A stretch of DNA of 64,000 nt, taken from Candidatus Pelearchaeum maunauluense. GTDB lineage: Archaea; Thermoproteota; Nitrososphaeria_A; Caldarchaeales; Caldarchaeaceae. The stretch is from the NCBI GenBank assembly GCA_030059675.1, contig JANVYQ010000001.1, positions 124,001 through 188,000 of the forward strand, read 5' to 3'. Both the position numbers and the translations under genes were made by a program. Positions within the stretch are counted from its first letter, which is position 1; the number at the start of each line of letters is the position of its first letter. This document shows, piece by piece, positions 1 through 64,000 of this stretch. The notes below the pieces were generated by a model. It saw only the letters and a list, made by a program, of their open reading frames with translations. It did no database searches and was not told where the DNA came from.

Positions 1-636
1 CAGCTTCCTCTGTATGTCGTATAGCTCCTCAAGAACCTTGTCCTCGCTTAGTACGCGCTGGCCGCGCAGGGTTGCGGCTATCTCGTCATACTCCTTAGCC
101 TTCTTACGCGCGTCTGTTATCCTATCAACCCACATGCTCAGAATCTCCGCCATCGCTATCATCCTAACACCATGACCAAACGGTGGCATGTCAAAGATGT
201 AGTAATCATACTTACCCTCCGCCAAGTATTCAGCCATAGCATCATAGGTAGCAGACTCGTACATAGCTGGCTCCACCGCAGAGGTCTCAATATACGACTC
301 AATCTCAGGCGGAATCTCCTCCATCTTATACATCTCTCTAATCTTCCTCTTCACATCCTCAATATACTCGCGTATCCTTTTGTCAGCATCTATCTCGACG
401 ACGTATAGGTTTGGGGCTACCTCTATCTCGCCCTTCCCGAATATGTCGCGCTCGAAGATGTCGCTGAGTGAGGCTTGGGGGTCTGTGCTGAAGCAGAGGC
501 AGCGTTTCCCCTCGTTAACCGCTAGGTGGTATGCGAGAGCCGCGCTGCATGTCGTCTTGCCCAGCCCACCCTTACCAGCGAAGATTATCATCTTAGTCTC
601 GTTGTTCTGCTCCAAGTATTGGCGAAGCCCAATCAT
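1..636 (-). CDS. ArsA/Get3-family ATPase (3' end outside window)
   Basis: Partial gene; the first 212 residues are visible and the C-terminus lies beyond the window edge. A deviant Walker A (GKGGLGKTT, residues 21-29), a switch-I-like STDPQAS stretch with Asp52, and a DMPPFGH motif around Asp149 identify the SIMIBI-class ArsA/TRC40 ATPases, cytosolic homodimers that couple ATP hydrolysis to anion export (ArsA) or to insertion of tail-anchored membrane proteins (Get3). Which role applies cannot be told here, because the substrate-binding part is not fully visible and no ArsB or Oxa1-like gene is adjacent. The ATG at 636 is the only good start, since an in-frame TAG lies five codons upstream. 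The upstream gene ends 12 bases before this start and is in the same frame, so the two are probably co-transcribed. Confidence 0.88.
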   Translation of the reverse strand, partial: MIGLRQYLEQNNETKMIIFAGKGGLGKTTCSAALAYHLAVNEGKRCLCFSTDPQASLSDIFERDIFGKGEIEVAPNLYVVEIDADKRIREYIEDVKRKIREMYKMEEIPPEIESYIETSAVEPAMYESATYDAMAEYLAEGKYDYYIFDMPPFGHGVRMIAMAEILSMWVDRITDARKKAKEYDEIAATLRGQRVLSEDKVLEELYDIQRKL

Positions 637-648
637 TATGTCTTCACC

Positions 649-927
649 CTACCCATAGATTATGTCGGTGAAGTCTCTCTCGCGGTAGAACCTATGCTTC
701 CAAGACTTTATGCTGGGTATCGTGTAGGGTAGGAGCCTGAGCGAGTAGTATGGGGGGAGTATGGGGAGCCCCAACATATCCCCCAAAATCATGAGCGTGA
801 AGAGATGCTCAATGTACATCCTGGTTTTGAGGACGCCTGTTACCTGCGAGTGAAGCGCCATACCATAAGTTACTTGCTTCACCGCGTCCTTTAGCTTGTC
901 GAATACTCCTGACCGTTTCTCCGACAT
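649..927 (-). CDS. Small unknown protein encoded upstream of the ArsA-type ATPase
   Basis: A 92-residue protein with no recognised domain. It has a charged, amphipathic N-terminus (about residues 1-20), a hydrophobic stretch with prolines and aromatics (about 40-70, including LPILPPYYSLRLLPY), and a basic/acidic tail ending in DFTDIIYG. It looks like a peripheral or monotopic membrane protein, or a partner subunit of the ATPase. It lies 12 bases upstream of the ArsA-type gene on the same strand and in the same frame, so a single TAG separates the two. Codon use matches the neighbours. I treat it as a separate gene because the ATPase has its own ATG followed by a family-typical N-terminus. Function unknown. 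Confidence 0.6.
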   Translation of the reverse strand: MSEKRSGVFDKLKDAVKQVTYGMALHSQVTGVLKTRMYIEHLFTLMILGDMLGLPILPPYYSLRLLPYTIPSIKSWKHRFYRERDFTDIIYG

Positions 928-1014
928 CAGAAGCTCGTTAATATAGTTGCTGCTCTCGGCTTTAAAGATTTGTATATTTTCAAAAATTCCAAGAAATAAT
1001 TGGGGAGGGGGTTT

Positions 1015-2754
1015 CTATTGGGCTGGCTTGACGGCGGCAGCCTTCGCTCTGCTCAGCGCCTTGAGCAACAGCGCGAACATCACTATTCCTAGTATGAACA
1101 TTATTACGCCGACGACCACCGAGAAGCCGTTAATCGCCTGCACAGCGCCTATCCCAGCGGCTTCCTTCAAGATGTTCTGCGTCGGATGCAGCAGCATAGC
1201 CTGCGTGGTAGCTACGAAGAATACATAGACCTGATACGCTATAGCCGCGAGCGTCGTAATCATCATGAATATTCCTGGTATCAGCGAGTATGATGATGGC
1301 TTTCTCTGCTGTAGTAGGTAGACCGCGACTATTGTGAGGGCGAAGCCTGCGAGGAGCTGGTTTGTTCCTCCGAAGTAGAGCCAGATGTTTATCCAGCTTC
1401 CAGTGAGGACGAACGCTATAGGCAGGACGAACCCTAGGACCGACGCAACATACTTGTTTCCTAGTATGCTTAGTGATGTGCCGCCGAAGACTTCAGCCAT
1501 GACTACGCGCCAATATCTTCCGAGGATTGTCATTATGGTGATGGCCATGAAGACCATGTAGATGGAGAAGAATGTGCTGATGAATGGCGCTGCTGCCTCT
1601 CCTCCTGCTATCGGTGCGACGAGCTTCGTGGCGCCTTGCGGGAATGTGTCTGGGCTTACGCTCACAGGTGCTAGGACAACCCAAGCCGCGAGGGAGGTTA
1701 GGCCTACTGTGTTCTCCGTTAGCATGGCTCCAGCGCCCACAGGCCTGGCGTCAGTCTCAACGTCTAGCTGTCTAGACGAGATGCCCGTACTGATGAGGCT
1801 ATGCCAGCCAGAGATTGCTCCGCACGCGATAGATACGAAGAGCGCTGGCCATAGAGGCCCAGAGCTAAACGTGCCTTCAAAGCCCTTGAAGGCTGGCACG
1901 GCCAGCTCTATACCCGTCAGCGGCGAGGCGAGGGCGCCAACCGCTAGGGCGATTATAGCAACGATTACTGGATAGTATGCGATGTAGTTCATGGGCGTTA
2001 TCAGCCTTGGGAGCGGCAGTAGGGCGCCGAGGAGTAGTAGGATAACTATCGGAACCAGCCAGAGCGTATATGGCGAGCCTGGTTTTCCGCCCAGCGTTAG
2101 GGAGCCTGGTGGAGGCCATGCGAAGAGTGTTCCGACGATTATCCCAACCACCAGCAGGGCTATGGCCAATGCCGTTACTGCTAGTATGTTCATCCTGACG
2201 TTGAAGATCAGGTGTCCCGTGATGAAGGAGGCAGCAACTAGGAAGAGGAGAGTCCAGAAGGAGCTTGGGAATACATCTATGACCACCGCGACGACGTAGA
2301 TGAAGGCGGCGTTGATTAGCAGGAAGTAGAAGAGGAGGAAGCCCAGCAGTAGTTTTCGCGCGGTCGGGCCTATTAGCTCGTAAGCCAGCGGGCCGAAGGA
2401 CTTGCCCTCATTCCTCACCGAGAGGAAGAGGGCGCTGTAGTCCTGTACCCAGCCTATGAGCAGCGCGGCGAAGATAATCCAGAGGAACGCGGGCAGCCAG
2501 CCGAAGATTAGCGCTATGCCAGGCCCCAGTATCGGGCCCAGCGCGGCTATGCTGTTGAACTGGAAGCCGTATAGCACATAGCGCCCCACTGGGAAGAACT
2601 CCACGCCATCCGTGTACATGTGTGCTGGCGTGGGCCTGGCGGGGTCTGGCTGCCATATCTTGCGGTCTATCGCTTTGCTATATCCCCAGTACGCGAGGGC
2701 GTAGATTAGCAGGCCGACGGCGACGAGAGTAAAAGGTGTGTTGTGTATTGCCAC
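1015..2754 (-). CDS. cstA: CstA-family carbon starvation protein (peptide/pyruvate transporter)
   Basis: A 579-residue polytopic membrane protein with about 14 hydrophobic segments. The N-terminal region (VEFFPVGRYVLYGFQFNSIAA, then GPILGPGIALIFGWLPA and a WVQDYSALFLSVRNEGKSFG loop) is characteristic of the CstA/BtsT family, which takes up peptides or pyruvate in bacteria; the archaeal substrate is not established. Length is within the family range for the short form. The start is a GTG at 2754. A minus-strand TATA-like element (GCTTAAAAAG, 2769-2778) is close and a second (2799-2812) lies at better spacing. It is monocistronic and divergent from the gene at 2874. Confidence 0.9.
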   Translation of the reverse strand: MAIHNTPFTLVAVGLLIYALAYWGYSKAIDRKIWQPDPARPTPAHMYTDGVEFFPVGRYVLYGFQFNSIAALGPILGPGIALIFGWLPAFLWIIFAALLIGWVQDYSALFLSVRNEGKSFGPLAYELIGPTARKLLLGFLLFYFLLINAAFIYVVAVVIDVFPSSFWTLLFLVAASFITGHLIFNVRMNILAVTALAIALLVVGIIVGTLFAWPPPGSLTLGGKPGSPYTLWLVPIVILLLLGALLPLPRLITPMNYIAYYPVIVAIIALAVGALASPLTGIELAVPAFKGFEGTFSSGPLWPALFVSIACGAISGWHSLISTGISSRQLDVETDARPVGAGAMLTENTVGLTSLAAWVVLAPVSVSPDTFPQGATKLVAPIAGGEAAAPFISTFFSIYMVFMAITIMTILGRYWRVVMAEVFGGTSLSILGNKYVASVLGFVLPIAFVLTGSWINIWLYFGGTNQLLAGFALTIVAVYLLQQRKPSSYSLIPGIFMMITTLAAIAYQVYVFFVATTQAMLLHPTQNILKEAAGIGAVQAINGFSVVVGVIMFILGIVMFALLLKALSRAKAAAVKPAQ

Positions 2755-2768
2755 GGCCTTTTTCCCTC

Positions 2769-2812
2769 TCTTTTTAAGCGTTAATCGCTACTGAATTCTA
2801 TATAAAATTTTT
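2769..2812 (-). promoter_or_regulatory. AT-rich promoter region of cstA
   Basis: The 119 bases between cstA and the divergent gene at 2874 are strongly AT-rich. On the minus strand they contain TATA-like boxes at 2769-2778 and 2799-2812 (AAATTTTATATAG). The latter lies about 50 bases before the GTG start, leaving a short leader. The same AT tract could also serve the plus-strand gene. No operator repeat is obvious. Confidence 0.5.
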
Positions 2813-2873
2813 AAAATCTTTTAAAATCACTACAAATCACAAAAAGTTAAAACTTAAAAATGATGACGCAGGT

Positions 2874-3440
2874 ATGACGCCAAGCCTTGAGAATGAGATT
2901 TTTTCCAACAATTCCCAGGTGAGGTGTTTATGTTTGGATGAAAAATTCGTTGAGCATATCTTATCTGTCGGCAATCCTGTCCTTGGTGTTTTCCGCTACC
3001 TGGTTCTCCAGCTCCCTGAGGGCTGGGTTGTTAAGAGTAGCGAGATACCTCCAGAAGTTTCATACACAACAGAGTATAATGGCGTTGGATATGTTGTGGA
3101 TGGGCTCACCCATCATTACATTACCAGCGTGCTTGGTGAGGAGACTCTACAACTAACGATAAGGTGTAACAGGATTAGGGGCGAGCTCGGCGTGAATACG
3201 CGGGGCTTGGGTAGCTATTCGCTTGGCAGAACACAGGTAGCTGGACATTCATGCGTCTATGTTTATGGTGAGAAGCTGGTGGGGTTCTTCAGGAAGGAGA
3301 GGATGCGCTATCTCGCTATGGTCTTTGATTGCGGCTTTACGGGTAGGCGTATAGAGCTACGCCTCTTGGGGAGATACTCAAGCGGCGCCGCTATGGAGAG
3401 GCTTATCCCAGCGTTAGAGCAGAGCCGTTGCCACGGCTAA
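2874..3440 (+). CDS. Hypothetical protein, probably paired with the next gene
   Basis: A 188-residue soluble-looking protein that I do not recognise. It has no signal peptide or clear membrane helix, mixed alpha/beta composition, and several cysteines (about residues 18, 20, 117 and 126) without a recognisable metal motif. The ATG at 2874 is the first usable start. The ORF overlaps the next gene by 13 bases, so the two are likely translationally coupled and may act together. Upstream AT-rich DNA (2799-2812, 2851-2860) can supply the promoter. No database-type call is justified. Confidence 0.6.
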   Translation: MTPSLENEIFSNNSQVRCLCLDEKFVEHILSVGNPVLGVFRYLVLQLPEGWVVKSSEIPPEVSYTTEYNGVGYVVDGLTHHYITSVLGEETLQLTIRCNRIRGELGVNTRGLGSYSLGRTQVAGHSCVYVYGEKLVGFFRKERMRYLAMVFDCGFTGRRIELRLLGRYSSGAAMERLIPALEQSRCHG

Positions 3441-4108
3441 ATGGGGTGCACTACGGCGTGGTTCTACACGCGATTGATGCGCGCACACTCGTCTTCTACC
3501 TCGCTCTCCTACTCCTCGCCTCATATATAGGCGGGAGAATTTACGGCAGCGTGAGGGTTAATAGGCTACGCTTGAGGCTGGCTCCGATGCTTGAGCGGCT
3601 TGGCTCAAAGCCGCGCATACGCTCTGCTGGGAGTAGGATGCTCGCTTTCTCTGGCGAGTCCCTGGGCAGGCTCATAGGCCAGTACTCGCTCACCATCTTC
3701 CTACTTGGCAGGGAGAACCCGCTCAACTGGCTAATAGCCCGCGCAGCTGGCAGGGGTGATATGGTCATTCTACGCTGCCGCGTTAAGGGCGAGATAAGGC
3801 GCGAGCTGGATATAATAAGGAAGGGGACAGCCCCTTATAAGCGGCTGGCCAAAAGACGCGTAGAGGGCGTTATCAAGGACTTTGGCGACTCTGTGGCTAT
3901 CATACCAAGCCAGCACGCGGCTGGTTATGATGCTGTTGACGGCGCTGTGGAGACGCTTAGGAGAATAGCTGGAATGTGGAGTTTCTCCCTCCGCCGCGAG
4001 ATGCCAGAGCTTATAGTAACGTTCTCCCTCAAGAATATTGAAGCAGAGCTGGAGCAGGCTATTAGGGCGGTTAATGACTCTGTGCAGCTTCTCGTGGGGC
4101 GCTCCTGA
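3428..4108 (+). CDS. Membrane-anchored protein of unknown function
   Basis: A 226-residue protein with one clear membrane helix near the N-terminus (about residues 19-39, TLVFYLALLLLASYIGG) and a basic cytoplasmic domain of about 180 residues rich in Arg and Lys. The C-terminal half looks alpha/beta with a terminal helix (about residues 195-226). The start is a TTG at 3428 inside the end of the preceding gene; an in-frame GTG at 3446 is an alternative. The last 38 bases overlap the convergent gene at 4071-4457. Function unknown; the fixed overlap with the upstream gene suggests a two-protein unit. Confidence 0.6.
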   Translation: MPRLNGVHYGVVLHAIDARTLVFYLALLLLASYIGGRIYGSVRVNRLRLRLAPMLERLGSKPRIRSAGSRMLAFSGESLGRLIGQYSLTIFLLGRENPLNWLIARAAGRGDMVILRCRVKGEIRRELDIIRKGTAPYKRLAKRRVEGVIKDFGDSVAIIPSQHAAGYDAVDGAVETLRRIAGMWSFSLRREMPELIVTFSLKNIEAELEQAIRAVNDSVQLLVGRS

Positions 4109-4457
4109 TTCTACGTTTTACCGCCTCCTTTACTGCTTCGGCGCCGCGTGAGGCGTCTACAACCTCGCGGCCATCTATCACCGCCCAAATCCCATTAGGA
4201 AGCCTGTGCCGCATCATGAGCCACGCCCCGCGTGGAGAGAGTGGGTTAACCACGCTCAGCCTAAGTATAGAGCCGAACTCCCTCACAAGCTCCCGATAAA
4301 TCACGGAGACCCGCACCTGGTTCTCAGCAACATCACGCGGATACTCGCTTATCTGCATCTCATAGCTATCATGAACCGAGACGCAGAAAGCCTTACACTT
4401 ATTGCTATAGACCGTAGGCAGCAACGATAAGAGCTCAACCTTAACCAAACGCACCAA
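4071..4457 (-). CDS. Possible thioredoxin-fold protein, unknown function
   Basis: A 128-residue protein. The N-terminal KVELLSLLPTVYSNKCKAFC stretch places two cysteines four apart after a beta strand, and the C-terminal half (LPNGIWAVIDGREVVD, then a basic helix) resembles the beta-hairpin and last helix of thioredoxin-like proteins. This is a weak structural resemblance, not a family match. The start is a TTG at 4457 or GTG at 4454. The 3' end overlaps the convergent gene at 3428-4108 by 38 bases. Confidence 0.5.
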   Translation of the reverse strand: MVRLVKVELLSLLPTVYSNKCKAFCVSVHDSYEMQISEYPRDVAENQVRVSVIYRELVREFGSILRLSVVNPLSPRGAWLMMRHRLPNGIWAVIDGREVVDASRGAEAVKEAVKRRIRSAPREAAQSH

Positions 4458-4671
4458 CAGCGGTCTCCACGAGGTTCATGTGCGTGGTTGCTTATTTATC
4501 CTACCCTAAAACACTCAAGGCAGCTCATAGTAGCTTCCTGGAGTCCAGCGAGGCGATTATCAGCCAGGCTGGTCTGATTAGGGGGAAAAGCAGGTAGATT
4601 GGTAGCATGAGCATAAGAGGTAGAGCTCTCCTCTATAAGAATAAGAGCTAGCGTTATTTGCTAGATAGACC

Positions 4672-5823
4672 ATGGTGCGGCGCGGCGCTTATGCTGCCAT
4701 CCTCGTTCTGGGGATAGTGAGCCTGTTGGGTGATTTTGTGTATGAGGGCGGCCGCGCCGTAATCCCTGGCTACCTACCAGCCCTGGGTGCTTCCGCATTC
4801 GTCCTCGGCCTCGTCGGCGGCTTGGGCGATGCGGTGAGCCAGGTCTCGCGCCTGGCTACGGGATACCTAGCCGACAGGACACGCGCATACTGGCCGCTTA
4901 CCATAGCTGGCTACTCCATGATAGCAGCAATACCCCTGCTGGCTCTCGCGGCGAGCTGGGAGGCGGCAGCCCTACTGATACTGCTGGAACGCCTCGGGAA
5001 GGCTCTTAGAACACCCGCACGCGACGCAATCCTATCATTCGTCGGCAAGGAGGTGGGGGCTGGAAAGGCCTTCGGAATCCACGAGTTCCTAGACCAGCTC
5101 GGAGCCGTCGCTGGTCCTCTGGCCATGGCGCTAATCCTGCTGGAGGCGCGGGGGGCAGGAGGCTACAGCACCGCCCTCGCATGGACACTACCACCATTCG
5201 CGGCGTTGATGGTCGCGATACTCTACGCGTATGGGAGGTTTAGACACATAGCGGTAGCGGGTAAGAGCACGTTGGGCGGCGTCAGGCAAAAGCTGGGTAG
5301 GCGCTTCACCCTATACACGGCGGCGGTATCCATCAACACCCTAGGCCTAATCTACATACTACTAATACCATACAAGGCGGAGCAGATACTCAGCCAAGCC
5401 TGGGCTGTACCGCTCATCTACCTAGCCATACAGCTTATAGATGCGCCAGTAGCTCTTCTAGCTGGCCACTGGTTTGACAAGACTGGGGTCAGGCTTCTTG
5501 CTCTTCCTTTCGTCCTCTCAATACCCGCGACACTCATGACATTATACGCTTATGATATGGCTACGCTCATCGCTGGTGCGGCTGTCTTCGGCGTGGTTCT
5601 GGGGATGCAGGAATCCATCTACAGGGCCAGCGTGGCTGTTATGACGCCAGAAGAGGCGCGCGGCTCCGCCTACGGTGTCTTCAGCGCCGCCTATGGAATT
5701 AGCCTAATGGGAAGCGGCGCAGTATACGGCTACCTCCTCCAAGCACCAGAGATTGCAACAGCTTATGTGGTAATAACACAGCTCGCGGCGCTCACACTAC
5801 TCAGAGCCAGCACGCGAGTTTAA
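4672..5823 (+). CDS. MFS permease
   Basis: A 383-residue major facilitator protein with about 12 hydrophobic segments. The loop after TM2 (GYLADRTRAYW) matches the MFS signature region, and LLERLGKALRTPARDAIL is typical of MFS efflux-type permeases; a second copy of the loop motif (GHWFDKTGVR) begins the C-terminal half, as expected from the 6+6 duplication. Substrate unknown. It starts at ATG 4672 and is followed after 68 bases by a small membrane protein that may be co-transcribed. The 214 bases upstream (4458-4671) hold no gene I can see. Confidence 0.85.
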   Translation: MVRRGAYAAILVLGIVSLLGDFVYEGGRAVIPGYLPALGASAFVLGLVGGLGDAVSQVSRLATGYLADRTRAYWPLTIAGYSMIAAIPLLALAASWEAAALLILLERLGKALRTPARDAILSFVGKEVGAGKAFGIHEFLDQLGAVAGPLAMALILLEARGAGGYSTALAWTLPPFAALMVAILYAYGRFRHIAVAGKSTLGGVRQKLGRRFTLYTAAVSINTLGLIYILLIPYKAEQILSQAWAVPLIYLAIQLIDAPVALLAGHWFDKTGVRLLALPFVLSIPATLMTLYAYDMATLIAGAAVFGVVLGMQESIYRASVAVMTPEEARGSAYGVFSAAYGISLMGSGAVYGYLLQAPEIATAYVVITQLAALTLLRASTRV

Positions 5824-5891
5824 GACCATTATAAGCGTTGGCTGAAACTTTCAAGACGCTGGTTATTAGATAACGCGGAAAAATAACGGGC

Positions 5892-6365
5892 ATGACGTTA
5901 TCTTCGCGCGGTATTATTGGAGGAGCGCTGGGCGGGCTGGTAGGCGCTACTATAATGACCGCCATACTAATCGCCAGCAAAGCAGCTATGGGGCTGCCGC
6001 TGCTGGCTGACTTCATGGTAATGGGAACCTTCGTCGGAGGCGCGGTAGCCGCTGGCTTCGCCGCTCACTACATAGTAGGCCTAGTTGATGGGATAATCTT
6101 CGCAACCATAGTTGCGGTGGTCAAGGCACTAAGACCAACAAGCACGGGCAAGGCGTTAGCCCTAGGAGCGCTATATGGCGTCATACCCTTCATACTGGTC
6201 TTCATACCAGTCTTGATGCTGGGCTTCGCTCCGATAATGATGGCCCTGATGGGCGCTGGAGCAGCTGCCATGCTCCCCACAGTAATAGCGCTGGGATTCG
6301 TAGAGCACTTACTCTTCGGCCTAATCGTCGGAGCCCTGGTCTATCTCTTCAGCAGGGGAGCCTAG
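5892..6365 (+). CDS. Small polytopic membrane protein, unknown
   Basis: A 157-residue, very hydrophobic protein with about four to five membrane helices and abundant Gly/Ala (GGALGGLVGA near the N-terminus). A conserved-looking HYIVGLVDG turn sits near residue 59 and a VEHLLFGLIVGALVY helix at the end. No known transporter motif. It is 68 bases downstream of the MFS gene on the same strand. Its 3' end overlaps the convergent gene at 6321-6836 by 45 bases. Confidence 0.65.
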   Translation: MTLSSRGIIGGALGGLVGATIMTAILIASKAAMGLPLLADFMVMGTFVGGAVAAGFAAHYIVGLVDGIIFATIVAVVKALRPTSTGKALALGALYGVIPFILVFIPVLMLGFAPIMMALMGAGAAAMLPTVIALGFVEHLLFGLIVGALVYLFSRGA

Positions 6366-6836
6366 GCTTGGCATCCACCTATAGCGCAGGTAGAGATACG
6401 CGTTCGTCGTCCATATGGTAGCTATGCCCAGAGCCATTAGCTGTAGAGGCGCGTTAAGCACCGTTGAGACGAAGGCGAGGCCTGCTCCCCCTGTCCCGGC
6501 GATTATTGAGAGGAGGTATAGCCATAGGCCGCAGCAGCCTACGTGTGTGAGGGGTAGGAATGAGACGAACGCGGAGATGAACGAGCCTGAAGCGCTGACC
6601 GATGTTGTTGTCTTGCTCTTTATGCGGCAGCGTTTAGCCGCTAGCTTGGCCTGTAGGTAGCCCTGCACCCAGAGCGAGCCTAGGAAAGCAGCTAGGAACG
6701 GCGCGTTTATCGCGAGTGTAAGCCTTATCGCCATGAGGGGAGGTAGGCTCGGAGTGGCCCCCATAACAACAGCTAGGTAGATTGCTAATCCAACCACGCT
6801 GATAGCAGAGCCGCGCAGCGCTCCCTCCCTATCCAT
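6321..6836 (-). CDS. Membrane protein coupled to the DUF3179 gene
   Basis: A 171-residue protein with about four to five hydrophobic segments, a basic loop (AAKRCRIKSKTTTS) and a HVGCCGLWLY motif around the third helix. I do not recognise the family. The start at ATG 6836 is chosen because it overlaps the TGA of the upstream DUF3179 reading frame in a TGATG junction, a hallmark of translational coupling; a longer frame opens upstream but would run through the neighbour. If the neighbour is not translated to its end because of its internal TAG, expression of this gene may suffer. Confidence 0.65.
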   Translation of the reverse strand: MDREGALRGSAISVVGLAIYLAVVMGATPSLPPLMAIRLTLAINAPFLAAFLGSLWVQGYLQAKLAAKRCRIKSKTTTSVSASGSFISAFVSFLPLTHVGCCGLWLYLLSIIAGTGGAGLAFVSTVLNAPLQLMALGIATIWTTNAYLYLRYRWMPSLGSPAEEIDQGSDD

Positions 6837-7987
6837 CAGCCACCACCGCCGCCGTAGAGGGGTATGTCTGGGAAGAAGACAGCCCAAGAAAACCAGAAGC
6901 CTGGGAAGATTACAATCTCCCTAAGCTTCCTCCCCTCCAAGGGGCCTGCTACGGCTTCCCCATAGACGTACCACTCGCTCCTAGTCTGCTTATCCACAAT
7001 CTTGCCGTCGCGCCACTCAAACTCCAGCACGGAGCCGTCAAGCCTCCGCTCATAAGCTCTCACAAGCCCCTCCATCGGGCTGAAGACAACAATAGCCCTG
7101 CCAGCAAACTCATCATTAACCACATGCTCCACATAGAGCGTCTCCGCGTGGTAAGCCTTCGCCTCTGGCCCTAGTATGATTCCATAGACCAGTGTCTTGG
7201 GATGAAGCCTATCGTCGCGCTTCTTGATGGGGAACCAGATGTCGTCGCTGGTGTAGTAGAGATACGCCGCATATGGGTCGTCGCCGTAGGGGCGGCTATA
7301 GCCAGTCTCAGGCTACAGCACCTCTGTATATGGATGAAGCTCGCGCCAGAGGCTCCACTTCATCACGTCAACCTGTATCATCTTCAGCTTAGTCCCAGCG
7401 AGGGGGCCGAGTATCGCTATCCCCCACTGCTGGCTCCAGAGCGTATCTGTCCTTCTGTCATACATGACGAGGTTGCTGTTGAAGAGCCTCCCCGACACGC
7501 CGAACTCCACAGGCTCGCCATCTATCACGCGGAGGAAGGCTATTGAGGTGAAGCAGAGGGGGCAGTAGGTAACCGCTATCGGGTCTCCAGCAACTATGTC
7601 ATTCACTATCTCGTGCCAAACGAGTATCTTATGCGGATACGCTCTCGCGACGCCCTTGTAGTAAAGCCCTATAACCATGTCATTAGGTCTAAGGAAGCTC
7701 TCAGCCTCCTCTGCGGAGACGAAGACAGGGCTGTCTATTGATGTGATACCATCCTTCGGCGGGCCTCCTGAGACTATCTCATCTGGAGGCACGACGTATT
7801 TCACTTCAAGACCGTTTGGGAGGCGTGTGGTGCTTACAGCTATGTAGCTGGGTGTTTCACTTACCTTAGCTTCGGCCTCGCCACGTATGGTGGAATCAAT
7901 ACCATTGTCAAGCGCTACGCGTGCGGCAGCCCCAGCCAACGCGGCGAGCGCGACAATCAAAACCACAACCACAAGCCTACTCGGCAT
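6836..7987 (-). pseudogene. DUF3179 protein gene interrupted by an in-frame TAG
   Basis: Read through one TAG (7313-7315, codon 225), this is a 382-residue DUF3179-family protein. Residues 1-22 form a signal peptide or anchor. The family-typical segments ARAYPHKILVWHEIVND, VTYCPLCFTS, FGVSGRLFNSNLVMYDR and TLWSQQWGIAILGPLAG lie before the stop. TGYSRPYGDDPY, a middle region and a second VVNDEFAG/VVF repeat lie after it, in the same frame and without any other lesion. The stop falls in HPYTEVL-stop-PETGY, where the family usually has Ser, so TCG to TAG is the simplest change. It is either a recent nonsense allele, a sequencing error or read-through. The family is probably extracytoplasmic; its biochemical role is unknown. 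Promoter candidate: CTTTAAG at about 8018-8026. Confidence 0.85.
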
Positions 7988-8158
7988 AGCTTTACAGCAA
8001 AGCCCAATATGCGTGCACGCTTAAAGCCATAGCCTTGAATCGTTCTGATAACATTATACAAACAGCGCTTATATACCATCCTACCCATAAGTGGTTCCCT
8101 CACTCATCCTAACTTTTACTGCTTGAGCCCTAGGGCTAGAAACTCTCTTTGGAATGAG

Positions 8159-8353
8159 CTAGTTGGACAGGCCTGCCAGGAGCATTTTCCCCAGCTCGGT
8201 TATGCTTATGCTTGAGCGGCCTCGGCGCTGTTTTTCCACGCGGACGAGCCCTAGCTGGAGCAGGCCCTTGCTGTCCTCTGAGCCGTTGATGTGGTAGCTT
8301 AGCAGCGGCTTGCCGTAGCCTGTGAGACTGCTCAGCTCGGTCAGGTCTTTCAC
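8159..8353 (-). CDS. Winged-helix domain, split from the CARF protein
   Basis: A 64-residue wHTH: helices LTELSSLTGYGKPLLSYHI, then a wing rich in basic residues (VRVEKQRRGRSSISIT) and a final helix ELGKMLLAGL. In Csa3-type regulators this domain is the C-terminal half of one polypeptide whose N-terminal half is a CARF domain; here it starts at a GTG whose last two bases are part of the TGA ending the CARF ORF (GTGA overlap, 8350-8353). It is either a separately translated, coupled DNA-binding subunit or the product of a one-base deletion. The HTH sequence itself is undamaged. Confidence 0.75.
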   Translation of the reverse strand: MKDLTELSSLTGYGKPLLSYHINGSEDSKGLLQLGLVRVEKQRRGRSSISITELGKMLLAGLSN

Positions 8354-8832
8354 GGAGCCCCCAGCGCTTTCAGGATATTCATCTTGGCTTCTGAGATTAT
8401 CTCGTTATAGCTCAGCCTGATTATGGGTAGGAGAACTGGGTGGTTGCCGTCTATCGCTATCGTCTTCAGCCCGTTGATGAACGACGCCGTGAGAGCGGCG
8501 CATCCAAGCTGCTTATCACCACTACTCGCATTAACGATTATCTCGTCAAACCTCCCCTTATTCTCCTCTACGATTTTCCTGAAGCGCATAATAGTATTGT
8601 ATAGGAGCGGCTTCTCAATCACATGGACTTCTGTCGCTATCTTGAGCGCCGTCGCGAGCTGGCCAGCGAATATATGCGCGTTCTCGCGCTCGCTCTCAAC
8701 GGTTACGAGTATGAGCTTGGTTATCGGGAGGTAGCGTATCCCCACTAATATGGCGTCCTTATCCTCCTCCCCGAATGTGGCTATGTGTAGAGTGTCGCGG
8801 GCTATGTCTTGCTTAACCTTCTCCTCAGGCAT
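8350..8832 (-). CDS. CARF-domain protein (Csa3-like sensor half)
   Basis: A 160-residue Rossmann-like CARF domain. The N-terminal strand (LHIATFGEEDKDAILVGIRYL), a central IIVNASSGDKQLGCAALTASFINGLKTIAI stretch with the NxSSGxK-type nucleotide-binding signature, and the length fit CARF regulators that bind cyclic oligoadenylates and often control CRISPR loci. The ATG at 8832 is preferred over the TTG at 8847, because the TATA-like box at 8863-8870 puts transcription start near 8841. The HTH follows in the next frame with a 4-base overlap. No CRISPR array or cas gene is present in this window. Confidence 0.75.
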   Translation of the reverse strand: MPEEKVKQDIARDTLHIATFGEEDKDAILVGIRYLPITKLILVTVESERENAHIFAGQLATALKIATEVHVIEKPLLYNTIMRFRKIVEENKGRFDEIIVNASSGDKQLGCAALTASFINGLKTIAIDGNHPVLLPIIRLSYNEIISEAKMNILKALGAP

Positions 8833-8888
8833 GTCTTGTTCTGACAAGATTACCGTCGGTAGGGTATATGAGCGTAGCCCTTAATGTT

Positions 8889-10466
8889 TTAGGCCGCCTC
8901 GACTATGCGTGTTATCGTCCCTATTCCTTTTGTCTTCCCTTCGCGGAATACGAATCTATCCCCCTCGCGTATATACCAGGGGCGGTACTTGAAGGTCATC
9001 TCAACTTTCCCCGTCTCTCCTGCCTTGAGGTATTCCTTGTCTAGGAGGGTTAGTTTTACGGTTGATGATATTGTGTGGCAGTGTAGCACGGGTTCGTAGC
9101 CGTCGCGTATCCTTGTTGGGTGTGTCAGCACCATTATATCTGCTTCAAACCTCCTCACCGCTCTGGGGTTTAGCGAGGAGTCGCAGAGTATCATGCCGCG
9201 GTGGAGCATATCATGCTTCACGCCCCTTACAGCTACGCCGATTATGTAGCCAGCCTCCGCTTCCGTGATTCTGGCGTAGTGCATCTCTATGCTACGCGCC
9301 TTCACCTGCCTGAACCTCCCCTTCTCGTCTGGGCCTATGAGGAGGTCGCTTCCAGCTATGAGCCTCCCCTGCTTCACCGAGCCCGAGACGACGCTGCCCA
9401 CACCCTCAACATTATACACCCTATCAACATACAGTAGGAAAGGCTCGTTTACTGGTTTCTGTCTGCTGGGTAGCGAGCCGAGGAGCGCGTATAGCTTCTC
9501 GTATCCCTCCAGCCTGGGCGCTGCTGTCCTGATTATGGGGACAACTACTGAGAGCTTGTCGCGGACAACGTCTATGTCTTCCTCTGATGTTATTCGGTAG
9601 GGGACTCTCCCAACCCTCTTGAGGAGGGATGATACGCTCTCCTCCACCTCATCAAGCCTCTCGCCGCTCACCTTATCCGCCTTCGTTATGCATACTATCA
9701 CTGGGAGCTTCATGGCCAGCATTATTCCCAGATGCTCCCGCGTAATGTGCGTCGGGCCGTCATCCGCCGCTACCACGAGGATTCCATAGTCTATGTCCTG
9801 TCCCAGGATTCCGCGTATTGTTGTCCTGAGCCAGGGCTCGTGGCCTACTGTGTCTATGAAGCTTACCAGCTTCTCCGCCTCCAGGGCGATTTTGCTCCGC
9901 TCATTCCTGTCTAGCGGGTTGGAGATTAGGCAGGGCTTGCTCTCCTTAAACCCGAGGAGGGCGAAGTGCACGTCTGCCGAGAGATTTCGCTCAATCTCGT
10001 GGGGCAGTGTGTCTAGGTAGAGCCACTTCTTACCATCATCGGGCTGTCCCGTCATGAGACAGGCGAGGAGCGTGGATTTTCCATGATTCACATGCCCCGC
10101 CACAGCTACTATGATATGATTCTGTATCGCGGGGGCGTAGCTGGAGATTATCACACGGCCGATTATCTTGGAATCCTCTTGGAAGCGCTCTACCCGCTCT
10201 ATAACAGCGCCGCACTCTGCCGCTACGGCGCGCAGAACGTTAAGGCTCTCCTCAAACTCTATCTCGGAAAGCCCCACAGCCTGGCCCTCGTCGCTCACAC
10301 CTAGTATATAGACGGCCTTCCCACCGCCCTGGGCTAGGCGATACTTCATCTGACTAGCCAGGTGCTGCTTCTTCTCATGCTTTAGATGTATGCTTGAGAT
10401 GAGACGCTCCTTAAACTCTATGTGCTTATCCTCTCCGTGTGGGAGGCTGAGCCTCAGCTTTAACAC
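8889..10466 (-). CDS. GTPBP1-like translational GTPase
   Basis: A 525-residue protein. An N-terminal domain of about 115 residues precedes an EF-Tu-type G domain: P-loop GHVNHGKSTL (about residues 127-136), G3 DTVGHEP and G4 TKAD in place of NKxD. EF-Tu-like beta-barrel domains follow, ending in the barrel-III-like YRPWYIREGDRFVFREG. This matches the archaeal COG5258 / eukaryotic GTPBP1 family, cytosolic GTPases linked to tRNA or mRNA metabolism. The start is GTG 10466; a strong TATA (CCTATATATC, about 10501-10510) places transcription start about 13 bases ahead. Length is normal for the family. Confidence 0.88.
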   Translation of the reverse strand: MLKLRLSLPHGEDKHIEFKERLISSIHLKHEKKQHLASQMKYRLAQGGGKAVYILGVSDEGQAVGLSEIEFEESLNVLRAVAAECGAVIERVERFQEDSKIIGRVIISSYAPAIQNHIIVAVAGHVNHGKSTLLACLMTGQPDDGKKWLYLDTLPHEIERNLSADVHFALLGFKESKPCLISNPLDRNERSKIALEAEKLVSFIDTVGHEPWLRTTIRGILGQDIDYGILVVAADDGPTHITREHLGIMLAMKLPVIVCITKADKVSGERLDEVEESVSSLLKRVGRVPYRITSEEDIDVVRDKLSVVVPIIRTAAPRLEGYEKLYALLGSLPSRQKPVNEPFLLYVDRVYNVEGVGSVVSGSVKQGRLIAGSDLLIGPDEKGRFRQVKARSIEMHYARITEAEAGYIIGVAVRGVKHDMLHRGMILCDSSLNPRAVRRFEADIMVLTHPTRIRDGYEPVLHCHTISSTVKLTLLDKEYLKAGETGKVEMTFKYRPWYIREGDRFVFREGKTKGIGTITRIVEAA

Positions 10467-10512
10467 CTACGGGCCTTTCGCATCAGGCAGCTCTCCACAC
10501 AGATATATAGGC

Positions 10513-10746
10513 TTAGCTTGAGACCACTATGAGCGAGGTTATTGAGGTTACGTTGTAGAGCCTCTTGACGCGGCGGTTTACAACCTCCTTGAGCTTCTCC
10601 ATGCTGTCTGCCTCAACCTTGACGACCGCGTCATACACGCCAAAGACGCGGCGCGCCTCCCTAACTTCGGGGATTGAGGCGAGCTCCTTCAATACCTCAT
10701 CCTCGTGGCCTGGCTTGACATTAAGCAGAAGGAATGCGAGCGCCAT
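10513..10746 (-). CDS. Stand-alone Lrp/AsnC ligand-binding (RAM) domain
   Basis: A 77-residue protein that consists only of the alpha/beta sandwich found at the C-terminus of Lrp/AsnC regulators: LAFLLLNVKPGHEDEVLKEL, ARRVFGVYDAVVKVEA, then a helix and the TSLIVV strand. It lacks the HTH, as in archaeal single-domain small-molecule-binding proteins that modulate full-length Lrp partners. A TATA-like TTTATATATC (about 10771-10780, minus strand) gives a nearly leaderless transcript from ATG 10746. The ligand is unknown; amino acids are usual for the family. Confidence 0.88.
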   Translation of the reverse strand: MALAFLLLNVKPGHEDEVLKELASIPEVREARRVFGVYDAVVKVEADSMEKLKEVVNRRVKRLYNVTSITSLIVVSS

Positions 10747-10945
10747 TTGTATTGACGTTATGATAGCCGATATATAAACGGGAATCTAATCCCTTTCGGC
10801 CAGGGCGGCAAAGCCTTACTATATTTTAATAATAAAGCGATGTTTTAAGAAAGAAAACTTTTACTTCGCTAACGTGGTAGGTTTAAAGCCCTTTTTCAGC
10901 ATCCTCATTAGCAGCCATAGTACATGAAGAGGGTTTTGGGAGGCT

Positions 10946-12595
10946 ATGGCGTCGCTGGGGGAGAGGCTTAGGCAGCTTGGGGTGGTGCGGTCTTCAACCC
11001 ACTCCCCGCCCTACATGATGCACAAGTTCTGGGCGCGCCGCCCCTGGCTGGTGTTCCGCAGGCTAATCACGACATTCACCCGCGAGGGGGATATTATCCT
11101 AGACCCGTTCGCGGGTGGTGGTGTTACGTTGGTTGAGGGGCTCATAACGCGCCGCCGCGTTGTGGCCGCTGATATTAACCCCCTCGCGGTGTTCATCATG
11201 AGGCATGAAGCCAAGCCCCTTGACCTGTCTTCCTTCTCCTCAGCCCTCGCGTGGCTGGAGAGGGAGCTGGGCAACACGATGCGGGACATCTATTCCGCCT
11301 CATGCCCCAGATGCGGCGCTAGGGCAGAGGTGGAGTGGGGCGAATACTCAAGCCAAGACGACAGGCTACTCACACTCAAGCTGGAATGCCCCCTCTGCGG
11401 GTATAGGGGAGTGAAAGAACCATCCGAGAATGACTTAAGCCAAAAAACCACACCCACCAGCTATAGGGTGGTTAGCATACCTCTAGGAGAGAAGACGCGC
11501 GACCTGCTTAGACGCGGCTATAGATACTTCCACGAGCTATTCACACAGCGCAACCTTGCTGCGCTCTTACTTCTCCGCGAAGCTATTGAGCGATGCCCAA
11601 CCGATGAGGAAACTAGAAGCTTCCTCCTATTTGCCTTCAGCAGCACGCTGAAGTGGGCTAGTAAGATGAGCCATAGGAGGGGCGGGATAATAGAGGGCTG
11701 GGCCATGCATGCCTACTGGATATACCCTAGGTATCTGGAGATTAATGTGTGGCGTCAGTTCCTTAACAGGGCTAGAGCTATTGCGAGGGGTAAGAGATAC
11801 ACCAACGAGCATATAGGGGGCTATGCTGTTGAGGCGGGTAGCTTCGGCCAGCTACTCAAGGGAGAGGCCAGCTTTATGGTTCTCAACATGGATGCGCGTA
11901 ATCTACCCATACCCGACCACAGCGTTGATGCCGTGATAACAGACCCGCCATATGGCGGGAACGTGAATTACGCAGAGCTCTCCGACTACTTCCTCTGGTG
12001 GGAAGGCGAGCTATCTCCAAAGAATGGAGAGGTCATAGTTAATGAGACCCGCGGCCTCTCGCTGATGGACTACTCAGAAGGGCTACGCGAGGTCTTCGCC
12101 GAGTGCTGGAGAGTGCTCAAGGACGGAGCACCACTCATCTCAACATTCAACAGCAAGGACATGCGCATAGTAGCTGCGTTCACCTCGGCCCTACGCGGAG
12201 CGGGATTCAGATACATAACAGTATCACAGCAACCCTATCTCAAGGTCTATGAAACAACATTCCACGCCATGCAGGTTGACGCCATGCCCTTTGACTTCAT
12301 CTTCCTCTACCAGAAGGATGTGCGTGGAGAGTTTGACGATGCTAGCCCCCGTGATACCGACGTTATCATTGAGTGGCTCTACGGCGAGCTGGCGTGGTGT
12401 AAGCGGAGAAAGCTGACGGAGCGCGATTACAGGATGCGCACATACCCACGCCTAATCCCTGCGATAAGCTGTCTTGATGCGCGCGATGCTATAGCGCTTG
12501 CCGAGGATTATGAGAGGATGATAAAGGAGGAGCGGGGCTACTTCACCAGCGTTAGGCGTAGGGTGGTGGAGAGGCGGAGAAAGTCCTCCACGTAG
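10946..12595 (+). CDS. Orphan DNA methylase (COG1743/DUF1156-like)
   Basis: A 549-residue amino-methyltransferase. The N-terminus STHSPPYMMHKFWARRPW is typical of the DUF1156/COG1743 group. SAM-binding motif I DPFAGGGVTLVEG comes first (about residue 50), a zinc-ribbon-like pair (CPRC about residue 117, CPLC about 148) follows, and the catalytic DPPYGGNVNYAELSDYF (about residue 329) lies C-terminal. It would methylate exocyclic amines of A or C in DNA; the target is unknown. No restriction endonuclease or DISARM/BREX-type gene is next to it. The ATG at 10946 is preceded by a GGGAGG-like ribosome site, and a TATA-like TTTAAAG sits at about 10889-10899. Confidence 0.82.
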   Translation: MASLGERLRQLGVVRSSTHSPPYMMHKFWARRPWLVFRRLITTFTREGDIILDPFAGGGVTLVEGLITRRRVVAADINPLAVFIMRHEAKPLDLSSFSSALAWLERELGNTMRDIYSASCPRCGARAEVEWGEYSSQDDRLLTLKLECPLCGYRGVKEPSENDLSQKTTPTSYRVVSIPLGEKTRDLLRRGYRYFHELFTQRNLAALLLLREAIERCPTDEETRSFLLFAFSSTLKWASKMSHRRGGIIEGWAMHAYWIYPRYLEINVWRQFLNRARAIARGKRYTNEHIGGYAVEAGSFGQLLKGEASFMVLNMDARNLPIPDHSVDAVITDPPYGGNVNYAELSDYFLWWEGELSPKNGEVIVNETRGLSLMDYSEGLREVFAECWRVLKDGAPLISTFNSKDMRIVAAFTSALRGAGFRYITVSQQPYLKVYETTFHAMQVDAMPFDFIFLYQKDVRGEFDDASPRDTDVIIEWLYGELAWCKRRKLTERDYRMRTYPRLIPAISCLDARDAIALAEDYERMIKEERGYFTSVRRRVVERRRKSST

Positions 12596-12646
12596 CCCCA
12601 GACGCGGTAATGATAATATTATGGCCGTAGCCTGCTGGGGGCTGTC

Positions 12647-14080
12647 ATGATTGAGCGCGCAGAGATGCAGGAGATAGCCAAACGCTACCGCGAGCCTGTG
12701 GAGCTAATACTGGGCTCACACTCAGCGCTTGACGCGCGTTCAGGAGCGCGAAACTACGGGCTACGCTCAATAATATACACGACACGCGGCAGGGCGATAA
12801 TCTACCTCCAGAACATAATCGTGGGCAAGCCGCGTGAGGAGCTGGAAGACATCCCAGAAATATGCAGGCGCGACGTAGCGGTATGCGAAGACCCCGCAGA
12901 CCTAAAGCGCAGGAAGGAATGGAGCCTCGCAATCCTAGTTCTGGACAGGTATGACGAGATTCTCAAATACGTTGACGAGCTGGTTGAGCTGGAGTGCGTG
13001 CAAGTCCCCAACAGGGCGTTCTCCGTCTACGTTGGGGGAGATGAGCGATGCAGCCTGATAGAGGAGAGATTCGCCGTCCCCATACTGGGCTCTAGGAAGC
13101 TCCTAAAAGTGGAGAACAGGGGGGAGATTGAGCGGGATTACTACTGGTTTGCCGAGAAGGCTGGGATACCCACGCCCAAGAAGTATAGCTTCGAGGTCTC
13201 TGGCAGGGGTATTAGGTTCCGCGAGCCCATGGATGAGCCTATGCTGCTGAAGGCCGAACACGCCAAGAGGGAGTTTGAGCGCGTCTTCATCTTCGCGGCG
13301 GACTCTGAAGACCTTGAGGAGAAGGTGGAGAAGGAGGTTGAGGCAGGCAACCTGGGCAGGGAGCAGCTTGAGAACGCGCGGGTTGAGCAGATAGTCCTAG
13401 GCCCCCACGCCAACTTCAACTTCTTCTACTCACCGCTCAACGCAGGCGAGGAATGGGGAGACGTTGACGACGCACTAGCAAGGCTACACGGCCTAACGAT
13501 AGAACAAGCAAGGAAATGCCTAGCCAACGAGCTCCTCTCAATAGACGAGAGGCGCGAGAGCATACTAGACGGCCTAACGCGGATGCCGCTCTCGGTGAGG
13601 AGGAAGATAGAAGAGAAGACCATACCCTCGTTTGAGGTAACGCTCCACTCCATGGTTAGTATGCGCGAGTCCCTGCTTAAGGACGTGCTCAAGTGCGCTG
13701 ACGCGCTACTTCTAACGCTCGCGGAGCATGAGGAGCCTGGGATAATAGGGGCATGGTGCTTGCAGACCATAATAACATGGGATAAGGCAAGCAAATACGG
13801 CTACACACCCACAACCAAGCTAATATACACAACAACAGGCGAAGCAGCAAGGCCAGAGGACTACGGACTATACGACGCACCCACACAAGAAGTGGTGATG
13901 CACATAACAGTAACCCAAGACGTGGCACTACGCCACGGCGGCGGAACAAACGTTCACATGGGAATAGGAGCACAATACGCCAATGCCAGATACCAACACC
14001 AAATGAGCACAGGCGATAGGATAGCATTAGAGATCAAGAGGGCCATGAAATATAAAAGACTTGACGAATTAGTTACTTGA
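12647..14080 (+). CDS. purP: PurP-family formate-dependent FAICAR synthetase, long form
   Basis: A 477-residue ATP-grasp enzyme of the PurP family, which in archaea formylates AICAR with formate and ATP in purine synthesis. Family marks are the N-terminal LGSHSALDARSGARNYGLRS, the VLGPHANFNFFYSPL segment, the acidic EEWGDVDDA stretch and the C-terminal RHGGGTNVHMGIGAQY...STGDRIALEI. PurP is usually about 340-370 residues. The excess appears to lie in the middle (roughly residues 225-240 and 275-340) and could mark a paralogue with another substrate. A TATA-like GATAATATTA (about 12609) is 30-35 bases before ATG 12647. The last 12 bases overlap a methyltransferase remnant on the opposite strand. 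Confidence 0.82.
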   Translation: MIERAEMQEIAKRYREPVELILGSHSALDARSGARNYGLRSIIYTTRGRAIIYLQNIIVGKPREELEDIPEICRRDVAVCEDPADLKRRKEWSLAILVLDRYDEILKYVDELVELECVQVPNRAFSVYVGGDERCSLIEERFAVPILGSRKLLKVENRGEIERDYYWFAEKAGIPTPKKYSFEVSGRGIRFREPMDEPMLLKAEHAKREFERVFIFAADSEDLEEKVEKEVEAGNLGREQLENARVEQIVLGPHANFNFFYSPLNAGEEWGDVDDALARLHGLTIEQARKCLANELLSIDERRESILDGLTRMPLSVRRKIEEKTIPSFEVTLHSMVSMRESLLKDVLKCADALLLTLAEHEEPGIIGAWCLQTIITWDKASKYGYTPTTKLIYTTTGEAARPEDYGLYDAPTQEVVMHITVTQDVALRHGGGTNVHMGIGAQYANARYQHQMSTGDRIALEIKRAMKYKRLDELVT

Positions 14081-14257
14081 TTTCTTCGCAAAAATACATC
14101 GATAATTACTTCCTTTAATTAATCTAAATCCACGCGACTCTAACCATTCTTTCCCACGAAGATAGTTTTGCTTATTATGAAACTCTATCAATACGATTTT
14201 AACTAGATTATTGAGCAACGTTTCACTTCCTTTTAGAACTTCAAACTGGTAGATTCT
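14069..14257 (-). pseudogene. 3' remnant of an FkbM-type methyltransferase gene
   Basis: An open minus-strand frame of 62 codons without a start. It reads VLKGSETLLNNLVKIVLIEFHN, continues to a GFRLIKGSNYRCIFAKK end and stops at TAA 14069-14071. This is the expected C-terminal end of FkbM-family SAM methyltransferases (typically EVLKGAEKLL..IVIEVHN..GF....IFAKK). All upstream parts, including the SAM-binding core, are missing: homology stops at about 14257, just before the nucleotidyltransferase gene at 14275. The DNA is much more AT-rich than its neighbours. Probably the scar of a rearrangement or insertion. Confidence 0.68.
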
Positions 14258-14274
14258 AGCACTATAGAAGGTGC

Positions 14275-14622
14275 TTGAAGATATCTGAGTTTGACGCTGT
14301 TGTTGAGAGCGCTGGGCGTAGGCTTGCTTACTTGAATAACTGGAGGGAGGCCGCTGGTAAAATTCGCGAGATTGTTATGGAGTTTTATCCAGATGCGCGT
14401 GTCTTTGTTTTTGGTTCTGTTTTGAGCGGCAGGATCACCGCGGCCAGCGATATTGATTTGCTGGTGATACGTGGGGAGGATGCGCGTAGGGTTGACTCGC
14501 TGGTAAGGGCTGAGGCTTGGCGCCGCATGCCGTATTGCCCAGCCCCGCTACACTTCGCGACCGAGCGGGAGTTTAGCCGTTGGTATATGCGTTTCATAGA
14601 CAAATTTGTGGAGGTGGTGTAG
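14275..14622 (+). CDS. Minimal nucleotidyltransferase (MNT)
   Basis: A 115-residue DNA polymerase beta-fold nucleotidyltransferase with the hallmark FGSVLSGRITAASDIDLLVI (GSx10DxD, about residues 42-61). Proteins of this size usually act as the antitoxin of a HEPN-MNT pair by AMPylating the HEPN toxin. No HEPN gene lies on either side: upstream is the methyltransferase remnant, downstream the convergent glnK. The start is a TTG at 14275 followed by AAG. Either an orphan antitoxin left after rearrangement or an independent nucleotidyltransferase. Confidence 0.8.
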   Translation: MKISEFDAVVESAGRRLAYLNNWREAAGKIREIVMEFYPDARVFVFGSVLSGRITAASDIDLLVIRGEDARRVDSLVRAEAWRRMPYCPAPLHFATEREFSRWYMRFIDKFVEVV

Positions 14623-14624
14623 TT

Positions 14625-14966
14625 TTATTTCAGCGCTTTGCGGCCGCGTTCTCCTGTCCGTATTCTAACAGCATCCTCCACGTGGAGGATTATTATCTTC
14701 CCGTCTCCAATCTCACCAGTCTTGGACGATTCCTTGATTGTCTCCAGAACACGCTCAACCTCATCATCCTCTACTATGACCTCAAGCTTCAGCTTTGGTA
14801 GCATGTCTATACGATATTCATGGCCCCTCACTATCCAGCTAATCCCCTCCTGCAGCCCCCTTCCCCTGACCTCGTAGACTGTTAGGCCTCCGCAGCCTAT
14901 GCTTTTCAGCGCTTTCTTCACATCGTCAAGCTTTTCGGGCCGTATTATTGCTTGGATTAGCTTCAC
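14625..14966 (-). CDS. glnK: P-II nitrogen regulatory protein GlnK
   Basis: A 113-residue trimeric P-II signal protein: N-terminal KLIQAIIRPEKLDDVKKAL, T-loop start VRGRGLQEG, T-loop end RGHEYRIDMLPKLKLEVIV with the Tyr at the position modified in proteobacteria, and B-loop KTGEIGDGKIIIL for ATP. It senses 2-oxoglutarate, ATP and ADP and blocks the Amt pore. It lies 15 bases downstream of amt on the same strand, the usual amt-glnK arrangement, behind glnA. No uridylyltransferase is seen, so control is presumably by ligand binding only. The 3' end is 2 bases from the convergent MNT gene. Confidence 0.95.
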   Translation of the reverse strand: MKLIQAIIRPEKLDDVKKALKSIGCGGLTVYEVRGRGLQEGISWIVRGHEYRIDMLPKLKLEVIVEDDEVERVLETIKESSKTGEIGDGKIIILHVEDAVRIRTGERGRKALK

Positions 14967-14981
14967 CGACGCATCACCTCT

Positions 14982-16202
14982 CTAGGAGTATGCTGTCTCC
15001 GCGTGCTGTGTGAGGTCTAGGCCCATCATCTCCTCGCGCGGCGTTACCCTAAGCCCGACAGTCTTGTCCAGTAGCTTGAGTATGGCTAGCGTTGCTGTGA
15101 AGGAGTATGCCCATGTTACCCCGACGGCGGTGAGCTGAACTAGAACCTGTGCGGCGTTGCCGTAGAGCGCTCCAGCAGCCCCTCCCACCGCTGGGTCGGC
15201 GAATATTCCCGTAGCTATCGCGCCCCAGGTTCCGCCTATGCCGTGTATCCCCCAAACGTCCAGCGAGTCGTCAATCTTCAGCCTTGAGCGGAGCATTACT
15301 GCCAGGTAGCAGAGAACGCCTGCTCCGAAGCCTATCGTGAGCGCGCCCAGCACGTTTACGAAGCCTGCCGCTGGGGTTATGGCTACAAGCCCAGCTATGG
15401 CACCGCTGGCCGTGCCTATTATGCTCGCCCTCCCGCGGTGGAGCCAGCTCATCACCATCCACGCCAACGCTGCTGCGCTTGCGGCTGTGTTGGTCGTAAC
15501 GAACGCCGCGGTAGCCTGCATCCCCGCGCTCAGCGCGCTCCCAGCGTTGAAGCCGAACCAGCCAAACCAGAGGAGAACGGCTCCAAGAACAACGTATGTT
15601 ACGTTGCTGGGCTCCATGCTCGTGGTCCCGTATCCCAGTCTCCTGCCCAGCACTAGGGCAGTAGCGAGTGCTGCGACGCCTGAGTTTATATGAACAACCG
15701 TCCCGCCCGCAAAATCTAACGCGCCCAGGTTGCTTAGCCAGCCTCCAGAAGCCCAGACCCAGTGGGCTATGAGGTCGTAGACGAATTTGGCCCAGAGTAT
15801 TATGAAGAGGAGGAGGGCGCCAAACCTTATGCGCTCAACCACGGCTCCTATTATGAGGGCTGGAGTGATTATCGCGAACATTCCCTGGAATATCATGAAT
15901 GCTTGGTGTGGTATGGTCTCTGCGTAGTCTGGGTTTGGCTCCAGTCCCACGCCGTTTAGGCCCAGCCACTCAAGACCGCCTATAAGCCCCATCTTGTCTG
16001 GGCCGAAGGCTAGCGAGTATCCCCAGAGAACCCACTGGACGCTTACGAGAGCAACTGTAGCGAAGCAGGCCATTATCGTGTTGGCTAGGTTCTTGCGCCT
16101 CACTAGGCCGCCGTAGAAGAAGCCCAGAGCGGGGGTCATCAGTAGGACCAGCGCAGCCGAGAGAAGCACCCACGCTGTATTCCCAGCGTCAACCCCCGCC
16201 AT
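14982..16202 (-). CDS. amt: Ammonium transporter Amt
   Basis: A 406-residue Amt/Mep/Rh channel with 11 expected membrane helices. Visible family marks are the GFFYGGLVRRKN loop after TM1, the first pore His region (IAHWVWASGGWL), the DFAGGTVVHINSG signature with its conserved Asp and His, and the IHGIGGTWGAIATGIFA segment with the second pore His. The transporter moves ammonium across the cytoplasmic membrane and is inhibited by GlnK. The ATG at 16202 lies 25 bases after glnA, so glnA-amt-glnK is read as one operon. Confidence 0.96.
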   Translation of the reverse strand: MAGVDAGNTAWVLLSAALVLLMTPALGFFYGGLVRRKNLANTIMACFATVALVSVQWVLWGYSLAFGPDKMGLIGGLEWLGLNGVGLEPNPDYAETIPHQAFMIFQGMFAIITPALIIGAVVERIRFGALLLFIILWAKFVYDLIAHWVWASGGWLSNLGALDFAGGTVVHINSGVAALATALVLGRRLGYGTTSMEPSNVTYVVLGAVLLWFGWFGFNAGSALSAGMQATAAFVTTNTAASAAALAWMVMSWLHRGRASIIGTASGAIAGLVAITPAAGFVNVLGALTIGFGAGVLCYLAVMLRSRLKIDDSLDVWGIHGIGGTWGAIATGIFADPAVGGAAGALYGNAAQVLVQLTAVGVTWAYSFTATLAILKLLDKTVGLRVTPREEMMGLDLTQHAETAYS

Positions 16203-16227
16203 GGGGCTAAAGCACCACTAAGCTAGC

Positions 16228-17706
16228 CTACACGTCAAAGTATAGGTAGAACTCGTATGGGTGTGGTCTTCCGCTTATCTCTATGAAGCAGCCCTCGGCC
16301 AGCTCTATGTGCGCGTCTATCAGGTCGTCTGACATGACTGGCTTGAGGAAATCCCTATCGCTCTGCAGGCTCTCTATCGCTTCTTTCAGGCTTCCTGGAA
16401 GCTCCTTAATGCCCAGCTCCCGCCTCTTCTCTGGCGTCAGCTTGTAGATGTTCTCGTCAACTGGATCTCCTGGGTCTATCTTACGCTTAACACCATCTAG
16501 GCCCGCCGCAAGCATGGAGGCGAAGCAGAGGTAGGGGTTTGCTGAGGGATCTGGCGTCCTGAACTCAACACGCTTCCTCTTGGAGGAGCCTGGCCCCTTC
16601 TGGTATACTGGGACCCTGACGTTGGCCGACCTGTTGGACCTGCTCCACGCTATGAAGATTGGCGCCTCATAGCCTGGGACCAGCCGTCTATATGAGTTTG
16701 TGGTAGGCGCCACTATTGCTGCAAGCGCTCTGCTGTGCTCCAGTAGGCCGCCTATGAAGTACCTGGCCGTCTGGCTTATCTCAGCATAGCTGTCTGCCTC
16801 GTCGTAGAAGAGGTTCTTCCCATCCTTCCAGAGGCTCACGTGGACGTGCATTCCTGAGCCGTTGTCCATGAAGATTGGCTTGGGCATGAAGGTGGCTATC
16901 ATGCCCATCTGCTTCGCTATGTTCCGCACCACGTACTTGTAGGTCTGGGCTTTGTCAGCCATCCTGGTCAGGGTGTCTAGTTTCATGTCTATCTCGCACT
17001 GGCCTGCTGTAGCTACCTCGTGGTGGTGCGCATCCACCTCAACGCCGAAGTAGTCCGTCAGGATGCGGCAGCATTCGTTTCGGAAGTCCATCAAAGTATC
17101 CTGCGGCGGTGCTGGGAAGTAGCCCTCTTTGAACCTGATTGGATAGTCTGTTCCATCACTATTCCACGCCGCCTCACGCGACTCTAGGGAGTATCCCTGC
17201 CCCTTGTAGGGCGAGGACACGTCCCACCGCACTTTATCAAAGACGAAGAACTCTATCTCAGGCCCCCAGTATGAGAGGTCAAAGCCCTGTTGCTTCAGAT
17301 ACTCCTCCGCGCGGTGCGCCGCCAGCCTGGGGTCGCGCGAAAACCTGCCGCCGCCAAACCCGCGGTAAACGTCGCATATCATCCGCGCTGTCTTTAAGTT
17401 GTCGCGGCTCCATGGGAGAACCGCGAACGTGGCTGGGTCTGGCCTTAGAAGCATGTCCGACTCGTATATCTCGGCGAAGCCGCGGATGGATGAGCCGTCC
17501 AGCTTCGGAACACCCTCGTCAAACGCCGCATCATCAAGATACTCGGTGGATATCGTAACGTGCTGAAGCTTCCCTGGTACGTCTGTGAATTGTAGGTCTA
17601 TGAACCTAATACCCTCCCGCTCAACTCTCTCCATTACCTGCTCTTTTGTTAGGCTCCAAGCCTTTCCACTTGTTGAGGCTGTTGCAACCACCATACTTCT
17701 TCTCAC
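16228..17706 (-). CDS. glnA: Glutamine synthetase type I
   Basis: A 492-residue GSI enzyme (glutamate + ammonia + ATP to glutamine), acting as a cytosolic dodecamer. Seen in order: N-terminal beta-grasp with IRFIDLQFTDVPGKLQ, DGSSIRGF, catalytic metal and substrate stretches GPEIEFFVFD and DAHHHEVATAGQCEID, ATP site MDNGSGMHVHVSLWKDG, VPGYEAPIFIAWSRSNRSANVRVP, and the C-terminal SGRPHPYEFYLYFDV. No obvious adenylylation-site Tyr motif was found, in line with feedback- and P-II-type control in archaea. Start ATG 17706 (alternative 17694). A TATA box at 17741-17748 would give a short leader. Confidence 0.97.
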   Translation of the reverse strand: MRRSMVVATASTSGKAWSLTKEQVMERVEREGIRFIDLQFTDVPGKLQHVTISTEYLDDAAFDEGVPKLDGSSIRGFAEIYESDMLLRPDPATFAVLPWSRDNLKTARMICDVYRGFGGGRFSRDPRLAAHRAEEYLKQQGFDLSYWGPEIEFFVFDKVRWDVSSPYKGQGYSLESREAAWNSDGTDYPIRFKEGYFPAPPQDTLMDFRNECCRILTDYFGVEVDAHHHEVATAGQCEIDMKLDTLTRMADKAQTYKYVVRNIAKQMGMIATFMPKPIFMDNGSGMHVHVSLWKDGKNLFYDEADSYAEISQTARYFIGGLLEHSRALAAIVAPTTNSYRRLVPGYEAPIFIAWSRSNRSANVRVPVYQKGPGSSKRKRVEFRTPDPSANPYLCFASMLAAGLDGVKRKIDPGDPVDENIYKLTPEKRRELGIKELPGSLKEAIESLQSDRDFLKPVMSDDLIDAHIELAEGCFIEISGRPHPYEFYLYFDV

Positions 17707-17740
17707 CGCATTAACAAAGGCGCTCTAGTATTTTGACTGC

Positions 17741-17748
17741 TATATAAC
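17741..17748 (-). promoter_or_regulatory. TATA box of the glnA-amt-glnK operon
   Basis: On the minus strand the sequence reads GTTATATA, with an adjacent purine-rich AAAAG stretch that may be the TFB recognition element. It lies about 39 bases before ATG 17706, predicting transcription start near 17719. The region to 17879 is shared with the divergent gene at 17880 and may hold nitrogen-control sites, but no clear palindrome was found. Confidence 0.65.
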
Positions 17749-17879
17749 CTTTTGACAGGCATGAAGACGTATTCATATTGTATGTGTTGTCTGTTTGCCG
17801 AGGTCTAACGTCAAATAAACAACATAATGTCTCTCTATAGGGCGATACGAGGCATTTTTATTAGACGGCTTTTAGAGGA

Positions 17880-18305
17880 ATGCCTGATATGCTCGTCAGA
17901 CTGCTCTCGTTCATCCTGCTCCTGACGGTCATACAGCTTGGGCAGGGAATGGCGATGTTTCTGGAGATTGCGCCTGTTGAGGAGGCTGTTCTACCGCACA
18001 TTACGTTAGGTGTTTTGACGTTTCTACTGCTCTTAGGAGCCACGTACTCCAGCCGCGTGTCTGGGCATCCAGCAGCGTCCGATATCACGTTTGCGGCGTT
18101 CCTATACCTCGTTCAGGGGGCTTTTGGCCTGACCAGCATGATGGGCGAGGCTACAAAGCTGGCGGGCGTCATACATCTTTACCTCTCGTTCTTCACCGTA
18201 GCCATGGTGGCTGCCACGGTGGTAATAGCGGCGAGTAAGACACCCAGCACAGAGCAGCGGCCGCCTGCTACTAGAGCTGTGCCGCAGCCCGCCGCGCGTA
18301 TCTAG
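17880..18305 (+). CDS. Four-helix membrane protein, possibly haem-binding
   Basis: A 141-residue protein with four predicted membrane helices and a proline-rich polar tail (about residues 121-141). A His sits at the start of helix 2 (VLPHITLGVLTF) and another in helix 4 (GVIHLYLSFFTV), a spacing seen in CtaA/COX15-like and b-type haem four-helix bundles; this is a suggestion only. The ATG at 17880 or 17889 may be used. Its end overlaps the convergent CruF-type gene by 35 bases. Confidence 0.6.
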   Translation: MPDMLVRLLSFILLLTVIQLGQGMAMFLEIAPVEEAVLPHITLGVLTFLLLLGATYSSRVSGHPAASDITFAAFLYLVQGAFGLTSMMGEATKLAGVIHLYLSFFTVAMVAATVVIAASKTPSTEQRPPATRAVPQPAARI

Positions 18306-18995
18306 CAGCACCATACAACGAGAGCGCAGCTATGGGCGTGTAGCCCAGCAAGACCGCGAGCCACATACCATTAGTAGCAGCTTCGGCGGCTCTAACCGAG
18401 GAGAGTATTAGGAACGCGGCAACCGCTGATGTTGATACCCTCTTAATACCGCCGCCCACTCCTTTATAGGCTGCGTATATCATCGTAGCCACCAGAAGCC
18501 ATCCCAGGAAGTTTGTTATTGGTACGCCGTAGAATTCTCCAGGCGGTAGCCACATCCAGAGGCGGCCTGAGAGTATGGGGTCTAGTATCACGTCCAGCAG
18601 GGTTAGCGTTGCCGCTGAGGCTGGTATCCATAGTCTTGGCCCAGCTACTGCGTTGCCTACCTGCATCGCGAGGTATGCTAGGGAAGACCAGAGGAGTGGA
18701 CTGCTATGGGAACTCCGCCGACCATAGCGTATCCCAGAGCGCCCTCCACATACTCGTACCTACCGAATGGGAAGCCTGTATGAACTCCCAAAACCTCCAT
18801 CGCGAGCCCTATCGCTATTGAGAACGCTATGTAGAGCGCAGCCTTTCTTAGGTGTGTTGCGGCGTGGATGAATACGATTAGCAGGAAGAGGTCTCCCACG
18901 ATTATGTGTAGCGGCATCATATCAGATGGGATTACCGAGCCAGCTAGAGTTAGGGCTATCAGGAGGGTGTCAAGAATCTTGTTCCAGCGACTCAT
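18271..18995 (-). pseudogene. CruF-type carotenoid biosynthesis gene with a one-base frameshift
   Basis: Two overlapping reading frames together encode one carotenoid biosynthesis protein (DUF422/CruF), an integral membrane hydratase acting on acyclic carotenoid ends. The first part ends after GLAMEVLGVHTGFPFGRYEY and GYAMVGGVPIAV. The rest of the expected protein (PLLWSSLAYLAMQVGNAV, then DVILDPILSGRLWMW and YGVPITNFLGWLL) continues in another frame. Adding a single C at about 18697-18702 (a CC read as CCC) restores one continuous frame of about 241 residues with no other lesion. Start GTG/ATG near 18995; the first 26 bases overlap the VKOR gene. Genuine inactivation or a homopolymer error. 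Confidence 0.82.
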
Positions 18996-19455
18996 GCCAG
19001 CTCACATACGCTATGTATGATGCGGCGAATATCCCCACGCCCAATATATGCGCGGCTGTGCAGAAGAGGCATAGGGCGTTGATTATGGCGAGCTCAACAT
19101 AGACCAGCGCGGCTATTCCGAGCAAGCCGATTATTGACCAGGCCAGAAGAGGCTTACGCGTCTTCTCTAAGCGTGTTGATAGTATTGAGAGTGTGAGCGC
19201 TGCCATGAACCACGCCAACCCGTATGCTGCTGTCGGTATTCCCATGAAGCTCGCGTAGGGGCTGAGGAGAACATCAACGCAAGTGATTCTGCTCCCGACC
19301 TCGCAGAACCCGCTGCTCAGAACCTGCTCAGAGTCTATGAGGTATGCCGAAACAGCTACCCCAGCAGCAGACATAGCCGCGGAGAGGATGTAGAGCCTCT
19401 TCCAGCTTTCCTCAGGAGGCGAGAGCCTGCTCAATAAGGCTCGCCAGCTTATCAT
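18970..19455 (-). CDS. Vitamin K epoxide reductase (VKOR) family protein
   Basis: A 161-residue membrane protein with four to five helices and the VKOR pattern: first Cys pair FCEVGSRITCVDVLLSPYA, the FMGIPTAAYGLAWF segment, and the CxxC active site ALCLFCTAAH. In prokaryotes it re-oxidises a secreted thioredoxin-fold oxidase and passes electrons to quinone, so disulfides form outside the membrane. It overlaps the upstream thioredoxin-fold gene by 44 bases and the downstream CruF-type gene by 26. The VKOR/thioredoxin pairing strongly supports the role. Likely one operon reading from 20020 down to 18271. Confidence 0.9.
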   Translation of the reverse strand: MISWRALLSRLSPPEESWKRLYILSAAMSAAGVAVSAYLIDSEQVLSSGFCEVGSRITCVDVLLSPYASFMGIPTAAYGLAWFMAALTLSILSTRLEKTRKPLLAWSIIGLLGIAALVYVELAIINALCLFCTAAHILGVGIFAASYIAYVSWHESLEQDS

Positions 19456-20020
19456 AGCTCTGCTCTCCTACGAGCCTCCCCACAATCCTCCCATCCTTAC
19501 CTATAACGACATACGTCGGCGTCCCAACTACTGAGTAGAGGTTGAAAACATCCAGATTCTCGTCAAACAGGACTGCCCAGCTTACGTCGTGCTTACGTAG
19601 GAACTCGGCCGACTTCTGCTCATCCGTCCTCGCGTCGTTTCCCATGACTGTTATGAACTTCACGCCCCTCTCTGCGTAGGTGTCGTGGAGCTTCTTTATG
19701 GTTGGGGCCATCCTGTTGCAGTGGGGGCACCACGAGAAGGCGAAGTCCATGAAGACCACGCTCCCCCGCGCTGCTGAGAGGCTGAACTCCTCGCCGCTCA
19801 GGCCGTTCTGCGTCAAGACCTTGAGCGTGAAGTCAGGCGCCTCCTCCCCCAGGTGGGTGTTCCCACCCCGCTGGACAGGCTTGGGCGGGATTGAGATGAT
19901 ATACGCCAAAGCACCAACCAGGAGTAGGGCGGGGATAAGCGCCACTATGAGCGCCCTCCTCCCAGTATCGCGCTTCTTCCTCCGCTCACGCGCGGCCTTG
20001 CGCTTAGATTTCTTAGACAT
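19412..20020 (-). CDS. Membrane-anchored thioredoxin-fold protein (TlpA/ResA-like)
   Basis: A 202-residue protein: very basic N-terminus (about residues 1-23), one membrane helix (24-45), then an extracytoplasmic redoxin domain with EEAPDFTLKVL, the active site SWCPHCNRMAPT, a catalytic-fold VVGTPTYVVIGKDGRIVGR with the cis-Pro, and a C-terminal helix. It probably works as the DsbA-like partner of the VKOR encoded by the overlapping downstream gene. Start ATG 20020. The promoter is presumably in 20021-20060, shared with divergent hisA. Confidence 0.9.
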   Translation of the reverse strand: MSKKSKRKAARERRKKRDTGRRALIVALIPALLLVGALAYIISIPPKPVQRGGNTHLGEEAPDFTLKVLTQNGLSGEEFSLSAARGSVVFMDFAFSWCPHCNRMAPTIKKLHDTYAERGVKFITVMGNDARTDEQKSAEFLRKHDVSWAVLFDENLDVFNLYSVVGTPTYVVIGKDGRIVGRLVGEQSYDKLASLIEQALAS

Positions 20021-20054
20021 TCCAGAAGCCTCCCATGGAACTGTGAGAGCTACG

Positions 20055-20062
20055 TTATATAA
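20055..20062 (+). promoter_or_regulatory. TATA box of hisA
   Basis: TTATATAA lies 25-32 bases before the ATG at 20087. This puts transcription start at or a few bases before that codon, implying a leaderless mRNA, and argues against the upstream ATG at 20072, which is only 10 bases past the box. Confidence 0.65.
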
Positions 20063-20086
20063 TCATTCACCATGGAGAACTCTAGG

Positions 20087-20812
20087 ATGTTTGAGGTTCT
20101 GGCCAGTATTGACTTGGTTGGGGGTAGGGTTGCGCGTCTAACGCGGGGAGACCCACGTGAGACGAGGTTTTACGAGAAGAGTCCAGAGGAGTATGCTGGG
20201 CTATGGAGCGGGGCTGGGTTTAGCATGCTGCATATTGTAGATATTGACGCCGCGCTGGGCTGTGGGGATAATCTTGACGTGATAGAGCGGATTCTCAGCA
20301 GAGCTGGGATACCAGCGCAGGTTGGAGGTGGTGTGAGAAGCCTTGAGCGCGCCAAGATGCTAATACAGCTAGGCGCCGCGCGCGTGATAATCTCAAGCAT
20401 AATCTTCAAACAGCGTGATGCTGCCCTGGCGATACTCAGGGAGCTGGGTGGCGATAGGGTTGTCGCCGCACTAGATTTTGACGAGCATGGTGAGGTGCTT
20501 ATCTATGGATGGAGAGGCGGCTCTGGATACAAGCTGGTAGACGCCCTACGTGAGATTTCAGCACTAGGGTTTGAGCGGTTCATGACCACAAGCACATCCC
20601 GCGATGGAACGCTGCGCGGAATAGACACGACAACGCTGAGCACTATACCAAACGAGATGCGTAGCCAAATCCTCGCGGCTGGCGGAATAGCAAACGTGGA
20701 AGACGTGCTGAAGCTTCGCGACATGGGTTTCGGAGGAGCTATACTCGGAAAAGCAATATACGAGGGCGCGATAAGTCCTGAAGGCCTCAGGCGGCTGGGG
20801 CTTCTCGGCTAA
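20087..20812 (+). CDS. hisA: HisA, phosphoribosylformimino-AICAR ribotide isomerase
   Basis: A 241-residue TIM barrel that isomerises ProFAR to PRFAR in histidine synthesis. Catalytic Asp in ASIDLVGGRV near the N-terminus, phosphate site QVGGGVRS, second catalytic Asp in TSTSRDGTLRG, and second phosphate site AAGGIANVED / GGAILGKAIYEG. The start at ATG 20087 fits both the TATA position and the usual HisA N-terminus; ATG 20072 would add five residues. The gene is divergent from the thioredoxin-fold gene and 161 bases upstream of the glutamate synthase genes. Confidence 0.94.
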   Translation: MFEVLASIDLVGGRVARLTRGDPRETRFYEKSPEEYAGLWSGAGFSMLHIVDIDAALGCGDNLDVIERILSRAGIPAQVGGGVRSLERAKMLIQLGAARVIISSIIFKQRDAALAILRELGGDRVVAALDFDEHGEVLIYGWRGGSGYKLVDALREISALGFERFMTTSTSRDGTLRGIDTTTLSTIPNEMRSQILAAGGIANVEDVLKLRDMGFGGAILGKAIYEGAISPEGLRRLGLLG

Positions 20813-20925
20813 GGAGAGGAGTAAAGAATATTAATCATCGTTCATTGTCAATCTGCTAACGAGGTTCGTCATTTTTATGGTGTTTTGCTGGTTTTTGTTA
20901 TGGATTTTTGGCATGTGTTGTTAAG

Positions 20926-20934
20926 GTTTAAATA
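20926..20934 (+). promoter_or_regulatory. TATA box of the glutamate synthase genes
   Basis: GTTTAAATA lies 40-48 bases before ATG 20974, predicting transcription start near 20956. A TTG at 20938 would be too close to the box to be the start codon, which decides for the ATG. The preceding 100 bases are T-rich and have no gene. Confidence 0.55.
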
Positions 20935-20973
20935 GCGTTGAGTACGGTGCTTGAAACCCCAACGGCGGCAGCC

Positions 20974-22248
20974 ATGTCAAGAACAACGCTAGAGCCGAGG
21001 ATTGTGCAAGACTACCTGCGCATCCCGCCGCAGGAGGATAAAGAGTTCTGGGATGCGCGTAAGATAGAGCATATCAGACTATTGGCGCGCTTCGGCAGGC
21101 CAGCATGGGTATGGGACCCGTATAAGCATGAGTCTAACAGGATTCTTGATAGGATTTCGTTCCTTGCTGAGCGTGATGACGGCGGGGAGCTGGGTGATGT
21201 TGATGGGGTGAGCACTAGGACGCTCCTCGCCTATGGTGGGATTGAGTTAACAACCCCAATCTATCTTGGTGATATGTCCTTTGGGGCGCTGAGCGGCGTT
21301 CCCAACATAGCGCTTGCGCGCGCAGCAGACATAACGGGCGCGCTCACTGGCACGGGTGAGGGTGGCCTCCACCCAGAGGTGAGGAAATGTAAGAGGATAA
21401 CCGTGCAGTGGGCGTCTGCGCGATTCGGCGTTGATATTGACGTGCTCAACACGGGCTTGGGGATTGTGATTAAGATAGGCCAGGGAGCCAAGCCTGGGAT
21501 AGGCGGCCACCTGCCAGGCGTGAAGGTTACAGAGCCGATAAGCACGACACGCCGCATACCAGTCGGTACTGACGCAATCTCACCAGCGCCCCACCATGAT
21601 ATTTACTCAATAGAAGACCTCGGCCAGCGCATATGGGCGTTGAAGGAAGCCACTGGCAAGCCCGTCTTCGTCAAGGTCGCTGTTACCAACTACATCACGT
21701 ACATCGCCTCTGGCGTGGCGCGTATGGGTGCTGATGGTATTATCATGGACGGGCAGGGAGCTGGGACAGGCGCTACTCCTGAGGTTATCCGCGATAATGT
21801 GGGGCTTCCGATAGAGATTGCTGTGCCAGCGGTTGATAGGCTGCTGCGCCGCGAGGGGCTGCGGGATGGTTTCTCAATAATAGCGGCGGGCCGCGTGAGC
21901 AGCGCGGAGGACACGGCGAAGCTCATAGCGCTTGGGGCTGACTGCATCTCCATAGGCACGGCAGCCCTAATCGGGATGGGCTGCATAATGGTTCACCGCT
22001 GCCACCTGGGATTCTGCCCAGCCGTGCTAACCAACAAGATAACCGAAAACCCGACGAAGGTTCTCTCGCTTGACATGGCTACGCAGTGGACGGTCAACCT
22101 AATCCGCGGCTGGACCGCCGAGCTTAAGCTGATAATGGATAGGGTGGGCGTTGATAGTATTGAGGAGCTTCGCGGGCGGCGTGAGCTCCTCACAGCCCGC
22201 GGCGTTGACGAGGAGACGGCGGCGATACTCGGTGTAGAGACCTCTTAG
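20974..22248 (+). CDS. gltB: Glutamate synthase FMN/3Fe-4S subunit (GltB synthase domain)
   Basis: A 424-residue FMN-dependent TIM-barrel domain that reduces 2-oxoglutarate plus ammonia to glutamate. Seen: [42 protein letters not shown], the [16 protein letters not shown] segment, [11 protein letters not shown], the phosphate site [19 protein letters not shown], and the 3Fe-4S motif [13 protein letters not shown] (Cys-x5-Cys-x4-Cys). Many archaeal forms have an N-terminal ferredoxin domain; it is absent here. The amidotransferase and GXGXG domains are encoded downstream. The TAG stop is 7 bases before the next gene. Confidence 0.93.
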
Positions 22249-22255
22249 TGGCGGG

Positions 22256-23281
22256 GTGTTTTACAGAGCCTTGGAGACGGCAGTCTGGAGTAGGCGGAGG
22301 GTTAAACACCTCCAAGAGATGTCGGGCGCGGCTGGCAAGACACCAGGCGAGGCAGTGATAACCAGCATGGGTAGCACAGGCCCACCGCTGGTGGAGAACC
22401 CAGTCTTCATAACAGACCACCTAGTTAGCGATGGCGCCCAGGTTACGCGCCCCAGCATAGACCCTTACCGCGAGCCTATTGAGACGTATGTCTTCCTGGC
22501 TGGGGGTTTGGTTAGGCTCTCCCTTCCTGTGGTTGTTGAGGAGAGGCCAGGGGTCTCTGACGCTGTTGTGGCGGCTTTGGTTAGGGCGGCGTATAACATG
22601 GGTGTCTTGGCTTATCTGCGTAGGGCGCTACCAGAGGGGCTTGAGCGATACGCCGAGCGCGTCGTTGTTGATGCTGCCTATTATGAGGATGGGCTGGGCT
22701 ACGTCGGCATGGTGGCTGACTATGATAGCCAGTGGGAGCAGAGCGCTCTGCGCAGACTTGACTGCGTCAAGCTCCTACGAATACCAACAGCTGTGAGCTC
22801 TGCTCTTCTTGAGAGATGCGTGGCCGCTGGCTTCGGTGGCGTAGTCGTGGATGAGACACTTCCCGCAAGCAAGGAGAGCCCCCTGGAGCTGGCTGTCTCA
22901 GACGTTGATAGGACTTTGAAGAACATCAAGGAAGGCGGCGAGCCCGTGAGGAATGGGATGAGCGTTATAGCGTGTAGCCCGCGTATTAGGGGGTCTGACG
23001 ACGTGTTCAAGCTCCTTGGCCTGGGAGCCGACTGCGCAACAGTGGGCGAGGCCACGCTAGTAGCTACTGGCTTCAGGCAGGGGCGCCTGCCTGAGAAAAT
23101 GCAGGAGCTGGTGGAGAACTTCATCCTGGCTGTGCAGAAGGAGATTAAGCTCCTGGCGGGAGCAGCTGGGGTGAGCTGCGTCTATACATCAATCATAGGG
23201 AACCGCGAGCTCTTCAGGGCTATACTGCTTGAGCCTTCCCTGCGTAGGAGGCTTGGGGTTAAGCCCGCTGGCGTTGGGTGA
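22256..23281 (+). CDS. Degenerate paralogue of the glutamate synthase FMN domain
   Basis: A 341-residue protein that aligns in pattern with the C-terminal half of the preceding subunit. NGMSVIACSPRIRGSDDVFKLLGLGADCATVGEATLVATG parallels [39 protein letters not shown], and both end with a long helix plus an EL(R/F) tail. The 3Fe-4S cysteines are gone (GFRQGRLPEKMQ at that place) and the FMN-phosphate motif is altered. It is read between the FMN subunit (7 bases upstream) and the amidotransferase subunit, so it is probably a structural subunit of the same complex rather than an enzyme. Start GTG 22256. Confidence 0.75.
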   Translation: MFYRALETAVWSRRRVKHLQEMSGAAGKTPGEAVITSMGSTGPPLVENPVFITDHLVSDGAQVTRPSIDPYREPIETYVFLAGGLVRLSLPVVVEERPGVSDAVVAALVRAAYNMGVLAYLRRALPEGLERYAERVVVDAAYYEDGLGYVGMVADYDSQWEQSALRRLDCVKLLRIPTAVSSALLERCVAAGFGGVVVDETLPASKESPLELAVSDVDRTLKNIKEGGEPVRNGMSVIACSPRIRGSDDVFKLLGLGADCATVGEATLVATGFRQGRLPEKMQELVENFILAVQKEIKLLAGAAGVSCVYTSIIGNRELFRAILLEPSLRRRLGVKPAGVG

Positions 23282-23288
23282 TGATTTG

Positions 23289-25322
23289 ATGAGCTTCCTA
23301 GATGAGCTTCCTGTGGTTAAGTCTGGCTGCGGCATTCTGGGGATACTGAGGAAGAAAGACGCGGACAAAATCCGCGCGCAGGAGGCTCTAAGCTCTATTG
23401 AGTGCGTCAGGTTTAGGGGGAGTAAGCTGGGCGCTGGGTTTGCGGCATACAACATGGATGGAGACAACAGCCACTATCGTATCAAGGTGTTCGTAGATGG
23501 CGTTGAGACTCTGGAGACTGTTAAGCAGATGCTAGCCGAGTATGGTGTCGTGCTTCGCGCTGAGCTCGGCTACGACGACTCTGGAGCTTCCAAGCTCCGC
23601 TCCTGGGCTGCCCTAGCTGACGCTCCCTCGCGCGAGGCTCTCACAAACGCGGTGACGAGGGTGAACGAAGTCTTGATGCAGGACGGGATGAGGGGGAGGA
23701 TATACTCGTGGGGCAGGTATGTGGATGTCTGCAAAGGCGTCGGATACCCTGAAGACGTGTGCATGGACTTCAGGCTCGTGGAGCGCGGCATGGAGGCTGA
23801 CCTATGGATAGCGCATACCCGCCAGCCCACGAACTCGCCTGGAATCCACCCAATCTGGTCGCATCCCTTCGCAGCCAACGAGTGGGCAATAGCGCATAAC
23901 GGCGACGTAAGCTCATACGGCGCCAACATGGAGTATCTCCGCTACCGCGGCTACACGAGCTTCATCGGAACGGACAGCGAGGTCATGGCGTACCTCCTAG
24001 ACCACCTAACCCGCGTCAGGGGGCTCGCGATAGAGGAGGCCGCCGAGATACTCTGCAACCCATACGAGGCCGAGCACGGCGGTATGGAGAGGATAATAGC
24101 ACATCGCGGCGCTTCCCTGGATGGGCCGTTCAGCGTGGTAGCGGGCTACTGTGATGGAGACGACATCTACATGCTCGCCCTGGCTGATAGGTCTAAGTTT
24201 AGGCCACTCGTCGTGGGCGAGGACGGGGAGCGCATCTACGTCGCGAGCGAGGAGGCTGAGATAAGAACACTATCCAGCGACGCGCGCGTATGGACTGTAA
24301 AGCCAGGCGGCTATCTCCTAGCATCGCTCAAACAAGGGATAATACACAGCGGCCGCGAGGATTACGAGCTATTCTACCGAAGCTACTGCTCACACCACGC
24401 ACCCGCACACGCCATAGACGCGGAGGGAATGGGATACGCTGAGCTAAACAGGAAGATAAGGGAGGCGCTCAATAACGGTGCGCGTGAGGTTCATGTCAAG
24501 AACGTGAGGGGCCAGCGCTATCTAGGCGTGAATATACCAGCAGGCTCAAGGCTACACATCTACGGAACCCCTGGGAACTGCCTGGCCAACTTCAACAAGG
24601 GGGCTGAGATATACGTCTACGGTAATGCCGAGGACGATGTCGCAGACGCAATGTACGGCGGCCGCGTCGTTATCCACGGCGACGCGCGCGACGTGATTGC
24701 GCAAGCATTCCAGGATGGCGAGATATTCGTCCGTGGAAACGTCGGGAATAGGGCTGCGATACAGATGCGCGAGTTCCAGGACAGGAGGCCATTTCTCATA
24801 GTGGGCGGACGCGCCGACGACTATCTCGGCGAGTACATGGCTGGCGGCGTTGTGATGATACTCGGCCTAGACGCCATGGAGTATGAGGACAAGCCGCTGG
24901 TGGGCAAATACGTAGCTACTGGGATGGTCGGCGGGAGAATCTACATACGCGGCAGGGTTGAGCAGTGGAGAATCGGCCTCCACCCACCAAAGACAGACAC
25001 GCTCCAATACCTCCGCGGCCTACTCATGGAAGGGCTGGTGGACGCTGAGACGTATGAGGAGCTATCCAGGGAGAGGATGATAACCTACTCCATGCTTGAG
25101 CAGCGTCTCCACCCCAAAGCCCTGAGCAGGATAAGCAAGCTCTTCATAAACAAATACTTCTCACCACCCCGCGTTGAGTATCGCAGGCTCCGTGATGACG
25201 ACCTGGCACTAGTGGGAGAGAGGCTACGCAGATTCTTCGCCGAGTTCCACCTAGGGGAGCAGCTGCTACAGCGCCTGCTGGAGTCGGAGTTCACGGTCAT
25301 AACTCCCCAGAAGAAGCACTAG
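23289..25322 (+). CDS. gltB: Glutamate synthase amidotransferase plus GXGXG subunit
   Basis: A 677-residue fusion of two glutamate synthase domains that archaea often encode separately. Residues 14 to about 360 are a class II glutamine amidotransferase: catalytic Cys14 in GCGILGIL, AHTRQPTNSPGIHPIWSHPF, and AHNGDVSSYGANMEYL. About 395-580 form the GXGXG beta-helix (VHVKNVRGQRYLG, YGTPGNCLANFNKGAEIYVYGN, MYGGRVVIHGDARD, GGVVMILG). The ATG at 23289 is preferred; this leaves 13 residues before Cys14, implying removal of a propeptide as in bacterial GltB. Ammonia released from glutamine is passed to the FMN subunit. hisF follows after 29 bases. Confidence 0.92.
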   Translation: MSFLDELPVVKSGCGILGILRKKDADKIRAQEALSSIECVRFRGSKLGAGFAAYNMDGDNSHYRIKVFVDGVETLETVKQMLAEYGVVLRAELGYDDSGASKLRSWAALADAPSREALTNAVTRVNEVLMQDGMRGRIYSWGRYVDVCKGVGYPEDVCMDFRLVERGMEADLWIAHTRQPTNSPGIHPIWSHPFAANEWAIAHNGDVSSYGANMEYLRYRGYTSFIGTDSEVMAYLLDHLTRVRGLAIEEAAEILCNPYEAEHGGMERIIAHRGASLDGPFSVVAGYCDGDDIYMLALADRSKFRPLVVGEDGERIYVASEEAEIRTLSSDARVWTVKPGGYLLASLKQGIIHSGREDYELFYRSYCSHHAPAHAIDAEGMGYAELNRKIREALNNGAREVHVKNVRGQRYLGVNIPAGSRLHIYGTPGNCLANFNKGAEIYVYGNAEDDVADAMYGGRVVIHGDARDVIAQAFQDGEIFVRGNVGNRAAIQMREFQDRRPFLIVGGRADDYLGEYMAGGVVMILGLDAMEYEDKPLVGKYVATGMVGGRIYIRGRVEQWRIGLHPPKTDTLQYLRGLLMEGLVDAETYEELSRERMITYSMLEQRLHPKALSRISKLFINKYFSPPRVEYRRLRDDDLALVGERLRRFFAEFHLGEQLLQRLLESEFTVITPQKKH

Positions 25323-25351
25323 CGTTTATGAGCAGGCTCTAACACCTATCC

Positions 25352-26122
25352 ATGATGCCTCTAAGCAAGCGCATAATCCCCTGCCTTGACGTTGACCAGG
25401 GGCGCGTGGTTAAGGGGCGGATGTTCAGGGAGCTACGCGACGCTGGCAGGCCAGATGAGCTGGCGAGCCGCTACTCCGAAGAAGGGGCTGACGAGCTGGT
25501 CTTCCTAGACATAACCGCATCGGTGGAGAAGCGCGGCATACTCGTCAACGTGGTGCGTAGCGTCGCTTCCGTGATTAACATACCCTTCACGGTAGGAGGC
25601 GGGATAAGGTCTCCCGAAGACGCTGATATGGTTCTACACAACGGCGCCGACAAGGTCTCAATAAACACCGCAGCGGTCCGCGAGCCTAGGCTGGTTAAGA
25701 AGCTCTCGGAAACCTATGGAGCGCAGTGCATAGTAGTAGCCATAGACGCGAAGTCCAGCCCAGGCTTCCCGTCGGGCTATGAGGTCTATACACACGGGGG
25801 CAGGAATCCTGCTGGGCTTGACGCAGTAGAGTGGGCTAGGCGCGTGGAGGAGCTGGGAGCAGGCGAGATACTGCTCACCTCAATAGACAAAGACGGGACA
25901 CGCGAGGGCTATGACATCAAGCTAACACGCATGGTGGCGGAGGCGGTGAGCATACCAGTAATAGCCAGCGGCGGCGCAGGAGAGCCAGCACACATGTACG
26001 AGGTCCTAACAGAGGGGAAAGCAGACGCAGCACTCGCAGCATCAGTCTTCCACTACAACCAACACCTAATAGCAGAGGTCAAAAAATACCTAGCCAAACG
26101 CGGCGTCCAAGTACGTATGTAA
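25352..26122 (+). CDS. hisF: HisF, imidazole glycerol phosphate synthase cyclase subunit
   Basis: A 256-residue TIM barrel. Catalytic Asp in [28 protein letters not shown] phosphate site, [20 protein letters not shown], the second catalytic Asp in [15 protein letters not shown], and [13 protein letters not shown]. With HisH it makes IGP and AICAR from PRFAR and ammonia. Placed directly behind glutamate synthase, it is likely co-transcribed with it; AICAR released here can be used by the PurP enzyme at 12647. ATG 25352 and 25355 are equivalent starts. Confidence 0.96.
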
Positions 26123-26196
26123 TGTAAATTTTATTAATCCTGCATATTATCAGCAAAATTTAATTAGACTTAAACCCGTATAGCGTAGATTAGGGT

Positions 26197-26442
26197 TTGA
26201 AGGAAGACCTGAGACTCAAAATTGACCCTAGGGGGCGACTAAGCATACCGTCGGACATAAGGGATGAGGTAGGTGATGAAGTAATACTTAGAAGAACACC
26301 CGAAGGCTTCCTACTCATACCAGCTAAACAGCATAACTTCTTGGAAGAGTTTCGCCGCATTATCTCATCCGAGCCGCAAAGAACGGGAAAACCTGAAAAC
26401 TGGGACCCGAAGAAGATGAAATCAGTATGGTTAGGGGACTAA
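26197..26442 (+). CDS. vapB: AbrB/VapB-type antitoxin
   Basis: An 81-residue protein with an N-terminal SpoVT/AbrB-like DNA-binding swapped hairpin (LRLKIDPRGRLSIPSDIRDEV, EVILRRTPEGFLLIPA) and a C-terminal toxin-binding tail rich in basic and aromatic residues (about 50-81). It starts at TTG 26197 followed by AAG; a TATA-like CTTAAAC (about 26169) suggests a leaderless transcript. The stop is 6 bases before the ATG of the VapC gene. It would neutralise the PIN toxin and repress its own promoter. Confidence 0.85.
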   Translation: MKEDLRLKIDPRGRLSIPSDIRDEVGDEVILRRTPEGFLLIPAKQHNFLEEFRRIISSEPQRTGKPENWDPKKMKSVWLGD

Positions 26443-26448
26443 GTGCAT

Positions 26449-26874
26449 ATGGTTATTGGACTTGATACAAATGTCTTATGCTACGCGCTTGACCCCGCAT
26501 ATCCAGAGCATACCAAACTTAAGGGACTTCTTCTAAAATTATCTCCTGATAATATGCTTGCACTAAACCCAACAATCATACAAGAAGCCTATCATGTTCT
26601 AGTCTTTGGACAAAAATAGACTCCTAATGAAGCTATGAGAAAGCTGAGGATGTTACTAAAGCATCCTTACATAGTATTTTACGCTCAAAACAAGAAGATA
26701 TCAATGACGGCCCTGACCCTAGCAGCGCATTATGGTTTAGGAGGAAGAGACGCGCTTATTATCGCTAACTTTCTAACCAACAAAATACCCATAATGTATA
26801 CTCATGACCAAGAATTGCTAAAATTAGAAAAGCTTTCGTGGATAAATTTGAAATATCATTTAAAGACCCAATAA
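26449..26874 (+). pseudogene. vapC: VapC PIN-domain toxin gene with an in-frame TAG
   Basis: Reading through TAG 26617-26619 (codon 57) gives a complete PIN domain of 141 codons. Asp in GLDTNVL (residue 6), Glu in IIQEAYHVL, the stop within VFGQK-stop-TPNEAMRKL, Asp in GGRDALIIANF and Asp in THDQELLK are the four metal ligands expected for an RNA-cleaving toxin; two lie after the stop. Family members commonly have Trp at this spot, so TGG to TAG is the simplest change. Start ATG 26449 (or GTG 26443). Loss of a toxin is tolerated, so this can be a true null allele. Confidence 0.85.
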
Positions 26875-26969
26875 CGGAAATGACTCGTAATAGGTATTGG
26901 TCTAAAAATTATGATTGTGAAGTAATACATGTTTAAAGAGTGGTTCTTGGTGTACCGACGGTGATTAAT

Positions 26970-27290
26970 ATGAAGGTAGATGAGCTGCGTTTTGATTCGC
27001 GGGACGGGCTTATACCTGTTGTTGTTCAGGATGTTAAGACGCGTGAGGTTCTTATGCTTGCTTATGCCAATCGCGAGGCTTTGGAGAGGACGCTCTCAAC
27101 TGGTTTTGCGCATTTCTGGAGCAGGACGCGGAGGAAGCTCTGGATGAAGGGCGAGGAGTCTGGGAACACGCAGCGGGTGGAGAAGATATTGGTGGACTGC
27201 GATGCCGACGCGCTAGTCTATCTCGTTACGCCTAGCGGCCCAGCGTGCCATACTGGGAATAGGACATGCTTTTACAGAAGCCTGGATTAG
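26970..27290 (+). CDS. hisI: HisI, phosphoribosyl-AMP cyclohydrolase
   Basis: A 106-residue stand-alone cyclohydrolase: [41 protein letters not shown] and the Zn/Mg ligands in [10 protein letters not shown] and [11 protein letters not shown]. It hydrolyses PR-AMP to ProFAR in histidine synthesis. There is no fused HisE pyrophosphohydrolase and no hisE was found in the window. The ATG at 26970 is chosen over the start at 26940 because the TATA-like GTTTAAAGAG (about 26929-26938) predicts transcription start near 26959. It ends 4 bases from convergent hisH. Confidence 0.95.
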
Positions 27291-27294
27291 CGTG

Positions 27295-27909
27295 TTATCG
27301 CTTTACTATCTTCATGAAGTTGCGCAGCATCTGCTCTCCTATCTTTGATGATTTCTCTGGGTGGAATTGTGTTCCGAAGATGTGTTTTTCTGAGATTACT
27401 GCTGGGAACTCTACGCCGTACTCGGCCTTCGCCGCAATTATGTTGGCTTCGCGTGGGTTTGGGTAGTATGTGTGGTTGAAGTATACCCATGCCTCTTCCA
27501 TCCCCTCCATCAGCGGTGTGTCTTTTACTCTTTTTATCGTGTTCCAGCCCATGTGGGGGCGTTTCACGCTTGGCGGCAACGCTACAACAATCCCCCTGAA
27601 GATTTCCAGCCCCCTCCCAGGGCCTTCCTCGCTCTCCTCAAACATCACCTGCATGCCTAGGCATATTCCGAGTGTTGGTGTTTCGTTTAGTATTTTTTCG
27701 CGTAGCTCCTCGCGGTAGGGCGCTATGTTCTCAGCCGCTGCCGCGAAGCTTCCCACGCCAGGCATTACGAGGGCGTCAAAACCGCCAGCGCGCGCGGGTT
27801 CTCTGCTTATAATCACCTCAGCGCCTAGTCGCTTTAGAGCGTTGGATATGCTGAAGATGTTCCCCACACCATAGCTTAGGACTAGTATCTTCACACCAAG
27901 CCAAACCAT
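27295..27909 (-). CDS. hisH: HisH, imidazole glycerol phosphate synthase glutaminase subunit
   Basis: A 204-residue class I glutamine amidotransferase. Oxyanion region VMPGVGSFAAA, nucleophile elbow LGICLGMQVMFE (Cys), PHMGWNTI, VYFNHTYY, and the catalytic His-Glu in GTQFHPEKSS. It supplies ammonia to HisF. Start ATG 27909, with GTG 27894 (then KILVLSYGVGN) closer to the usual N-terminus. The ATG is 4 bases after the stop of the upstream DedA gene, so the two are probably one transcript. hisF lies 1.2 kb away on the other strand. Confidence 0.95.
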   Translation of the reverse strand: MVWLGVKILVLSYGVGNIFSISNALKRLGAEVIISREPARAGGFDALVMPGVGSFAAAAENIAPYREELREKILNETPTLGICLGMQVMFEESEEGPGRGLEIFRGIVVALPPSVKRPHMGWNTIKRVKDTPLMEGMEEAWVYFNHTYYPNPREANIIAAKAEYGVEFPAVISEKHIFGTQFHPEKSSKIGEQMLRNFMKIVKR

Positions 27910-27913
27910 ACTC

Positions 27914-28519
27914 TTAGTGGTTTCTATTTTTGTTTTTGCGGCCCAGCCTTCGGTATGCTACGTATATCGCCGCCGCAGCGGCTACTACCGCTATCGTGAG
28001 CTGCTCAAAGTATGCGCGTACGAATTCTAGTATCGGCTCTCCGTATAGCATGATGAGCGTTGCCTCGGTCATGAATCTTGCTCCGCGGCCTATGAATGAG
28101 ATGATGATGAAGCCCTTGATGTTTCTGAGCCTGAATGCTCCAGATGCTATTGTGAAGACTTTGTAGGGGATTGGTGTGAAGGCAGCTATCCCGACAGCCC
28201 ATAGACCGTAGCGGTTGAAGTAGCCCTCAACGCGCATGACGCGCTCTTCCTCGATTATCTTCAGCAGGACTGGCCTGCCTCCCTTGAGGCCTATCCAGTA
28301 TCCCAGGAGCGCTCCTAGGACGGAGCCAGTTGTTGCGGTTAGGCCGTAGAGTATCGCGCCTTCTGGGTTTAGGAGGGATAGGGGTATGAGGACGGCGTCT
28401 GGGGGTATTGGGAAGAAGCTGGACTCGGCGAAGGCGAGGATGAAGAGCCCAGGGACGCCTAGTGGGACTAGATACGCGTGCGCCCAGCTTAGGAGAGCAT
28501 CCACCAGCCCGTCGGCCAA
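27914..28519 (-). CDS. DedA/VTT-domain membrane protein
   Basis: A 201-residue membrane protein of the DedA/YqaA (SNARE-associated, VTT) family: FILAFAESSFFPIPPDAVLIPLSL, the GSVLGALLGYWIGLKGG segment, FNRYGLWAVGIAAFTPIPYKVFTIASGAF and IGRGARFMTEA. Such proteins are lipid scramblases or flippases for undecaprenyl-type or polar lipids and affect membrane homeostasis. A basic tail (GRKNKNRNH) ends in the cytoplasm. Start TTG 28519. It precedes hisH by 4 bases without an evident functional link. Confidence 0.88.
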   Translation of the reverse strand: MADGLVDALLSWAHAYLVPLGVPGLFILAFAESSFFPIPPDAVLIPLSLLNPEGAILYGLTATTGSVLGALLGYWIGLKGGRPVLLKIIEEERVMRVEGYFNRYGLWAVGIAAFTPIPYKVFTIASGAFRLRNIKGFIIISFIGRGARFMTEATLIMLYGEPILEFVRAYFEQLTIAVVAAAAAIYVAYRRLGRKNKNRNH

Positions 28520-28548
28520 GCCCCATCAACGAGGATAAGACGGCTATA

Positions 28549-29061
28549 TTACTGTTTGTAGGCGTAGCGTTTCGCCTGTCCTACTAGGAAGCTAGCCAGC
28601 TCCGCAAGGTCAAAGGGCCACGCATAGATTATCTCCACACCCCTAACCTTCTCCGACAACTCTTCCAGCTTCTCTGGGATATCCTCCTCAGAGTGCTCTC
28701 CGCCGCGAACCATCATGGTTGGGACGACAACTATCTTGTCGGGCTTCATATTCGCTGCCCTGCTTACTGCTTCTTCAATCGTTGGTGAGCAGAACTCGTT
28801 GAAGGCTGGGATTATGTCTAGGAAGTCTCCGCCCTTCTCCTTCATGGCTTTTACGAGCTCGTTGAGCCCGTGCCAGTAAGGGTCGTTTTCTGGTGTTCTT
28901 GGGTAGCTGCGTATCTCGGTGTCAAGCTCCTGGAAGCGGCGCTTAACATCTTCGCCGCCTGATGCTAGCTGCTTCTCAAGACGGACATACTCGGAGACCT
29001 TCTCGGCTGGATACCCTTTTGGCGGGGAGCCGTGGCCGACGAGTACAACAACCACACGCAT
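28549..29061 (-). CDS. cbiX: CbiX-type sirohydrochlorin chelatase
   Basis: A 170-residue class II chelatase domain. The N-terminal LVGHGSPPKGYP carries the metal-handling His, followed by DFLDIIPAFNEFCSPTIEEAV and VVVPTMMVRGGEHSEEDIP with the second His. It inserts Co, Ni or Fe into sirohydrochlorin for cobalamin or sirohaem. It is slightly longer than the ~130-residue archaeal CbiXS, with an extra helical insert (about residues 20-60). ATG 29061 lies about 25 bases past a TATA-like TTTTTAAGG (about 29081-29090), implying a leaderless transcript; a longer frame to 29190 is not supported. Confidence 0.82.
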   Translation of the reverse strand: MRVVVVLVGHGSPPKGYPAEKVSEYVRLEKQLASGGEDVKRRFQELDTEIRSYPRTPENDPYWHGLNELVKAMKEKGGDFLDIIPAFNEFCSPTIEEAVSRAANMKPDKIVVVPTMMVRGGEHSEEDIPEKLEELSEKVRGVEIIYAWPFDLAELASFLVGQAKRYAYKQ

Positions 29062-29115
29062 AGGCGAGATATGGGGCTGCGACCTTAAAAACCAATCCAT
29101 ACGCCGAATTGTGGA

Positions 29116-29126
29116 TAAGTTTATGT
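29116..29126 (+). promoter_or_regulatory. TATA box of the zinc-finger membrane protein gene
   Basis: AAGTTTATGTA is centred about 29 bases before ATG 29151, predicting transcription start within a few bases of the codon (leaderless). The 89 bases between the divergent cbiX and this gene hold both promoters. Confidence 0.55.
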
Positions 29127-29150
29127 ATGCTCCCCTGTTGGGGGCGTAGC

Positions 29151-29729
29151 ATGGTTGAGAAACACACCTGCAAGCGCTGTGGCCACTCATTCAACTCACC
29201 AAAAGCTCTGAAGCAGCATACACGCTCCAAGCATTTCTCATACTACTTCGCTCTCAACATAGCGCCACCAATAATTATTGCCGCTCTCTTGGTTGTTGCG
29301 TCCATGATATTCATTCCACCGTATCTGGAGAGCCTGGCTCAGCAGGCTACGCAGACACCTGAGGAGATTACTGAGCGTTTCCTGACTGGGCATGAGGGTC
29401 TGGCGATGCACTACCACGTTACTCTGAGGGTTTTCGTGGATGGCGATGAGGTTGAGGTTCCGCGTTTCATGGGGTTGATGCCCGATGGAAGGATGCGCTA
29501 CATACACACGCACAGCACGCCGAACAGGATTCACATAGAGTCTCCCATAGTCTATAACTTCACGCTGGGGGACATCTTCAAGGTCTGGGGCAAGCGCTTT
29601 GACGAGAATTGTTTTGACACCTACTGCGGAAACCTAACTGTTTTGGTTAATGGTGAGGAGATAAGCGACCCCGTTAACTATGTTTTGAAGGATGAGGATG
29701 AGATAGTCGTGGAGGTCAGGACTTCCTAG
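29151..29729 (+). CDS. C2H2 zinc-finger membrane protein with an extracytoplasmic domain
   Basis: A 192-residue protein: an N-terminal C2H2 finger (HTCKRCGHSFNSPKALKQHTRSKH, spacing Cys-x2-Cys-x12-His-x4-His), one membrane helix (about residues 34-55, APPIIIAALLVVASMIFI), then an outside domain with MHYHVTLRVFVDGDEVEVPRFMG, YIHTHSTPNRIHIESP and LGDIFKVWGKRFDENC. The outer His-rich motif occurs in uncharacterised archaeal proteins, notably of Nitrososphaeria, from memory. His and Cys residues suggest metal binding. Nothing similar flanks it; it may link an outside metal or redox state to an inside partner, but that is speculation. Confidence 0.78.
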   Translation: MVEKHTCKRCGHSFNSPKALKQHTRSKHFSYYFALNIAPPIIIAALLVVASMIFIPPYLESLAQQATQTPEEITERFLTGHEGLAMHYHVTLRVFVDGDEVEVPRFMGLMPDGRMRYIHTHSTPNRIHIESPIVYNFTLGDIFKVWGKRFDENCFDTYCGNLTVLVNGEEISDPVNYVLKDEDEIVVEVRTS

Positions 29730-29775
29730 GGGGCTGGTAGTACCTAGCCATATCCCGCTGGTCTATGGATATAAG

Positions 29776-31311
29776 ATGGGGCTTCGGGCTTCCTGTCTAG
29801 ACGTGCTAGCTAGGGGTAGGGCGCTCTATAAGGAGCTGGTCTCAACCGCGGTTAGCGAGGGGTATCAGCTTACCGAGAGCGCTCTACGCCTTCTTGAGCG
29901 CTGCGAAGACCCCCTGGGGGCGTTGATGAGCGTAATCTCCAAGCTCCGCGCCGAGGAGCCGGCGGCTGTTGTTATAGACCTGCAGCACATCAAGCAGGTT
30001 GCGGGCGTGGATGTTCAGGAGCCCTTGGCTGAGCAGTCCGAAAAGCGGGTGGAGAAGAGGGAGGAGATAGACACCCTACAGCACGCGGCTAACTACCAGG
30101 TTATACAGCTATGCGGCGACGAGACGCGGATAGAGGGGACGATTGACGAGTTCATAGAGTATTTCAGGAGTAGGTATTATAAGCTGCGGCGCATAATTGA
30201 GAGGCGGCGCGACAAGTTCATACCCGTCTCGGAGCTCTCCAACCTCCAGGATGGGCGCGAGGCTTCTATAGTTGCTATGGTTATGGAGAAGCAAGAGGGC
30301 TCTAAGGCGCTCATGCTAACATGCGACGACCCCTCTGGGACTATTCGGGTGGCTGTGCCGAAGAGTAATAACGGCCTATACGAGCAGGCCGAGAACATAC
30401 TCAACGACCAGGTGATAGGGCTTAAGCTCCGCCGCTCAAATAGCATCTTCATAGCGCAGGACATATACTTCCCAGACGTAGAGATAAGACGACGCGATAA
30501 TGACCTGGGGAGCATACCCCAGCTATACGCCTGCCTAATCTCAGACATCCATGTTGGTAGTAAGAAGTTTAGGGAAGACCTGTTTGAGCGGTTTCTTGAC
30601 TGGCTCAGCCGTGGGCGCGATGGTGTTGTGAAGAGGTTGAAGTATGTTGTGGTTAATGGTGATTTGATTGATGGTATCGGCGTGTATCCTGGCCAGGATA
30701 AGGAGCTGGCCACAACAGATGTGGAGGAGCAGCTACGTATGGCCGCTAAACTGCTAGGTGAGATACCGCGCCATATTGAGGTTATCGTATGCCCTGGGAA
30801 CCATGAGCCTGTTAGGAAGGCTCTCCCACAGCCAGCCCTCCAGCAGAGGCATAGGAGCATACTCGCGGAGCATAGAGCGATAACATTCGGGACAAACCCA
30901 GCTCACCTAGTCGTTGAGGGGCGTAAGATACTCGTATACCATGGCCAGGGGCTTGAGGAGGTTATCCAGTCGCTCCCCAACATCTCCTACAGCACGCTCC
31001 GCGAGAACATGGATAGGGTTATGCTCGCTCTAATCAGGGCGCGGCACCTGGCGCCCAGCTATGGCGAGAACACGCAGCTCATGCCTCTCGGCGACGACCC
31101 GCTGGTTATAGAGGAGCCGCCAGACCTGCTGCATACGGGGCATATACACATAGCCCATACAACAAGCTACCGCGGCGTCCAGCTCGTTAACAGCGGCACC
31201 TGGCAGGACCAGACGAGCTTTCAGAAGAGCCTGGGGCTTGAGCCGACTATTGGGACGGCTGTTCTTCTAGAGCTCTCAACGATGCACGCAAGCGTTAGGT
31301 ATTTCTCATAA
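29776..31311 (+). CDS. DNA polymerase D small subunit (DP1)
   Basis: A 511-residue small, proofreading subunit of the replicative polymerase PolD. The N-terminal helical region (1-120) is followed by an OB fold (about 160-235, REASIVAMVMEKQEGSKALML) and a calcineurin-like phosphoesterase domain with SDIHVGSKKF, VVNGDLIDGIG, CPGNHEP and HTGHIHIAHT, the metal-binding set of an active Mre11-like 3'-5' exonuclease. The large subunit DP2 is not in this window. The ATG at 29776 is close behind a GGATATAAG; GTG 29803 is an alternative start if that is the TATA box. Confidence 0.95.
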   Translation: MGLRASCLDVLARGRALYKELVSTAVSEGYQLTESALRLLERCEDPLGALMSVISKLRAEEPAAVVIDLQHIKQVAGVDVQEPLAEQSEKRVEKREEIDTLQHAANYQVIQLCGDETRIEGTIDEFIEYFRSRYYKLRRIIERRRDKFIPVSELSNLQDGREASIVAMVMEKQEGSKALMLTCDDPSGTIRVAVPKSNNGLYEQAENILNDQVIGLKLRRSNSIFIAQDIYFPDVEIRRRDNDLGSIPQLYACLISDIHVGSKKFREDLFERFLDWLSRGRDGVVKRLKYVVVNGDLIDGIGVYPGQDKELATTDVEEQLRMAAKLLGEIPRHIEVIVCPGNHEPVRKALPQPALQQRHRSILAEHRAITFGTNPAHLVVEGRKILVYHGQGLEEVIQSLPNISYSTLRENMDRVMLALIRARHLAPSYGENTQLMPLGDDPLVIEEPPDLLHTGHIHIAHTTSYRGVQLVNSGTWQDQTSFQKSLGLEPTIGTAVLLELSTMHASVRYFS

Positions 31312-31371
31312 GGCTTGTGCATGGCTAAGCTTTATATCAACGGCGCTGGCCGAGGCATTTCTTGATGGCTT

Positions 31372-31662
31372 ATGAGCGGCGAAGAAGAGGAGAGTGAAGC
31401 CATAGACGCCATCGTCGTGGCGTTTGACGAGAATGATAACTGTATAGTCTCGCCTACCCAGCCGCTATCTGATGAGGAGCTATCAACTCTAGTCGGGAGC
31501 GAGGCTGAGTATGAGGACTTCAAGGGCGTTAAGTGGTATGGTAAGGTGGTGGAGGCGCGTGAGGAGGGGCTTGTGGTGAGGTTCAGCGAGGAAGCCATGT
31601 CGCAGGGAGGACCTTCAGGATTGGGTCAGGGGAGCCTGGTACGCATACCGCTTAAGAAGTGA
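31372..31662 (+). CDS. Small acidic protein of unknown function
   Basis: A 96-residue protein, strongly acidic at the N-terminus (GEEEESEAID). It then reads as a small all-beta domain (AIVVAFDENDNCIVSPTQ, EYEDFKGVKWYGKVVEAREEGLVVRF) ending SLVRIPLKK, resembling SH3- or ribosomal-L35Ae-like barrels in strand pattern only. A TATA-like CTTTATATC at about 31330-31338 precedes it. It sits alone between the PolD small subunit and a dehydratase gene. Function unknown. Confidence 0.65.
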   Translation: MSGEEEESEAIDAIVVAFDENDNCIVSPTQPLSDEELSTLVGSEAEYEDFKGVKWYGKVVEAREEGLVVRFSEEAMSQGGPSGLGQGSLVRIPLKK

Positions 31663-31705
31663 AACAATAACCATATTTATTATCAGCGCATACACTACCA
31701 TCCTT

Positions 31706-32689
31706 GTGAGAGGTCAGGAACTACGCATACCAACGCTTACCGATGTTTTGAAGGCTAGGCAGGTTGTCAATAAATATCTCAAGCCCACGCCGTTGATTTA
31801 CTCAAAACGCCTCTCAAGATTGCTGGATTGTGATGCTTACCTGAAGCTGGAGAACTTGCAGCCGATTAGGGCGTTTAAGGTTCGCGGCGGCGTCTATTAC
31901 ATGAGCGTGATGCGCGACGAAGCGGTAAAGCGGGGAGTGATAACAGCATCAACAGGCAACCACGCGCAGTCAATAGCCTATGCAGGAGCGCTCTTTGGCG
32001 CGGAGGTTAGGATAGTCATGCCAAACGGTGTTAGTAGCAATAAGATTGAAGCAGTCCGCGAGCTGGGTGCCGAGGTGATAATGCACGGCAGCTACTTTGA
32101 GGAGGCCCGCGAGTATGCCGAGAAGCTGGCAGACGAGAAGGGATACCTCTACGTCCACGCGATTAACGAGCCCCTCCTATACCAGGGCGTCGCTACGATG
32201 CATCTTGAGATAGCTGAGGAGCTTCCTGACGTTGATGTTGTGATTAATCCGATAGGGGGCGGCTCTGGTGCTTCTGGAGCGTGTATCGTGTATAAGTCGT
32301 TGAACAGCGAAATCAAGGTGTTTGGTGTTCAAGCCGAGGGGGCTCCAGCATTCTACCACTCGTGGCGCTCTGGTAGCTTATTCTCAACCGACGGCGTTAA
32401 GACCGCCGCTGAGGGGCTGGCCACCTCACAGGCGTATGAGCTGCCCCTCAAAATCCTACGCGGAAGGCTTGACGACATCATACTTGTAAGCGACGACGAG
32501 ATGCGCGGGGCTATTAGGATAATATTCCAGACAACCGGCCAGGTAGCTGAGCTTTCGGGAGCAGCAGCGACCGCGGCAGCCCTAAAAATACGCGAACAGC
32601 TTAGGGGCAGGAAAGTCGTGCTTATGCTTACAGGCGGGAACATTCAACAAGAGCAGCTAGCATCAATACTCGCTGCCCATAATGCTTAA
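31706..32689 (+). CDS. Threonine/serine dehydratase-like PLP enzyme
   Basis: A 327-residue fold-type II PLP enzyme of the threonine dehydratase/serine racemase group: KYLKPTPLIYSKRLS, KLENLQPIRAFKVRGG with the PLP Lys, ASTGNHAQSIAYAG, phosphate cup NPIGGGSGASGA, and the C-terminal MLTGGNIQ. It probably deaminates threonine (to 2-oxobutyrate for isoleucine) or serine. It lacks the C-terminal ACT domain of full-length biosynthetic IlvA, so may be the catabolic form. Start GTG 31706; the ATATTTATTATC box (about 31671-31682) places transcription start within a few bases. The next gene encodes an ACT domain. Confidence 0.88.
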   Translation: MRGQELRIPTLTDVLKARQVVNKYLKPTPLIYSKRLSRLLDCDAYLKLENLQPIRAFKVRGGVYYMSVMRDEAVKRGVITASTGNHAQSIAYAGALFGAEVRIVMPNGVSSNKIEAVRELGAEVIMHGSYFEEAREYAEKLADEKGYLYVHAINEPLLYQGVATMHLEIAEELPDVDVVINPIGGGSGASGACIVYKSLNSEIKVFGVQAEGAPAFYHSWRSGSLFSTDGVKTAAEGLATSQAYELPLKILRGRLDDIILVSDDEMRGAIRIIFQTTGQVAELSGAAATAAALKIREQLRGRKVVLMLTGGNIQQEQLASILAAHNA

Positions 32690-32723
32690 TAAACCCGCGT
32701 AAAGCTGGCCAGCCGTCGCCTCC

Positions 32724-33513
32724 TTGAGCAGGATAAGGCCCCTCAACCTACCATTATCCATATATCTCCCCAATAAGAAACTAGCCAGCCTCGCGGTAGA
32801 GTTGAGGAATGTTCCAGGGGCTTTGATGGAAGACCTCCGGTTATCCATCGTTTTGGTATTAATATTGTTGGCCTGCTCTCCAACACGGCTACGGCAAACA
32901 GCCCTACGACGAGTGTCGTCATACACCTAGACGTATCAGGCGTTGAGGAGGAGAAGCTTCAGGAGATGCTTGAGGAGATAAGGCGGCAGGAGAAGACGTT
33001 GTCAGCGTACATATTTGATACGGGCATACAGTCATTCACAGCAGACCAATACCATAACAGGGTTCTCAGCTTTAATGCGCGTGTGGTTTTGATGAGCGAG
33101 GCCTCGCTTAGGGGGCTTCTCAATAGTTTATACAACACCTTCGGCGACGCGGCCGCGGCTGCGTTCCTATACCACATGGGAGTCGGGGAGACCACGCCAT
33201 AGCGCGGTATGAGAAGCAGTTCTTCAAAGACCCCCGCGTGTGCATCCGCGTCATAGAGCATAACGCAGTGGCATTCGGCTACGCGCATAGGCTAACGATA
33301 AAGGAGGTGGGCGTAACCATGTTTGAGGTAATCTTTGAAGGCTTGTTTGAGTGTGAGTATCTAGCTGGTAAGAAGGGGCCGACATCCAACTGGATACGCG
33401 GGATGGCTGCTGGGTTTATTGAAGAACTCTTCGGCGGCAAGTGGAGCGCCACGGAGGTTAAGTGCGTCAACGCGGGCGATGGTGTTTGCATGTTTAGGGT
33501 AGTCCGCCAGTAG
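32724..33513 (+). pseudogene. ACT-V4R domain gene with two one-base frameshifts
   Basis: Three frames join into one protein. An ACT domain begins KLASLAVELRNVPGALM and continues after a shift as VIHRFGINIVGLLS and SVVIHLDVSGVEEEKL. A linker with IRRQEKTLSAYIFDTG follows, then a V4R (4-vinyl-reductase) domain: LRGLLNSLYNTFGDAAAAAF, a second shift near GVGE, then HAIARYEKQFF, EGLFECEYL, WIRGMAAGFIEELFGGKW and CVNAGDGVCMFRVV. Adding one C at about 32835-32838 and one at about 33191-33196 gives about 264 residues without other lesions. Such proteins are small-molecule sensors. Start TTG 32724 followed by AGC. The ACT part could have sensed amino acids for the dehydratase upstream. Confidence 0.82.
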
Positions 33514-34063
33514 TTGAGGTTGGCTTCCTCAGCAGAGCCCTCCACGTGAAGAGGCGCTTAGTGTATGAGAGTCTCTCAAACCCTATCTCGTCCAGCGCTC
33601 CTAGAACCTGCTTGGGCATGGTTCCATGGCCTAGTAGGCGTGTTTTTATCGGGTCTGCTATGAGGAATAGCCCGCCATCTTTGAGCTTTCTATAAACCTG
33701 CTCAAGCGCTCCGCGCCAGTTGTTTATATGGTGTAGGCTCAGTAGCATGACCGCCCTGTCAGCCGACGCGTCTGGCACATGGCGCATATCTGCTGCATCG
33801 CCCTCAACAACCACAACGTTATACAGGTTCTTCTCCTTCAGCCTCCTCACCAGCTTCTCCAGATACCCCTTATTCACATCCACCGCGTAGACGCGGCCAG
33901 CAGCGCCCACGATTTCCGCCGCGGGTATGGTTAGGAAACCCGTGCCGCAGCCAACGTCAAGTAGGGTATGCCCCTCAGCCAGGCCTAGGGCTTGCAGAAG
34001 CTCAAACGGGCTCTGAAGCCTACGGCGGAGCCGCGAATCCAAGAGGAGAGACTCAACACCCAA
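33494..34063 (-). CDS. Class I SAM-dependent methyltransferase
   Basis: A 189-residue UbiE/arsenite-methyltransferase-like Rossmann enzyme. Motif I LLDVGCGTGFLTIPAAE (about residues 34-50), motif II acidic end YAVDVNKGYLEKL, motif III GDAADMRHV, then DRAVMLLSLHHINN and LKDGGLFLIADP. Substrate unknown; small molecules are likely. Start ATG 34063. The final 20 bases overlap the convergent ACT-V4R gene. The 270 bases upstream (34064-34333) contain no gene and carry the hisG promoter region. Confidence 0.88.
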   Translation of the reverse strand: MGVESLLLDSRLRRRLQSPFELLQALGLAEGHTLLDVGCGTGFLTIPAAEIVGAAGRVYAVDVNKGYLEKLVRRLKEKNLYNVVVVEGDAADMRHVPDASADRAVMLLSLHHINNWRGALEQVYRKLKDGGLFLIADPIKTRLLGHGTMPKQVLGALDEIGFERLSYTKRLFTWRALLRKPTSTTGGLP

Positions 34064-34333
34064 CTCGGCTACTCAGCCGCCTAGCCGCTCTATAAAGCAG
34101 TACCAGACGAAGGAGTGGGTTATCTACTCATCTTTTGGTTGTGTCATCTCTGTCGTCAAGCTGCTTGACTGTAAAGACGACAAGAGCCGACATATCCTTG
34201 ACTAACGCTTAAATAAGCGGCGCCGTCTGCGCGGTGGTTGTAGGTGTGGTTGGTGAGGCTTAGGGGCGAGTGTCTTCATATATCGCATCTCTAGGCCAGC
34301 CAGCCCTATTGAGAGCTTTCTCTGGGGTGTTGT

Positions 34334-35320
34334 GTGTTGGCTAGGGTAAAGTTTGCAATACCTAAAGGCTCGCTGGAGAGCGCGACCTACGACATACTCT
34401 CCCGCGCTATGCTCAGGCTACGCGGCTATGAGAGGACATACAGGCCAGTCGTGAGCGACCCTGAGATTGAGGTGAAGATACTGAGGCCGCAGGAGATACC
34501 ACTACTCGTGGCTGCTGGCGCCTATGATATTGGAATCTCTGGTATAGACTGGGTGAGCGAGACTGGCGCTGATGTTATGCAGCTACTAAACTTGGAGTAT
34601 GGCTACGTCAGGCTGGTCGTGGCTATTCCCAAGACGTGGCGATACAGCTCGCTGGACGAGATAATCACAGACTACGCCAGCTCTGGGCGCGTCCTCAACA
34701 TCTCAACAGAGTATCTCAACACGACAGCCTCTTACGTTGCCTCCACTAGGGCGTATAAGGAGAATTATGGTGACGCCGAGCCGAAGGTCATAACCCCCTG
34801 GTGGTCGCGCGGCGATAACGACCGCGTGAGGATTTACCTAAGCTTCGGCGCAACCGAGGCCAAGCCGCCAGAGGACGCGGACATAATAGTTGATGCTTCC
34901 CAGACTGGGATTACGTTGGAGCAGAACAATCTCAAGGCTGTTGAAACCATAGCGGAATCCACAGCATACCTCATAGCGAATAGACAAGCCTACAACGATG
35001 AAGAGAAACGCGAGAAGATACTTGATGTCCTCACACTACTGCGCGGCGTCGTTGATAGTGGGAAGAAGCTCCACATATTCGCTAACGTTTCTGAGGAGAA
35101 CCTGAACGAGCTGCTTAGCTCGCTTCCAGCGTTGAAGAGCCCAACGGTGAGCCCCTTGTCGCGGAAGGGGTGGTATGCTATCAATACAGTAATCTCGCGC
35201 GACGAGTTCCTCACAATACTTCCGCAGCTCAGGAGGCTTGCGCAGGGCTTGGTCGTCCACGAGCCCAACCTTATACTGCCGCTTGAGGAGATTGCGCAGA
35301 GGGGCAAGGAGGGCAGTTGA
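34334..35320 (+). CDS. hisG: HisG, ATP phosphoribosyltransferase
   Basis: A 328-residue long-form HisG catalysing the first step of histidine synthesis (ATP + PRPP). VKFAIPKGSLESATYDIL, ISGIDWVSE, LVVAIPK, and the PRPP-site-like EDADIIVDASQTGITLEQNNLK are visible. The C-terminal part (about 235-300, KLHIFANVSEENLNELLSSLP...SRDEFLTILPQL) fits the regulatory ACT-like domain that binds histidine, so feedback control is likely and HisZ is not needed. Start TTG 34334. It heads the hisGDCB cluster and overlaps hisD by 4 bases. A CATATATC box lies at about 34275-34283. Confidence 0.93.
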   Translation: MLARVKFAIPKGSLESATYDILSRAMLRLRGYERTYRPVVSDPEIEVKILRPQEIPLLVAAGAYDIGISGIDWVSETGADVMQLLNLEYGYVRLVVAIPKTWRYSSLDEIITDYASSGRVLNISTEYLNTTASYVASTRAYKENYGDAEPKVITPWWSRGDNDRVRIYLSFGATEAKPPEDADIIVDASQTGITLEQNNLKAVETIAESTAYLIANRQAYNDEEKREKILDVLTLLRGVVDSGKKLHIFANVSEENLNELLSSLPALKSPTVSPLSRKGWYAINTVISRDEFLTILPQLRRLAQGLVVHEPNLILPLEEIAQRGKEGS

Positions 35321-36612
35321 GTCCGCGTCTTTTTCAGGTCTCAGAGGACGATGCCGAGAGGGTGGCGTGTGAGATAGCTGCACGGCGCCCAGACCATCGC
35401 GGCCTCGTGCAATCCATCGCGCACATAATAGCTGATGTGAGGCGGCGGGGAGACGCGGCTTTACTGGAATATACTAGGCAGTTCAACGGCGCAGATCTTA
35501 CGGGGCTGGGCTTAAGGATTGAGCGTAGGGAGATTGACGCTGCGTATAGGGATTTGAGCCCCAGGCTCAGGCGTGCTCTGGAGAGGATGGCCGAGAATAT
35601 CAAGGCGGTTGCGCGTCTCCAGCTCTCGCGTCTAAGGTTTAGCCGCCGCCTCCACGGAGGGGTTGAGATAACACTACGCGCATATCCGCTCCAGAGCGTC
35701 GGCTGCTACATCCCAGGCGGCGTGGCGGCATACCCAAGCACAGCCCTAATGACCACAATACCAGCGAAGGTAGCTGGAGTCAAACGCATAGCGGTATGCA
35801 CACCACCCAACAACAAGGGAGAGGTGAGCAAGCCAGTGCTCGCGGCGCTCAAGATAGCTGGGGTGGAGGAGGCCTATCGCGTGGGAGGCCCCCAGGCGAT
35901 AGCAGCGCTAGCATACGGGACTGAGACCATCAAGCCAGTCGCGAAAATCATAGGCCCAGGCGGAGGATACGTGACAGCAGCCAAGCTCGCAGTCTCCAGC
36001 GATGTAGCGATAGACATGCCCGCAGGGCCTACGGAGCTGGTCGTCTACTCTGATGATGAGAGGCTGGCAGAGGACGTGATGTATGAGCTCTGTGCGCAGG
36101 CTGAGCATAGCACCGACACACTTGTGGGGCTGGTAACTACGGATGAGCGTCTGGCTTCTGCCGTGTTGGAGGGTATGGAGGTGTTTATGAGCAGGTTTGA
36201 GCGGAGCGAGATAATCTCCAAGTCTTGGGATGAGAATGGGTTTGTGGCCACCTGCAAGAGCCGCGAGGCTGCTGCGCGCCTGATAAACGAGATTGCGCCT
36301 GAGCATGTATCCATAATCTCCAAAAACCCTTCACGAATGGCTGAGATGATTACCTCCGCTGGCCTCGTATCGCTGGGCGCCCATACATCAACGGCATTAT
36401 GCGACTACGTGGTGGGTGTTAATCACGTCCTCCCCACCTCTGGATACGCGAAGCTGCGCGGAGGGCTTAGCATACTTGATTATGTCCGCCTAGTCTTCAG
36501 CGTCCGCGCGTCCAAGCGCTCAGCACGTTCTCTGGCTAGGTATGTTGAGGAGCTGGCCTTGGCTGAGGGACTTCCTGGCCATGCTCTAGCCGCGCGTAGG
36601 GTTGGTGAGTAG
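35317..36612 (+). CDS. hisD: HisD, histidinol dehydrogenase
   Basis: A 431-residue enzyme that oxidises L-histidinol to histidine with NAD, Zn-dependent. QSVGCYIPGGVAAYPST, VCTPPNNKGEV, YRVGGPQAIAALAYGTETI, KIIGPGGGYVTAAK, DMPAGPTELV, AQAEHSTDT with Zn ligands, NEIAPEHVSII with the general base, GAHTSTALCDYVVGVNHVLPT and GLSILDYVR are all in order, and the length is normal. It starts at TTG 35317 inside the hisG stop (TTGA overlap), showing translational coupling. Confidence 0.96.
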   Translation: MSPRLFQVSEDDAERVACEIAARRPDHRGLVQSIAHIIADVRRRGDAALLEYTRQFNGADLTGLGLRIERREIDAAYRDLSPRLRRALERMAENIKAVARLQLSRLRFSRRLHGGVEITLRAYPLQSVGCYIPGGVAAYPSTALMTTIPAKVAGVKRIAVCTPPNNKGEVSKPVLAALKIAGVEEAYRVGGPQAIAALAYGTETIKPVAKIIGPGGGYVTAAKLAVSSDVAIDMPAGPTELVVYSDDERLAEDVMYELCAQAEHSTDTLVGLVTTDERLASAVLEGMEVFMSRFERSEIISKSWDENGFVATCKSREAAARLINEIAPEHVSIISKNPSRMAEMITSAGLVSLGAHTSTALCDYVVGVNHVLPTSGYAKLRGGLSILDYVRLVFSVRASKRSARSLARYVEELALAEGLPGHALAARRVGE

Positions 36613-36615
36613 CCC

Positions 36616-37704
36616 TTGAGGCGCGAGGTCCTTGAAGCGCAGAAGAGCAGGCTCGCGGCGATAGCTCCCTTCACACCAGCACCTAGGCCAGAGAGGCGCG
36701 AGGAATGGAAGCTAAAGCTGGACGCCAACGAAAACCACTTTATAGATGGCGGCATCCTGAGAAGGATACTGGCGGAAGCCCTAGAAGAGGTTGACCCACG
36801 TTTCTACCCCGTTGAGGAGTTTCAGCTACTGCGCGAGGATATTTCACGCTGGCTGGGTGTTGGCTCTGATTTGATTGCCCTAGGCTACGGCGCCGACCAG
36901 CTCGTTGAGCTTCTCGTCCAGGCTTTTGGGGTTGGGTATGGTGTTGCCTCAATATCTCCGACGTCCCCCAGCTACGAGACGCGATGCAGGATACTCGGCC
37001 TCAAATACTCGTCAACACCACTACGCGGCGATGGCTTTGAGCTTGATGTTGAGCGCCTCTCGGAGGAGGCGCGGAGGTCTGGCCTGGTCTTCATCTGCTC
37101 CCCCAATAACCCGACTGCAAACCAGTTCAGGCGCGATGATATACTAGCCATCGTTGAGAACGCTGCGTGGGTTGTGGTGGTTGACGAGGCTTACGCCGAC
37201 TTTGGCGAGTATAGCATGGTCGGTGACGTTGAGAGGTATGATAACCTCATAGTCCTCCGCACCTTCTCCAAGTTCTTCGGCCTAGCCGGCCTCCGCGTAG
37301 GCTATCTCATAGCCCCCCGCGATGTTATTGACGCATTCGTCAGGGTTGTTCCACCGTTTAACGTTCCCAGCTTCTCGCTGGCCGCTGCGCGGAGGGCTTT
37401 GCGACACCTTGACCACGCCTTGAAGGCGGTGGAAGAGCTTAAGGCGGAGCGCTCCAGGCTTATACAGCGCCTCAACACGATAAGCGGCGTGAGGGCATTC
37501 CCCTCGCAGGCCAACTTCATATTCCTAACAGCCCACCTAGATTCCTCAATTGCTAGGAGAGCACTATCCGAGTATGGGGTCATGGCCAGGATAATTGAGG
37601 GGATGCCAGGCCTAGGAACCTGCTTCAAGATAACAGTCGGACGGCGCGAGGCTAATGATTCCGTCGTTGAAGCTTTCTCCTCGTTAATGGGTGGTGGTGC
37701 TTGA
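36616..37704 (+). CDS. hisC: HisC, histidinol-phosphate aminotransferase
   Basis: A 362-residue fold-type I PLP aminotransferase. KLDANENHF at the N-terminus, LGYGADQLVELLVQAF, SPTSPSYE, CSPNNPTANQ, VVVDEAYADF and the PLP Lys in LRTFSKFFGLAGLRVGYLIA, then FPSQANFIFL and FKITVGRREAND. Converts imidazole acetol phosphate to histidinol phosphate with glutamate as donor. Start TTG 36616 followed by AGG, 3 bases after hisD; the stop overlaps hisB by 4 bases. Confidence 0.95.
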   Translation: MRREVLEAQKSRLAAIAPFTPAPRPERREEWKLKLDANENHFIDGGILRRILAEALEEVDPRFYPVEEFQLLREDISRWLGVGSDLIALGYGADQLVELLVQAFGVGYGVASISPTSPSYETRCRILGLKYSSTPLRGDGFELDVERLSEEARRSGLVFICSPNNPTANQFRRDDILAIVENAAWVVVVDEAYADFGEYSMVGDVERYDNLIVLRTFSKFFGLAGLRVGYLIAPRDVIDAFVRVVPPFNVPSFSLAAARRALRHLDHALKAVEELKAERSRLIQRLNTISGVRAFPSQANFIFLTAHLDSSIARRALSEYGVMARIIEGMPGLGTCFKITVGRREANDSVVEAFSSLMGGGA

Positions 37705-38276
37705 GAGCCGCGCGTATGGAGAGGAAGACAGCGGAGACCAGCATAGAGGCTGAGGTAAACCTTGATGGCAAGGGCGTTTACAGCGTGGCGACTGGGATAA
37801 AGTTCCTAGACCACATGCTAGCCACGCTCTCCAAACACTCTCTCATAGACATCAACCTACGCGCCGAGGGAGACCTACGCCACCACATCATAGAGGATGT
37901 GGGCATCGTGCTGGGCAGGGCGTTATCCGAAGCCCTGGGCGAGAGACGCGGCATCAAGAGATTCGGCTACGCCATAACACCGATGGACGAAGCACTAGCC
38001 CTAGCCGCTGTCGACCTCGTAAAGAGGCCGAAGCCAGTAATCAGGCTACGCACAAAGCTAGATGCTGTAGAGGACATACCAGTAAGCGAGCTGGCGCATT
38101 TCCTTGAGAGCTTCGCAACATCGCTGGAGGCGGCGGTGCATGTTAGGGTTTTAGCTGGCGGGGACGACCATCACAAGGTTGAGGCAGCATTTAAGGCGCT
38201 TGCCCTAGCCCTACGCCAGGCTATTGAGCAAGACCCGCGTCGCGTTGGGGTACCATCCACGAAGGGGAGCATGTAG
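37701..38276 (+). CDS. hisB: HisB, imidazoleglycerol-phosphate dehydratase
   Basis: A 191-residue stand-alone dehydratase (no fused phosphatase) using two Mn ions. TSIEAEVNLDGKG, GIKFLDHMLATLSKHS, DLRHHIIEDVGIVLGRAL, GYAITPMDEALALAAVDL, LAHFLESFATSLEAAVHV and GGDDHHKVEAAFKALALALRQA contain the His-rich metal sites. Start TTG 37701 in a TTGA overlap with hisC; it is the last gene of hisGDCB. Histidinol-phosphate phosphatase and hisE are not seen nearby. Confidence 0.96.
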   Translation: MRAARMERKTAETSIEAEVNLDGKGVYSVATGIKFLDHMLATLSKHSLIDINLRAEGDLRHHIIEDVGIVLGRALSEALGERRGIKRFGYAITPMDEALALAAVDLVKRPKPVIRLRTKLDAVEDIPVSELAHFLESFATSLEAAVHVRVLAGGDDHHKVEAAFKALALALRQAIEQDPRRVGVPSTKGSM

Positions 38277-38286
38277 AACAAAATAT

Positions 38287-38841
38287 TCATCCATAGAGGA
38301 TGGCGTGAACCTGATGCGGGCCATGAACACCCACCACCAGCCTAAGCTCTATGTCAGCGGTCTTGCTGGGTCCTGAGATTAGCGTGATGACAGCTCCCCG
38401 ATTCTTTATCGTCTCGCTCATCACGCCAGCTAGGTCCTGAAGTCTCTTGACGATGTTCTCCCTGTTTAGGAGGCAGGCGTGTATTCTGGGTATTGTGGAG
38501 ACCAGCCTATCCTTCTGGTCTTGCGTTATCTCCACCAACGTTCCCGTCTCAGCTACCGCGAAGTCTGGCATCGTTATACCAGCGTCGGCCATGTTCATCT
38601 CACGGGGAGCGTTGTTTGAGGGCTCTATCACGTCTATCCCAGCAGACCTGACGCTCCTCAGCACGTGCTCGCGCGCATCGCCTCTCATCCTAGCTACAAC
38701 CACGCGCCTAACTCCCTGGCCAACCAGTAGGTTGGTGAGCGTGAGAACAGCCTCGCCGAATGTGCGCGTCTCATAGACCTTGCCACCCTGCTCGGTGAAA
38801 CGCTCCCTGAAGAGACTAGCCAGCCGCGCGTTTCCAGGCAT
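38287..38841 (-). CDS. LUD-domain protein (LutC/YkgG family)
   Basis: A 184-residue LUD domain: an N-terminal helix with LASLFRERFTEQGGKVYETRTFGEAV, then GVRRVVVARMRGD, the typical ADAGITMPDFAVAETGTLVEI segment, and the C-terminal LISGPSKTADIELRLVVGVHGPHQVHAIL. The family includes LutC of the lactate oxidation complex; LutA (FeS) and LutB are not adjacent. The precise role is unknown, probably lactate or related 2-hydroxy-acid metabolism. It is convergent with hisB, 10 bases apart. Confidence 0.88.
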   Translation of the reverse strand: MPGNARLASLFRERFTEQGGKVYETRTFGEAVLTLTNLLVGQGVRRVVVARMRGDAREHVLRSVRSAGIDVIEPSNNAPREMNMADAGITMPDFAVAETGTLVEITQDQKDRLVSTIPRIHACLLNRENIVKRLQDLAGVMSETIKNRGAVITLISGPSKTADIELRLVVGVHGPHQVHAILYG

Positions 38842-38955
38842 CGGCTAAACCTCTACATCATGAGCCCCTGAGCCATAATTTTAACCAGATACAAGCCCTC
38901 CCCATTGAAACACTATTAAGCTCCCGCGTGCGTGGGGCTTTAGCGTGGATGGCGC

Positions 38956-40245
38956 TTGAGGCTTATCGCAGACCTACAGCTCCATAGCCGTTTTTCTGGC
39001 GCGACCTCTGATAAGATGCGCGTAGGCGAGATTAGCTATTATGCGCAGCTTAAGGGGCTTAACCTCCTCGGAACTGGCGACGCTCTCCACCCCACATGGC
39101 TTGCGGAGCTTGAGGATAGCCTAGAAGAGCTGGAGGGCTCTGGCCTCTACGTCTCGCGGAGCGGCGAGTATCGTGGAATCTTCTTCATAGTCCAGACGGA
39201 GGTTGCTACAGTCCACGAGCTTGGTGGAAAAGCTAGGAGGATACACCACGTAATCCTGATGCCCAGTTTTGAGATAGCCCACCAGCTCCGCGACCTGCTT
39301 GAGCCTTATGGAAACATAGACGCAGACGGCAGGCCTGTGCTGGAGATAACGCCAGCCGAGCTTGTGGAGATAGTCATGGCAACCTCACGCGATAACTTGG
39401 TCTTCCCAGCCCACGCGTGGACGCCCTGGTGGAGCATCTTCGGAGCCTTCAGCGGCGTTGACAGGGTTGAGGAATGCTACGAGGACCAGACGAAGCACAT
39501 ACACGCGATAGAGACTGGGCTTAGCAGCGACCCGCCCATGAACTATCGCTGCAGCTGGCTGGATAGGTATGTATTGCTGAGTAGCTCAGACGCTCATAGC
39601 CCCTATCCGTATAGAATAGGCCGCGAGGCTGTTGTGTTTGAGCTTCGGAGACCATCCTACCGCGAGCTGGTAGACGCTGTTAGGAGACGTGATAAGAGCA
39701 GGATAAAGATGACGGTTGAGGTTCCGCCTGAGTATGGGAAGTATCACTGGTCTGGCCACCGTAGGTGCGGCTTCGGGCCTGTAAGCCCCTCTGAGGCCAA
39801 GAAACTGGGATACAAATGCCCTGTCTGCGGGAGGAAGCTCACCAAGGGTGTTGACGACAGGGTTGAGGAGCTGGCCGACCGAGAGCCTGGCTACACACCA
39901 CCCGACGCCATCGGCTTCATACGCCTCCTACCCCTACAGGAGCTCATCGCGGTCTCCCTCGGCATGGGGCCTGAGGCAGAGGCGAAGCTGATGAGCCAGA
40001 AGGTCTGGAAACAATACCTAAAGCTCATAGAAGCTTTTGGCAACGAGTTCAACATACTCCTAGACGCGTCTATAGAGTCCATCAGGGAGCAAGCTGGGCC
40101 TAGGCTTGCGGAGCTTATAGCGGCGATGCGTGAGGATAGGCTGAGGTTCACGCCTGGCTATGATGGTGTTTATGGCCGTTTGATGCTTGGTGAGGCGAGG
40201 AGCGAGGGAGCGAAGGCAGGCGGCACGCTTGACCGCTACTACTAG
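38956..40245 (+). CDS. Endonuclease Q (PHP-family repair nuclease)
   Basis: A 429-residue PHP-domain protein matching archaeal EndoQ/TIGR00375: metal-site ADLQLHSRFSGATSDKM, LGTGDALHPTWL, the RRIHHVILMPSFE stretch, FPAHAWTPWWSIFG, ETGLSSDPPMNYRCSWLDRY and SSSDAHSPYPYRIGREA. A zinc element follows (HRRCGFGP about residue 272, CPVCGRKL about 289) and then helical C-terminal domains with GYTPPDAIGFIRLLPLQE. EndoQ cuts DNA 5' of deaminated bases (uracil, hypoxanthine) and abasic sites. The start TTG 38956 is followed by AGG. The AlkA-type glycosylase at 61883 is another repair gene in the window. Confidence 0.9.
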   Translation: MRLIADLQLHSRFSGATSDKMRVGEISYYAQLKGLNLLGTGDALHPTWLAELEDSLEELEGSGLYVSRSGEYRGIFFIVQTEVATVHELGGKARRIHHVILMPSFEIAHQLRDLLEPYGNIDADGRPVLEITPAELVEIVMATSRDNLVFPAHAWTPWWSIFGAFSGVDRVEECYEDQTKHIHAIETGLSSDPPMNYRCSWLDRYVLLSSSDAHSPYPYRIGREAVVFELRRPSYRELVDAVRRRDKSRIKMTVEVPPEYGKYHWSGHRRCGFGPVSPSEAKKLGYKCPVCGRKLTKGVDDRVEELADREPGYTPPDAIGFIRLLPLQELIAVSLGMGPEAEAKLMSQKVWKQYLKLIEAFGNEFNILLDASIESIREQAGPRLAELIAAMREDRLRFTPGYDGVYGRLMLGEARSEGAKAGGTLDRYY

Positions 40246-41423
40246 CGCGCCCGCCTTATGAGCTGAGCCAACACAGCACCAGCCAATGAGATTATGGCGG
40301 CCAACTGGAAAGCCGCTGGGAAGCCCAGAGCGTCTATTACATATCCGCCGAGCGGCGCGCCTACAGCCTGGCCCGCGCTGAAGAATATTGTTACGAAGCC
40401 CCCTGCGGCTGAGCGTAGGCGCTGCTCAACCGTATCAGCCGCTGCAACCACTGCCAGCGTCGGCACACTCCACGCTGCTATCCCGAAGATGGCCGCCGAA
40501 AAAGTGGCGAGCTGGGAAGTTCCAGCGGTTATCGCCAGATACGCGATAGCAAGCGTCGTGTATGCCAGGCTTATCGCAGCCCTGCGTCCAATCTTGTCAG
40601 ACGCAAAGCCCCAGATGAAGCCGCTTGAAATGCTCAGCACGCCAGCCATGAAGAATACCCTACCAGCAGTCCCCACCTCCATGCCTATGCCGCTCACCAT
40701 GTAAGCCACCAAGTATGTGATGTAGATTATGTATGACAAACCGTAGGCGAGGTATGTGAGTCCTATAATCCATAGGTGGGGTGAGAAGATGACATCACCC
40801 CAGGCGAGAACTGGTGTATGTGCTCGTTCTCCTCTGGCTGTTGTATCTGGCCTGTCTCTCACCAGCGTTGCCACGAGGAGGGCTATCGCTATGAGCGCCG
40901 CTCCCATGTATATCCATGCATAGCACCATCCCTCTGGCTGCTATGCATGTATTATCGCTGGCACGGCTATTCCAGCCGCGGCGAAGCCAGAGCCTATCCC
41001 AGCGGCCACAATACCAGTAGCCCTTCCCCTCAAGTGTTGTGGGAACCAGATTGATGGGAGAACAACCGCTGGCAGGTAGAGGCCTCCATTTCCAAGCCCA
41101 GTGAAGAGCCGTGTGATTAACGCTGAGAGTGTGTCGGAAACTCTTGACGTTGCTATCATGCTGGCACCCATGAGGAAGGCCGCGGCTGTCATGACAATCC
41201 TTGAGCCGTATCTACTCGCCAAGAAGCCTCCTATCGTGGCAAGCGTCATGTAGCCGAGGAAGTTGCCGAACTCAATAATCCCCATGCTGGTGTAGTCAAC
41301 GCCCAGCGAGGCGCGCATGTCTTCCAACAGTAGCGAGTAGGCGAACCTGCCGAAGCCGTGAGCGCCCAAGACGCTTACAAACGCTACCCCAACGATAACC
41401 CAGCCGTAGTAGATTCTACCCAA
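40242..41423 (-). pseudogene. MFS permease gene with an in-frame TAG
   Basis: One continuous frame of about 393 codons is broken only by TAG 40941-40943 (codon 161). The first half carries TM1-5 of an OFA/oxalate-formate-type MFS protein (YGWVIVGVAFVSVLGAHG, FLASRYGSR, WFPQHLRGRATGIVAAG). After the stop QPEGWCYAWIYMGAALIAI continues into the second half with WGFASDKIGRRAAISL and SAGQAVGAPLGGYVIDALG. The lesion is in the loop before TM6. Substrate unknown, perhaps a carboxylate. The 3' end overlaps EndoQ by 4 bases. Confidence 0.85.
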
Positions 41424-41471
41424 CCAGCATCACCGCGGCCATGAAGGAGAGGAGGGACGCCTCCCCTCTCT

Positions 41472-42293
41472 TTAGAGCCTGTAACCGTATTTCTCGGCTA
41501 CGCGCCTGGCTTCCTCATCCCAGCCCAGCTCAAACAGCCCATCAACGATGTAGCTGAGATAATCATCTCTTGGTCTCTGTCCCTCTACCTTGTAAAGCTC
41601 GGTAGCGACGTAAACATCCGCGTAGTATTGCTGGCCATCCCTGCCATGGACGCGGACAATCCTGCGGGTGTAGTTTTCTGGATAGCCCTCATAGCGGTCT
41701 AGTGTTTTCAGCTCTCTTTGGGTTATTGTGTAGAGAGCGCCATATACCCGCGAGCCCGTGTTTGGCTCTATGTTCGCGCATATTCCGCTGCCGCATCTCT
41801 TGTTGAAGACGAGCTCGTATCCCTCTAGTATTGCTGGTATCCTCCTGGCTGGTTTAACGTTCCTCTCAGCAAGCCTACGCGACGCCATGTTGGAGCCGTA
41901 TGCGAAGTAGTTTAAGCATCCTTTCCCTCCAGCGTAGTCTCCGTCTTCTACTGCTCTAGCGCTCTCCACCTGCTTTCCCGTGTATTCGTAGAACTGCGCA
42001 GACTCGCGGAAGCGTTTTTCCTCATCAAAATAGACATCCACGGCCACGCGTCTGTAGAGGCCGCCTTCAACGTCTTCAACCCTGTCCAGCTCCTCCAGCA
42101 GACTCTCGCTTATCTCATACACCTCTCCCCAGACCCGTCCATCGCCCATAACCGCGCCTGGGTATTCTCCCAGGTCTATGAGCCTATATCCCTCTATGAA
42201 ACCCCTACCCACGAGCCTAGAGCCCTTAAGCCTACCATGCAAGCTGAACCCACACATCAGCAAACCATAGACGAAGAGGAGAAGACTGCGCAT
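41472..42293 (-). CDS. Tandem gamma-glutamylcyclotransferase-like protein
   Basis: A 273-residue protein made of two GGCT/AIG2 folds. Domain 1 (about 1-118) begins LLLFVYGLLMCGF, runs through YPGAVMGDGRVWGEVYEI, and has DRVEDVEGGLYRR. Domain 2 (about 125-273) begins LNYFAYGSNMASRRLAER and has VYGALYTITQRELKTLDRYEGYPENYTRR, with YGSN forming the 5-oxoproline cradle. GGCT enzymes release 5-oxoproline from gamma-glutamyl compounds. The YGSN and catalytic Glu pattern is better conserved in domain 2. The double arrangement is unusual; single-domain forms of about 120-190 residues are common. Confidence 0.8.
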   Translation of the reverse strand: MRSLLLFVYGLLMCGFSLHGRLKGSRLVGRGFIEGYRLIDLGEYPGAVMGDGRVWGEVYEISESLLEELDRVEDVEGGLYRRVAVDVYFDEEKRFRESAQFYEYTGKQVESARAVEDGDYAGGKGCLNYFAYGSNMASRRLAERNVKPARRIPAILEGYELVFNKRCGSGICANIEPNTGSRVYGALYTITQRELKTLDRYEGYPENYTRRIVRVHGRDGQQYYADVYVATELYKVEGQRPRDDYLSYIVDGLFELGWDEEARRVAEKYGYRL

Positions 42294-42369
42294 AGGGAGT
42301 ATGGTGGAGCGGCTTCCTACTTATCGTTTATCAAGCCCTTTTATATAGCGCTACTACGCCGATTATACC

Positions 42370-42645
42370 ATGCCACACCATATAGAGCTCTTCGTGGGCG
42401 GCTGCCCCCTATGCGAGCGTGTGAAGAATATGATTGAGGTCGGTAAATGCGTTGGCTGCGTGTTGGAGGTTCATGACTTGAGCAGGGATTATGAGAGGGT
42501 TGGTGATAAGGTGCGCGAGTATAGGATACGCTGCGTGCCCACGATAGTTATAGATGGCAGGATTAAGGTTGAGGGGCTTCCAGAGTTCAGCTTCGTGTGC
42601 AGCGATGAGTTTTACCAGTGGCTTGAGAGCGAGTATAAGACGTAG
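42370..42645 (+). CDS. Glutaredoxin/thioredoxin-like small redox protein
   Basis: A 91-residue thioredoxin-fold protein with active site GGCPLCERVKNMI (CPLC, residues 12-15), a second Cys pair (VGKCVGCVLEV) after the first helix, and the cis-Pro strand RIRCVPTIVIDGRIKVEG. The extra cysteines at positions about 27, 30 and 58 suggest metal or multi-disulfide chemistry, as in mercury- or alkylmercury-type glutaredoxin-like proteins, but no mer gene is near. Start ATG 42370. Ribokinase follows after 29 bases. Confidence 0.82.
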   Translation: MPHHIELFVGGCPLCERVKNMIEVGKCVGCVLEVHDLSRDYERVGDKVREYRIRCVPTIVIDGRIKVEGLPEFSFVCSDEFYQWLESEYKT

Positions 42646-42674
42646 CACACGCCTCCCGCGTGTGGTGTATATCC

Positions 42675-43595
42675 TTGAGCATAAACATAGCTGTTCTAGG
42701 CGCCACGCATGTGGATTATACCCTAGTTGTTGAGCGTCTGCCGCGCGTGGGCGAGACGGTGATAGGGGGAGAGCTGAAGTTCTCGCTAGGCGGTAAGGGC
42801 GCTAATCAGGCTGTAGCAGCCTCACGTCTGGGGGCTGAGACCTTCTTCATAAGCCGTGTCGGCGAAGACGCTCTAGGTGGAGTGGCCATAGAAGGACTTA
42901 GGAAGAACAACGTCCATACCGAGTATGTCTATGCAGACCCAGACCACCCGACTGGGATCGCGCTAATCTTCGTGGATAGGGAGGGTAGGAATATGATAGG
43001 CGTGGCGCCAGGCGTGGATGAGCATATAACACCCAACGACGTTGATAATGCGCGGGAAGCCCTGAGCAGGGCGGCGGTCTTCCTGACCCAGCTTGAGATA
43101 CCCGTAGCGACTGTAGAGTATGCGGTGCGCGAGGTTAAGAGGATGGGGAAGACTGTCATACTGAACCCAGCGCCAGCGAAGCCTCTGCCAGAAAGCCTGC
43201 TCTCATGCGTTGACATACTAACGCCAAACGAGGTTGAGCTGGCCATGCTCACAAACGAGCAGCCGAAAACGCAGAATGGAGTCATAAGCGCCGCGCGCAA
43301 GCTAATAGACAACGGCGTGGGAGCTGTGGTAGTAACGCTGGGCGCCGAGGGGGCGCTACTAGTTACGGAGGAGGCGGAGCTCCACATAAGGGGTGTTAGG
43401 GTGAGCGCGGTAGATACCACAGGGGCAGGCGACGCGTTCAACGCTGCCATGGCTGTTATGCTCGCACGCGGCCGCGAGCTGGACGAGGCTGTCCGCTACG
43501 CAAACTACGCAGGAGCGCTGGCAACAACAAAGCTGGGCGCACAAGAGGCGCTACCCACAATAGAGGAATTGGAACGCTTCCTGGCGAAACGATAA
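42675..43595 (+). CDS. rbsK: Ribokinase (PfkB family)
   Basis: A 306-residue sugar kinase: NIAVLGATHVDYTLVVERLPRVGETV, FSLGGKGANQAVAASRLGAET with signature 1, IAVDREGRN-type FVDREGRNMIGVAPG, LTPNEVEL, VVTLGAEGALLV, and the catalytic signature 2 DTTGAGDAFNAAMAV with the general base Asp. ATP-dependent phosphorylation of ribose or of a nucleoside/deoxyribose analogue is expected. The start TTG 42675 is followed by AGC and gives a normal N-terminus; the frame opens at 42660. The 6-phosphogluconate dehydrogenase follows after 28 bases, so a pentose-metabolism operon is likely. Confidence 0.9.
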   Translation: MSINIAVLGATHVDYTLVVERLPRVGETVIGGELKFSLGGKGANQAVAASRLGAETFFISRVGEDALGGVAIEGLRKNNVHTEYVYADPDHPTGIALIFVDREGRNMIGVAPGVDEHITPNDVDNAREALSRAAVFLTQLEIPVATVEYAVREVKRMGKTVILNPAPAKPLPESLLSCVDILTPNEVELAMLTNEQPKTQNGVISAARKLIDNGVGAVVVTLGAEGALLVTEEAELHIRGVRVSAVDTTGAGDAFNAAMAVMLARGRELDEAVRYANYAGALATTKLGAQEALPTIEELERFLAKR

Positions 43596-43623
43596 ATTAT
43601 TAAAGAGCAGGGTAGATTGTTGG

Positions 43624-45033
43624 ATGAGCTACGTTGGTCTTGTTGGTTTGGGTGTTATGGGCGAGAACCTTGCTCTTAACATAGCTTCGCGTGGCTTTCA
43701 GGTTTCTGTTTATAATAGGACGCGGGAGAAGACTGAGCGTTTTGCCCAGCGTTTGCAGCGTAGTTCTGCTATTGTTCCGACCTACTCTCTTGAGGAGTTT
43801 GTCTCTTCTCTTGAGAGGCCGCGTAGGGTTATCTTGATGGTTAAGGCTGGCAGGCCTGTTGATGATATTCTTGAAGGGCTTGCTCCCCTGCTTGGTGAGT
43901 GTGATGTTGTCTTTGACTGTGGTAATTCTTTCTTTAGGGATACTGAGCGCCGCCAGGAGTGGCTGGCGCGGCGCGGCATAACGTTCATGGGTGTTGGTGT
44001 GAGCGGTGGTGAGGAGGGGGCGCTTAAGGGTCCTTCGGTCATGGTTGGCGGCGCTCCCTCTGGGTTTGAGGAGTCGCGCGCTATGTGGGAGGCGATAGCT
44101 GCGCGTGTTGATAACGAGCCATGCGCTGGCTATATGGGGCTACGTGGTGCTGGCCATTTTGTCAAGATGACGCACAACGGGATAGAGTATGCCCTTCTAC
44201 AGCTCATAGCGGAGAGCTACGACATCATGACGCGCGGCTTGGGTATGAGTGTTGAAGACGCTATGCAGGTCTTCCGCGAGTGGTGTGATAGCGAGCTGGG
44301 CTCATACCTGCTGGAGATTACCGTAGATGCTCTCTCTGTCGTTGATGGGGAGACTGGTAAGCCTCTTGTGGAGCTTGTGATGGATAGGGCGGAGCAGAAG
44401 GGGACTGGTAAATGGACTTCCCAGACAGCTATGGATGTCGGTGTGCCTGTTCCGAATATTGATGCTGCTGTATCTGCTCGGATAATCTCATCGCTGAAGG
44501 AGCAGCGTGTTAATGCAGCGCGGCTCTATGGTGGTGTGAAGACCAGGATAGAAGGGGGAAGGGAGGAGGTGTTGGAGCTTCTCCGCCCAGCTTATAGCCT
44601 AGCCGTCATAACATCATACGCCCAGGGCTTGGCGCTCATATCAGAGGCCTCGCGCGAATACGGCTATGGAACCAATATGCTGGATGTGGCCAAGGTTTGG
44701 CGCGGGGGCTGCATAATAAGGGCTAGGCTGCTCTACACGATAATCGCAGCTTATGAGCGCACGCCTGGGCTGGTGAATATATTGTTTGATGATGAGATTG
44801 CGAGCTTGGCGCGGGAGTTTGAGCCTAGCCTACGCGAGTTGTTGCGTAGGGTTAAGACAGCTCATATACCGACGCCAGTGATGGATGCTGCGTTGAACTA
44901 TATCACCTCACTACGCCGCGAGAGGCTTCCAGCGTATATAATCCAGGCGCTCCGCGACAGGTTTGGAGCACACGAGTATGAGAGGATAGATAAGCCTGGG
45001 AGATTCCACTCTAGCTGGAGGCCAGGAAGCTAG
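43624..45033 (+). CDS. gnd: 6-phosphogluconate dehydrogenase, decarboxylating
   Basis: A 469-residue full-length (bacterial/eukaryotic type) enzyme. Rossmann VGLVGLGVMGENLALNIASRGF, VYNRTREKTE, VMVKAGRPVDDIL, GVGVSGGEEGALKGPSVM, the catalytic GHFVKMTHNGIEYALLQLI with Lys and Asn, GTGKWTSQTAMDVGVPVPNI, and C-terminal DRFGAHEYERIDKPGRFHSSW. It produces ribulose 5-phosphate, CO2 and NADPH. The oxidative pentose pathway is rare in archaea, so acquisition by transfer is possible. The first 500 bases use more T-ending codons than neighbouring genes. No glucose-6-phosphate dehydrogenase was seen. Confidence 0.93.
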   Translation: MSYVGLVGLGVMGENLALNIASRGFQVSVYNRTREKTERFAQRLQRSSAIVPTYSLEEFVSSLERPRRVILMVKAGRPVDDILEGLAPLLGECDVVFDCGNSFFRDTERRQEWLARRGITFMGVGVSGGEEGALKGPSVMVGGAPSGFEESRAMWEAIAARVDNEPCAGYMGLRGAGHFVKMTHNGIEYALLQLIAESYDIMTRGLGMSVEDAMQVFREWCDSELGSYLLEITVDALSVVDGETGKPLVELVMDRAEQKGTGKWTSQTAMDVGVPVPNIDAAVSARIISSLKEQRVNAARLYGGVKTRIEGGREEVLELLRPAYSLAVITSYAQGLALISEASREYGYGTNMLDVAKVWRGGCIIRARLLYTIIAAYERTPGLVNILFDDEIASLAREFEPSLRELLRRVKTAHIPTPVMDAALNYITSLRRERLPAYIIQALRDRFGAHEYERIDKPGRFHSSWRPGS

Positions 45034-45036
45034 GCT

Positions 45037-45360
45037 TTATGCTGGCCTGGATTCGGGTGCCATAACCTCGCACACAGCTTCCAAGAGGCTGTCATAATCG
45101 GCGGATACTCCCATGCGCGCGTTCATCTCCCTTATAATCGCCTTCTCAATATACTTCGCCCCAGTGCCGAACATGCTGTAGAGAGCGTTGACGAAATCCT
45201 TTAGGCGCTTGGGTATTTCTTCGCGCTTAATCCCCCAGCGCCTCTCCAAGTGCCAGAAGATTACCCGCTTGGTCTGCTGCCCCAGCGAGTCCAGCCCCCT
45301 GTCAACGCATTCAAGGAGCCGCGCCTCAACCTCATTATTATTTGGCATCCTAGCATTCAC
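45037..45360 (-). CDS. Probable NitrOD5-domain signalling output protein
   Basis: A 107-residue protein whose central part (LLECVDRGLDSLGQQTKRV, FWHLERRWGIKREEIPKRL, VNALYSMFGTGAKYIEKAII) resembles the NitrOD5 domain found alone or behind sensor domains in Thaumarchaeota. That match is from memory, not a search. It lies 3 bases downstream of the KaiC/GvpD-like ATPase on the same strand, so the two should be co-translated and probably interact. A short acidic tail ends the protein. Helical, with no Cys or metal motif. Confidence 0.6.
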   Translation of the reverse strand: MNARMPNNNEVEARLLECVDRGLDSLGQQTKRVIFWHLERRWGIKREEIPKRLKDFVNALYSMFGTGAKYIEKAIIREMNARMGVSADYDSLLEAVCEVMAPESRPA

Positions 45361-45363
45361 CGC

Positions 45364-46800
45364 CTAGACTATGGGTGTGAGGAAGACACGTGGATAGCCT
45401 TGGCTGAAGTCGTATTCAACGTGGTGTATCAGTGAGGGCGGCTTTACGGAGTAGAGAATGAGAGAGCCGTCCAGCTCGTTCATCTTGATATGCGCCGTAG
45501 CCATATCTGATACGGCGTCCTTGCTCTGGGTTGAGTGCTTCACCGCAAGCATAAGAATATCGCCATAATATCTTACGCGCTGGATGGATGTTATTATGTT
45601 TCTTATGAGCCACTGCTGGCCGTGTATAGCCTCCATAACATCTATCCCGAGGAATATGAAGCACGGCTGGTTGCTCCTTTTCTTGAGACTCTGAGCCTCT
45701 CTCCAGAGCCTCTCAAAGGTCCTCGTTATGGAGTGGCTGTCAAGTCTGAGGAATGTGGGGTCGCGGTGATACTGCTCGTAGTGCGCTACCCTGAGATGGC
45801 TCTTCAGCGTCTCTTTTGGTATGTGTAGTCCTATTGACTCCCTGACCATCGTGGGAGTTATTCCCCCAGCGGGTAGGATTAGCGCGCACCCGCGATTGAG
45901 GATGAAGTTGCACGCCATCATGGACAGGAGGGGCAAGTGCCAGTCAGGGCCCACGTTTCCACCCATCTCAAGTAATATGACGGAGCCGCGCCGCATGCCG
46001 CTTCCGAGGAACATGTCAAGGTCTGCGCTTGATGTGGAGAATAGCTCGCCATGCTCCACATGCTTGAAGGGCTGAGGCTCCATCTCACTCGGCAGCTGTG
46101 TAACCACGCGGCCTAGTAGTGTGAAGCGGCCTCCGTAGAGTGTGAATATGCTTGTGCGCTGGGTTATGGCCGAGCCGCGTAGCTTCTTCCACTCAATCCG
46201 CCTTATTCGCCTTCCCTCCATGACCTCGTCATGCAGCACGACTACAGCATCAACCAGATAGTCAGTCGTTGTTAGATGCGGCTCCTCGCTGACAAACACC
46301 ACCCTCGCGCCGCTGGTCTCTACAGTAGTAGCTAGAGCCTTCTCCATCTTAAGACGCTCCACCACATCCAGCTCCTTCGCAAAAGCATCCCAAGAGTCTA
46401 GAACAATCAACGGCTCCTTAATCCTCTCCGTAACAGCTAGGATGAACTACACTATGTCGGTTGATGTCCCCATCCTCACATCTTCAAACCTTATTCCAGC
46501 GGCGTCCGACCTTGCTTCTAGAACCTTGCCGCTCTCTATGAGCTGCGCCATCCCAGGATCATGCTCCAACAGCTTCTCGGCTGATACGCGTGTTGAGACG
46601 TAAACGCCCCTGCCGTGAAGCTTTAGAAGCTCTAGGGCGAGCATCGTCTTGCCGACGCCTGGCTCGCCCTTGATGAGAATAGACTTTACAGCTGGGCTTA
46701 GTAGAGAGTCCAGCCTCATCAGGTAGCCACCTCGCCTCGCGGTGGTCTGGCGCTCCCCTACGGCTGGCTCTCCAGAAAGTAGAGAATGCTGAGGTTCCAC
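45364..46800 (-). pseudogene. KaiC/GvpD-like tandem RecA-fold ATPase gene with an in-frame TAG
   Basis: A frame of 478 codons broken only by TAG 46447-46449 (codon 118). Domain 1 has Walker A IKGEPGVGKTMLALELL (about residue 43), then the stop in TSTDIV-stop-FILAVTERI, then Walker B PLIVLDSWDAF. Domain 2 (about residues 255-478) has KaiC-like order (SADLDMFLGSGMRRGSVILLEMGG) but its P-loop lacks GKT. This architecture resembles GvpD/KaiC-like archaeal regulators. Start GTG 46800; ACTATATAATATAC (46821-46834) gives a leaderless transcript. If the stop is real, only a 117-residue P-loop fragment or a TTG-initiated C-terminal piece (46410) is made. Confidence 0.8.
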
Positions 46801-46820
46801 ACTAATTTAACCAGGCTAGA

Positions 46821-46834
46821 GTATATTATATAGT
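46821..46834 (-). promoter_or_regulatory. TATA box of the KaiC/GvpD-like operon
   Basis: The minus strand reads ACTATATAATATAC, centred about 28 bases before GTG 46800; transcription start would fall within a few bases of the codon. This supports the GTG as the true start and indicates that the disrupted gene still has a strong promoter. Confidence 0.6.
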
Positions 46835-46871
46835 TAGTCCCAGCGAGTATTACTTCGTTTTAACATGAGTA

Positions 46872-48128
46872 TTACTCGCGTCGGAGCGCCTCTATAGGCT
46901 CCAGCTTAGCGGCGCGGTATGCTGGGATTATTCCAGCCAAGGCACCTACGATGACCGCCATCAATATCCCCGCGAGTATCAGCTCAGGCGTTATGTTGGG
47001 CGTGAATACCAGCGCTTCTGGCCTGGTTCCAGGTGCTTGGAACGCTCCTGGCCTGCTCCGCGACTGCGGCGGGCTTCCAAAGAAATCCACAAGAACGAAA
47101 GAGCCAGCAGCGCCTAGGGCAACGCCTATCACGCCACCGATAAGACCGATTAGGATAGCCTCCATCAGGAAGCTGAGCAGAACATCACGCGTCTTGAAGC
47201 CAAGCGCCTTAACAAGACCAATCTCCCTAACACGCTCAGTAACCGAGGTGAACATCGTCGTCATAATTCCCAGAAACGCTACGACTATGCTCATAGCTCC
47301 TACAGCGCTTAGGAATATAGTAAGGCTTCCCAAGATTTGCTGGACTGTCTGCTGTATTGCGCTGAGGGAGAAGACGCGGACGTCGGCGCCGTACATGGCT
47401 AGGAGCCTCTCTACAACCTGGTCGCTGTAGCTAGCGTCAACCAGCTTGATGAACGCTCCGCTGTAGCTCCTACCCCCCATGAGCTCGCGGCCATCACGTA
47501 GATTGATGAACATGATGATGTCTGGGTTTAGGAAGAATGTCTGGCCATACTTGGCGAACTTACCAGCGACTTGGAACGACCTGGAGATGGCTCCACCTCC
47601 AGGCTGTTGCCTGATAACAGTTACTAGGCTGCCCACGTCTATCTCAGGCATGTCTGGGTCTGTCGGGTTCCATACGCGGTAGCCCACATACGCCTTGCCC
47701 CGCCCACCAGCAACAAAATCACCACCAGCAAGCTCTATGTCTGGGAATATCTTATCCATCTTACGCAGGTCAAAAGCGAGTATGAGATACGACTCAAAGG
47801 GGTTGAGCTCAACGGTCTTCCCAGCAATCTTCAGCCTGCCAGTAGCTATCTGGTAGAATGGTATGATGTCCGTTACACCGTCTATCCTTGATATGCGCTG
47901 AACCTCCTTATCGTTGAAGTCAAAGTCCCCAACAGCTATCATGTATATCGTGTTGGTGCCTATCGTCTGTAGGCTGTCGGTTATCGCGTAGGTTAGGCCG
48001 CTGGTTGTCGCGTTGAGCGCCACGATTACTGCTGGGCCTATTACTATACCCAGTATGGTGAGGGCTGACCTGACCTTCCTATCCTTTAGCGCGCTCCATG
48101 CTAGTAGCGCTATGTCGGCGAGCTTCAC
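46872..48128 (-). CDS. MacB/FtsX-type ABC permease
   Basis: A 418-residue permease. TM1 (about 18-40) is followed by a large extracytoplasmic domain (about 45-270, MacB periplasmic-core-like), then three membrane helices with TTMFTSVTERVREIGLVKALGF (the FtsX cytoplasmic signature) and a C-terminal ILAGILMAVIVGALAGIIPAYRAAKLEPIEALR. These permeases do not carry substrate through a channel but transmit ATP-driven motion across the membrane. GTG 48128 overlaps the stop of the upstream S-layer-like gene (GTGA). ATPase and extracellular partner are in the same operon. Confidence 0.9.
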   Translation of the reverse strand: MKLADIALLAWSALKDRKVRSALTILGIVIGPAVIVALNATTSGLTYAITDSLQTIGTNTIYMIAVGDFDFNDKEVQRISRIDGVTDIIPFYQIATGRLKIAGKTVELNPFESYLILAFDLRKMDKIFPDIELAGGDFVAGGRGKAYVGYRVWNPTDPDMPEIDVGSLVTVIRQQPGGGAISRSFQVAGKFAKYGQTFFLNPDIIMFINLRDGRELMGGRSYSGAFIKLVDASYSDQVVERLLAMYGADVRVFSLSAIQQTVQQILGSLTIFLSAVGAMSIVVAFLGIMTTMFTSVTERVREIGLVKALGFKTRDVLLSFLMEAILIGLIGGVIGVALGAAGSFVLVDFFGSPPQSRSRPGAFQAPGTRPEALVFTPNITPELILAGILMAVIVGALAGIIPAYRAAKLEPIEALRRE

Positions 48129-50116
48129 CCGCGCCTACGCCTCCTCACAACGACTATAGCGGCTATTATCGCCAGCGCCGCTATAACCGCAAGGAGCGTC
48201 TGTTGCATACTCGCTGGGAACCCTCTGCCTCCTTCCTCCTCCACCGTGAATATGCTTGCTGGTGCTGTCTTCTCGCCAACCACGTACTCAAGCGTCTTCT
48301 CCAGCTTAAACTCTCTGCCAAAGCCGTCGCGGTACTTGGCGATTATCGTGGCGCTATAGACTCCTGGCTTGGCGTCATCGCTCACGCGGAACGAGAGGGT
48401 GAATGCCGAGACCTGGGAGGGGTTTATCGTCCCTATGAACGACGTGGAGTCGGGTATCGCCACCAGCGGCGCGTCGCCTATTATCTCTGTCATCACCGCC
48501 CGCGCCGTTGATGCGCCCATGTTAATCAGGTCTCCAGCCACATCAACTATACCACCTGGCTCTGCCTCCTTCGGGGAGAACTCAACACCCCTAAACACCA
48601 GCCTAATGTCCCCAACAACAACCAGCGGTATTGAGAGCGTCTCAACCCTCTCCTCACCCCCAGCGGTCTTATACCTAACCGTAGCCACAGCCTCGTAGAC
48701 GCCATCACCCGCGGCAGGCGATACGGCCAGAGAATACACCGCCGTATACGCCTCGCCAGGGGCTAGAGCCTTAACGTAATGGACGAGCTCTCCACCTATC
48801 GCGCTTATCGGCAGGCCGCGGAGGGAGAGGCTTATAGTAATGTCGCGCACCTCTTCTGGGTTTATGTTCCTGTAGGTTATCTTGATTTTGGGGAAGCCAG
48901 CCGCCTTGACTGGGTTCCCCTCAACCTCCGCTGAGAGGCCAGGCGCGGCTGGGCGTAGCACATCAACAACGGCCTGGAAGTCCTCAACCTTCATGTTTCC
49001 AAGAACATCGCGATACTCCACAGTTATCTTGACTGGATAGACACCCTCCAACGCTGTTGACGATGCCTGTATGCCTATCCTCAAGCTGGCAGTCTTGCCT
49101 GGAGATAGCGAGCCTATCTCGATACGCTCATCTATCACGGTCAACGCCGCTGGAGAGCCTGACGCAGCCCTCACGGTTGCCTTGTAGATTGGCGCCGTAC
49201 CCACGTTGGAGAGCTTCAAATTAAGAGCCGATTCATCGCCAGCGCGTAGCTTAAGCCCCTCATAACCAAGCCTAAGCTCTTCTCTACCATTCACACTAGC
49301 CGAGAAGACCAGCTCAACAGACTTCTTACTCATCCATTGGTTTGTGTAGGTGAGCTGGAGACGCATCTTATACGTGCCCAGCCTAACGTTATCCGAGAGC
49401 TTTATCGGGAAGGTCAGGGTGAATGCCTCGCCGCTTCTCATGCTCTTGAGCAGGCTTGTCTCAACCACGTATCCACCCGTTGTATTGGTGAGCGGGGGCT
49501 CTAGGAAGAGCCGCGCAACAACGTTAGCCATGCTCACGCGGCGCGGCGCCTCAAGCTCCACCCGCAGCATAGCAACACCCATACCAGGCCCGACAGAAAC
49601 CTCCCTACCATCCAGCTCCCACACCGAGCGCAGGAAAACAGGAGCAGGAGCCTCGGAGACCCTAATCACTATTGGGATGGTCAAAGTGGTTATCGGGAAG
49701 TCGGGGTCGGTGCAGTCGCGGTATTCTATTCTCAGGTCAGCGGGATAATCGCCTGGCAACGCGTCCTCGTCTATCGTTATCTTGAATTGAAGACTCCCTA
49801 TCCCCTGCGCCGCTATTGCTCTTTCCAGGTAGCTCCTTATGCTACTAGCCCCCTCGCGGTCTTTGAATGGGAAAGGAAAGCCCAGCGACTTGCCTATGGT
49901 GGCGACTATACCACATATCGTTACATCCTCACGGTTCATGAAAACCACGGTCAGAGTAGCATCCCTATCTCCTGGGCTGGCGATACTAGGAGACTCTGGA
50001 GAGCCCCAGACAACATCCAGCACATCAATCGCCGCAGCATTACCAGCGGGTAGCGTGGTAATCAAGGTGGATATGAGTAAAACTAAAATCGCCAGCGGCT
50101 TGATGCGGGCTTTCAT
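48125..50116 (-). CDS. Secreted multi-domain (NEW3/CARDB-like) protein of the ABC system
   Basis: A 663-residue protein: signal peptide (residues 1-28, MKARIKPLAILVLLISTL), then about five repeated beta-sandwich units of about 100-130 residues with alternating SLSPGKTASLRIGI, TIVYRDxxG and FEVSPxxAxPG-type turns as in NEW3/CARDB/COG1361 S-layer proteins, and a C-terminal membrane helix followed by a basic tail (about 640-663, VVRRRRRG). It is fixed to the outer face of the membrane and probably works with the MacB-like permease as adaptor or ligand-binding part. The ATG at 50116 is chosen because it begins the signal peptide; the frame opens at 50191. Confidence 0.83.
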   Translation of the reverse strand: MKARIKPLAILVLLISTLITTLPAGNAAAIDVLDVVWGSPESPSIASPGDRDATLTVVFMNREDVTICGIVATIGKSLGFPFPFKDREGASSIRSYLERAIAAQGIGSLQFKITIDEDALPGDYPADLRIEYRDCTDPDFPITTLTIPIVIRVSEAPAPVFLRSVWELDGREVSVGPGMGVAMLRVELEAPRRVSMANVVARLFLEPPLTNTTGGYVVETSLLKSMRSGEAFTLTFPIKLSDNVRLGTYKMRLQLTYTNQWMSKKSVELVFSASVNGREELRLGYEGLKLRAGDESALNLKLSNVGTAPIYKATVRAASGSPAALTVIDERIEIGSLSPGKTASLRIGIQASSTALEGVYPVKITVEYRDVLGNMKVEDFQAVVDVLRPAAPGLSAEVEGNPVKAAGFPKIKITYRNINPEEVRDITISLSLRGLPISAIGGELVHYVKALAPGEAYTAVYSLAVSPAAGDGVYEAVATVRYKTAGGEERVETLSIPLVVVGDIRLVFRGVEFSPKEAEPGGIVDVAGDLINMGASTARAVMTEIIGDAPLVAIPDSTSFIGTINPSQVSAFTLSFRVSDDAKPGVYSATIIAKYRDGFGREFKLEKTLEYVVGEKTAPASIFTVEEEGGRGFPASMQQTLLAVIAALAIIAAIVVVRRRRRG

Positions 50117-50218
50117 AGATGTTCTACCACGCAGACAACCGTGTGCGGTATATAGACATATCCCAGAACGGAAAACACAACAAAAACTCAAGTTTAATAT
50201 GGATATAACAACATACCG

Positions 50219-50941
50219 CTACGGAATCTCCTCACGCTCAACCCTACCATCACGGAGATAGATAATCCTATTCGTCTCACGCGCAACCTCCATATTATGA
50301 GTAACCACTATTATAGTCCTTCCCTTCCTGTTGAGTGTTTTGAATAGCTCCACTATTGCCTTGCCTGATTTGGAGTCTAGGTTCCCCGTGGGCTCGTCTG
50401 CCAGGATTATGCTGGGGTCTGTTACTAGTGCGCGCGCTATTGCTACGCGCTGCTGCTGGCCTCCGCTGAGTTGATTTGGCTTGCTCCTAGCCTTATCAGC
50501 GAGGCCGACTTCCTCAAGCATCGCCAGAGCCTTACGCCGCCTCTCCGCTGGGCTTATCCCACGCAGCACCAAGGGAAGCCCCACATTACGCAGAACATCA
50601 ATACGCGGAATGAGATTATACGACTGGAAAACGAACCCTATCTTCTCATTACGCAGCTCGGCGCGCTTATTATCGCTCAGCGTAGTTATATCCACATCAT
50701 CTATGATTACCTTCCCCTCAGTTGGCTTATCAAGAGCCCCAAGCATGTTGAGAAGCGTGGATTTACCACTCCCACTAGGGCCAACAATCGCTATAAACTC
50801 ACCACGCCTAACCTTGAGGTCAACACCATTAAGCGCGTAGGTATCTATCCCATTAGAGCGGTAAACCTTCTTCAGACCTATAACCTCAACTACATAATCC
50901 CCAGCCTGCCGCTCACTGCTCTCCAACACAACACCAGCCAT
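50219..50941 (-). CDS. LolD/MacB-type ABC ATPase
   Basis: A 240-residue ATP-binding subunit. Walker [20 protein letters not shown]-loop [10 protein letters not shown], signature [17 protein letters not shown], Walker [19 protein letters not shown]-loop VVTHNMEVA. The [15 protein letters not shown] opening is typical of the LolD/MacB/YknY branch. It powers the permease at 46872. Start ATG 50941; the TTTATATT box (about 50960-50968) indicates a nearly leaderless mRNA. First gene of the three-gene operon. Confidence 0.93.
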
Positions 50942-51032
50942 AATCGTCAGAATAGGAATATAAACAGGATCAATATTAAGCTCAACCAAGCAACATATTT
51001 AATGTATTACATTACGTAACATCTTTTGGAAA

Positions 51033-51239
51033 ATGACCAACTATGCAACCGTGTCCGCGCGAATTCCTAAAGACCTAAAGAAGAAAGCCGACAACCTTAA
51101 GTTAAACATAAACGAGCTGATTAGACGGGCTTTGGAGCAAGAACTTAAGAAGAAAGCAGCAGAAGTAGCAACTATATTAAGAAAGATACCCGAAGAAGAA
51201 AATGTTAAAACAATTAGAGAAGCACGCGACGTTGGATGA
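51033..51239 (+). CDS. vapB: Ribbon-helix-helix antitoxin (VapB-like)
   Basis: A 68-residue protein: N-terminal RHH strand and helices (YATVSARIPKDLKKKADNLKLNINELIRRALEQEL), then a charged toxin-binding tail (EVATILRKIPEEENVKTIREARDVG). It overlaps the VapC gene by 4 bases (ATGA), the classic antitoxin-toxin arrangement. Start ATG 51033, just past an AT-rich stretch shared with the divergent ABC operon. The region is more AT-rich than its neighbours, consistent with recent gain. Confidence 0.88.
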   Translation: MTNYATVSARIPKDLKKKADNLKLNINELIRRALEQELKKKAAEVATILRKIPEEENVKTIREARDVG

Positions 51240-51647
51240 GTTATTTACTAGATGCAAGCGGACTACTAAATCTTCTTAGAAGACTAGGTGAAGATATTAT
51301 AGACGCGGTGAAGAATCAAAATACAACAGATATAATATTGCATGAAGCAGGAAACGCGTTTTGGAAAGAATATAGTCATGGAAGGATGGAGTTAAATGAA
51401 GCCTTGAGGTCTCTGGAGTTTATCAATTTGCTTTTACGCCAGATGCATGTTATTAAGATTGAAGGCGAATGGCCGTTGTATGTGCTTGAAAATGCAGTTA
51501 AACTGCGAATAACTTTTTACGACTCAGCTTATCTTACCCAGCTCAGAAACTTGGATTTTTACGCTGGTGACGGATGATATGAAGTTGCTTAAGAAGACGC
51601 GCGGGATAGGCCTAAAAGCAACAACCAGCAAGGAATACCACTACTAA
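51236..51647 (+). pseudogene. vapC: VapC PIN toxin gene with a one-base frameshift
   Basis: The frame from ATG 51236 runs to TGA 51577 and gives 113 residues with PIN ligands Asp in LLDASGLL, Glu in ILHEAGNAFW and Asp in TFYDSAYL. The last PIN strand is out of frame: removing one T from the TTTTT run at about 51556-51560 restores DFTLVTDDMKLLKKTRG and ends at TAA 51645-51647 (about 136 residues). The fourth acidic ligand is therefore lost from the predicted product. Broken toxin with intact antitoxin. Confidence 0.83.
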
Positions 51648-51700
51648 TTCCTTTTCCGCCCAGAATGGTGGTTTCCACATATCTCACGACTAAATGGGGA

Positions 51701-51710
51701 CTTATATAGC
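51701..51710 (+). promoter_or_regulatory. TATA box of aIF1A
   Basis: CTTATATAGC lies 35-44 bases before ATG 51745 and predicts transcription start near 51731. It supports ATG 51745 rather than the upstream ATG at 51694, which precedes the box. Confidence 0.6.
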
Positions 51711-51744
51711 AGAGGATAGCCATAGATTGCTGGGTGAAGCTTAC

Positions 51745-52083
51745 ATGGGGAAGAGGAAAATCGTAACCGAGCCTGATGAGCTTGAGCAGCTTATGGAGCC
51801 TGGGCCAGGCGACGTCTATGGTGTCGTCTCTAAGATGTATGGTTATGACCGTGTTTTGGTTGATTGCTCTGATGGGAAGCAGAGGCTCTGTAGGATTAGG
51901 GGGCAACTGAAGAGGAGGATATGGATTAAGGAGGGGGACCTTGTTCTCGTCTCTCCCTGGGACTTTCAGCGCGACCAGCGCGGCGATATATGGTGGCGCT
52001 TCACGCGCAACCAGGCTCTTGAGCTGGCCAAGAGGGGCACGCTCCCAGATTTTCTCAGGGCAAAGCTTGAGGCAACTGCCTAA
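51745..52083 (+). CDS. Translation initiation factor aIF1A
   Basis: A 112-residue OB-fold protein: EPDELEQLMEPGPGDVYGVVSKMYGYDRVLVDCSDGKQRLCRIRG in outline, KRRIWIKEGDLVLVSPWDFQ and a helical C-terminus. It binds the A site of the small ribosomal subunit and promotes initiation complex assembly. It heads the conserved run aIF1A-RIO1-KH-TopoVI-B typical of archaea. Start ATG 51745 is decided by the TATA position and by the usual N-terminus with basic residues (GKRKIV). Confidence 0.93.
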   Translation: MGKRKIVTEPDELEQLMEPGPGDVYGVVSKMYGYDRVLVDCSDGKQRLCRIRGQLKRRIWIKEGDLVLVSPWDFQRDQRGDIWWRFTRNQALELAKRGTLPDFLRAKLEATA

Positions 52084-52122
52084 GTTTTATACAGGCTTTA
52101 GCATCCATCTAGCTGGAATGGC

Positions 52123-52923
52123 TTGAGCTACGACGAGGAGATTGAAGAACGTCTAAGGAGGCGGGAGCTTAGAGCTGAGCGCGCACAGCGATACCTGCGG
52201 AAACGCTCAGAGCTTGACGAAGTGATGGAGGAAGTCTTTGACCGCGTAACCCTGATGACCATCTACGACCTGATGAACGACAGGCTCATAGAGGACTTTT
52301 ATGGCGTCATAAGCTCTGGGAAGGAGTCGCGGATATACTATGTGAGGGGGTGTGATGGTGTTGAGCTGGCTGTTAAGATATACCTCGTAACCAGCGCCGA
52401 GTTCAAGCATAACAGGATGGCTTATGTTGTTGACGACCCCAGGTTTAAGCGGGTGCCGACTGATTTCCGTAAGTTTATCAACCTATGGGCGCAGCGGGAG
52501 TTTAAGAATCTGGAGGAGGCTTACGAGGCTGGTGTAGCGGTTCCCAGGCCTAGGTTTGTGAGGAAGAATGTTCTGGGGATGGATTTTCTAGGCCGCGATG
52601 GCGCGAGGTATCCCCTGCTGAGCGAACTGGAGGCGGAGCAAGAAGAGTTCGCGGAGCTCTACGAGAAGACGCTCAACGTCGTTGCGGCTCTCTACCAGAA
52701 GGCTGGGCTCGTCCATGGAGACCTGAGCCAGTTCAACATCATAATTGGTGATGGCCTGGAGGTTTATCTGATAGACTTGGCGCAGGCTGTTAAGCGCGGC
52801 CACCCGATAGCGGAGCCATCCCTGATACACGGCCTGGAGACCCTAGCTAGGTTCTTCGCCAAGAAGGGCGTGGAGGTAGATGACCTAGACACCATGCTGG
52901 CGCGTGTGCGCGGCGGGGTATGA
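52123..52923 (+). CDS. rio1: RIO1-type serine kinase
   Basis: A 266-residue RIO kinase involved in small-subunit maturation. N-terminal helices, VISSGKESRIYYV nucleotide loop, AVKIYLVTSAEFK with the catalytic Lys, catalytic loop GLVHGDLSQFNIII (His-Gly-Asp...Asn) and metal-binding LIDLAQAV. Start TTG 52123 followed by AGC, about 30 bases after TTTTATACA (52085-52093). Next in line is the KH protein, its functional partner in rRNA processing. Family motifs are all present. Confidence 0.94.
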   Translation: MSYDEEIEERLRRRELRAERAQRYLRKRSELDEVMEEVFDRVTLMTIYDLMNDRLIEDFYGVISSGKESRIYYVRGCDGVELAVKIYLVTSAEFKHNRMAYVVDDPRFKRVPTDFRKFINLWAQREFKNLEEAYEAGVAVPRPRFVRKNVLGMDFLGRDGARYPLLSELEAEQEEFAELYEKTLNVVAALYQKAGLVHGDLSQFNIIIGDGLEVYLIDLAQAVKRGHPIAEPSLIHGLETLARFFAKKGVEVDDLDTMLARVRGGV

Positions 52924-53024
52924 TGCATAAATAGCCCCGATAGCTAGCTTATGACGGAGCTGGGAAATACTATAATCAACGCGTCGTAGTCCTTCTCCCT
53001 CAATATAGCGAGTGGGGATGCGGG

Positions 53025-53618
53025 TTGGGATACTTTGGTGGTGAAGGATTCACGGGCACGTCGTTCGTCGTCAATATTCCGCGCGAGCGTGTAGGCGTTT
53101 TGGTTGGGACTAATGGGAGCGTCAAGCGGGAGATTGAGCAGAGGCTTGGGGTTGTTCTCTCAATAGACAGCCAGACAGGGACGGTTGTGATAAACCTAGC
53201 CAAGCCCGTCCATGAGGGAGGCGACCCAGCGGCGCTCTTCAAGGCGCGCGACATAGTTACGGCGATTGGCAGGGGGTTCTCACCTGAGAGGGCCTTCAAG
53301 CTCTTTGAGGAAAACACGATGCTCAGCGTCGTGGATATAACCGACCACGTCGGCAGGAGCGCTAACAACCTAATCAGGGTACGCGCCCGCCTCATAGGAA
53401 CAGGCGGGAAGACGCGCAGGATAATTGAAGAGAACTGTCATGTTGAAATCTCAATCTACGGCGACACTGTTGCAATCATAGGAGACTACAACGATGTCAA
53501 GGCTGCCGAGGAGGCTGTGATAACCCTGATTAAGGGAGCGCCCCACGGAGCTGTGTATCGCATGGTTGACGAGTATGCGCGACGCCGCAAGACTGGGGGG
53601 CTGGTAAGACCGTTCTAA
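53025..53618 (+). CDS. KH-domain RNA-binding protein (Pno1/Dim2-like)
   Basis: A 197-residue protein with two KH domains: first IPRERVGVLVGTNGSVKREIEQRLG with a GTNG loop, second around RLIGTGGKTRRIIEENCHVEISIYGDTVAIIG with a GTGGK loop. Archaeal homologues of Pno1/Dim2 act in late 16S rRNA maturation with RIO1 and Nob1. The start is a TTG at 53025; no ATG is available in frame. A short 12-codon ORF at 52950 is not considered a gene. The order RIO1-KH-TopoVI-B is common in archaea. Confidence 0.9.
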   Translation: MGYFGGEGFTGTSFVVNIPRERVGVLVGTNGSVKREIEQRLGVVLSIDSQTGTVVINLAKPVHEGGDPAALFKARDIVTAIGRGFSPERAFKLFEENTMLSVVDITDHVGRSANNLIRVRARLIGTGGKTRRIIEENCHVEISIYGDTVAIIGDYNDVKAAEEAVITLIKGAPHGAVYRMVDEYARRRKTGGLVRPF

Positions 53619-53760
53619 CACCAGCAACAATACACGCAGTAGGCGCAGAGCTTTTGGCGAAAAAGTTCAGAGAACAAGTATTAGTAGATGAGATGTATAG
53701 CTATAAATTAGGGTCAAGAATCCTTGATGGCGCTGCGAAAAGAATGGCGATGAGCTGTCT

Positions 53761-55356
53761 GTGAGGGATAGGTTGGATATGACCGAGGTTAAGTTTGAGC
53801 AGATTAGTCCTAGCGAGTTCTTCTACAAGAACCGCGACATAGCGGGCTTCAGCAGCCCCTCACGCTCACTATACATGAGCATACGCGAGCTTGTGGAGAA
53901 CTCTCTTGACGCGGCTGAGGCTGGGAGGATACTTCCTGATATATACGTCCAGCTGACGCTGGAGAAGGATGTCGACGCCGAGTCTGATGTTAAGATATTC
54001 AAGCTCCGCGTGGAGGATAACGGTATAGGCGTAGCTGGTGAGCAGATTCCACGCGCATTCGCCACCGTCCTCTACGGCAGTAAGTATGGATACAAGCAGT
54101 CGCGCGGCACATTCGGCCTAGGCGGGACTATGGCGCTCCTCTATGGTCAGATAACCACCAACAGGCCAGCGACGGTAATCTCAAGCAACAACGGCCGCGA
54201 GATACACAAATACCAACTGATGATCGACGTTATTGAGAACAAGCCCCGCATAATGGGGCATGAGGTTCTGGAGAACAAGGATAAGTGGCGTGGCACGATT
54301 ATTGAGTTTTACCTGGAGGCAGACTATACTGGGAGTAGGGCTAAGATTATAGAGTATTTCAAGAATACTGCTATAGTCAATCCCCACGCCACCATAACGT
54401 TTGTTGATAATCGCGGGAGGCTTTACCACTTTCCCCGCGTTATTGATAAGGTTCCTGAGCCGCCGCGCGAGTCTAAGCCACACCCCATAGGTGTTGATGT
54501 AGAGACGATGACGCGGCTGCTCTCATCAACGCGAGCCGGCAACCTGGTCTCGTTCCTCACTACAGCGTTCCAGAAGGTTGGTGAGAAGACCGCCCGCGAG
54601 GTCTTGGACTTGGCGAAGCTCCCCTACGAAATGAAGCCGCGCGAGCTGAGCCACGATGAGGTAACAGCCCTGGTTGAGGCGATTAAGAGGTATGGCAAAT
54701 TCCGCTCCCCAGACCCCAACCCCCTGAGCCCGATAGGGAAAGACTTCCTGGAGTCTGGGATTAGGCAGATGCTCAAGCCAGACTTCCTCCACGTCGTCCA
54801 GAGGCCGCCGTCATCGTATAGCGGCTATCCATTCATAGTTGAGGCCGCCGTAGCTTATGGTGGAGACATACCAGCGACGGAGTCAATAAACCTCTACAGG
54901 TTCGCCAACAAGATACCCCTACTATATGATGAGCGCGCAGATGTGGCTTGGAAAGTTGTTACCGAGAAGATAGACTGGAGCACGTATAAGGTTCCGCGCG
55001 TGGCGCCTCTGGCTGTCTTTACCAGCATCTGCTCGTCCAAGATTCCATATAAGACCGTTGGGAAGGAGGCGATAGCTGATAGGCCTGAGATTGAGCGCGA
55101 GCTTACTACAGCGATTAGGGAGTGCGCGCGGCATCTGAAGCTTTACTTGAGTAAGATTGAGAAGCGAGTGGCTGTGGCGAAGAGGTTGAGCATATACGCC
55201 AAGTATCTTCCCAAGATAGCCGAGTTCTCCGCCAAGACCGCGGGAAGGGAGAAGGCTCCAGACGTCTCGCAGCTCCTCAAGAAGATAGGCGTTACGGCAG
55301 AGATGGTGGCGCAGGCGCGGCGCGAAGAAGAGGAGGAAGTGGTGGAGATAGGATAA
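53761..55356 (+). CDS. top6B: DNA topoisomerase VI subunit B
   Basis: A 531-residue GHKL ATPase subunit of the type IIB topoisomerase. N-terminal SPSEFFYKNRDIAGF, Bergerat motif N1 LVENSLDAAEAG, N2 VEDNGIGV, N3 GTFGLGGTMALL, H2TH domain at about residues 230-310, transducer domain with PFIVEAAVAYGG, FANKIPLLYD and a C-terminal helix pair. Start GTG 53761; a CTATAAATTAG box at about 53702-53711. Subunit A (Spo11-like) is not adjacent, unlike in many archaea. Confidence 0.95.
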   Translation: MRDRLDMTEVKFEQISPSEFFYKNRDIAGFSSPSRSLYMSIRELVENSLDAAEAGRILPDIYVQLTLEKDVDAESDVKIFKLRVEDNGIGVAGEQIPRAFATVLYGSKYGYKQSRGTFGLGGTMALLYGQITTNRPATVISSNNGREIHKYQLMIDVIENKPRIMGHEVLENKDKWRGTIIEFYLEADYTGSRAKIIEYFKNTAIVNPHATITFVDNRGRLYHFPRVIDKVPEPPRESKPHPIGVDVETMTRLLSSTRAGNLVSFLTTAFQKVGEKTAREVLDLAKLPYEMKPRELSHDEVTALVEAIKRYGKFRSPDPNPLSPIGKDFLESGIRQMLKPDFLHVVQRPPSSYSGYPFIVEAAVAYGGDIPATESINLYRFANKIPLLYDERADVAWKVVTEKIDWSTYKVPRVAPLAVFTSICSSKIPYKTVGKEAIADRPEIERELTTAIRECARHLKLYLSKIEKRVAVAKRLSIYAKYLPKIAEFSAKTAGREKAPDVSQLLKKIGVTAEMVAQARREEEEEVVEIG

Positions 55357-55412
55357 CACCTCCCCTCTGTTGTTCTCAAAACCTAATACACCACCGCGTT
55401 GGGTATCTCTTT

Positions 55413-55811
55413 ATGAGCGGTAGGCTGGTCATCAGGAATTGGCGTAGCGTTAAGCCGACGATAGCGCATGGAGCTGGTATTGACTGGCGGCTAATGTCCA
55501 TGCCCCTCAAGACAGGTGGCGACATAGATGTTGAGGTTGACCAGGAGGGCATGTGCCTCAAGGTGATAACCTACGTCTCCCTAGCGTGGCTCCAGCCAGG
55601 GCTTAGGTACGAGCCCCACAAGCACCAGGAGCATGAGGAGCTATACTACATCATTAAGGGGCGTGGCAGGATTAGGGTTGGTGAGGAGACGCGCGAGTTT
55701 AGGGATGGTGATTTGATAAACATACCCGTAGGCGCCGAGCATGAGATAATAAACGACGGAGACGAGATTGTGGAGTTTCTAGCATTCGGCGGCTATACTG
55801 GGCGTAGCTAG
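55413..55811 (+). CDS. Cupin-domain protein
   Basis: A 132-residue single cupin barrel. Motif 1 YEPHKHQEHEELYYIIKGRGRI with two His and a Glu metal ligand, motif 2 DLINIPVGAEHEIINDGDE with the second His. Substrate unknown; such proteins bind small sugars, keto acids or metals. Start ATG 55413. The stop overlaps the convergent SDR pseudogene by 4 bases. Confidence 0.88.
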   Translation: MSGRLVIRNWRSVKPTIAHGAGIDWRLMSMPLKTGGDIDVEVDQEGMCLKVITYVSLAWLQPGLRYEPHKHQEHEELYYIIKGRGRIRVGEETREFRDGDLINIPVGAEHEIINDGDEIVEFLAFGGYTGRS

Positions 55812-56391
55812 TCGCCGCTCAGTAGCTGCTGGGAGCATAGCCTCAGGCCGCCGTCTATGTAGAGCGTGGCCCCTGTTATGTAGCGCGCCTTATCAGATGC
55901 TGGGAAGACAGCCGCATAAGCCGCTTCTTCGGGCATGCCAGCCTGCCCAGCGGAATAGCAGCCTCAAGGCGGCGCATCTTCTCCCTATCCTCAAGCACCT
56001 CGCGGTTCATATCAGTAACCATAGCACCAGGCGCTATGGCGTTAACCCTAATCCCCCCTACCAGCAAGCTCAAGAGCAAGCGTCCTAGTCATCATGCCCA
56101 AACCACCCTTGGACGCGGAGTAATGCACGTAGTAGGGCTTGGGAAACGTCTCATGGACGGATGTGATGTTGATTATTGAGGGGTTCTCACGCCCCTCCAT
56201 CAGCCTTACCGCATACTTGCTGCATAGGAAGGGGCCGCGTAGATTAACCCCTATGACCCTACTCCACTCTTCCAGCGGCATCTCCTCTATACGATACCTG
56301 TTCTGGATACCCGCGTTGTTCACCAGCACGTCAAGGCCGTTGAAGCTTTCTCCAATCGTTTTAAACATCCTAGCTAATAACTGGCGTGAAC
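55808..56391 (-). pseudogene. Short-chain dehydrogenase remnant: truncated, with two frameshifts
   Basis: An SDR lacking its first ~80 residues. The frame begins about 20 codons before GLDVLVNNAGIQNRY; the Gly-rich cofactor motif is absent from the upstream sequence. It then has the catalytic SVHETFPKPYYVHYSASKGG (Ser, Tyr, Lys). A six-G run at about 56054-56059 adds one base and ends the frame after ALELAGRG; removing it gives IRVNAIAPGAMVTDMN. A second lesion (a G missing at about 55935-55938) separates LGRL from MPEEAAYAA and SDKARYITGATLYIDGGL. Three independent lesions make real decay likely. Confidence 0.88.
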
Positions 56392-56592
56392 ATGAGAATC
56401 GTGGAGTTCTATGGGTTGATACCTAATGAGCTGTTTGCATATCTTATGACCGTGCCCATCACATTATCGTTCGGCATATCCATGATTTTCCTCAGAAGAC
56501 GCTGGAGCGCCACTCTCATATCTCTCACGACAGTCCTACTCTATGCGGAAGTGTTATTCTTGGTTTCAAGGGGCTGGTATGTACAGATATGA
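56392..56592 (+). CDS. Small two-helix membrane protein, unknown
   Basis: A 66-residue hydrophobic protein with two helices (FAYLMTVPITLSFGISMIFL and ATLISLTTVLLYAEVLFLV) separated by RRRWS. It precedes and overlaps the HprK-like reading frame by 14 bases, so it would be read in the same operon. No family recognised. It lies at the edge of the decayed island and could itself be a remnant. Confidence 0.45.
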   Translation: MRIVEFYGLIPNELFAYLMTVPITLSFGISMIFLRRRWSATLISLTTVLLYAEVLFLVSRGWYVQI

Positions 56593-57600
56593 CTTTCAGG
56601 GAATGGTTAATATCCACTGCAACACAGACATACTAGAGAAGGATTTCGCCTTCTTCCACACAGATAACAGTTATCTACCACGTATAGAGCTATATATAGA
56701 CCAAATCAACCCACCTGAAAACATCCGAGTATCTATTGGAAAGAGCTACCTCATAACGGATGATGGCATATTCTTCAGCTATCGGTGGGTTAGGCCTGTA
56801 AATCTATGGCTCAGAGGAGTTGAGTCTGACATAACCCGCATAGTAGGTACGCGGATGTATTATTTTCTGGGTAATCTGGTAAAAAGTGGCTATGAGCTTA
56901 TGAGCTTGTTCAGGGCTGTTTTCACGCTAAAGCTGCTTCGCAGGAGCTTCTGTCTATTACCCGCCGCCGTGGACTTTAGTGGCAAGGGAGTTCTGATAGT
57001 GGGTATATCCAATACAGGGAAGACCTCCACCACGCTATCTTTAATGAGCCTTGATAAAGAATCAAAATACATCACTGACCAGTTTGTTGTATGCGGTTCA
57101 AACGCTATATGCTATGGACTCCCTAATAGCATGCTTATATCTAGGAGCGCAGCCGACGACTTTCAGATAAAACTTGGTTTTTCCAAGACCGTTAAGAGCT
57201 ACATTAAGTCATTAGCTTCATGGCTGTTGACTAAAAAGCTCGTTAATAACAAGACCTGGGTTAGTCCCTGCGAGTTATTTCCTAGAGAGAATAACGCTTG
57301 AAACTCGTGCAGCGTCTCTACTCATAGTGAGGAGGTCAGGGTTAGGCGATTCGGTGAGAGCTGTCTAGGGAGGAAGCATATAATATGCTTAGGACTATAA
57401 TGCTGCATGAAAACGCGTGGATAAGTAATCCCATATTGACAACCTATGCCGTAGCCCATCAGCTTAGCCTTACTGATAATTTTGAGTTGGAGAATAGTAT
57501 AGTGCGGGCTTTTGTTAATAGGCTTGATGGTATTTTTCTCGTAAATCTCTCATCTCCCAGGTCAATTAAGAATATGCGGGTTGTTAAGGAGATTCTCTAG
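56579..57600 (+). pseudogene. HPr-kinase-like P-loop protein gene with two frameshifts
   Basis: The first frame (ATG 56579 to TGA 57301, about 240 residues) has an N-terminal domain of about 125 residues and a Walker A GVLIVGISNTGKTSTTLSLM, with TDQF and PNSMLISRSA following, as in HPr-kinase/phosphorylase-like ATPases used in peptide or surface-polymer modification. After that, TRAASLLIVRRSGLGDSV continues in the second frame. From about 57350 LSREEAYNMLRTIMLHENAW continues in the third, to TAG 57600. Removing one base near 57298 and one near 57352 joins all into about 340 residues. The whole gene is AT-rich. The exact family is uncertain. Confidence 0.72.
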
Positions 57601-58654
57601 CCTCGCCAAAATATTTCGCCAGTATATCCACGTACTCGTATCCATATGAGGACACTGGCTCTGGGCTGCTATTGTGGTTATGTCTGTAGAGGGTTGCTGG
57701 CTCTATCTGAGTGCCCTCATGGTACTGGTTCCACGTCTCAACTAGGAGCCACTTGGCTGATGACGCCTTCATGGGAGCTACGGCATCTTCAAAGGCCTGG
57801 GGGTCTCTCTCAAGCCAGGGTGTTGTGTCATACTTCCAGAAACCAGGAGAGACGAAGAAGGAGCAGGGCGAGAAGTCAGCGTACCTATTAGCTGGCGCGT
57901 ATTGATGCCAGCTATCCACCCTATCAGCCACAGACCTCCAGCCTGGAAAGACCTTCAAGACAACATAGATGCCTAGCCTCTCTCACGACAGACCACCTAT
58001 TGACATACCCGAAGGTATCGTCTCCCTCACCATAGACAAATATTACTGGCTTTCCATTAACCTTCAGATAGTTTGGGTCTTGTGCATAGTTATCCAGTAT
58101 GTAGCGTATGTCTCTCTCTAGCTGTGAGATTGAGGGGTCGCCGTATCCTTCTCTCTCATAGTAGATTGCCCAGAGTAGTGATGGGTATGGATTGTCGCTT
58201 CTTTTCATATAGTCTTTGAGAATTAGTCTAAAGACCTCGACCTCATACTCGCCTATCCCCCACCAGGATACGATGACGAACTGGATGCCAGCCCTCTTCA
58301 TAGCTACAACTTGCCATTTGAAGACCTCATAGTCGCGGCTGTCGTAGAGCTCGCGCGCTGGGTTGAAGGTAGCTGGGTCTATGTCGGGCAGGTAGTTTGA
58401 AGCCCACGTAGCTGGCGGCGTATGACCAGCTTCGCGCCAGTGTCTATACTCTCCAGCACCATACCAGGGATAGAAGAACGTCCCCAACAACTGCCCATCG
58501 GTTGAGATTCTCTCCCTCTCTTCATCGTCGTTTACGAATACTACAACTGAGGTTGAGGCGATACTATTAGGCCGCTGTCCGCTATGATTATGGCTAGTAT
58601 TACTGCTGGAATTGTAAGCATATAGGTGTGTTTTTTGGGTGATAGGGAGAACAT
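57584..58654 (-). pseudogene. GH99-like glycosidase gene with two frameshifts
   Basis: Starts at ATG 58654 with a signal peptide or anchor (PKKHTYMLTIPAVILAIIIA) and shifts frame at about 58560-58570. It then reads LLGTFFYPWYGAGEYRHW, WQVVAMKRAGIQFVIVSWWGIGEYE, LLWAIYYEREGYGD, VNGKPVIFVYGEGD and shifts again at about 57970-57976 into VVLKVFPGWRSVADRVDSWHQYAP, LLVETWNQYHEGTQIEPATLY, stopping at TAA 57584-57586. FYPWY and ETWN-YHEGT are typical of GH99/endo-mannanase-like secreted enzymes. One base (or two) at each site restores about 355 residues. A TATA box (GGTATAAAT, about 58677-58685) predicts leaderless expression. Confidence 0.8.
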
Positions 58655-58956
58655 CCTACCGTGTAGGTATGACGGGATTTATACCTTCCTACCTATCAGG
58701 TTAGTATCTACTTAAATACCATCATGCAAACCAGCTCAACCCTTAATAAAACACCCCCATTATCAGGGTAATACGCAACAATTGGCCATTGATTTAGCAA
58801 ACCCACCTAACATAGCTAGGCGCATTAACAACGAACAGGGAATATGCAACAATCGCGTCATCAAAAATAACTGAGTGTAAAATTCGTGATACGTGTCTAA
58901 AATTGGATGAAAGATATAAGTTGCGGGTTATTGCGCCTAACCCGTGAGGAATTGCC
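58655..58956 (+). other. Intergenic region between GH99-like remnant and Rieske gene
   Basis: About 300 bases without a gene I can support. The left end holds the minus-strand promoter of the GH99-like gene, a small palindrome CCTAC-CGT-GTAGG at 58655-58667 and GGTAT/ATACC arms at 58666-58685. The middle is AT-rich with stop codons in all frames. The right end holds the Rieske promoter and an inverted repeat (listed separately). Confidence 0.6.
58924..58944. promoter_or_regulatory. Inverted repeat at the Rieske gene promoter
   Basis: CGGGTTA, 7-base spacer TTGCGCC, TAACCCG: perfect 7-base arms. It sits directly downstream of a TATA-like GATATAAG (about 58912-58919), spans the predicted transcription start (near 58942) and ends 12 bases before TTG 58957. 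That position is typical of an archaeal repressor operator; as RNA it would form a hairpin ahead of the start codon. Confidence 0.6.
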
Positions 58957-59781
58957 TTGGCGGGGCAAAGGCGAAACTTTCTCAAGATGATATTCGGCTC
59001 GGCTTTCTTGGTTACTATCGCGCCTTTCCTCTCTTGGGGCGGCTTCCTTTTTAGGAAGGAGAAGACAGGCGAGGAGCTTCGGCAGAAGGTTGCGAATATA
59101 AGTGAGGTGCCGCCCAACTCAATTGTTACATTCCCATTCCCGCGGACGGGAAACCCCAAGGTTGATTCCGACCCGTTTAGGCAGTATGCGCTAATACACC
59201 TGCCTAATGGTGATGTCAAGGCGTTTAGTAAGGTGTGCGTCCATCTGTGGTGTCTGTGGGGCTATTTCCCAGACCTGCGTGAGATACAGTGCCCCTGTCA
59301 TGGCAGTATCTACAACCCCGATACTGGCGTTGCAACCGCTGGCCCCGCCGCTCTACAGCCTTACCCGACTAACGCGCTGCCTGAGCTGAAGGTTGAGGTG
59401 GATGAGAACGGCGACATCTATGTCACGCATCTAGACGGGAAGGTTGGGTATGGCCGCGAGTGGAAACGCGCTCTAGATAGCATACAGAAGCTCGCGGAAA
59501 CCGCCCCAGATAAGGAGGTTGTGGCGTATGTCCCATTCGTAAAGCCCCTTCAGTCCAAGAATATCAAGAGCTTCTTGAGTAGGTATAATGTTCGTCTAAG
59601 TAAGGCGTATGGCTATTCTGGGCAGGGTAAGAACCGCGAGTGGCTGGAGAGCGACGCGGTGGATGAGGCTCAGAGCATCATGGATGCTGCTTATGGTCTT
59701 GATGTTGTGGCTAAGCCGCGCGACCTTCTAAAGATAGCCGACGACAACAACGTTTTCATCGTCTATATTAGACGTGGCTGA
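58957..59781 (+). CDS. Rieske iron-sulfur protein with C-terminal extension
   Basis: A 274-residue protein: basic N-terminus and one membrane anchor (QRRNFLKMIFGSAFLVTIAPFL, Tat-like in having RRNFLK), then a Rieske domain with [2Fe-2S] boxes CVHLWC (about residue 95) and CPCHGS (about 115), and a Pro-loop APALQPYP-like GPAALQPYPT. Residues about 165-274 form an extra soluble domain (LDSIQKLAETAPDKEVVAYVPFV...) not usual in bc1 Rieske proteins. With the cytochrome b at 60550 it forms a quinol-oxidising bc-type complex. Start TTG 58957. The last 54 bases overlap the convergent DUF996 gene. Confidence 0.9.
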   Translation: MAGQRRNFLKMIFGSAFLVTIAPFLSWGGFLFRKEKTGEELRQKVANISEVPPNSIVTFPFPRTGNPKVDSDPFRQYALIHLPNGDVKAFSKVCVHLWCLWGYFPDLREIQCPCHGSIYNPDTGVATAGPAALQPYPTNALPELKVEVDENGDIYVTHLDGKVGYGREWKRALDSIQKLAETAPDKEVVAYVPFVKPLQSKNIKSFLSRYNVRLSKAYGYSGQGKNREWLESDAVDEAQSIMDAAYGLDVVAKPRDLLKIADDNNVFIVYIRRG

Positions 59782-60456
59782 ATTACCGTCTAAACGTTTT
59801 CTGCTGGATTGGCGGGTAGGAGGCGGAGGAGGATAGTAGCCTCTTATAGGCGGCGTTTCGGGGACGGAGAAGAAGCCGATGATTGTGAATATCACGCCGA
59901 TTAGAGCAACTATGATTAGTCCTATGAGCATAGCCCAGAAAACCCCAGGCGCGATGGGGAACGTGGTTGGCGGAGCCTGAGTTAAGATTGGCTCGCGTAG
60001 AAAAGACATAATAGAGGAAATCATTACGGCCACAAAAATCAGAGCTAGTATTATCGCTATTATCCTCATCCAGCCCGCGTATCTAAACCATTTAACATTC
60101 AAGGTCGAGGCAGCGGAGAAGTTGGCGGCTATCTCCAGTATCCCAGCAATAAACCCCAGTAGCGCGAGCACTATCATCAACGGCCCTACGATAAGGAATA
60201 GAGAGGATAGGGCTGTTGGGTCCACAAATCCGCCTAGCATGGATGTTAGCATCATGGGAGGGGACAACACAACACCTATAGCTACTACATAGATTATGAT
60301 TATTAAGACACCCGCAGCAATCATCACGCCCCTCTGTACATCTCTACCCATCAAAATCCACGCTATTCCCACGAGTATAGGCGCGATAATGTTGGCGAAG
60401 GGTATCAACATGAGAATGTATCCTATACCTCCTAACCACTTATACGCTCCGCTCAA
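59728..60456 (-). CDS. DUF996 membrane protein
   Basis: A 242-residue protein with five to six membrane helices; GGIGYILMLIPFANIIAPILVGIAWILMG at the start and AASTLNVKWFRYAGWMRIIAI in the middle are typical of DUF996. The Pro-rich RGYYPPPPP segment (about residue 206) is a usual ending, but here about 30 more residues follow that are read antisense to the Rieske 3' end, which suggests loss of an earlier stop. Start TTG 60456 followed by AGC, about 35 bases after ATTATAAATC. Function unknown; it lies between two respiratory genes on the other strand. Confidence 0.8.
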   Translation of the reverse strand: MSGAYKWLGGIGYILMLIPFANIIAPILVGIAWILMGRDVQRGVMIAAGVLIIIIYVVAIGVVLSPPMMLTSMLGGFVDPTALSSLFLIVGPLMIVLALLGFIAGILEIAANFSAASTLNVKWFRYAGWMRIIAIILALIFVAVMISSIMSFLREPILTQAPPTTFPIAPGVFWAMLIGLIIVALIGVIFTIIGFFSVPETPPIRGYYPPPPPTRQSSRKRLDGNSATSNIDDENVVVVGYL

Positions 60457-60507
60457 TATTCCCTCGGCAATTTTACCGCTGTGTGATTTATAATATTTCC
60501 TTCGGAT

Positions 60508-60520
60508 TTAAATAATGGCC
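60508..60520 (+). promoter_or_regulatory. TATA box of the cytochrome b gene
   Basis: GATTTAAATAATG is centred about 36 bases before ATG 60550. The 93 bases between the divergent DUF996 and cytochrome b genes also carry ATTATAAATC on the minus strand (about 60487-60496) for DUF996. Confidence 0.55.
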
Positions 60521-60549
60521 TTTCCACGCATTAGATTTAGAATTTTGCC

Positions 60550-61896
60550 ATGAGTCAGCGTGCTGAAAGCGGGCCGTTGGGGCGTGTCTTTGACGAGTTC
60601 GTGAAGTGGCTTATGGATAGGCTTGAGAGAACACCCCTTATGGCGTTTAGGTTCCAAGTTCCACGTGTCTTCGTAAGCCCCTTCGGGTATCTCGGCATGC
60701 TCACCGCGATAACGTTCCTAATCCTCGGCATAACTGGCGCTCTTCTGATGTTCTACTACAGGCCTGACATAGAGCTGGCGTATGACAGCGTTAAGGAGAT
60801 AGAGGAGAACGTGGAGTTCGGCTTCTTCCTAAGAAACATACACTACCACGCCTCAAACATGATGGTACTCCTAGCACTAGCGCATATGTTCTACCAGTTC
60901 TTCTCGGGCAGGTTTAAGGTGCGTAACGAAATCCTCTGGGTTACTGGGGTTATTCTGGGTACTCTCACGATTCTTGAAGCATTCACGGGCTATGACCTGA
61001 TACTCAACCAGCGCGCCATGCTCGCTGTCAACATAGCTGGTGGCTTGACCTTCTCAACCCCCTTTGTTGGCGAGAGCCTAGCAGCCATACTCCTTGGCGG
61101 CGGCCTCTACGACCTAGTGCTCCGCTTCTACGCGCTCCACGTCTTCATACTCCCGATGGTCATGCTCCTCCTAGTAGGCGTCCACTTCCCCCGCTTCCTA
61201 GTCTTTGACCCACCTATGGTCTCCGCCACGATAGGCTCTATACTGGTTGTCGCTGGCCTCTTCCCCGTTGAGCTAGGGCCAAAGTACAGCCCTACCGCTG
61301 CGTTGATTGAGGTGCCTGAGTGGTATCTTACTGGGCTCTACGCGTTCATTAGGACTGGACTTGACCGCTTCATCGCAGGCGCCCTGCTCCCGCTCCTCTT
61401 CATCCTAGCCTTCCTAGTTGTTCCATTCGTGGATAAGTCCAAGAAGCTTAGCTGGAGGGATAGACCGTTCTTCACAGCCTTCGGAATAACGTCCATAGTC
61501 CTTATCGCCGTTACTACTGTCTGGGGCTTCTACACAGTGCCAGGAGTCCCTGCGTTTGACGCGGTGTATATTGAGCCGATGGTCTTCTGGCCCGTGCTCC
61601 TCATACTAACGGCTGCGACCTTCGGGATTAGCTATAAGTTCGTTGCATCTCCTGGGAAGCAGGCCAAGCCACCTACGCGTGGAAGGCCTATAGTTATTCA
61701 GATTCCCTACGAGTGGGATGTCCGTATAATAATGGCTCTCCTAGCGCTCATAGCGTTCCTAGCTCTGCTCTCGTTCCAATACTATTTGGATGGGCTGAAG
61801 AACATAGCTCTCTTCAACCTCGGCGTTGTTCTGATGATATTCGGCCTGATAGCGCACCTCTATAGGCATGCTATGCAGCAGATTAGCCGCCGCTAA
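60550..61896 (+). CDS. Cytochrome b of a bc-type complex
   Basis: A 448-residue fused cytochrome b. The first half has helix B and D haem ligands IHYHASNMMVLLALAHMF and FYALHVFILPMVMLLLVGVHF; the Qo-site motif reads VPEWYLTGLYAFIRT (PEWY). The C-terminal half adds three to four helices (FGITSIVLIAVTTVWGF, VFWPVLLILTAATFGISY, and two near the end). It oxidises quinol and passes electrons to the Rieske protein encoded at 58957. The two genes are separated by the convergent/divergent DUF996 gene, so they have separate promoters. The last 14 bases overlap the glycosylase gene. Confidence 0.93.
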   Translation: MSQRAESGPLGRVFDEFVKWLMDRLERTPLMAFRFQVPRVFVSPFGYLGMLTAITFLILGITGALLMFYYRPDIELAYDSVKEIEENVEFGFFLRNIHYHASNMMVLLALAHMFYQFFSGRFKVRNEILWVTGVILGTLTILEAFTGYDLILNQRAMLAVNIAGGLTFSTPFVGESLAAILLGGGLYDLVLRFYALHVFILPMVMLLLVGVHFPRFLVFDPPMVSATIGSILVVAGLFPVELGPKYSPTAALIEVPEWYLTGLYAFIRTGLDRFIAGALLPLLFILAFLVVPFVDKSKKLSWRDRPFFTAFGITSIVLIAVTTVWGFYTVPGVPAFDAVYIEPMVFWPVLLILTAATFGISYKFVASPGKQAKPPTRGRPIVIQIPYEWDVRIIMALLALIAFLALLSFQYYLDGLKNIALFNLGVVLMIFGLIAHLYRHAMQQISRR

Positions 61897-62818
61897 GCTT
61901 CTCCTTTCTCCTATTCCCCGCAGCTTCTGTCAAGTATCCGCAGAGTAGGTAGAAGGTTATCCATCCTTTGAACCTACCCCAGTGGTCTATGGTTTTCCTT
62001 ACCTTCTCGCTTGGCTGGGGCTTGTCGTTGAAGAAGTAATGCGCTACTGCGCGCCTCACGCCTAGGTCGTCTGGGAATGATGTGTGCGGCCTCGCGAGGA
62101 CGGCTGTGAGAACCAGCTCGGCGCTCCACCTCCCCAGGCCTGGGAAGCGCGTAAGCTCCTGCACAACCTCCTCGTCGCCCATTAGCCTTGGCCGCTCAAA
62201 GTCGTAGCCTTCAATAGCTGCTTTCGCCAATTCATGGATATAACGCGCCTTCTGGCGCGAGAGCTTACAACTCCTGAGACCATCTACACCAGCGTTAGCC
62301 AAGGCTTCGGCGGTGGGGAAGTCATAGTAGTCAACGCCGTTAACTGTTAGCTTCTCTCCAAACCTCTTTACAATCTCCGCATTAGCTATGTATGCCACGC
62401 GTAGGGATACTTGCTGCTGGGTGATTACCCTGACTATCCCCTCAAAGACCAAGGCTCCAAAGACGGGAGGCTTAAAGCCGTAGAGGAGCCTGAACAGCCT
62501 GCTTAGCCTCTTATCGCCTTTCAGCGTGTCGTAGAGCTCGTTAAGGTCGTCGTCCAGCCTGAAGACCAGCGCTATCTTACGCGCCAGCTCGCTTTTCTCA
62601 GCGTCGGTAAGCTCTGCGTGGGCTGTTATGCGTAATAGCGGGCTATCCACATGGCCAGCGGCCGAGACCTCAACAGGTATTTTCTTACCCTTAACCGTGA
62701 AGATGCGGCGCCAGATGTTGTTGCTGTATATCTCTGGCTGCGGCTCCAGGGAGCCATAGAACCTCCACTGAAGCTCCATGCTGTACGGCGGCCTGGGCTT
62801 TAGCTCAAAGATGGTCAA
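61883..62818 (-). CDS. alkA: AlkA-like DNA glycosylase (HhH-GPD)
   Basis: A 311-residue base-excision enzyme. The N-terminal AlkA-type beta domain (1-110) is followed by the HhH-GPD core: FEGIVRVITQQQVSLRVAYIANAEIV, KLSRQKARYIHELAKA, hairpin LTRFPGLGRWSAELVLTAVL and catalytic Asp in SFPDDLGVRRAV. It removes alkylated (3-methyl) purines and possibly other damaged bases. Start TTG 62818, or ATG 62779. The divergent argH begins 67 bases away. Confidence 0.9.
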   Translation of the reverse strand: MTIFELKPRPPYSMELQWRFYGSLEPQPEIYSNNIWRRIFTVKGKKIPVEVSAAGHVDSPLLRITAHAELTDAEKSELARKIALVFRLDDDLNELYDTLKGDKRLSRLFRLLYGFKPPVFGALVFEGIVRVITQQQVSLRVAYIANAEIVKRFGEKLTVNGVDYYDFPTAEALANAGVDGLRSCKLSRQKARYIHELAKAAIEGYDFERPRLMGDEEVVQELTRFPGLGRWSAELVLTAVLARPHTSFPDDLGVRRAVAHYFFNDKPQPSEKVRKTIDHWGRFKGWITFYLLCGYLTEAAGNRRKEKLSGG

Positions 62819-62885
62819 GGCAGCATACTCCCTCCATGAAGACTGGCGCTATATGTTTAATGCCAGAGACACCAGCCTGATTGGG

Positions 62886-64000
62886 GTGTGCGCGGTGCAT
62901 CGCGCGGGTAGGCTGGAAAAAGGCATGGACGAAGAAGCTGCACGATACACTTCATCACTGGAGTTTGACCGTGAGATTCTGGAGGCCGTGATATACATCA
63001 ACATGGCTCATGTGCGGCTTCTTGAGCGCGTAGGCGTGTTATCAGAGCAGGAGGCCCGCGAGGCTGTCGCGCTTCTGGGTAAGCTTCTGGAATCACCCCC
63101 CATGCTGGATAGGCATGAGTTTGAGGATATTCACATGGTTGTTGAAGACTGGTTGTCGCGCCGCTCTCCGCGCGTGGGCTCTATGCTCGCTTTGGGCAAG
63201 AGTAGGAACGACGCGGTGGTGGCGGCGATTAAGCTACGCCTGAAGCAGAGGGTAGCGCAACTACACGAGTCAATAGATGAGCTATGTGCTACGCTTCTTA
63301 AACAAGCCGAGAGGGAGGCGGAGACCATATTCCCAGTATATACGCATCTACAACGCGCGGCTCCAGCCACATTCGGCTTCATACTGCACGGCTACGCTAC
63401 GCGGCTGTTGAAGCTCTACCCACATCTAAGGCTTGTGTATGAGCTCTGCGACGAGTCTCCACTGGGCTCGGCCGCTGTTGCTGGAACCAGCGTACCGCTG
63501 GATAGGGAGTATGCCGCCCAGTTGCTGGGGTTTGGCAAGATAAGCGATAACGCTCTAGAAGCCACCGCTTCCCGCGACTTCATCATAGAGAGCATATCCC
63601 TAACGCTCCTCGTAGCGCTGATACTCTCCTCACTGGCCGAGGAGCTGGTGCTATACTCGTCTGAGGAGTTCAGCCTCCTGGAGCTTCCCGACGAGCTGTC
63701 AGCCACGAGTAGTATTATGCCGCAGAAGAAGAACCCAGTGGTGGCCGAGATAACTAGAACCAAGGTGTGGGAGGTATTGGGTCTTCTCTCCACTGCATTA
63801 GGGATAGCGGCGCGCCAGCCCAGCGGCTACAGCCTAGACCTCCAGCAGATAACCCCCAAGCTATGGAAAGCCCTAGACGAGACGGTCAGCGCACTACGCC
63901 TCACCACCAAGATGATTGAGAACCTATCAATCAATACGGCTAGAAGCGCCGAGGCGTGTAAGCCTCCTACGGGAATAGTGGAAGTAGCAAACCACCTAAC
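62886..64000 (+). CDS. argH: Argininosuccinate lyase (3' end outside window)
   Basis: About 371 residues are visible without a stop. HRAGRLEKGMDEEAARYTSS opens the fumarase-superfamily fold; SMLALGKSRNDAVVAAIKLRL, YTHLQRAAPATFGF, SPLGSAAVAGTSVPLDREYAAQLLGF, and the superfamily signature SSIMPQKKNPVVAEITRTK with the catalytic Ser loop follow in order. It splits argininosuccinate to arginine and fumarate. GTG 62886 or GTG 62895 is the start. The usual GSSxMPQKKNPD is here TSSIMPQKKNPV. Confidence 0.93.
   Translation, partial: MCAVHRAGRLEKGMDEEAARYTSSLEFDREILEAVIYINMAHVRLLERVGVLSEQEAREAVALLGKLLESPPMLDRHEFEDIHMVVEDWLSRRSPRVGSMLALGKSRNDAVVAAIKLRLKQRVAQLHESIDELCATLLKQAEREAETIFPVYTHLQRAAPATFGFILHGYATRLLKLYPHLRLVYELCDESPLGSAAVAGTSVPLDREYAAQLLGFGKISDNALEATASRDFIIESISLTLLVALILSSLAEELVLYSSEEFSLLELPDELSATSSIMPQKKNPVVAEITRTKVWEVLGLLSTALGIAARQPSGYSLDLQQITPKLWKALDETVSALRLTTKMIENLSINTARSAEACKPPTGIVEVANHL

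Follow-up and report, generated by a model that had tools for sequence, protein, structure and literature searches.

In-Frame TAG Codons in Four Accessory Genes of Candidatus Pelearchaeum maunauluense Are Probably Recent Nonsense Mutations

Introduction

Recently formed pseudogenes of prokaryotes carry single lesions in recognizable accessory genes, which are often linked and are unbroken in a sister genome; such pseudogenes can build up when a lineage has recently gone through a bottleneck or a change in its ecology (PMC9336565). In-frame TAG codons within conserved genes are also found in the methanogens and some bacteria that encode pyrrolysine. In addition, another report proposes that conserved in-frame stops are read through in prokaryotes, with low dN/dS around the stop (PMC7918605).

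Here we describe four genes of Candidatus Pelearchaeum maunauluense, a hot-vent archaeon, each of which is interrupted by one in-frame TAG. The genes lie in a stretch of 64,000 bases (C2:124001-188000), hereafter the window, of 146_bin.21, a Caldarchaeales MAG assembled with metaSPAdes from Mauna Ulu fumarole rock (PMC10547907). They resemble the recent pseudogenes in all of the above features; nothing essential differs, and the four lesions first reported happen all to be TAG. With the TAG-containing genes of pyrrolysine encoders they share the in-frame codon itself, but in this genome PylS, PylD, and MtmB stayed under the cut-off, a CUA tRNA was not seen, genes end in TAG more often than in any other stop, and conservation of the sites is lacking. 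Low dN/dS is shared with the proposed read-through cases; however, the stops of P. maunauluense are not conserved among relatives, and its frameshifted genes look alike.

Materials and Methods

The P. maunauluense MAG comprises 21 contigs and 1,786,704 bases and is ~94% complete. The sister genome (G001, WAQC01) is a Ca. Pelearchaeum MAG of the same genus, with ~90% DNA identity across aligned genes. Genes intact in one genome yet interrupted in the other were sought in both directions, using ~623 kb of P. maunauluense, which is ~35% of the MAG, and 666 kb from the sister, with ~86,000 aligned codons. Half of a further genome (G003) served as the yardstick for gene conservation. The automatic lesion lists hold some artefacts, namely alternative starts and stops read beyond a frameshift, and 23 genes were retained as lesioned after inspection and curation by the analyst. 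An intrinsic coding-potential scan was too insensitive on its own and mostly flagged adjacent gene pairs. The expected shares of the three stops among neutral nonsense mutations were computed from codon usage and the substitution spectrum at four-fold sites.

Results

All four in-frame TAGs of the original prediction were present, each of them amid a long open frame of a recognizable family that was otherwise uninterrupted. They were observed in a DUF3179 gene (PF11376; 6836..7987, minus strand; TAG at 7313-7315, codon 225 of 383), a VapC-like PIN-domain toxin gene (PF01850; 26443..26874, plus strand; TAG at 26617-26619), an MFS permease gene (PF07690/PF06779; 40243..41423, minus strand; TAG at 40941-40943, codon 161 of 394), and a GvpD/KaiC-like ATPase gene (PF07088/PF06745; 45364..46800, minus strand; TAG at 46447-46449, codon 118 of 478). 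The comparison with a sister genome that had been suggested gave a sense codon at three of the four sites: TCA (Ser) in the DUF3179 gene, TAC (Tyr) in the MFS gene, and GAG (Glu) in the GvpD/KaiC-like gene, all of which are uninterrupted in the sister, so that three of the four TAG lesions are lacking there. Ser at the DUF3179 site was also found in two more distant relatives, and this stop is thus derived. The vapC site yielded no such residue, being itself broken in the sister, where the gene carries an internal deletion in place of the TAG of P. maunauluense. The antitoxin gene directly upstream (PF04014, MazE/AbrB type; 26194..26442, plus strand) is intact in both genomes. Given these two separate lesions beside an intact antitoxin gene, the toxin gene is decaying in both species. 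The natural end of the MFS gene, TAGTAGTAG, consists of three tandem stops (40237-40245, minus strand) and is the same in the sister.

The original prediction had found TAG interruptions only, which holds for the in-frame stops detected in the window but overlooked four genes in it that are disrupted in frame. Compared with the sister, an HFX_2341-like gene (PF19810; 8162..8847, minus strand) has lost 10 bases near 8362-8371 and a carotenoid biosynthesis gene (CruF-like, PF04240; 18286..18995, minus strand) a single base near 18699, either of which shifts the frame, and a V4R-domain gene (PF02830; 32724..33510, plus strand) lacks one base near 32838 and another near 33180. A short-chain dehydrogenase gene (PF13561; 55811..56377, minus strand) shows a local disruption of the frame near 55.97-56.05 kb, and its N-terminal part is divergent or missing.

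Across the compared regions, the automatic counts gave internal stops in 22 genes of P. maunauluense versus 4 in the sister, and frameshifts in 14 versus 2; despite the artefacts in the lists, this excess of broken genes is large. The curated lesions were frameshifts, mostly 1-base deletions, together with ten TAG, two TGA, and one TAA. An equal number of TGA and TAA interruptions had been named as an outcome that would speak against a TAG signal; such interruptions do exist in kind, but in numbers they do not equal TAG. Some genes contain several lesions, for example the polysaccharide genes of L114, and two of the TAGs sit in genes that are frameshifted as well. An apparent interruption of NadE (L117) was discarded, the site being upstream of the likely real start.

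Several lesioned loci outside the window were also observed. A second GvpD/KaiC-like gene (L107:636-2036; G000:C9:190636-192036, minus strand) has two in-frame TAGs, both of which are GAG in the intact sister copy. Two adjacent genes, encoding the Fe-S and ethylbenzene-dehydrogenase-type subunits (L109:2836-5072; G000:C9 ~232.8-235.1 kb), each contain a TGG>TGA change, which accounts for both TGAs of the curated tally, and the Fe-S subunit also has a Cys>Trp replacement in a cluster motif. Two further runs of broken neighbors were seen: in one, liv transporter genes stand together with genes for two acyl-CoA ligases (L111:1002-10547), and the other holds genes for a glycosyltransferase, a nucleotidyltransferase, and a UDP-glucose dehydrogenase (L114:7882-11400); all of these are intact in the sister.

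That the occurrence of TAG alone is meaningful had been implied, and this was not supported. Among random nonsense mutations in this genome, 54% (0.544) are expected to create TAG, 22% TGA, and 23% TAA, with GAG>TAG being the commonest single route (17%). At that TAG share, the probability that four of four stops are TAG is 0.087, which is not significant. The curated tally of 10 TAGs among 13 stops (P=0.086), or 11 among 14 counting vapC (P=0.058), is a mild lean and no evidence. TAG probably predominates because the one-step routes from the codons of this genome favor it, GAG>TAG and CAG>TAG foremost, with chance in addition. An oxidative G:C>T:A signature, considered in view of three GAG>TAG changes in the two GvpD/KaiC-like genes, was rejected, since such changes are expected to make up 39% of nonsense mutations (P=0.16 for at least 6 of 10). 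Loss of HhH-GPD repair glycosylases was not found either, the three matches having no internal stops here or in the sister.

Old pseudogenes are expected to show raised dN/dS, which is not required of recent ones. The median dN/dS against the sister was 0.077 over 289 gene pairs, compared with 0.138 for the DUF3179 gene, 0.118 for the MFS gene, and 0.072 for the GvpD/KaiC-like gene. Values in interrupted genes were mostly ordinary, and frameshifted genes behaved alike; therefore, either the lesions arose recently or they are errors. Only 1 of 21 lesioned genes was conserved in the half of G003 that was used, versus 93 of 268 (P=0.003), and the lesioned families that were identified are all accessory in type. 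Moreover, lesioned genes adjoin one another, forming six adjacent pairs where 1.3 are expected by chance (P=0.002).

Discussion

Among the explanations of the original prediction were, rightly, nonsense mutation by chance, which is the best explanation here, and sequencing error, which is a rival. If wrong bases and 1-base deletions had entered the MAG consensus, the genes would be intact in the organism; the low dN/dS of the interrupted genes, the many single-base deletions, and a lesion count far above that of the sister agree with this, and the excess of broken genes could also reflect a poorer consensus. Nevertheless, the lesions fall in dispensable and linked genes, avoiding conserved ones, which argues against random sequencing error. 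The repeated lesions within single genes and the position of the window on a 371-kb contig in a high-quality metaSPAdes bin (PMC10547907) point the same way, and we thus regard error as unlikely, with the reads expected to support the lesion bases.

Amber suppression, by which TAG would be read as an amino acid and the four genes would remain functional, is consistent with the ordinary dN/dS downstream of the stops, the slight TAG excess of the curated tally, and the proposed prokaryotic read-through of conserved in-frame stops (PMC7918605). Low dN/dS does not point to suppression, however, because frameshifted genes show it equally, and two TAGs lie in genes that are also frameshifted. The suggested search for pyl genes or a CUA tRNA detected neither: over the genome, the best PylS match reached 36.1 bits against a cut-off of 178 and the best PylD match 18.5 against 150, and MtmB had no match, so that pyrrolysine was rejected. 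Likewise, a suppressor among the assembled tRNAs was discarded: in a genome ~94% complete, none of the 40 tRNA matches showed a CUA anticodon when decoded or aligned, a few intron-bearing ones having been only partly read. Among 592 predicted genes over ~623 kb, more end normally in TAG (219, 37%) than in TAA (206) or TGA (167), which bears out the earlier doubt about wholesale recoding. Back-up stops showed no surplus behind TAG genome-wide (23% versus 24-27%), and thus gave no sign of leaky termination at TAG. Recoding to one amino acid was rejected as well, since the sister residues differ (Ser, Tyr, Glu); the TAG sites are not conserved there. Amber suppression, which had been among the explanations offered, is accordingly disfavored and appears very improbable. 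We give equally little credence to a suppressor that is encoded in the ~6% of the genome left unassembled, or is an atypical tRNA, and that partly reads TAG in functional genes under selection.

Taken together, we consider it likely that each of the four TAGs arose recently, and specifically in the P. maunauluense lineage, by ordinary nonsense mutation of a dispensable accessory gene. The TAG-interrupted genes would belong to a wider broken set that includes frameshifts, TGA, and TAA; translation would stop at TAG through normal release-factor recognition, each gene is most likely inactivated, and the products would be non-functional. As TAG is the likeliest random stop and many genes are broken otherwise, the pattern suggests ordinary recent loss with no second meaning of TAG, and the mostly ordinary dN/dS would require all lesions to be recent on the P. 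maunauluense branch. For three TAG genes the lesion is lacking in the orthologue of the close relative, vapC being the exception as it is broken in both, and the lesions are of varied kinds (frameshifts, TGA, TAA, TAG) in dispensable genes, with conserved genes avoided.

These results remove a tempting signal of recoding: four TAGs out of four seem striking, but where GAG, CAG, and AAG codons abound, over half of all nonsense mutations are expected to be TAG. The lopsided load of recently broken accessory genes relative to the sister deserves modest attention when metabolism is predicted from the P. maunauluense type genome.

Follow-up and report, generated by a model that had tools for sequence, protein, structure and literature searches.

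An FkbM methyltransferase remnant beside a HEPN-less nucleotidyltransferase gene in an archaeal genome: a possible scar of gene decay in two steps

The HEPN-MNT modules (HepT/MntA, type VII) are toxin-antitoxin pairs in which a HEPN gene accompanies a gene for a minimal nucleotidyltransferase (MNT). According to PMC3710099, the MNT gene almost always precedes its HEPN partner. The AMPylation work of PMC7641770 concerns PF01934 pairs and not those of PF05168. Genes of this kind are also found on their own; according to PMC2701414, solo genes make up more than half of the largest toxin/antitoxin families, and a partnerless MNT alone is, therefore, unsurprising. Another relevant process is homology-facilitated illegitimate recombination, which is defined, for bacteria, in PMC3240628. 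The locus described here, from a heat-loving archaeon, touches on all of these, as an MNT gene that lacks its HEPN partner lies next to the last part of an FkbM-type methyltransferase gene.

The locus belongs to a 64-kb stretch (C2:124001-188000), hereafter the window, and sits within a 371-kb contig. The host assembly is a draft of 21 contigs, 94% complete, and the other genomes compared here are likewise drafts. The first gene of interest is a purP-like gene (12647-14080, forward strand) of 477 amino acids, which matches PF06973 and PF06849; the NCBIfam PurP models match it far under their cut-offs. When its last 139 residues were used as the query, no long purP-like gene was found at E<=1e-10 in the other six genomes of the family, while the gene was found in more distant, mostly AT-richer genomes. 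Because of this distribution, the purP-like gene may itself have been acquired horizontally. Its 3' end runs into an anomalous AT-rich tract (14024-14267), the left border of which falls at 14024-14048, within purP, and the right border at 14267/14268. The antisense frame that the preliminary description had reported between purP and the MNT gene is indeed present on the reverse strand at 14069-14257, with 62 codons and a stop. It is followed by the MNT gene (14275-14622, forward strand) and then, on the other strand, by glnB (PII; 14625-14966, PF00543), amtB and glnA. The glnB gene is convergent with the MNT gene, the two stops being 2 bases apart here and 4 in G001, the congener that serves for comparison below.

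The antisense frame had been taken for the C-terminal end of an FkbM-type methyltransferase, and a dedicated profile bears this out. The profile was built from 27 archaeal ORFs taken at loci with a PF05050 match; these were picked with a preliminary FkbM profile and without the 62-codon frame, and the rows omit L049, from which the best database match of the frame comes. It recognizes residues 5-51 of the frame (14105-14245, FEVLKG to LIKGSN) with 20.7 bits, the best of 10,000 same-residue shuffles reaching 10.6, and this similarity is present though Pfam and NCBIfam miss the frame. The match opens at FEVLKG, immediately past the DVEG motif of the family. As for the other end, the homology had been said to stop about 18 bases before the MNT start; counted to the TTG at 14275, the profile match ends 29 bases before it, and the end of the frame leaves 17. 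The reading frame as such stays open for 101 codons, the extra part running antisense through the MNT gene, outside the FkbM match.

The general databases give a fainter picture. The Pfam and NCBIfam searches of the frame returned 0 families at E<=1, and the PDB sequence search returned none at E<=10. In PHROGs, there is a weak match to a 'methyltransferase' family (E 0.022), which covers profile positions 168-221 of 244, that is, its C-terminal part, and four other families match more weakly than this or near it. Among 398 genomes of the phylum, the frame has four non-self matches at E<0.01, all of them within FkbM ORFs; the E-values are per genome, and about four matches below this value are expected by chance across the 398. 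The best of them (G148, E 3.6e-4) overlaps an independently found PF05050 match. The nearest relatives share 32-40% over about 42-56 residues, with E-values that lose significance across the 398 genomes. Such low similarity, together with the empty Pfam, NCBIfam and PDB searches, is what one would see if the frame were a random coding of an AT-rich spacer and not FkbM at all. This is, nevertheless, very improbable, as the profile score stands 10 bits above the best shuffle and each of the four best database matches falls in the C-terminus of an FkbM protein.

Conservation of the short frame in relatives would have spoken against the preliminary reading; in 60 of them, no match was found at E<=0.01. 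Similarly, a search for PF05050 in the eight genomes of the family, host included, gave no match at the strict limit of E<=1e-8, with a candidate in G004 staying below the limit and several of the eight genomes being incomplete. In the host genome, there was no PF05050 match at 1e-3. By sequence, then, the frame at 14069-14257 is a remnant of an FkbM gene and not a member of the family. The stump is predicted to make no methyltransferase, since it lacks the SAM-binding domain as well as the DVEG motif.

How this remnant may have come to its place is suggested by the comparison with G001, the one further member of the genus that the searches covered. In this congener, the order purP-MNT-glnB is kept, the MNT is likewise HEPN-less, and there is no FkbM remnant. 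On both sides of the site, the gene content of its contigs agrees with that of the host, the MNT gene being divided across two contig ends. From purP to the MNT ATG, the congener has 79 bases; to the matching codon, the host has 200. The BLAST similarity between the two genomes ends at 14045, inside purP, and restarts at 14268, and the purP-MNT interval of the congener shows no BLAST similarity to the tract. The last 11-18 codons of purP (from 14024-14045) fall in the anomalous tract. The terminal 54 bases of purP differ from the congener at 25 positions, whereas in the body of the gene about 8% of the bases differ, or 1-9 per 60. As controls, six other genes have 1-7 differences in their terminal 54 bases, and 1,999 overlapping 54-base windows drawn from six genes gave no count above 13. 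A methylase gene, with 39/54 in the tail and 0.73 in the body, was left out of the controls, as the two versions are of unequal length and the comparison was ungapped. Despite its AT-richness, the purP tail still ends in the purP consensus of the relatives.

The stop of the stump (14069-14071) is the antisense of a purP leucine codon, which is TTA here and CTG in the congener, as would be expected if the purP and fkbM 3' ends had arrived together. In terms of composition, 14046-14267 has 31.1% G+C, lower than any of 6,378 sampled windows of equal size (222 bp) in the 64 kb. Two other stretches, at 26.7 and 2.8 kb, are nearly as AT-rich (32% G+C), so the composition alone is no proof of import. 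Taking the borders and the odd purP tail into account as well, we read about 14024-14267 as putatively imported AT-rich DNA with convergent purP and fkbM 3' ends.

A patch of this kind may also be an artefact, an assembly or strain chimera in which 220-245 bp from another organism in a mixed sample would not be at this place in the cell. The host being a 21-contig draft is in keeping with such a chimera, and so is the finding that the tract has nothing in the rest of the host genome beyond 16-base chance-like matches. The tract is, however, placed inside a 371-kb contig with the gene order of the congener kept on both sides, and so short a piece would hardly be expected to complete purP in frame. 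A chimera is, therefore, regarded as improbable.

The search for a donor covered several sources. Of 28 purP loci, one from each of 28 other genomes, none had an fkbM gene next to purP; in 100 other genomes, the DNA of the tract gave only short chance-like matches. A plasmid source was rejected, with one 19-residue protein match (E 0.8) and none by DNA, and a phage source as well, with none by protein and one 31-base DNA match (E 0.06). From viral contigs, 11 pattern matches were obtained and none was confirmed; one 18-residue match to a Clostridia contig in a genome-contig scan was dropped as chance. The insertion of a mobile element was also considered and set aside, as 13950-14350 is without inverted repeats and its three direct repeats (8-12 bases) fail to bracket the tract. 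A structured RNA was likewise rejected, there being no Rfam match at 13500-15000. The scans for sigma-70 promoters and terminators were set aside since these models do not fit archaea.

The second peculiarity of the locus is the absence of the usual HEPN partner, which the preliminary description had pointed out. PF05168 has 13 matches in the host genome and none within the 64-kb window; there is no HEPN gene beside the MNT gene of the congener either. For the relatives of this MNT, 61 genomes were searched, 36 of them gave matches, and 23 loci of other genomes (L004-L026) were inspected. By Pfam, 16 of the 23 have a HEPN domain immediately before the MNT or fused with it, partial in two of these; the other seven comprise three with HEPN by motif only, two that start at a contig start and two without HEPN. 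The order in these related archaeal loci, with HEPN preceding MNT, is the reverse of the one called usual in PMC3710099.

In those related loci that were listed, the stop codon of HEPN falls within the MNT frame, close to its beginning. The host and the congener each have a frame in that register that closes with an overlap of this kind, with RDV* in the congener, as in L005 and L010, and EDI* here, as in L004. The HEPN-like tail seems to be about 10 codons long in the congener (EELFKVLRDV*) and 6 in the host (KVLEDI*, 14268-14288, forward strand). The comparison was made with 17 HEPN tails, namely those among 22 upstream ORFs that carry the AYI.[SA]RY motif, some of them near-duplicates. Against shuffles, the resemblance of the last 10 residues of the congener to the HEPN ends has p 0.003 when scored by maximum and p 0.043 when scored by mean, and that of the six residues of the host has p 0.014 and 0.030, respectively, for tail lengths that were selected after inspection; a 20-residue tail gives no match (p 0.13-0.20). 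It is, thus, probable on a thin signal that both species retain the final HEPN codons. If this signal is real, the longer tail of the congener would mean that the junction at 14267/14268 is not ancestral to it.

The preliminary description had tied the stump, the missing HEPN and the junction into one event, a recombination junction that deleted the rest of both modules. The data support all three elements but not the single event. An ancestor with purP, fkbM, HEPN and MNT would, on that view, have lost the 5' part of fkbM and the HEPN gene by one deletion, the congener having changed separately. The stump and the HEPN-less MNT do abut at a single junction, and HEPN normally precedes this type of MNT in related loci. 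The syntenic comparison, which found neither an FkbM remnant nor a HEPN gene in the congener, speaks differently: HEPN is missing there without any junction or FkbM scrap. The HEPN loss and the FkbM truncation seem, therefore, to be separate, and the former need not stem from the host junction. In addition, the anomalous DNA extends beyond what the preliminary description saw and reaches into the purP tail, which makes a simple two-module deletion unlikely, and the congener seems to retain the longer HEPN tail, though this signal is thin. Taken together, one deletion appears to be a rather unlikely origin of the locus.

With moderate confidence, we instead regard the locus as a scar of gene decay in two steps, that is, HEPN loss followed by the import that brought the fkbM stump. 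This confidence is lowered as the database E-values are insufficient alone and the absence of PF05050 was tested at a strict limit. In the first step, a HEPN-MNT pair downstream of purP would have lost its HEPN, so that the MNT remained, possibly with some final codons of the HEPN gene; this may have occurred before the host and the congener split, or independently in each. The toxin loss is, thus, probably separate from the recombination scar and older. The second step, in the host lineage only, would be a recombination that imported about 220-245 bp of AT-rich foreign DNA from a donor with a purP homologue and fkbM, convergent and overlapping at their 3' ends. At one end, a crossover would have taken place within the homologous tail of purP; at the other, just before the MNT gene, the DNA would have been joined without homology. 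It is this non-homologous join that would have cut fkbM to its last 50-60 codons. The MNT would have remained an intact and constrained gene. We infer the order and the polarity of these events from two species of the genus, the host and the one congener.

The MNT gene matches PF01909 with E 5.5e-9, and its GSX10DXD signature (residues 47-61) is intact; the NCBIfam MntA model gives it 19.5 bits against a cut-off of 60. Between host and congener, dN is 0.13 and dS 0.88 over 109 codons (dN/dS about 0.15), and for purP, the values are 0.016 and 0.37. By these estimates, the orphan MNT is under purifying selection, which is weaker than that on purP. The ATA at 14281, where the congener has its MNT ATG, was considered as a sign of decay; this was dropped, as the corresponding codon of L004 is ATA too. 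A glutamate kept in all 16 aligned relatives, which are a chosen subset of the 23 related loci, is proline here (codon 91, 14545-14547) and glutamine in the congener. As per PMC7641770, D71 of the Shewanella MntA binds the second Mg2+; that MntA is the partner of another HEPN family than PF05168. By position, the replaced glutamate could be the equivalent of D71 and, thus, the third metal ligand. From this replacement, we infer that the catalysis of the MNT is probably altered or lost, and the gene probably persists for a purpose other than AMPylating a neighbour.

GlnD, which belongs to the same nucleotidyltransferase superfamily as the MNT, modifies PII in other species. The orphan gene is open in both species, with the dN/dS of about 0.15 given above, and lies stop-to-stop with glnB in both, which would suit a domesticated MNT. 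Such a protein may bind or modify PII, or target in trans any one of the genome's 13 HEPN proteins. Such domestication is a long shot; within it, binding would be likelier than modification, as the replaced glutamate speaks against catalysis.

There are other AT-rich and toxin-antitoxin-like spots in the window. Between hisF and hisI (26197-26871) lies an AT-rich VapBC-like pair, in which a MazE/AbrB-type antitoxin (PF04014) is followed by a PIN-like toxin frame interrupted by an in-frame TAG at 26617-26619. The second half of this frame matches PIN with E 0.0013, under the Pfam cut-off. At the equivalent place, the congener has kept the antitoxin side and lacks about 207 bp of the toxin frame (26583-26789). 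At 51033-51650, a ribbon-helix-helix-like antitoxin ORF (PF01402, under the cut-off) is accompanied by an ORF judged PIN-like by eye, which has no Pfam match and the frame of which seems to shift near 51560; the congener matches only in the stretch beyond the pair. With the MNT gene, the window, thus, has three toxin-antitoxin-like loci with the toxin broken or absent. A further very AT-rich spot is at 2720-3440, with 32% G+C over 222 bp at 2771, beside which a 188-codon ORF (2874-3440) has no Pfam match.

On this reading, the locus is a commonplace scar left by gene decay, and it requires no new class of system. It offers a well-bounded example of how the toxin of a toxin-antitoxin pair can be lost with the antitoxin gene left in place, and also of a short foreign patch that ends up in the tail of another gene. 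The MNT, altered yet still constrained in both species, furthermore provides a test case for the roles of solo antitoxins.

Compared with the FkbM family (PF05050, Methyltransf_21), the last 47 matched residues of the stump align with the C-terminal end, past DVEG, and the difference lies in the missing SAM-binding domain and DVEG motif and in the lack of a Pfam match. The likeness to homology-facilitated illegitimate recombination would be the homologous exchange in the purP tail with a non-homologous join at the other end; here, the process is suggested for an archaeon and at one locus, where the donor searches were negative and the borders of the tract fit. With the HEPN-MNT systems, the locus shares an MNT with PF01909 and GSX10DXD, the PF05168 HEPN of the relatives overlapping the MNT start; it differs from them in having no adjacent HEPN, a replaced conserved glutamate and an MntA model score below the cut-off. 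Like the solo toxin and antitoxin genes, it has an antitoxin-type gene without a partner, but in this case a lost partner is suggested by the related loci and by its possible end codons.

Follow-up and report, generated by a model that had tools for sequence, protein, structure and literature searches.

Two minus-strand genes in the window (the whole stretch of DNA analysed, 64,000 nucleotides) raise the question of whether an ATPase resembling KaiC and GvpD, and a small all-helical protein encoded immediately downstream of it, work together as one signalling device, and whether a stop codon inside the ATPase gene controls that device or disables it. The reading that we prefer, with moderate confidence, is that the pair is an archaeal KaiC-superfamily signalling module, in which a GvpD-type nucleotide-switched ATPase is served by a dedicated helical adaptor.

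The two open reading frames were called at 45364-46800, encoding 478 residues if the internal TAG is read through, and at 45037-45360; neighbouring genes encode a 6-phosphogluconate dehydrogenase and a MacB/FtsX permease. The GTG at 45360, the first possible start of the small frame, sits within a GGTGA Shine-Dalgarno-like motif that precedes an ATG at 45348, and in the congener an in-frame TAG falls between the positions of these two codons. On both grounds the ATG is probably the true start, and the gap after the ATPase stop is therefore 15 nt rather than the 3 bases given in an earlier note on this DNA, whose observation that the genes are adjacent stands. Compared with the congener, codons 1-150 of the ATPase gene differ at 20 of 450 bases and the remainder at about 99 of 984 (window 45367-46800); the low divergence of the 5' third could reflect either constraint or exchange.

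Table 1. Positions of genes, motifs and upstream elements within the window.
Feature	Position	Strand	Remark
GvpD-type tandem KaiC-fold ATPase gene	45364..46800	-	interrupted by a single TAG in frame; uninterrupted in the sister species
Small all-helical protein, 103 aa, putative NitrOD5 / archaeal DEATH-like family	45037..45348	-	corrected to the probable ATG start
Walker A of domain 1	46645..46668	-	GEPGVGKT, intact
Walker B of domain 1	46393..46410	-	LIVLDS, intact
STRV motif	46585..46596	-	occupies the catalytic-glutamate site of KaiC; also in GvpD
Second P-loop site	45943..45969	-	EMGGNVGPD, without GK[ST]; predicted inactive
In-frame TAG, codon 118 of ATPase	46447..46449	-	GAG (Glu) in the congener
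TATA box, TATATAATATA	46822..46832	-	21 nt separate its end from the ATPase GTG start
Operator-like 11-mer, AAGTAATACTC	46845..46855	-	copy closer to the TATA box
Near-palindromic 11-mer, GAGTAATACTC	46867..46877	-	22 bp further upstream

The identification of the larger protein as a KaiC/GvpD-like ATPase, made earlier from the sequence, was upheld. The read-through translation scored 52.4 bits against GvpD_P-loop (PF07088; 56.1 bits in the congener, cut-off 24) and 45.1 bits against Pfam KaiC (cut-off 26.6), while the NCBIfam KaiC equivalog gave 45.7 bits against a cut-off of 408. GvpD basic region 2 (GvpD_bR2, PF20440, cut-off 27.9) was detected in the intact congener copy at 28.9 bits and in the congener's paralogue at 42.4 bits; the window copy scored 20.6. 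Halobacterium GvpD aligned as a full-length homologue (E 5e-28, 27.5% identity, 92% coverage). The fold is a tandem of KaiC RecA domains, with KaiC as the best PDB fold match (E 6e-24), and residues 1-26 are disordered in the AlphaFold model. The first P-loop is intact and domain 2 has none, in agreement with the degenerate second P-loop described before. Circadian KaiC has two active P-loops with an autokinase domain; here the second P-loop is absent.

The STRV motif of domain 1 occupies the site that holds the catalytic glutamates in KaiC. In an alignment, sites of the same type were also seen in GvpD (YVSTRV), Methanomethyliaceae, Baldrarchaeota, Bathyarchaeota and other homologues, and a second group of relatives retains a glutamate (SFAE and similar, the SxxE type). 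The STR group, GvpD included, formed one side of a branch in the ATPase tree with support of 100/100. A profile search of 349 genomes from the phylum recovered the ATPase in 54. The six other members of this genome's family that were searched lack it, and its occurrence is thus patchy.

The small protein was modelled by AF2 (pLDDT 86) as four helices. The earlier note considered it a probable NitrOD5 protein and proposed a profile search of 45037-45360. In that search NitrOD5 (PF11537) reached E 0.007 and 17 bits on the window protein alone, below the cut-off of 27, but it matched 23 of 30 homologues drawn from the same phylum (E up to 0.1, best E 6.7e-6). The assignment appears credible only through the family, not from the window protein by itself. 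The family profile matched PH0832 of Pyrococcus horikoshii (2P9X) at E 1.7e-9, and Foldseek superimposed the predicted fold on the same structure with a TM-score of 0.80. Among the 50 Foldseek matches listed, only 2P9X was convincing and none was a eukaryotic death domain, and the model does not confirm a link to eukaryotic DEATH domains. NitrOD2, NitrOD4 and NitrOD5 have been placed in an archaeal 'Death domain-like' family (PMC5847659). The small protein gave no HTH match and no match in a plasmid search. Homology to GvpE was considered and rejected, as the profile had no GvpE match and GvpE is a PadR-type winged helix.

Relatives of the small domain have a REC protein as neighbour in L011 and a GAF-type protein in L016, settings that would suit an adaptor role. 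At L011:973-1797 a REC response regulator gene is directly followed by the small NitrOD5-like gene and then by the gene of a 442-aa protein with initial hydrophobic segments. Elsewhere in the genome under study a stand-alone small-domain gene (G000:C2:274840-275061) adjoins a TenA-like gene, identified by eye, and the same is seen in the congener.

A survey of conserved neighbourhoods, also suggested earlier, found the small domain beside the ATPase, or joined to it in one protein, in 14 of 20 loci (one locus per genome), and adjoining it in 19 of 30 loci taken from the phylum survey, the two sets sharing four genomes (this one, G000; the congener, G001; G056; G060). Since the genome has five small-domain genes in 824 kb, chance adjacency is unlikely. 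The small domain is downstream of the ATPase in the window, G001, G031 and G060, upstream in G056, G058 and others, and N-terminally fused to it in G017. Within the GvpD type, the partner was clear in the own genus and in G056 and gave weak signals in L206, L207 and L209; in L204, L205, L208, L211 and L216 it was not seen or weakly detected. In a profile scan of named genomes, which reached 19 loci (12 archaeal), GvpD-type ATPases of named archaea had other partners instead, a winged-helix gene (L182) and a REC domain (L184). The sequences show the two folds, the motifs, a natural fusion and conservation of the pairing, and at this level the pair is taken to be a conserved archaeal signalling module. 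The earlier note had reached this two-gene reading and had named a missing NitrOD5 match together with an unconserved pair as the outcome that would count against it; what was found was a family-level match and a pair conserved in relatives.

From these features we infer a physical interaction between the two proteins, a nucleotide switch and a target, as follows. Domain 1 of the ATPase, having both Walker motifs, is predicted to bind ATP and, because STRV replaces the KaiC catalytic glutamates, to hydrolyse it slowly, if at all. Domain 2 would be an inactive RecA fold serving as scaffold. According to its nucleotide state, the ATPase would hold or release the small four-helix adaptor, which would in turn pass the signal to another protein. 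By analogy, the adaptor may play the role that GvpE plays for GvpD, as an unrelated partner that does not bind DNA; the GvpD P-loop is required to reduce GvpE (PMC4390858). The SxxE-type ATPases keep one Glu, which counts against generality, and the predicted loss of hydrolysis thus cannot be extended to all relatives.

The in-frame TAG that had been noticed near Walker B is indeed there and precedes the Walker B aspartate by 17 codons. At this codon the congener, whose protein is 95% identical, reads GAG. A paralogous pair on contig C9 has an ATPase with two TAGs, both of them GAG in the congener. Between the two species, the GAG-to-TAG changes of the two ATPases are confined to this genome, and all three are single G-to-T differences. 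The adaptor genes of both GvpD-type ATPases remain open. Omega was 0.072 and 0.082 for the two ATPases, with a genome median of 0.079; both are under purifying selection near that median, and any loss of these genes is therefore recent.

Against 344 congener orthologues (102,000 codons), GAG was replaced by TAG four times, three of them in the two ATPases. About 8 of the 344 genes carried convincing internal nonsense by our reading of the list, and the chance that both GvpD-type genes would be among about 8 such genes is about 5 in 10,000. Systematic misassembly of TAG was rejected, since conserved genes of this genome carry nonsense rarely and at scattered places. Isolated cases include a TAG at window 7315 (C2:131315), where the congener has TCA, at 58% of the length of a 90.6% identical protein and another recent nonsense change; a TCA-to-TAA change in a 94% identical protein of this genome (L123:7559); and a GAG-to-TAG change in a 94% identical protein of the congener (L152:2501).

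Recent inactivation or an assembly error fits the TAGs of the two ATPases best; the module has probably been inactivated recently in this genome, or else the assembly has those bases wrong. That the stops are consensus errors of the metagenome assembly, with both genes intact in the organism, is possible but rather unlikely. In favour of error, each of the three is a single-base difference, and in both genomes conserved genes contain a handful of isolated nonsense codons; yet the small set of genes with convincing nonsense includes both GvpD-type genes, one of them hit twice. This clustering in one gene family suggests relaxed constraint over random error, and for that reason we lean towards inactivation. 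A further speculation, in which we place little confidence, takes the silencing of both GvpD-type ATPases through GAG-to-TAG changes alone to mean either that a whole branch of archaeal signalling was recently shut down in a single lineage or that, in precisely this gene family, UAG is tolerated or used where glutamate is encoded.

Upstream of the ATPase gene, the one strong TATA box reported earlier was confirmed, and its position predicts a leaderless or near-leaderless transcript. Beyond it lie the two near-palindromic 11-mers, the farther of which shares bases with the stop codon of the permease gene lying upstream. Both 11-mers and their 22-bp spacing are kept in the congener, and no other such pair occurs in the 824 kb covered for this genome or the 611 kb covered for the congener. 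A copy with one mismatch, GTGTAATACTC, stands on C9 (L049:12205), some 160-200 bp ahead of the paralogous ATPase gene, hinting at a regulator common to both ATPases.

The paired sites bear on a different reading, a transcription switch like GvpD/GvpE, in which the ATPase would trigger loss of the small protein and the latter, acting on the GAGTAATACTC sites spaced 22 bp apart, would activate its own promoter. GvpE likewise acts on its own promoter, beside the BRE (PMC4390858), and gvpD and gvpE are adjacent in the same order as the pair here. We nevertheless consider this switch unlikely: besides having no HTH match and no profile match to PadR-type GvpE, the small protein has the fold of PH0832 and not a DNA-binding fold, and 1% of 90-bp stretches of random sequence contain a 10-mer direct repeat.

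For arCOG01174/arCOG03758 pairs, control of type IV pili by an oscillator of the KaiC/KaiB kind has been proposed, the DEATH-like protein standing in for KaiB (PMC4858521). The tandem KaiC fold of the ATPase agrees with such a role, and type IV pilin-like genes (RGLSPLLAIIIGL...) occur near three KaiC-like ATPases of the SxxE type that have the small domain as partner (L032, L033 and L037), which fits a pilus link. For the window pair the oscillator is distinctly unlikely, as the ATPase has neither the second P-loop, that of the KaiC kinase domain, nor the catalytic glutamates, and no pilus gene was seen beside it, its neighbours being the dehydrogenase and the permease.

Very improbable is read-through of the TAGs by a suppressor or as the conditional switch proposed earlier, leaving functional genes with regulated full-length expression: TAG is the commonest apparent in-frame interruption (39 TAG, 14 TAA and 14 TGA candidates in this genome), the three ATPase TAGs all fall at GAG positions and selection on both genes is normal, but the congener has GAG at all three, the change is rare among the orthologues, TAG is also the ordinary stop of 113 of 314 ORFs of at least 150 aa, PylS matches were found only below the cut-off, and no CUA tRNA was among the 41 tRNAs found in 824 kb, a search left incomplete by tRNA introns and unsearched contigs. 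Recoding of UAG, whether in general or for pyrrolysine, was rejected on the PylS result, the ordinary use of TAG and the rarity of GAG-to-TAG changes, and these sequences do not support a conserved switch.

The preferred reading, an ATPase/adaptor module, can be set beside several known systems. Cyanobacterial KaiC shares the tandem RecA domains and gave the best fold match, but the window ATPase is missing its second P-loop and catalytic glutamates. The small protein is like NitrOD5 in being a small stand-alone domain with several copies per genome, also found beside REC proteins, and unlike it in scoring below the family cut-off. PH0832 resembles it in profile and fold at 21% identity, and was deposited as a hypothetical protein. 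The system of Halobacterium salinarum is like the window pair in that the ATPase is homologous to GvpD over nearly its full length, with both GvpD Pfam domains and an STRV motif after the P-loop, and in that its gene is directly followed by that of a small regulator. It differs in the low identity of the ATPases, in the partner, which is a helical NitrOD5-type domain here and PadR-type in GvpE, and in its setting: a GvpA protein search gave no match in this genome or the congener (the positive control was detected) and the neighbours are unrelated to gas vesicles, so the gas vesicle context is absent.

KaiC-like ATPases have been proposed as central archaeal signalling hubs whose partners are hardly tested. 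Outside a gas vesicle context, with a naturally fused relative and intact in the sister species, the pair offers a compact test of the DEATH-like domain as a direct partner. The compact ATPase/adaptor device is, as a class, already predicted: pairing of a KaiC-like ATPase with a DEATH-like protein was put forward in 2016-2018 (PMC4858521, PMC5847659). The window pair is like the arCOG01174/arCOG03758 pairs of those studies in joining a KaiC-family ATPase and a DEATH-like helical protein as two genes, and it is set apart from them by its ATPase, which is of the GvpD (STR) type.
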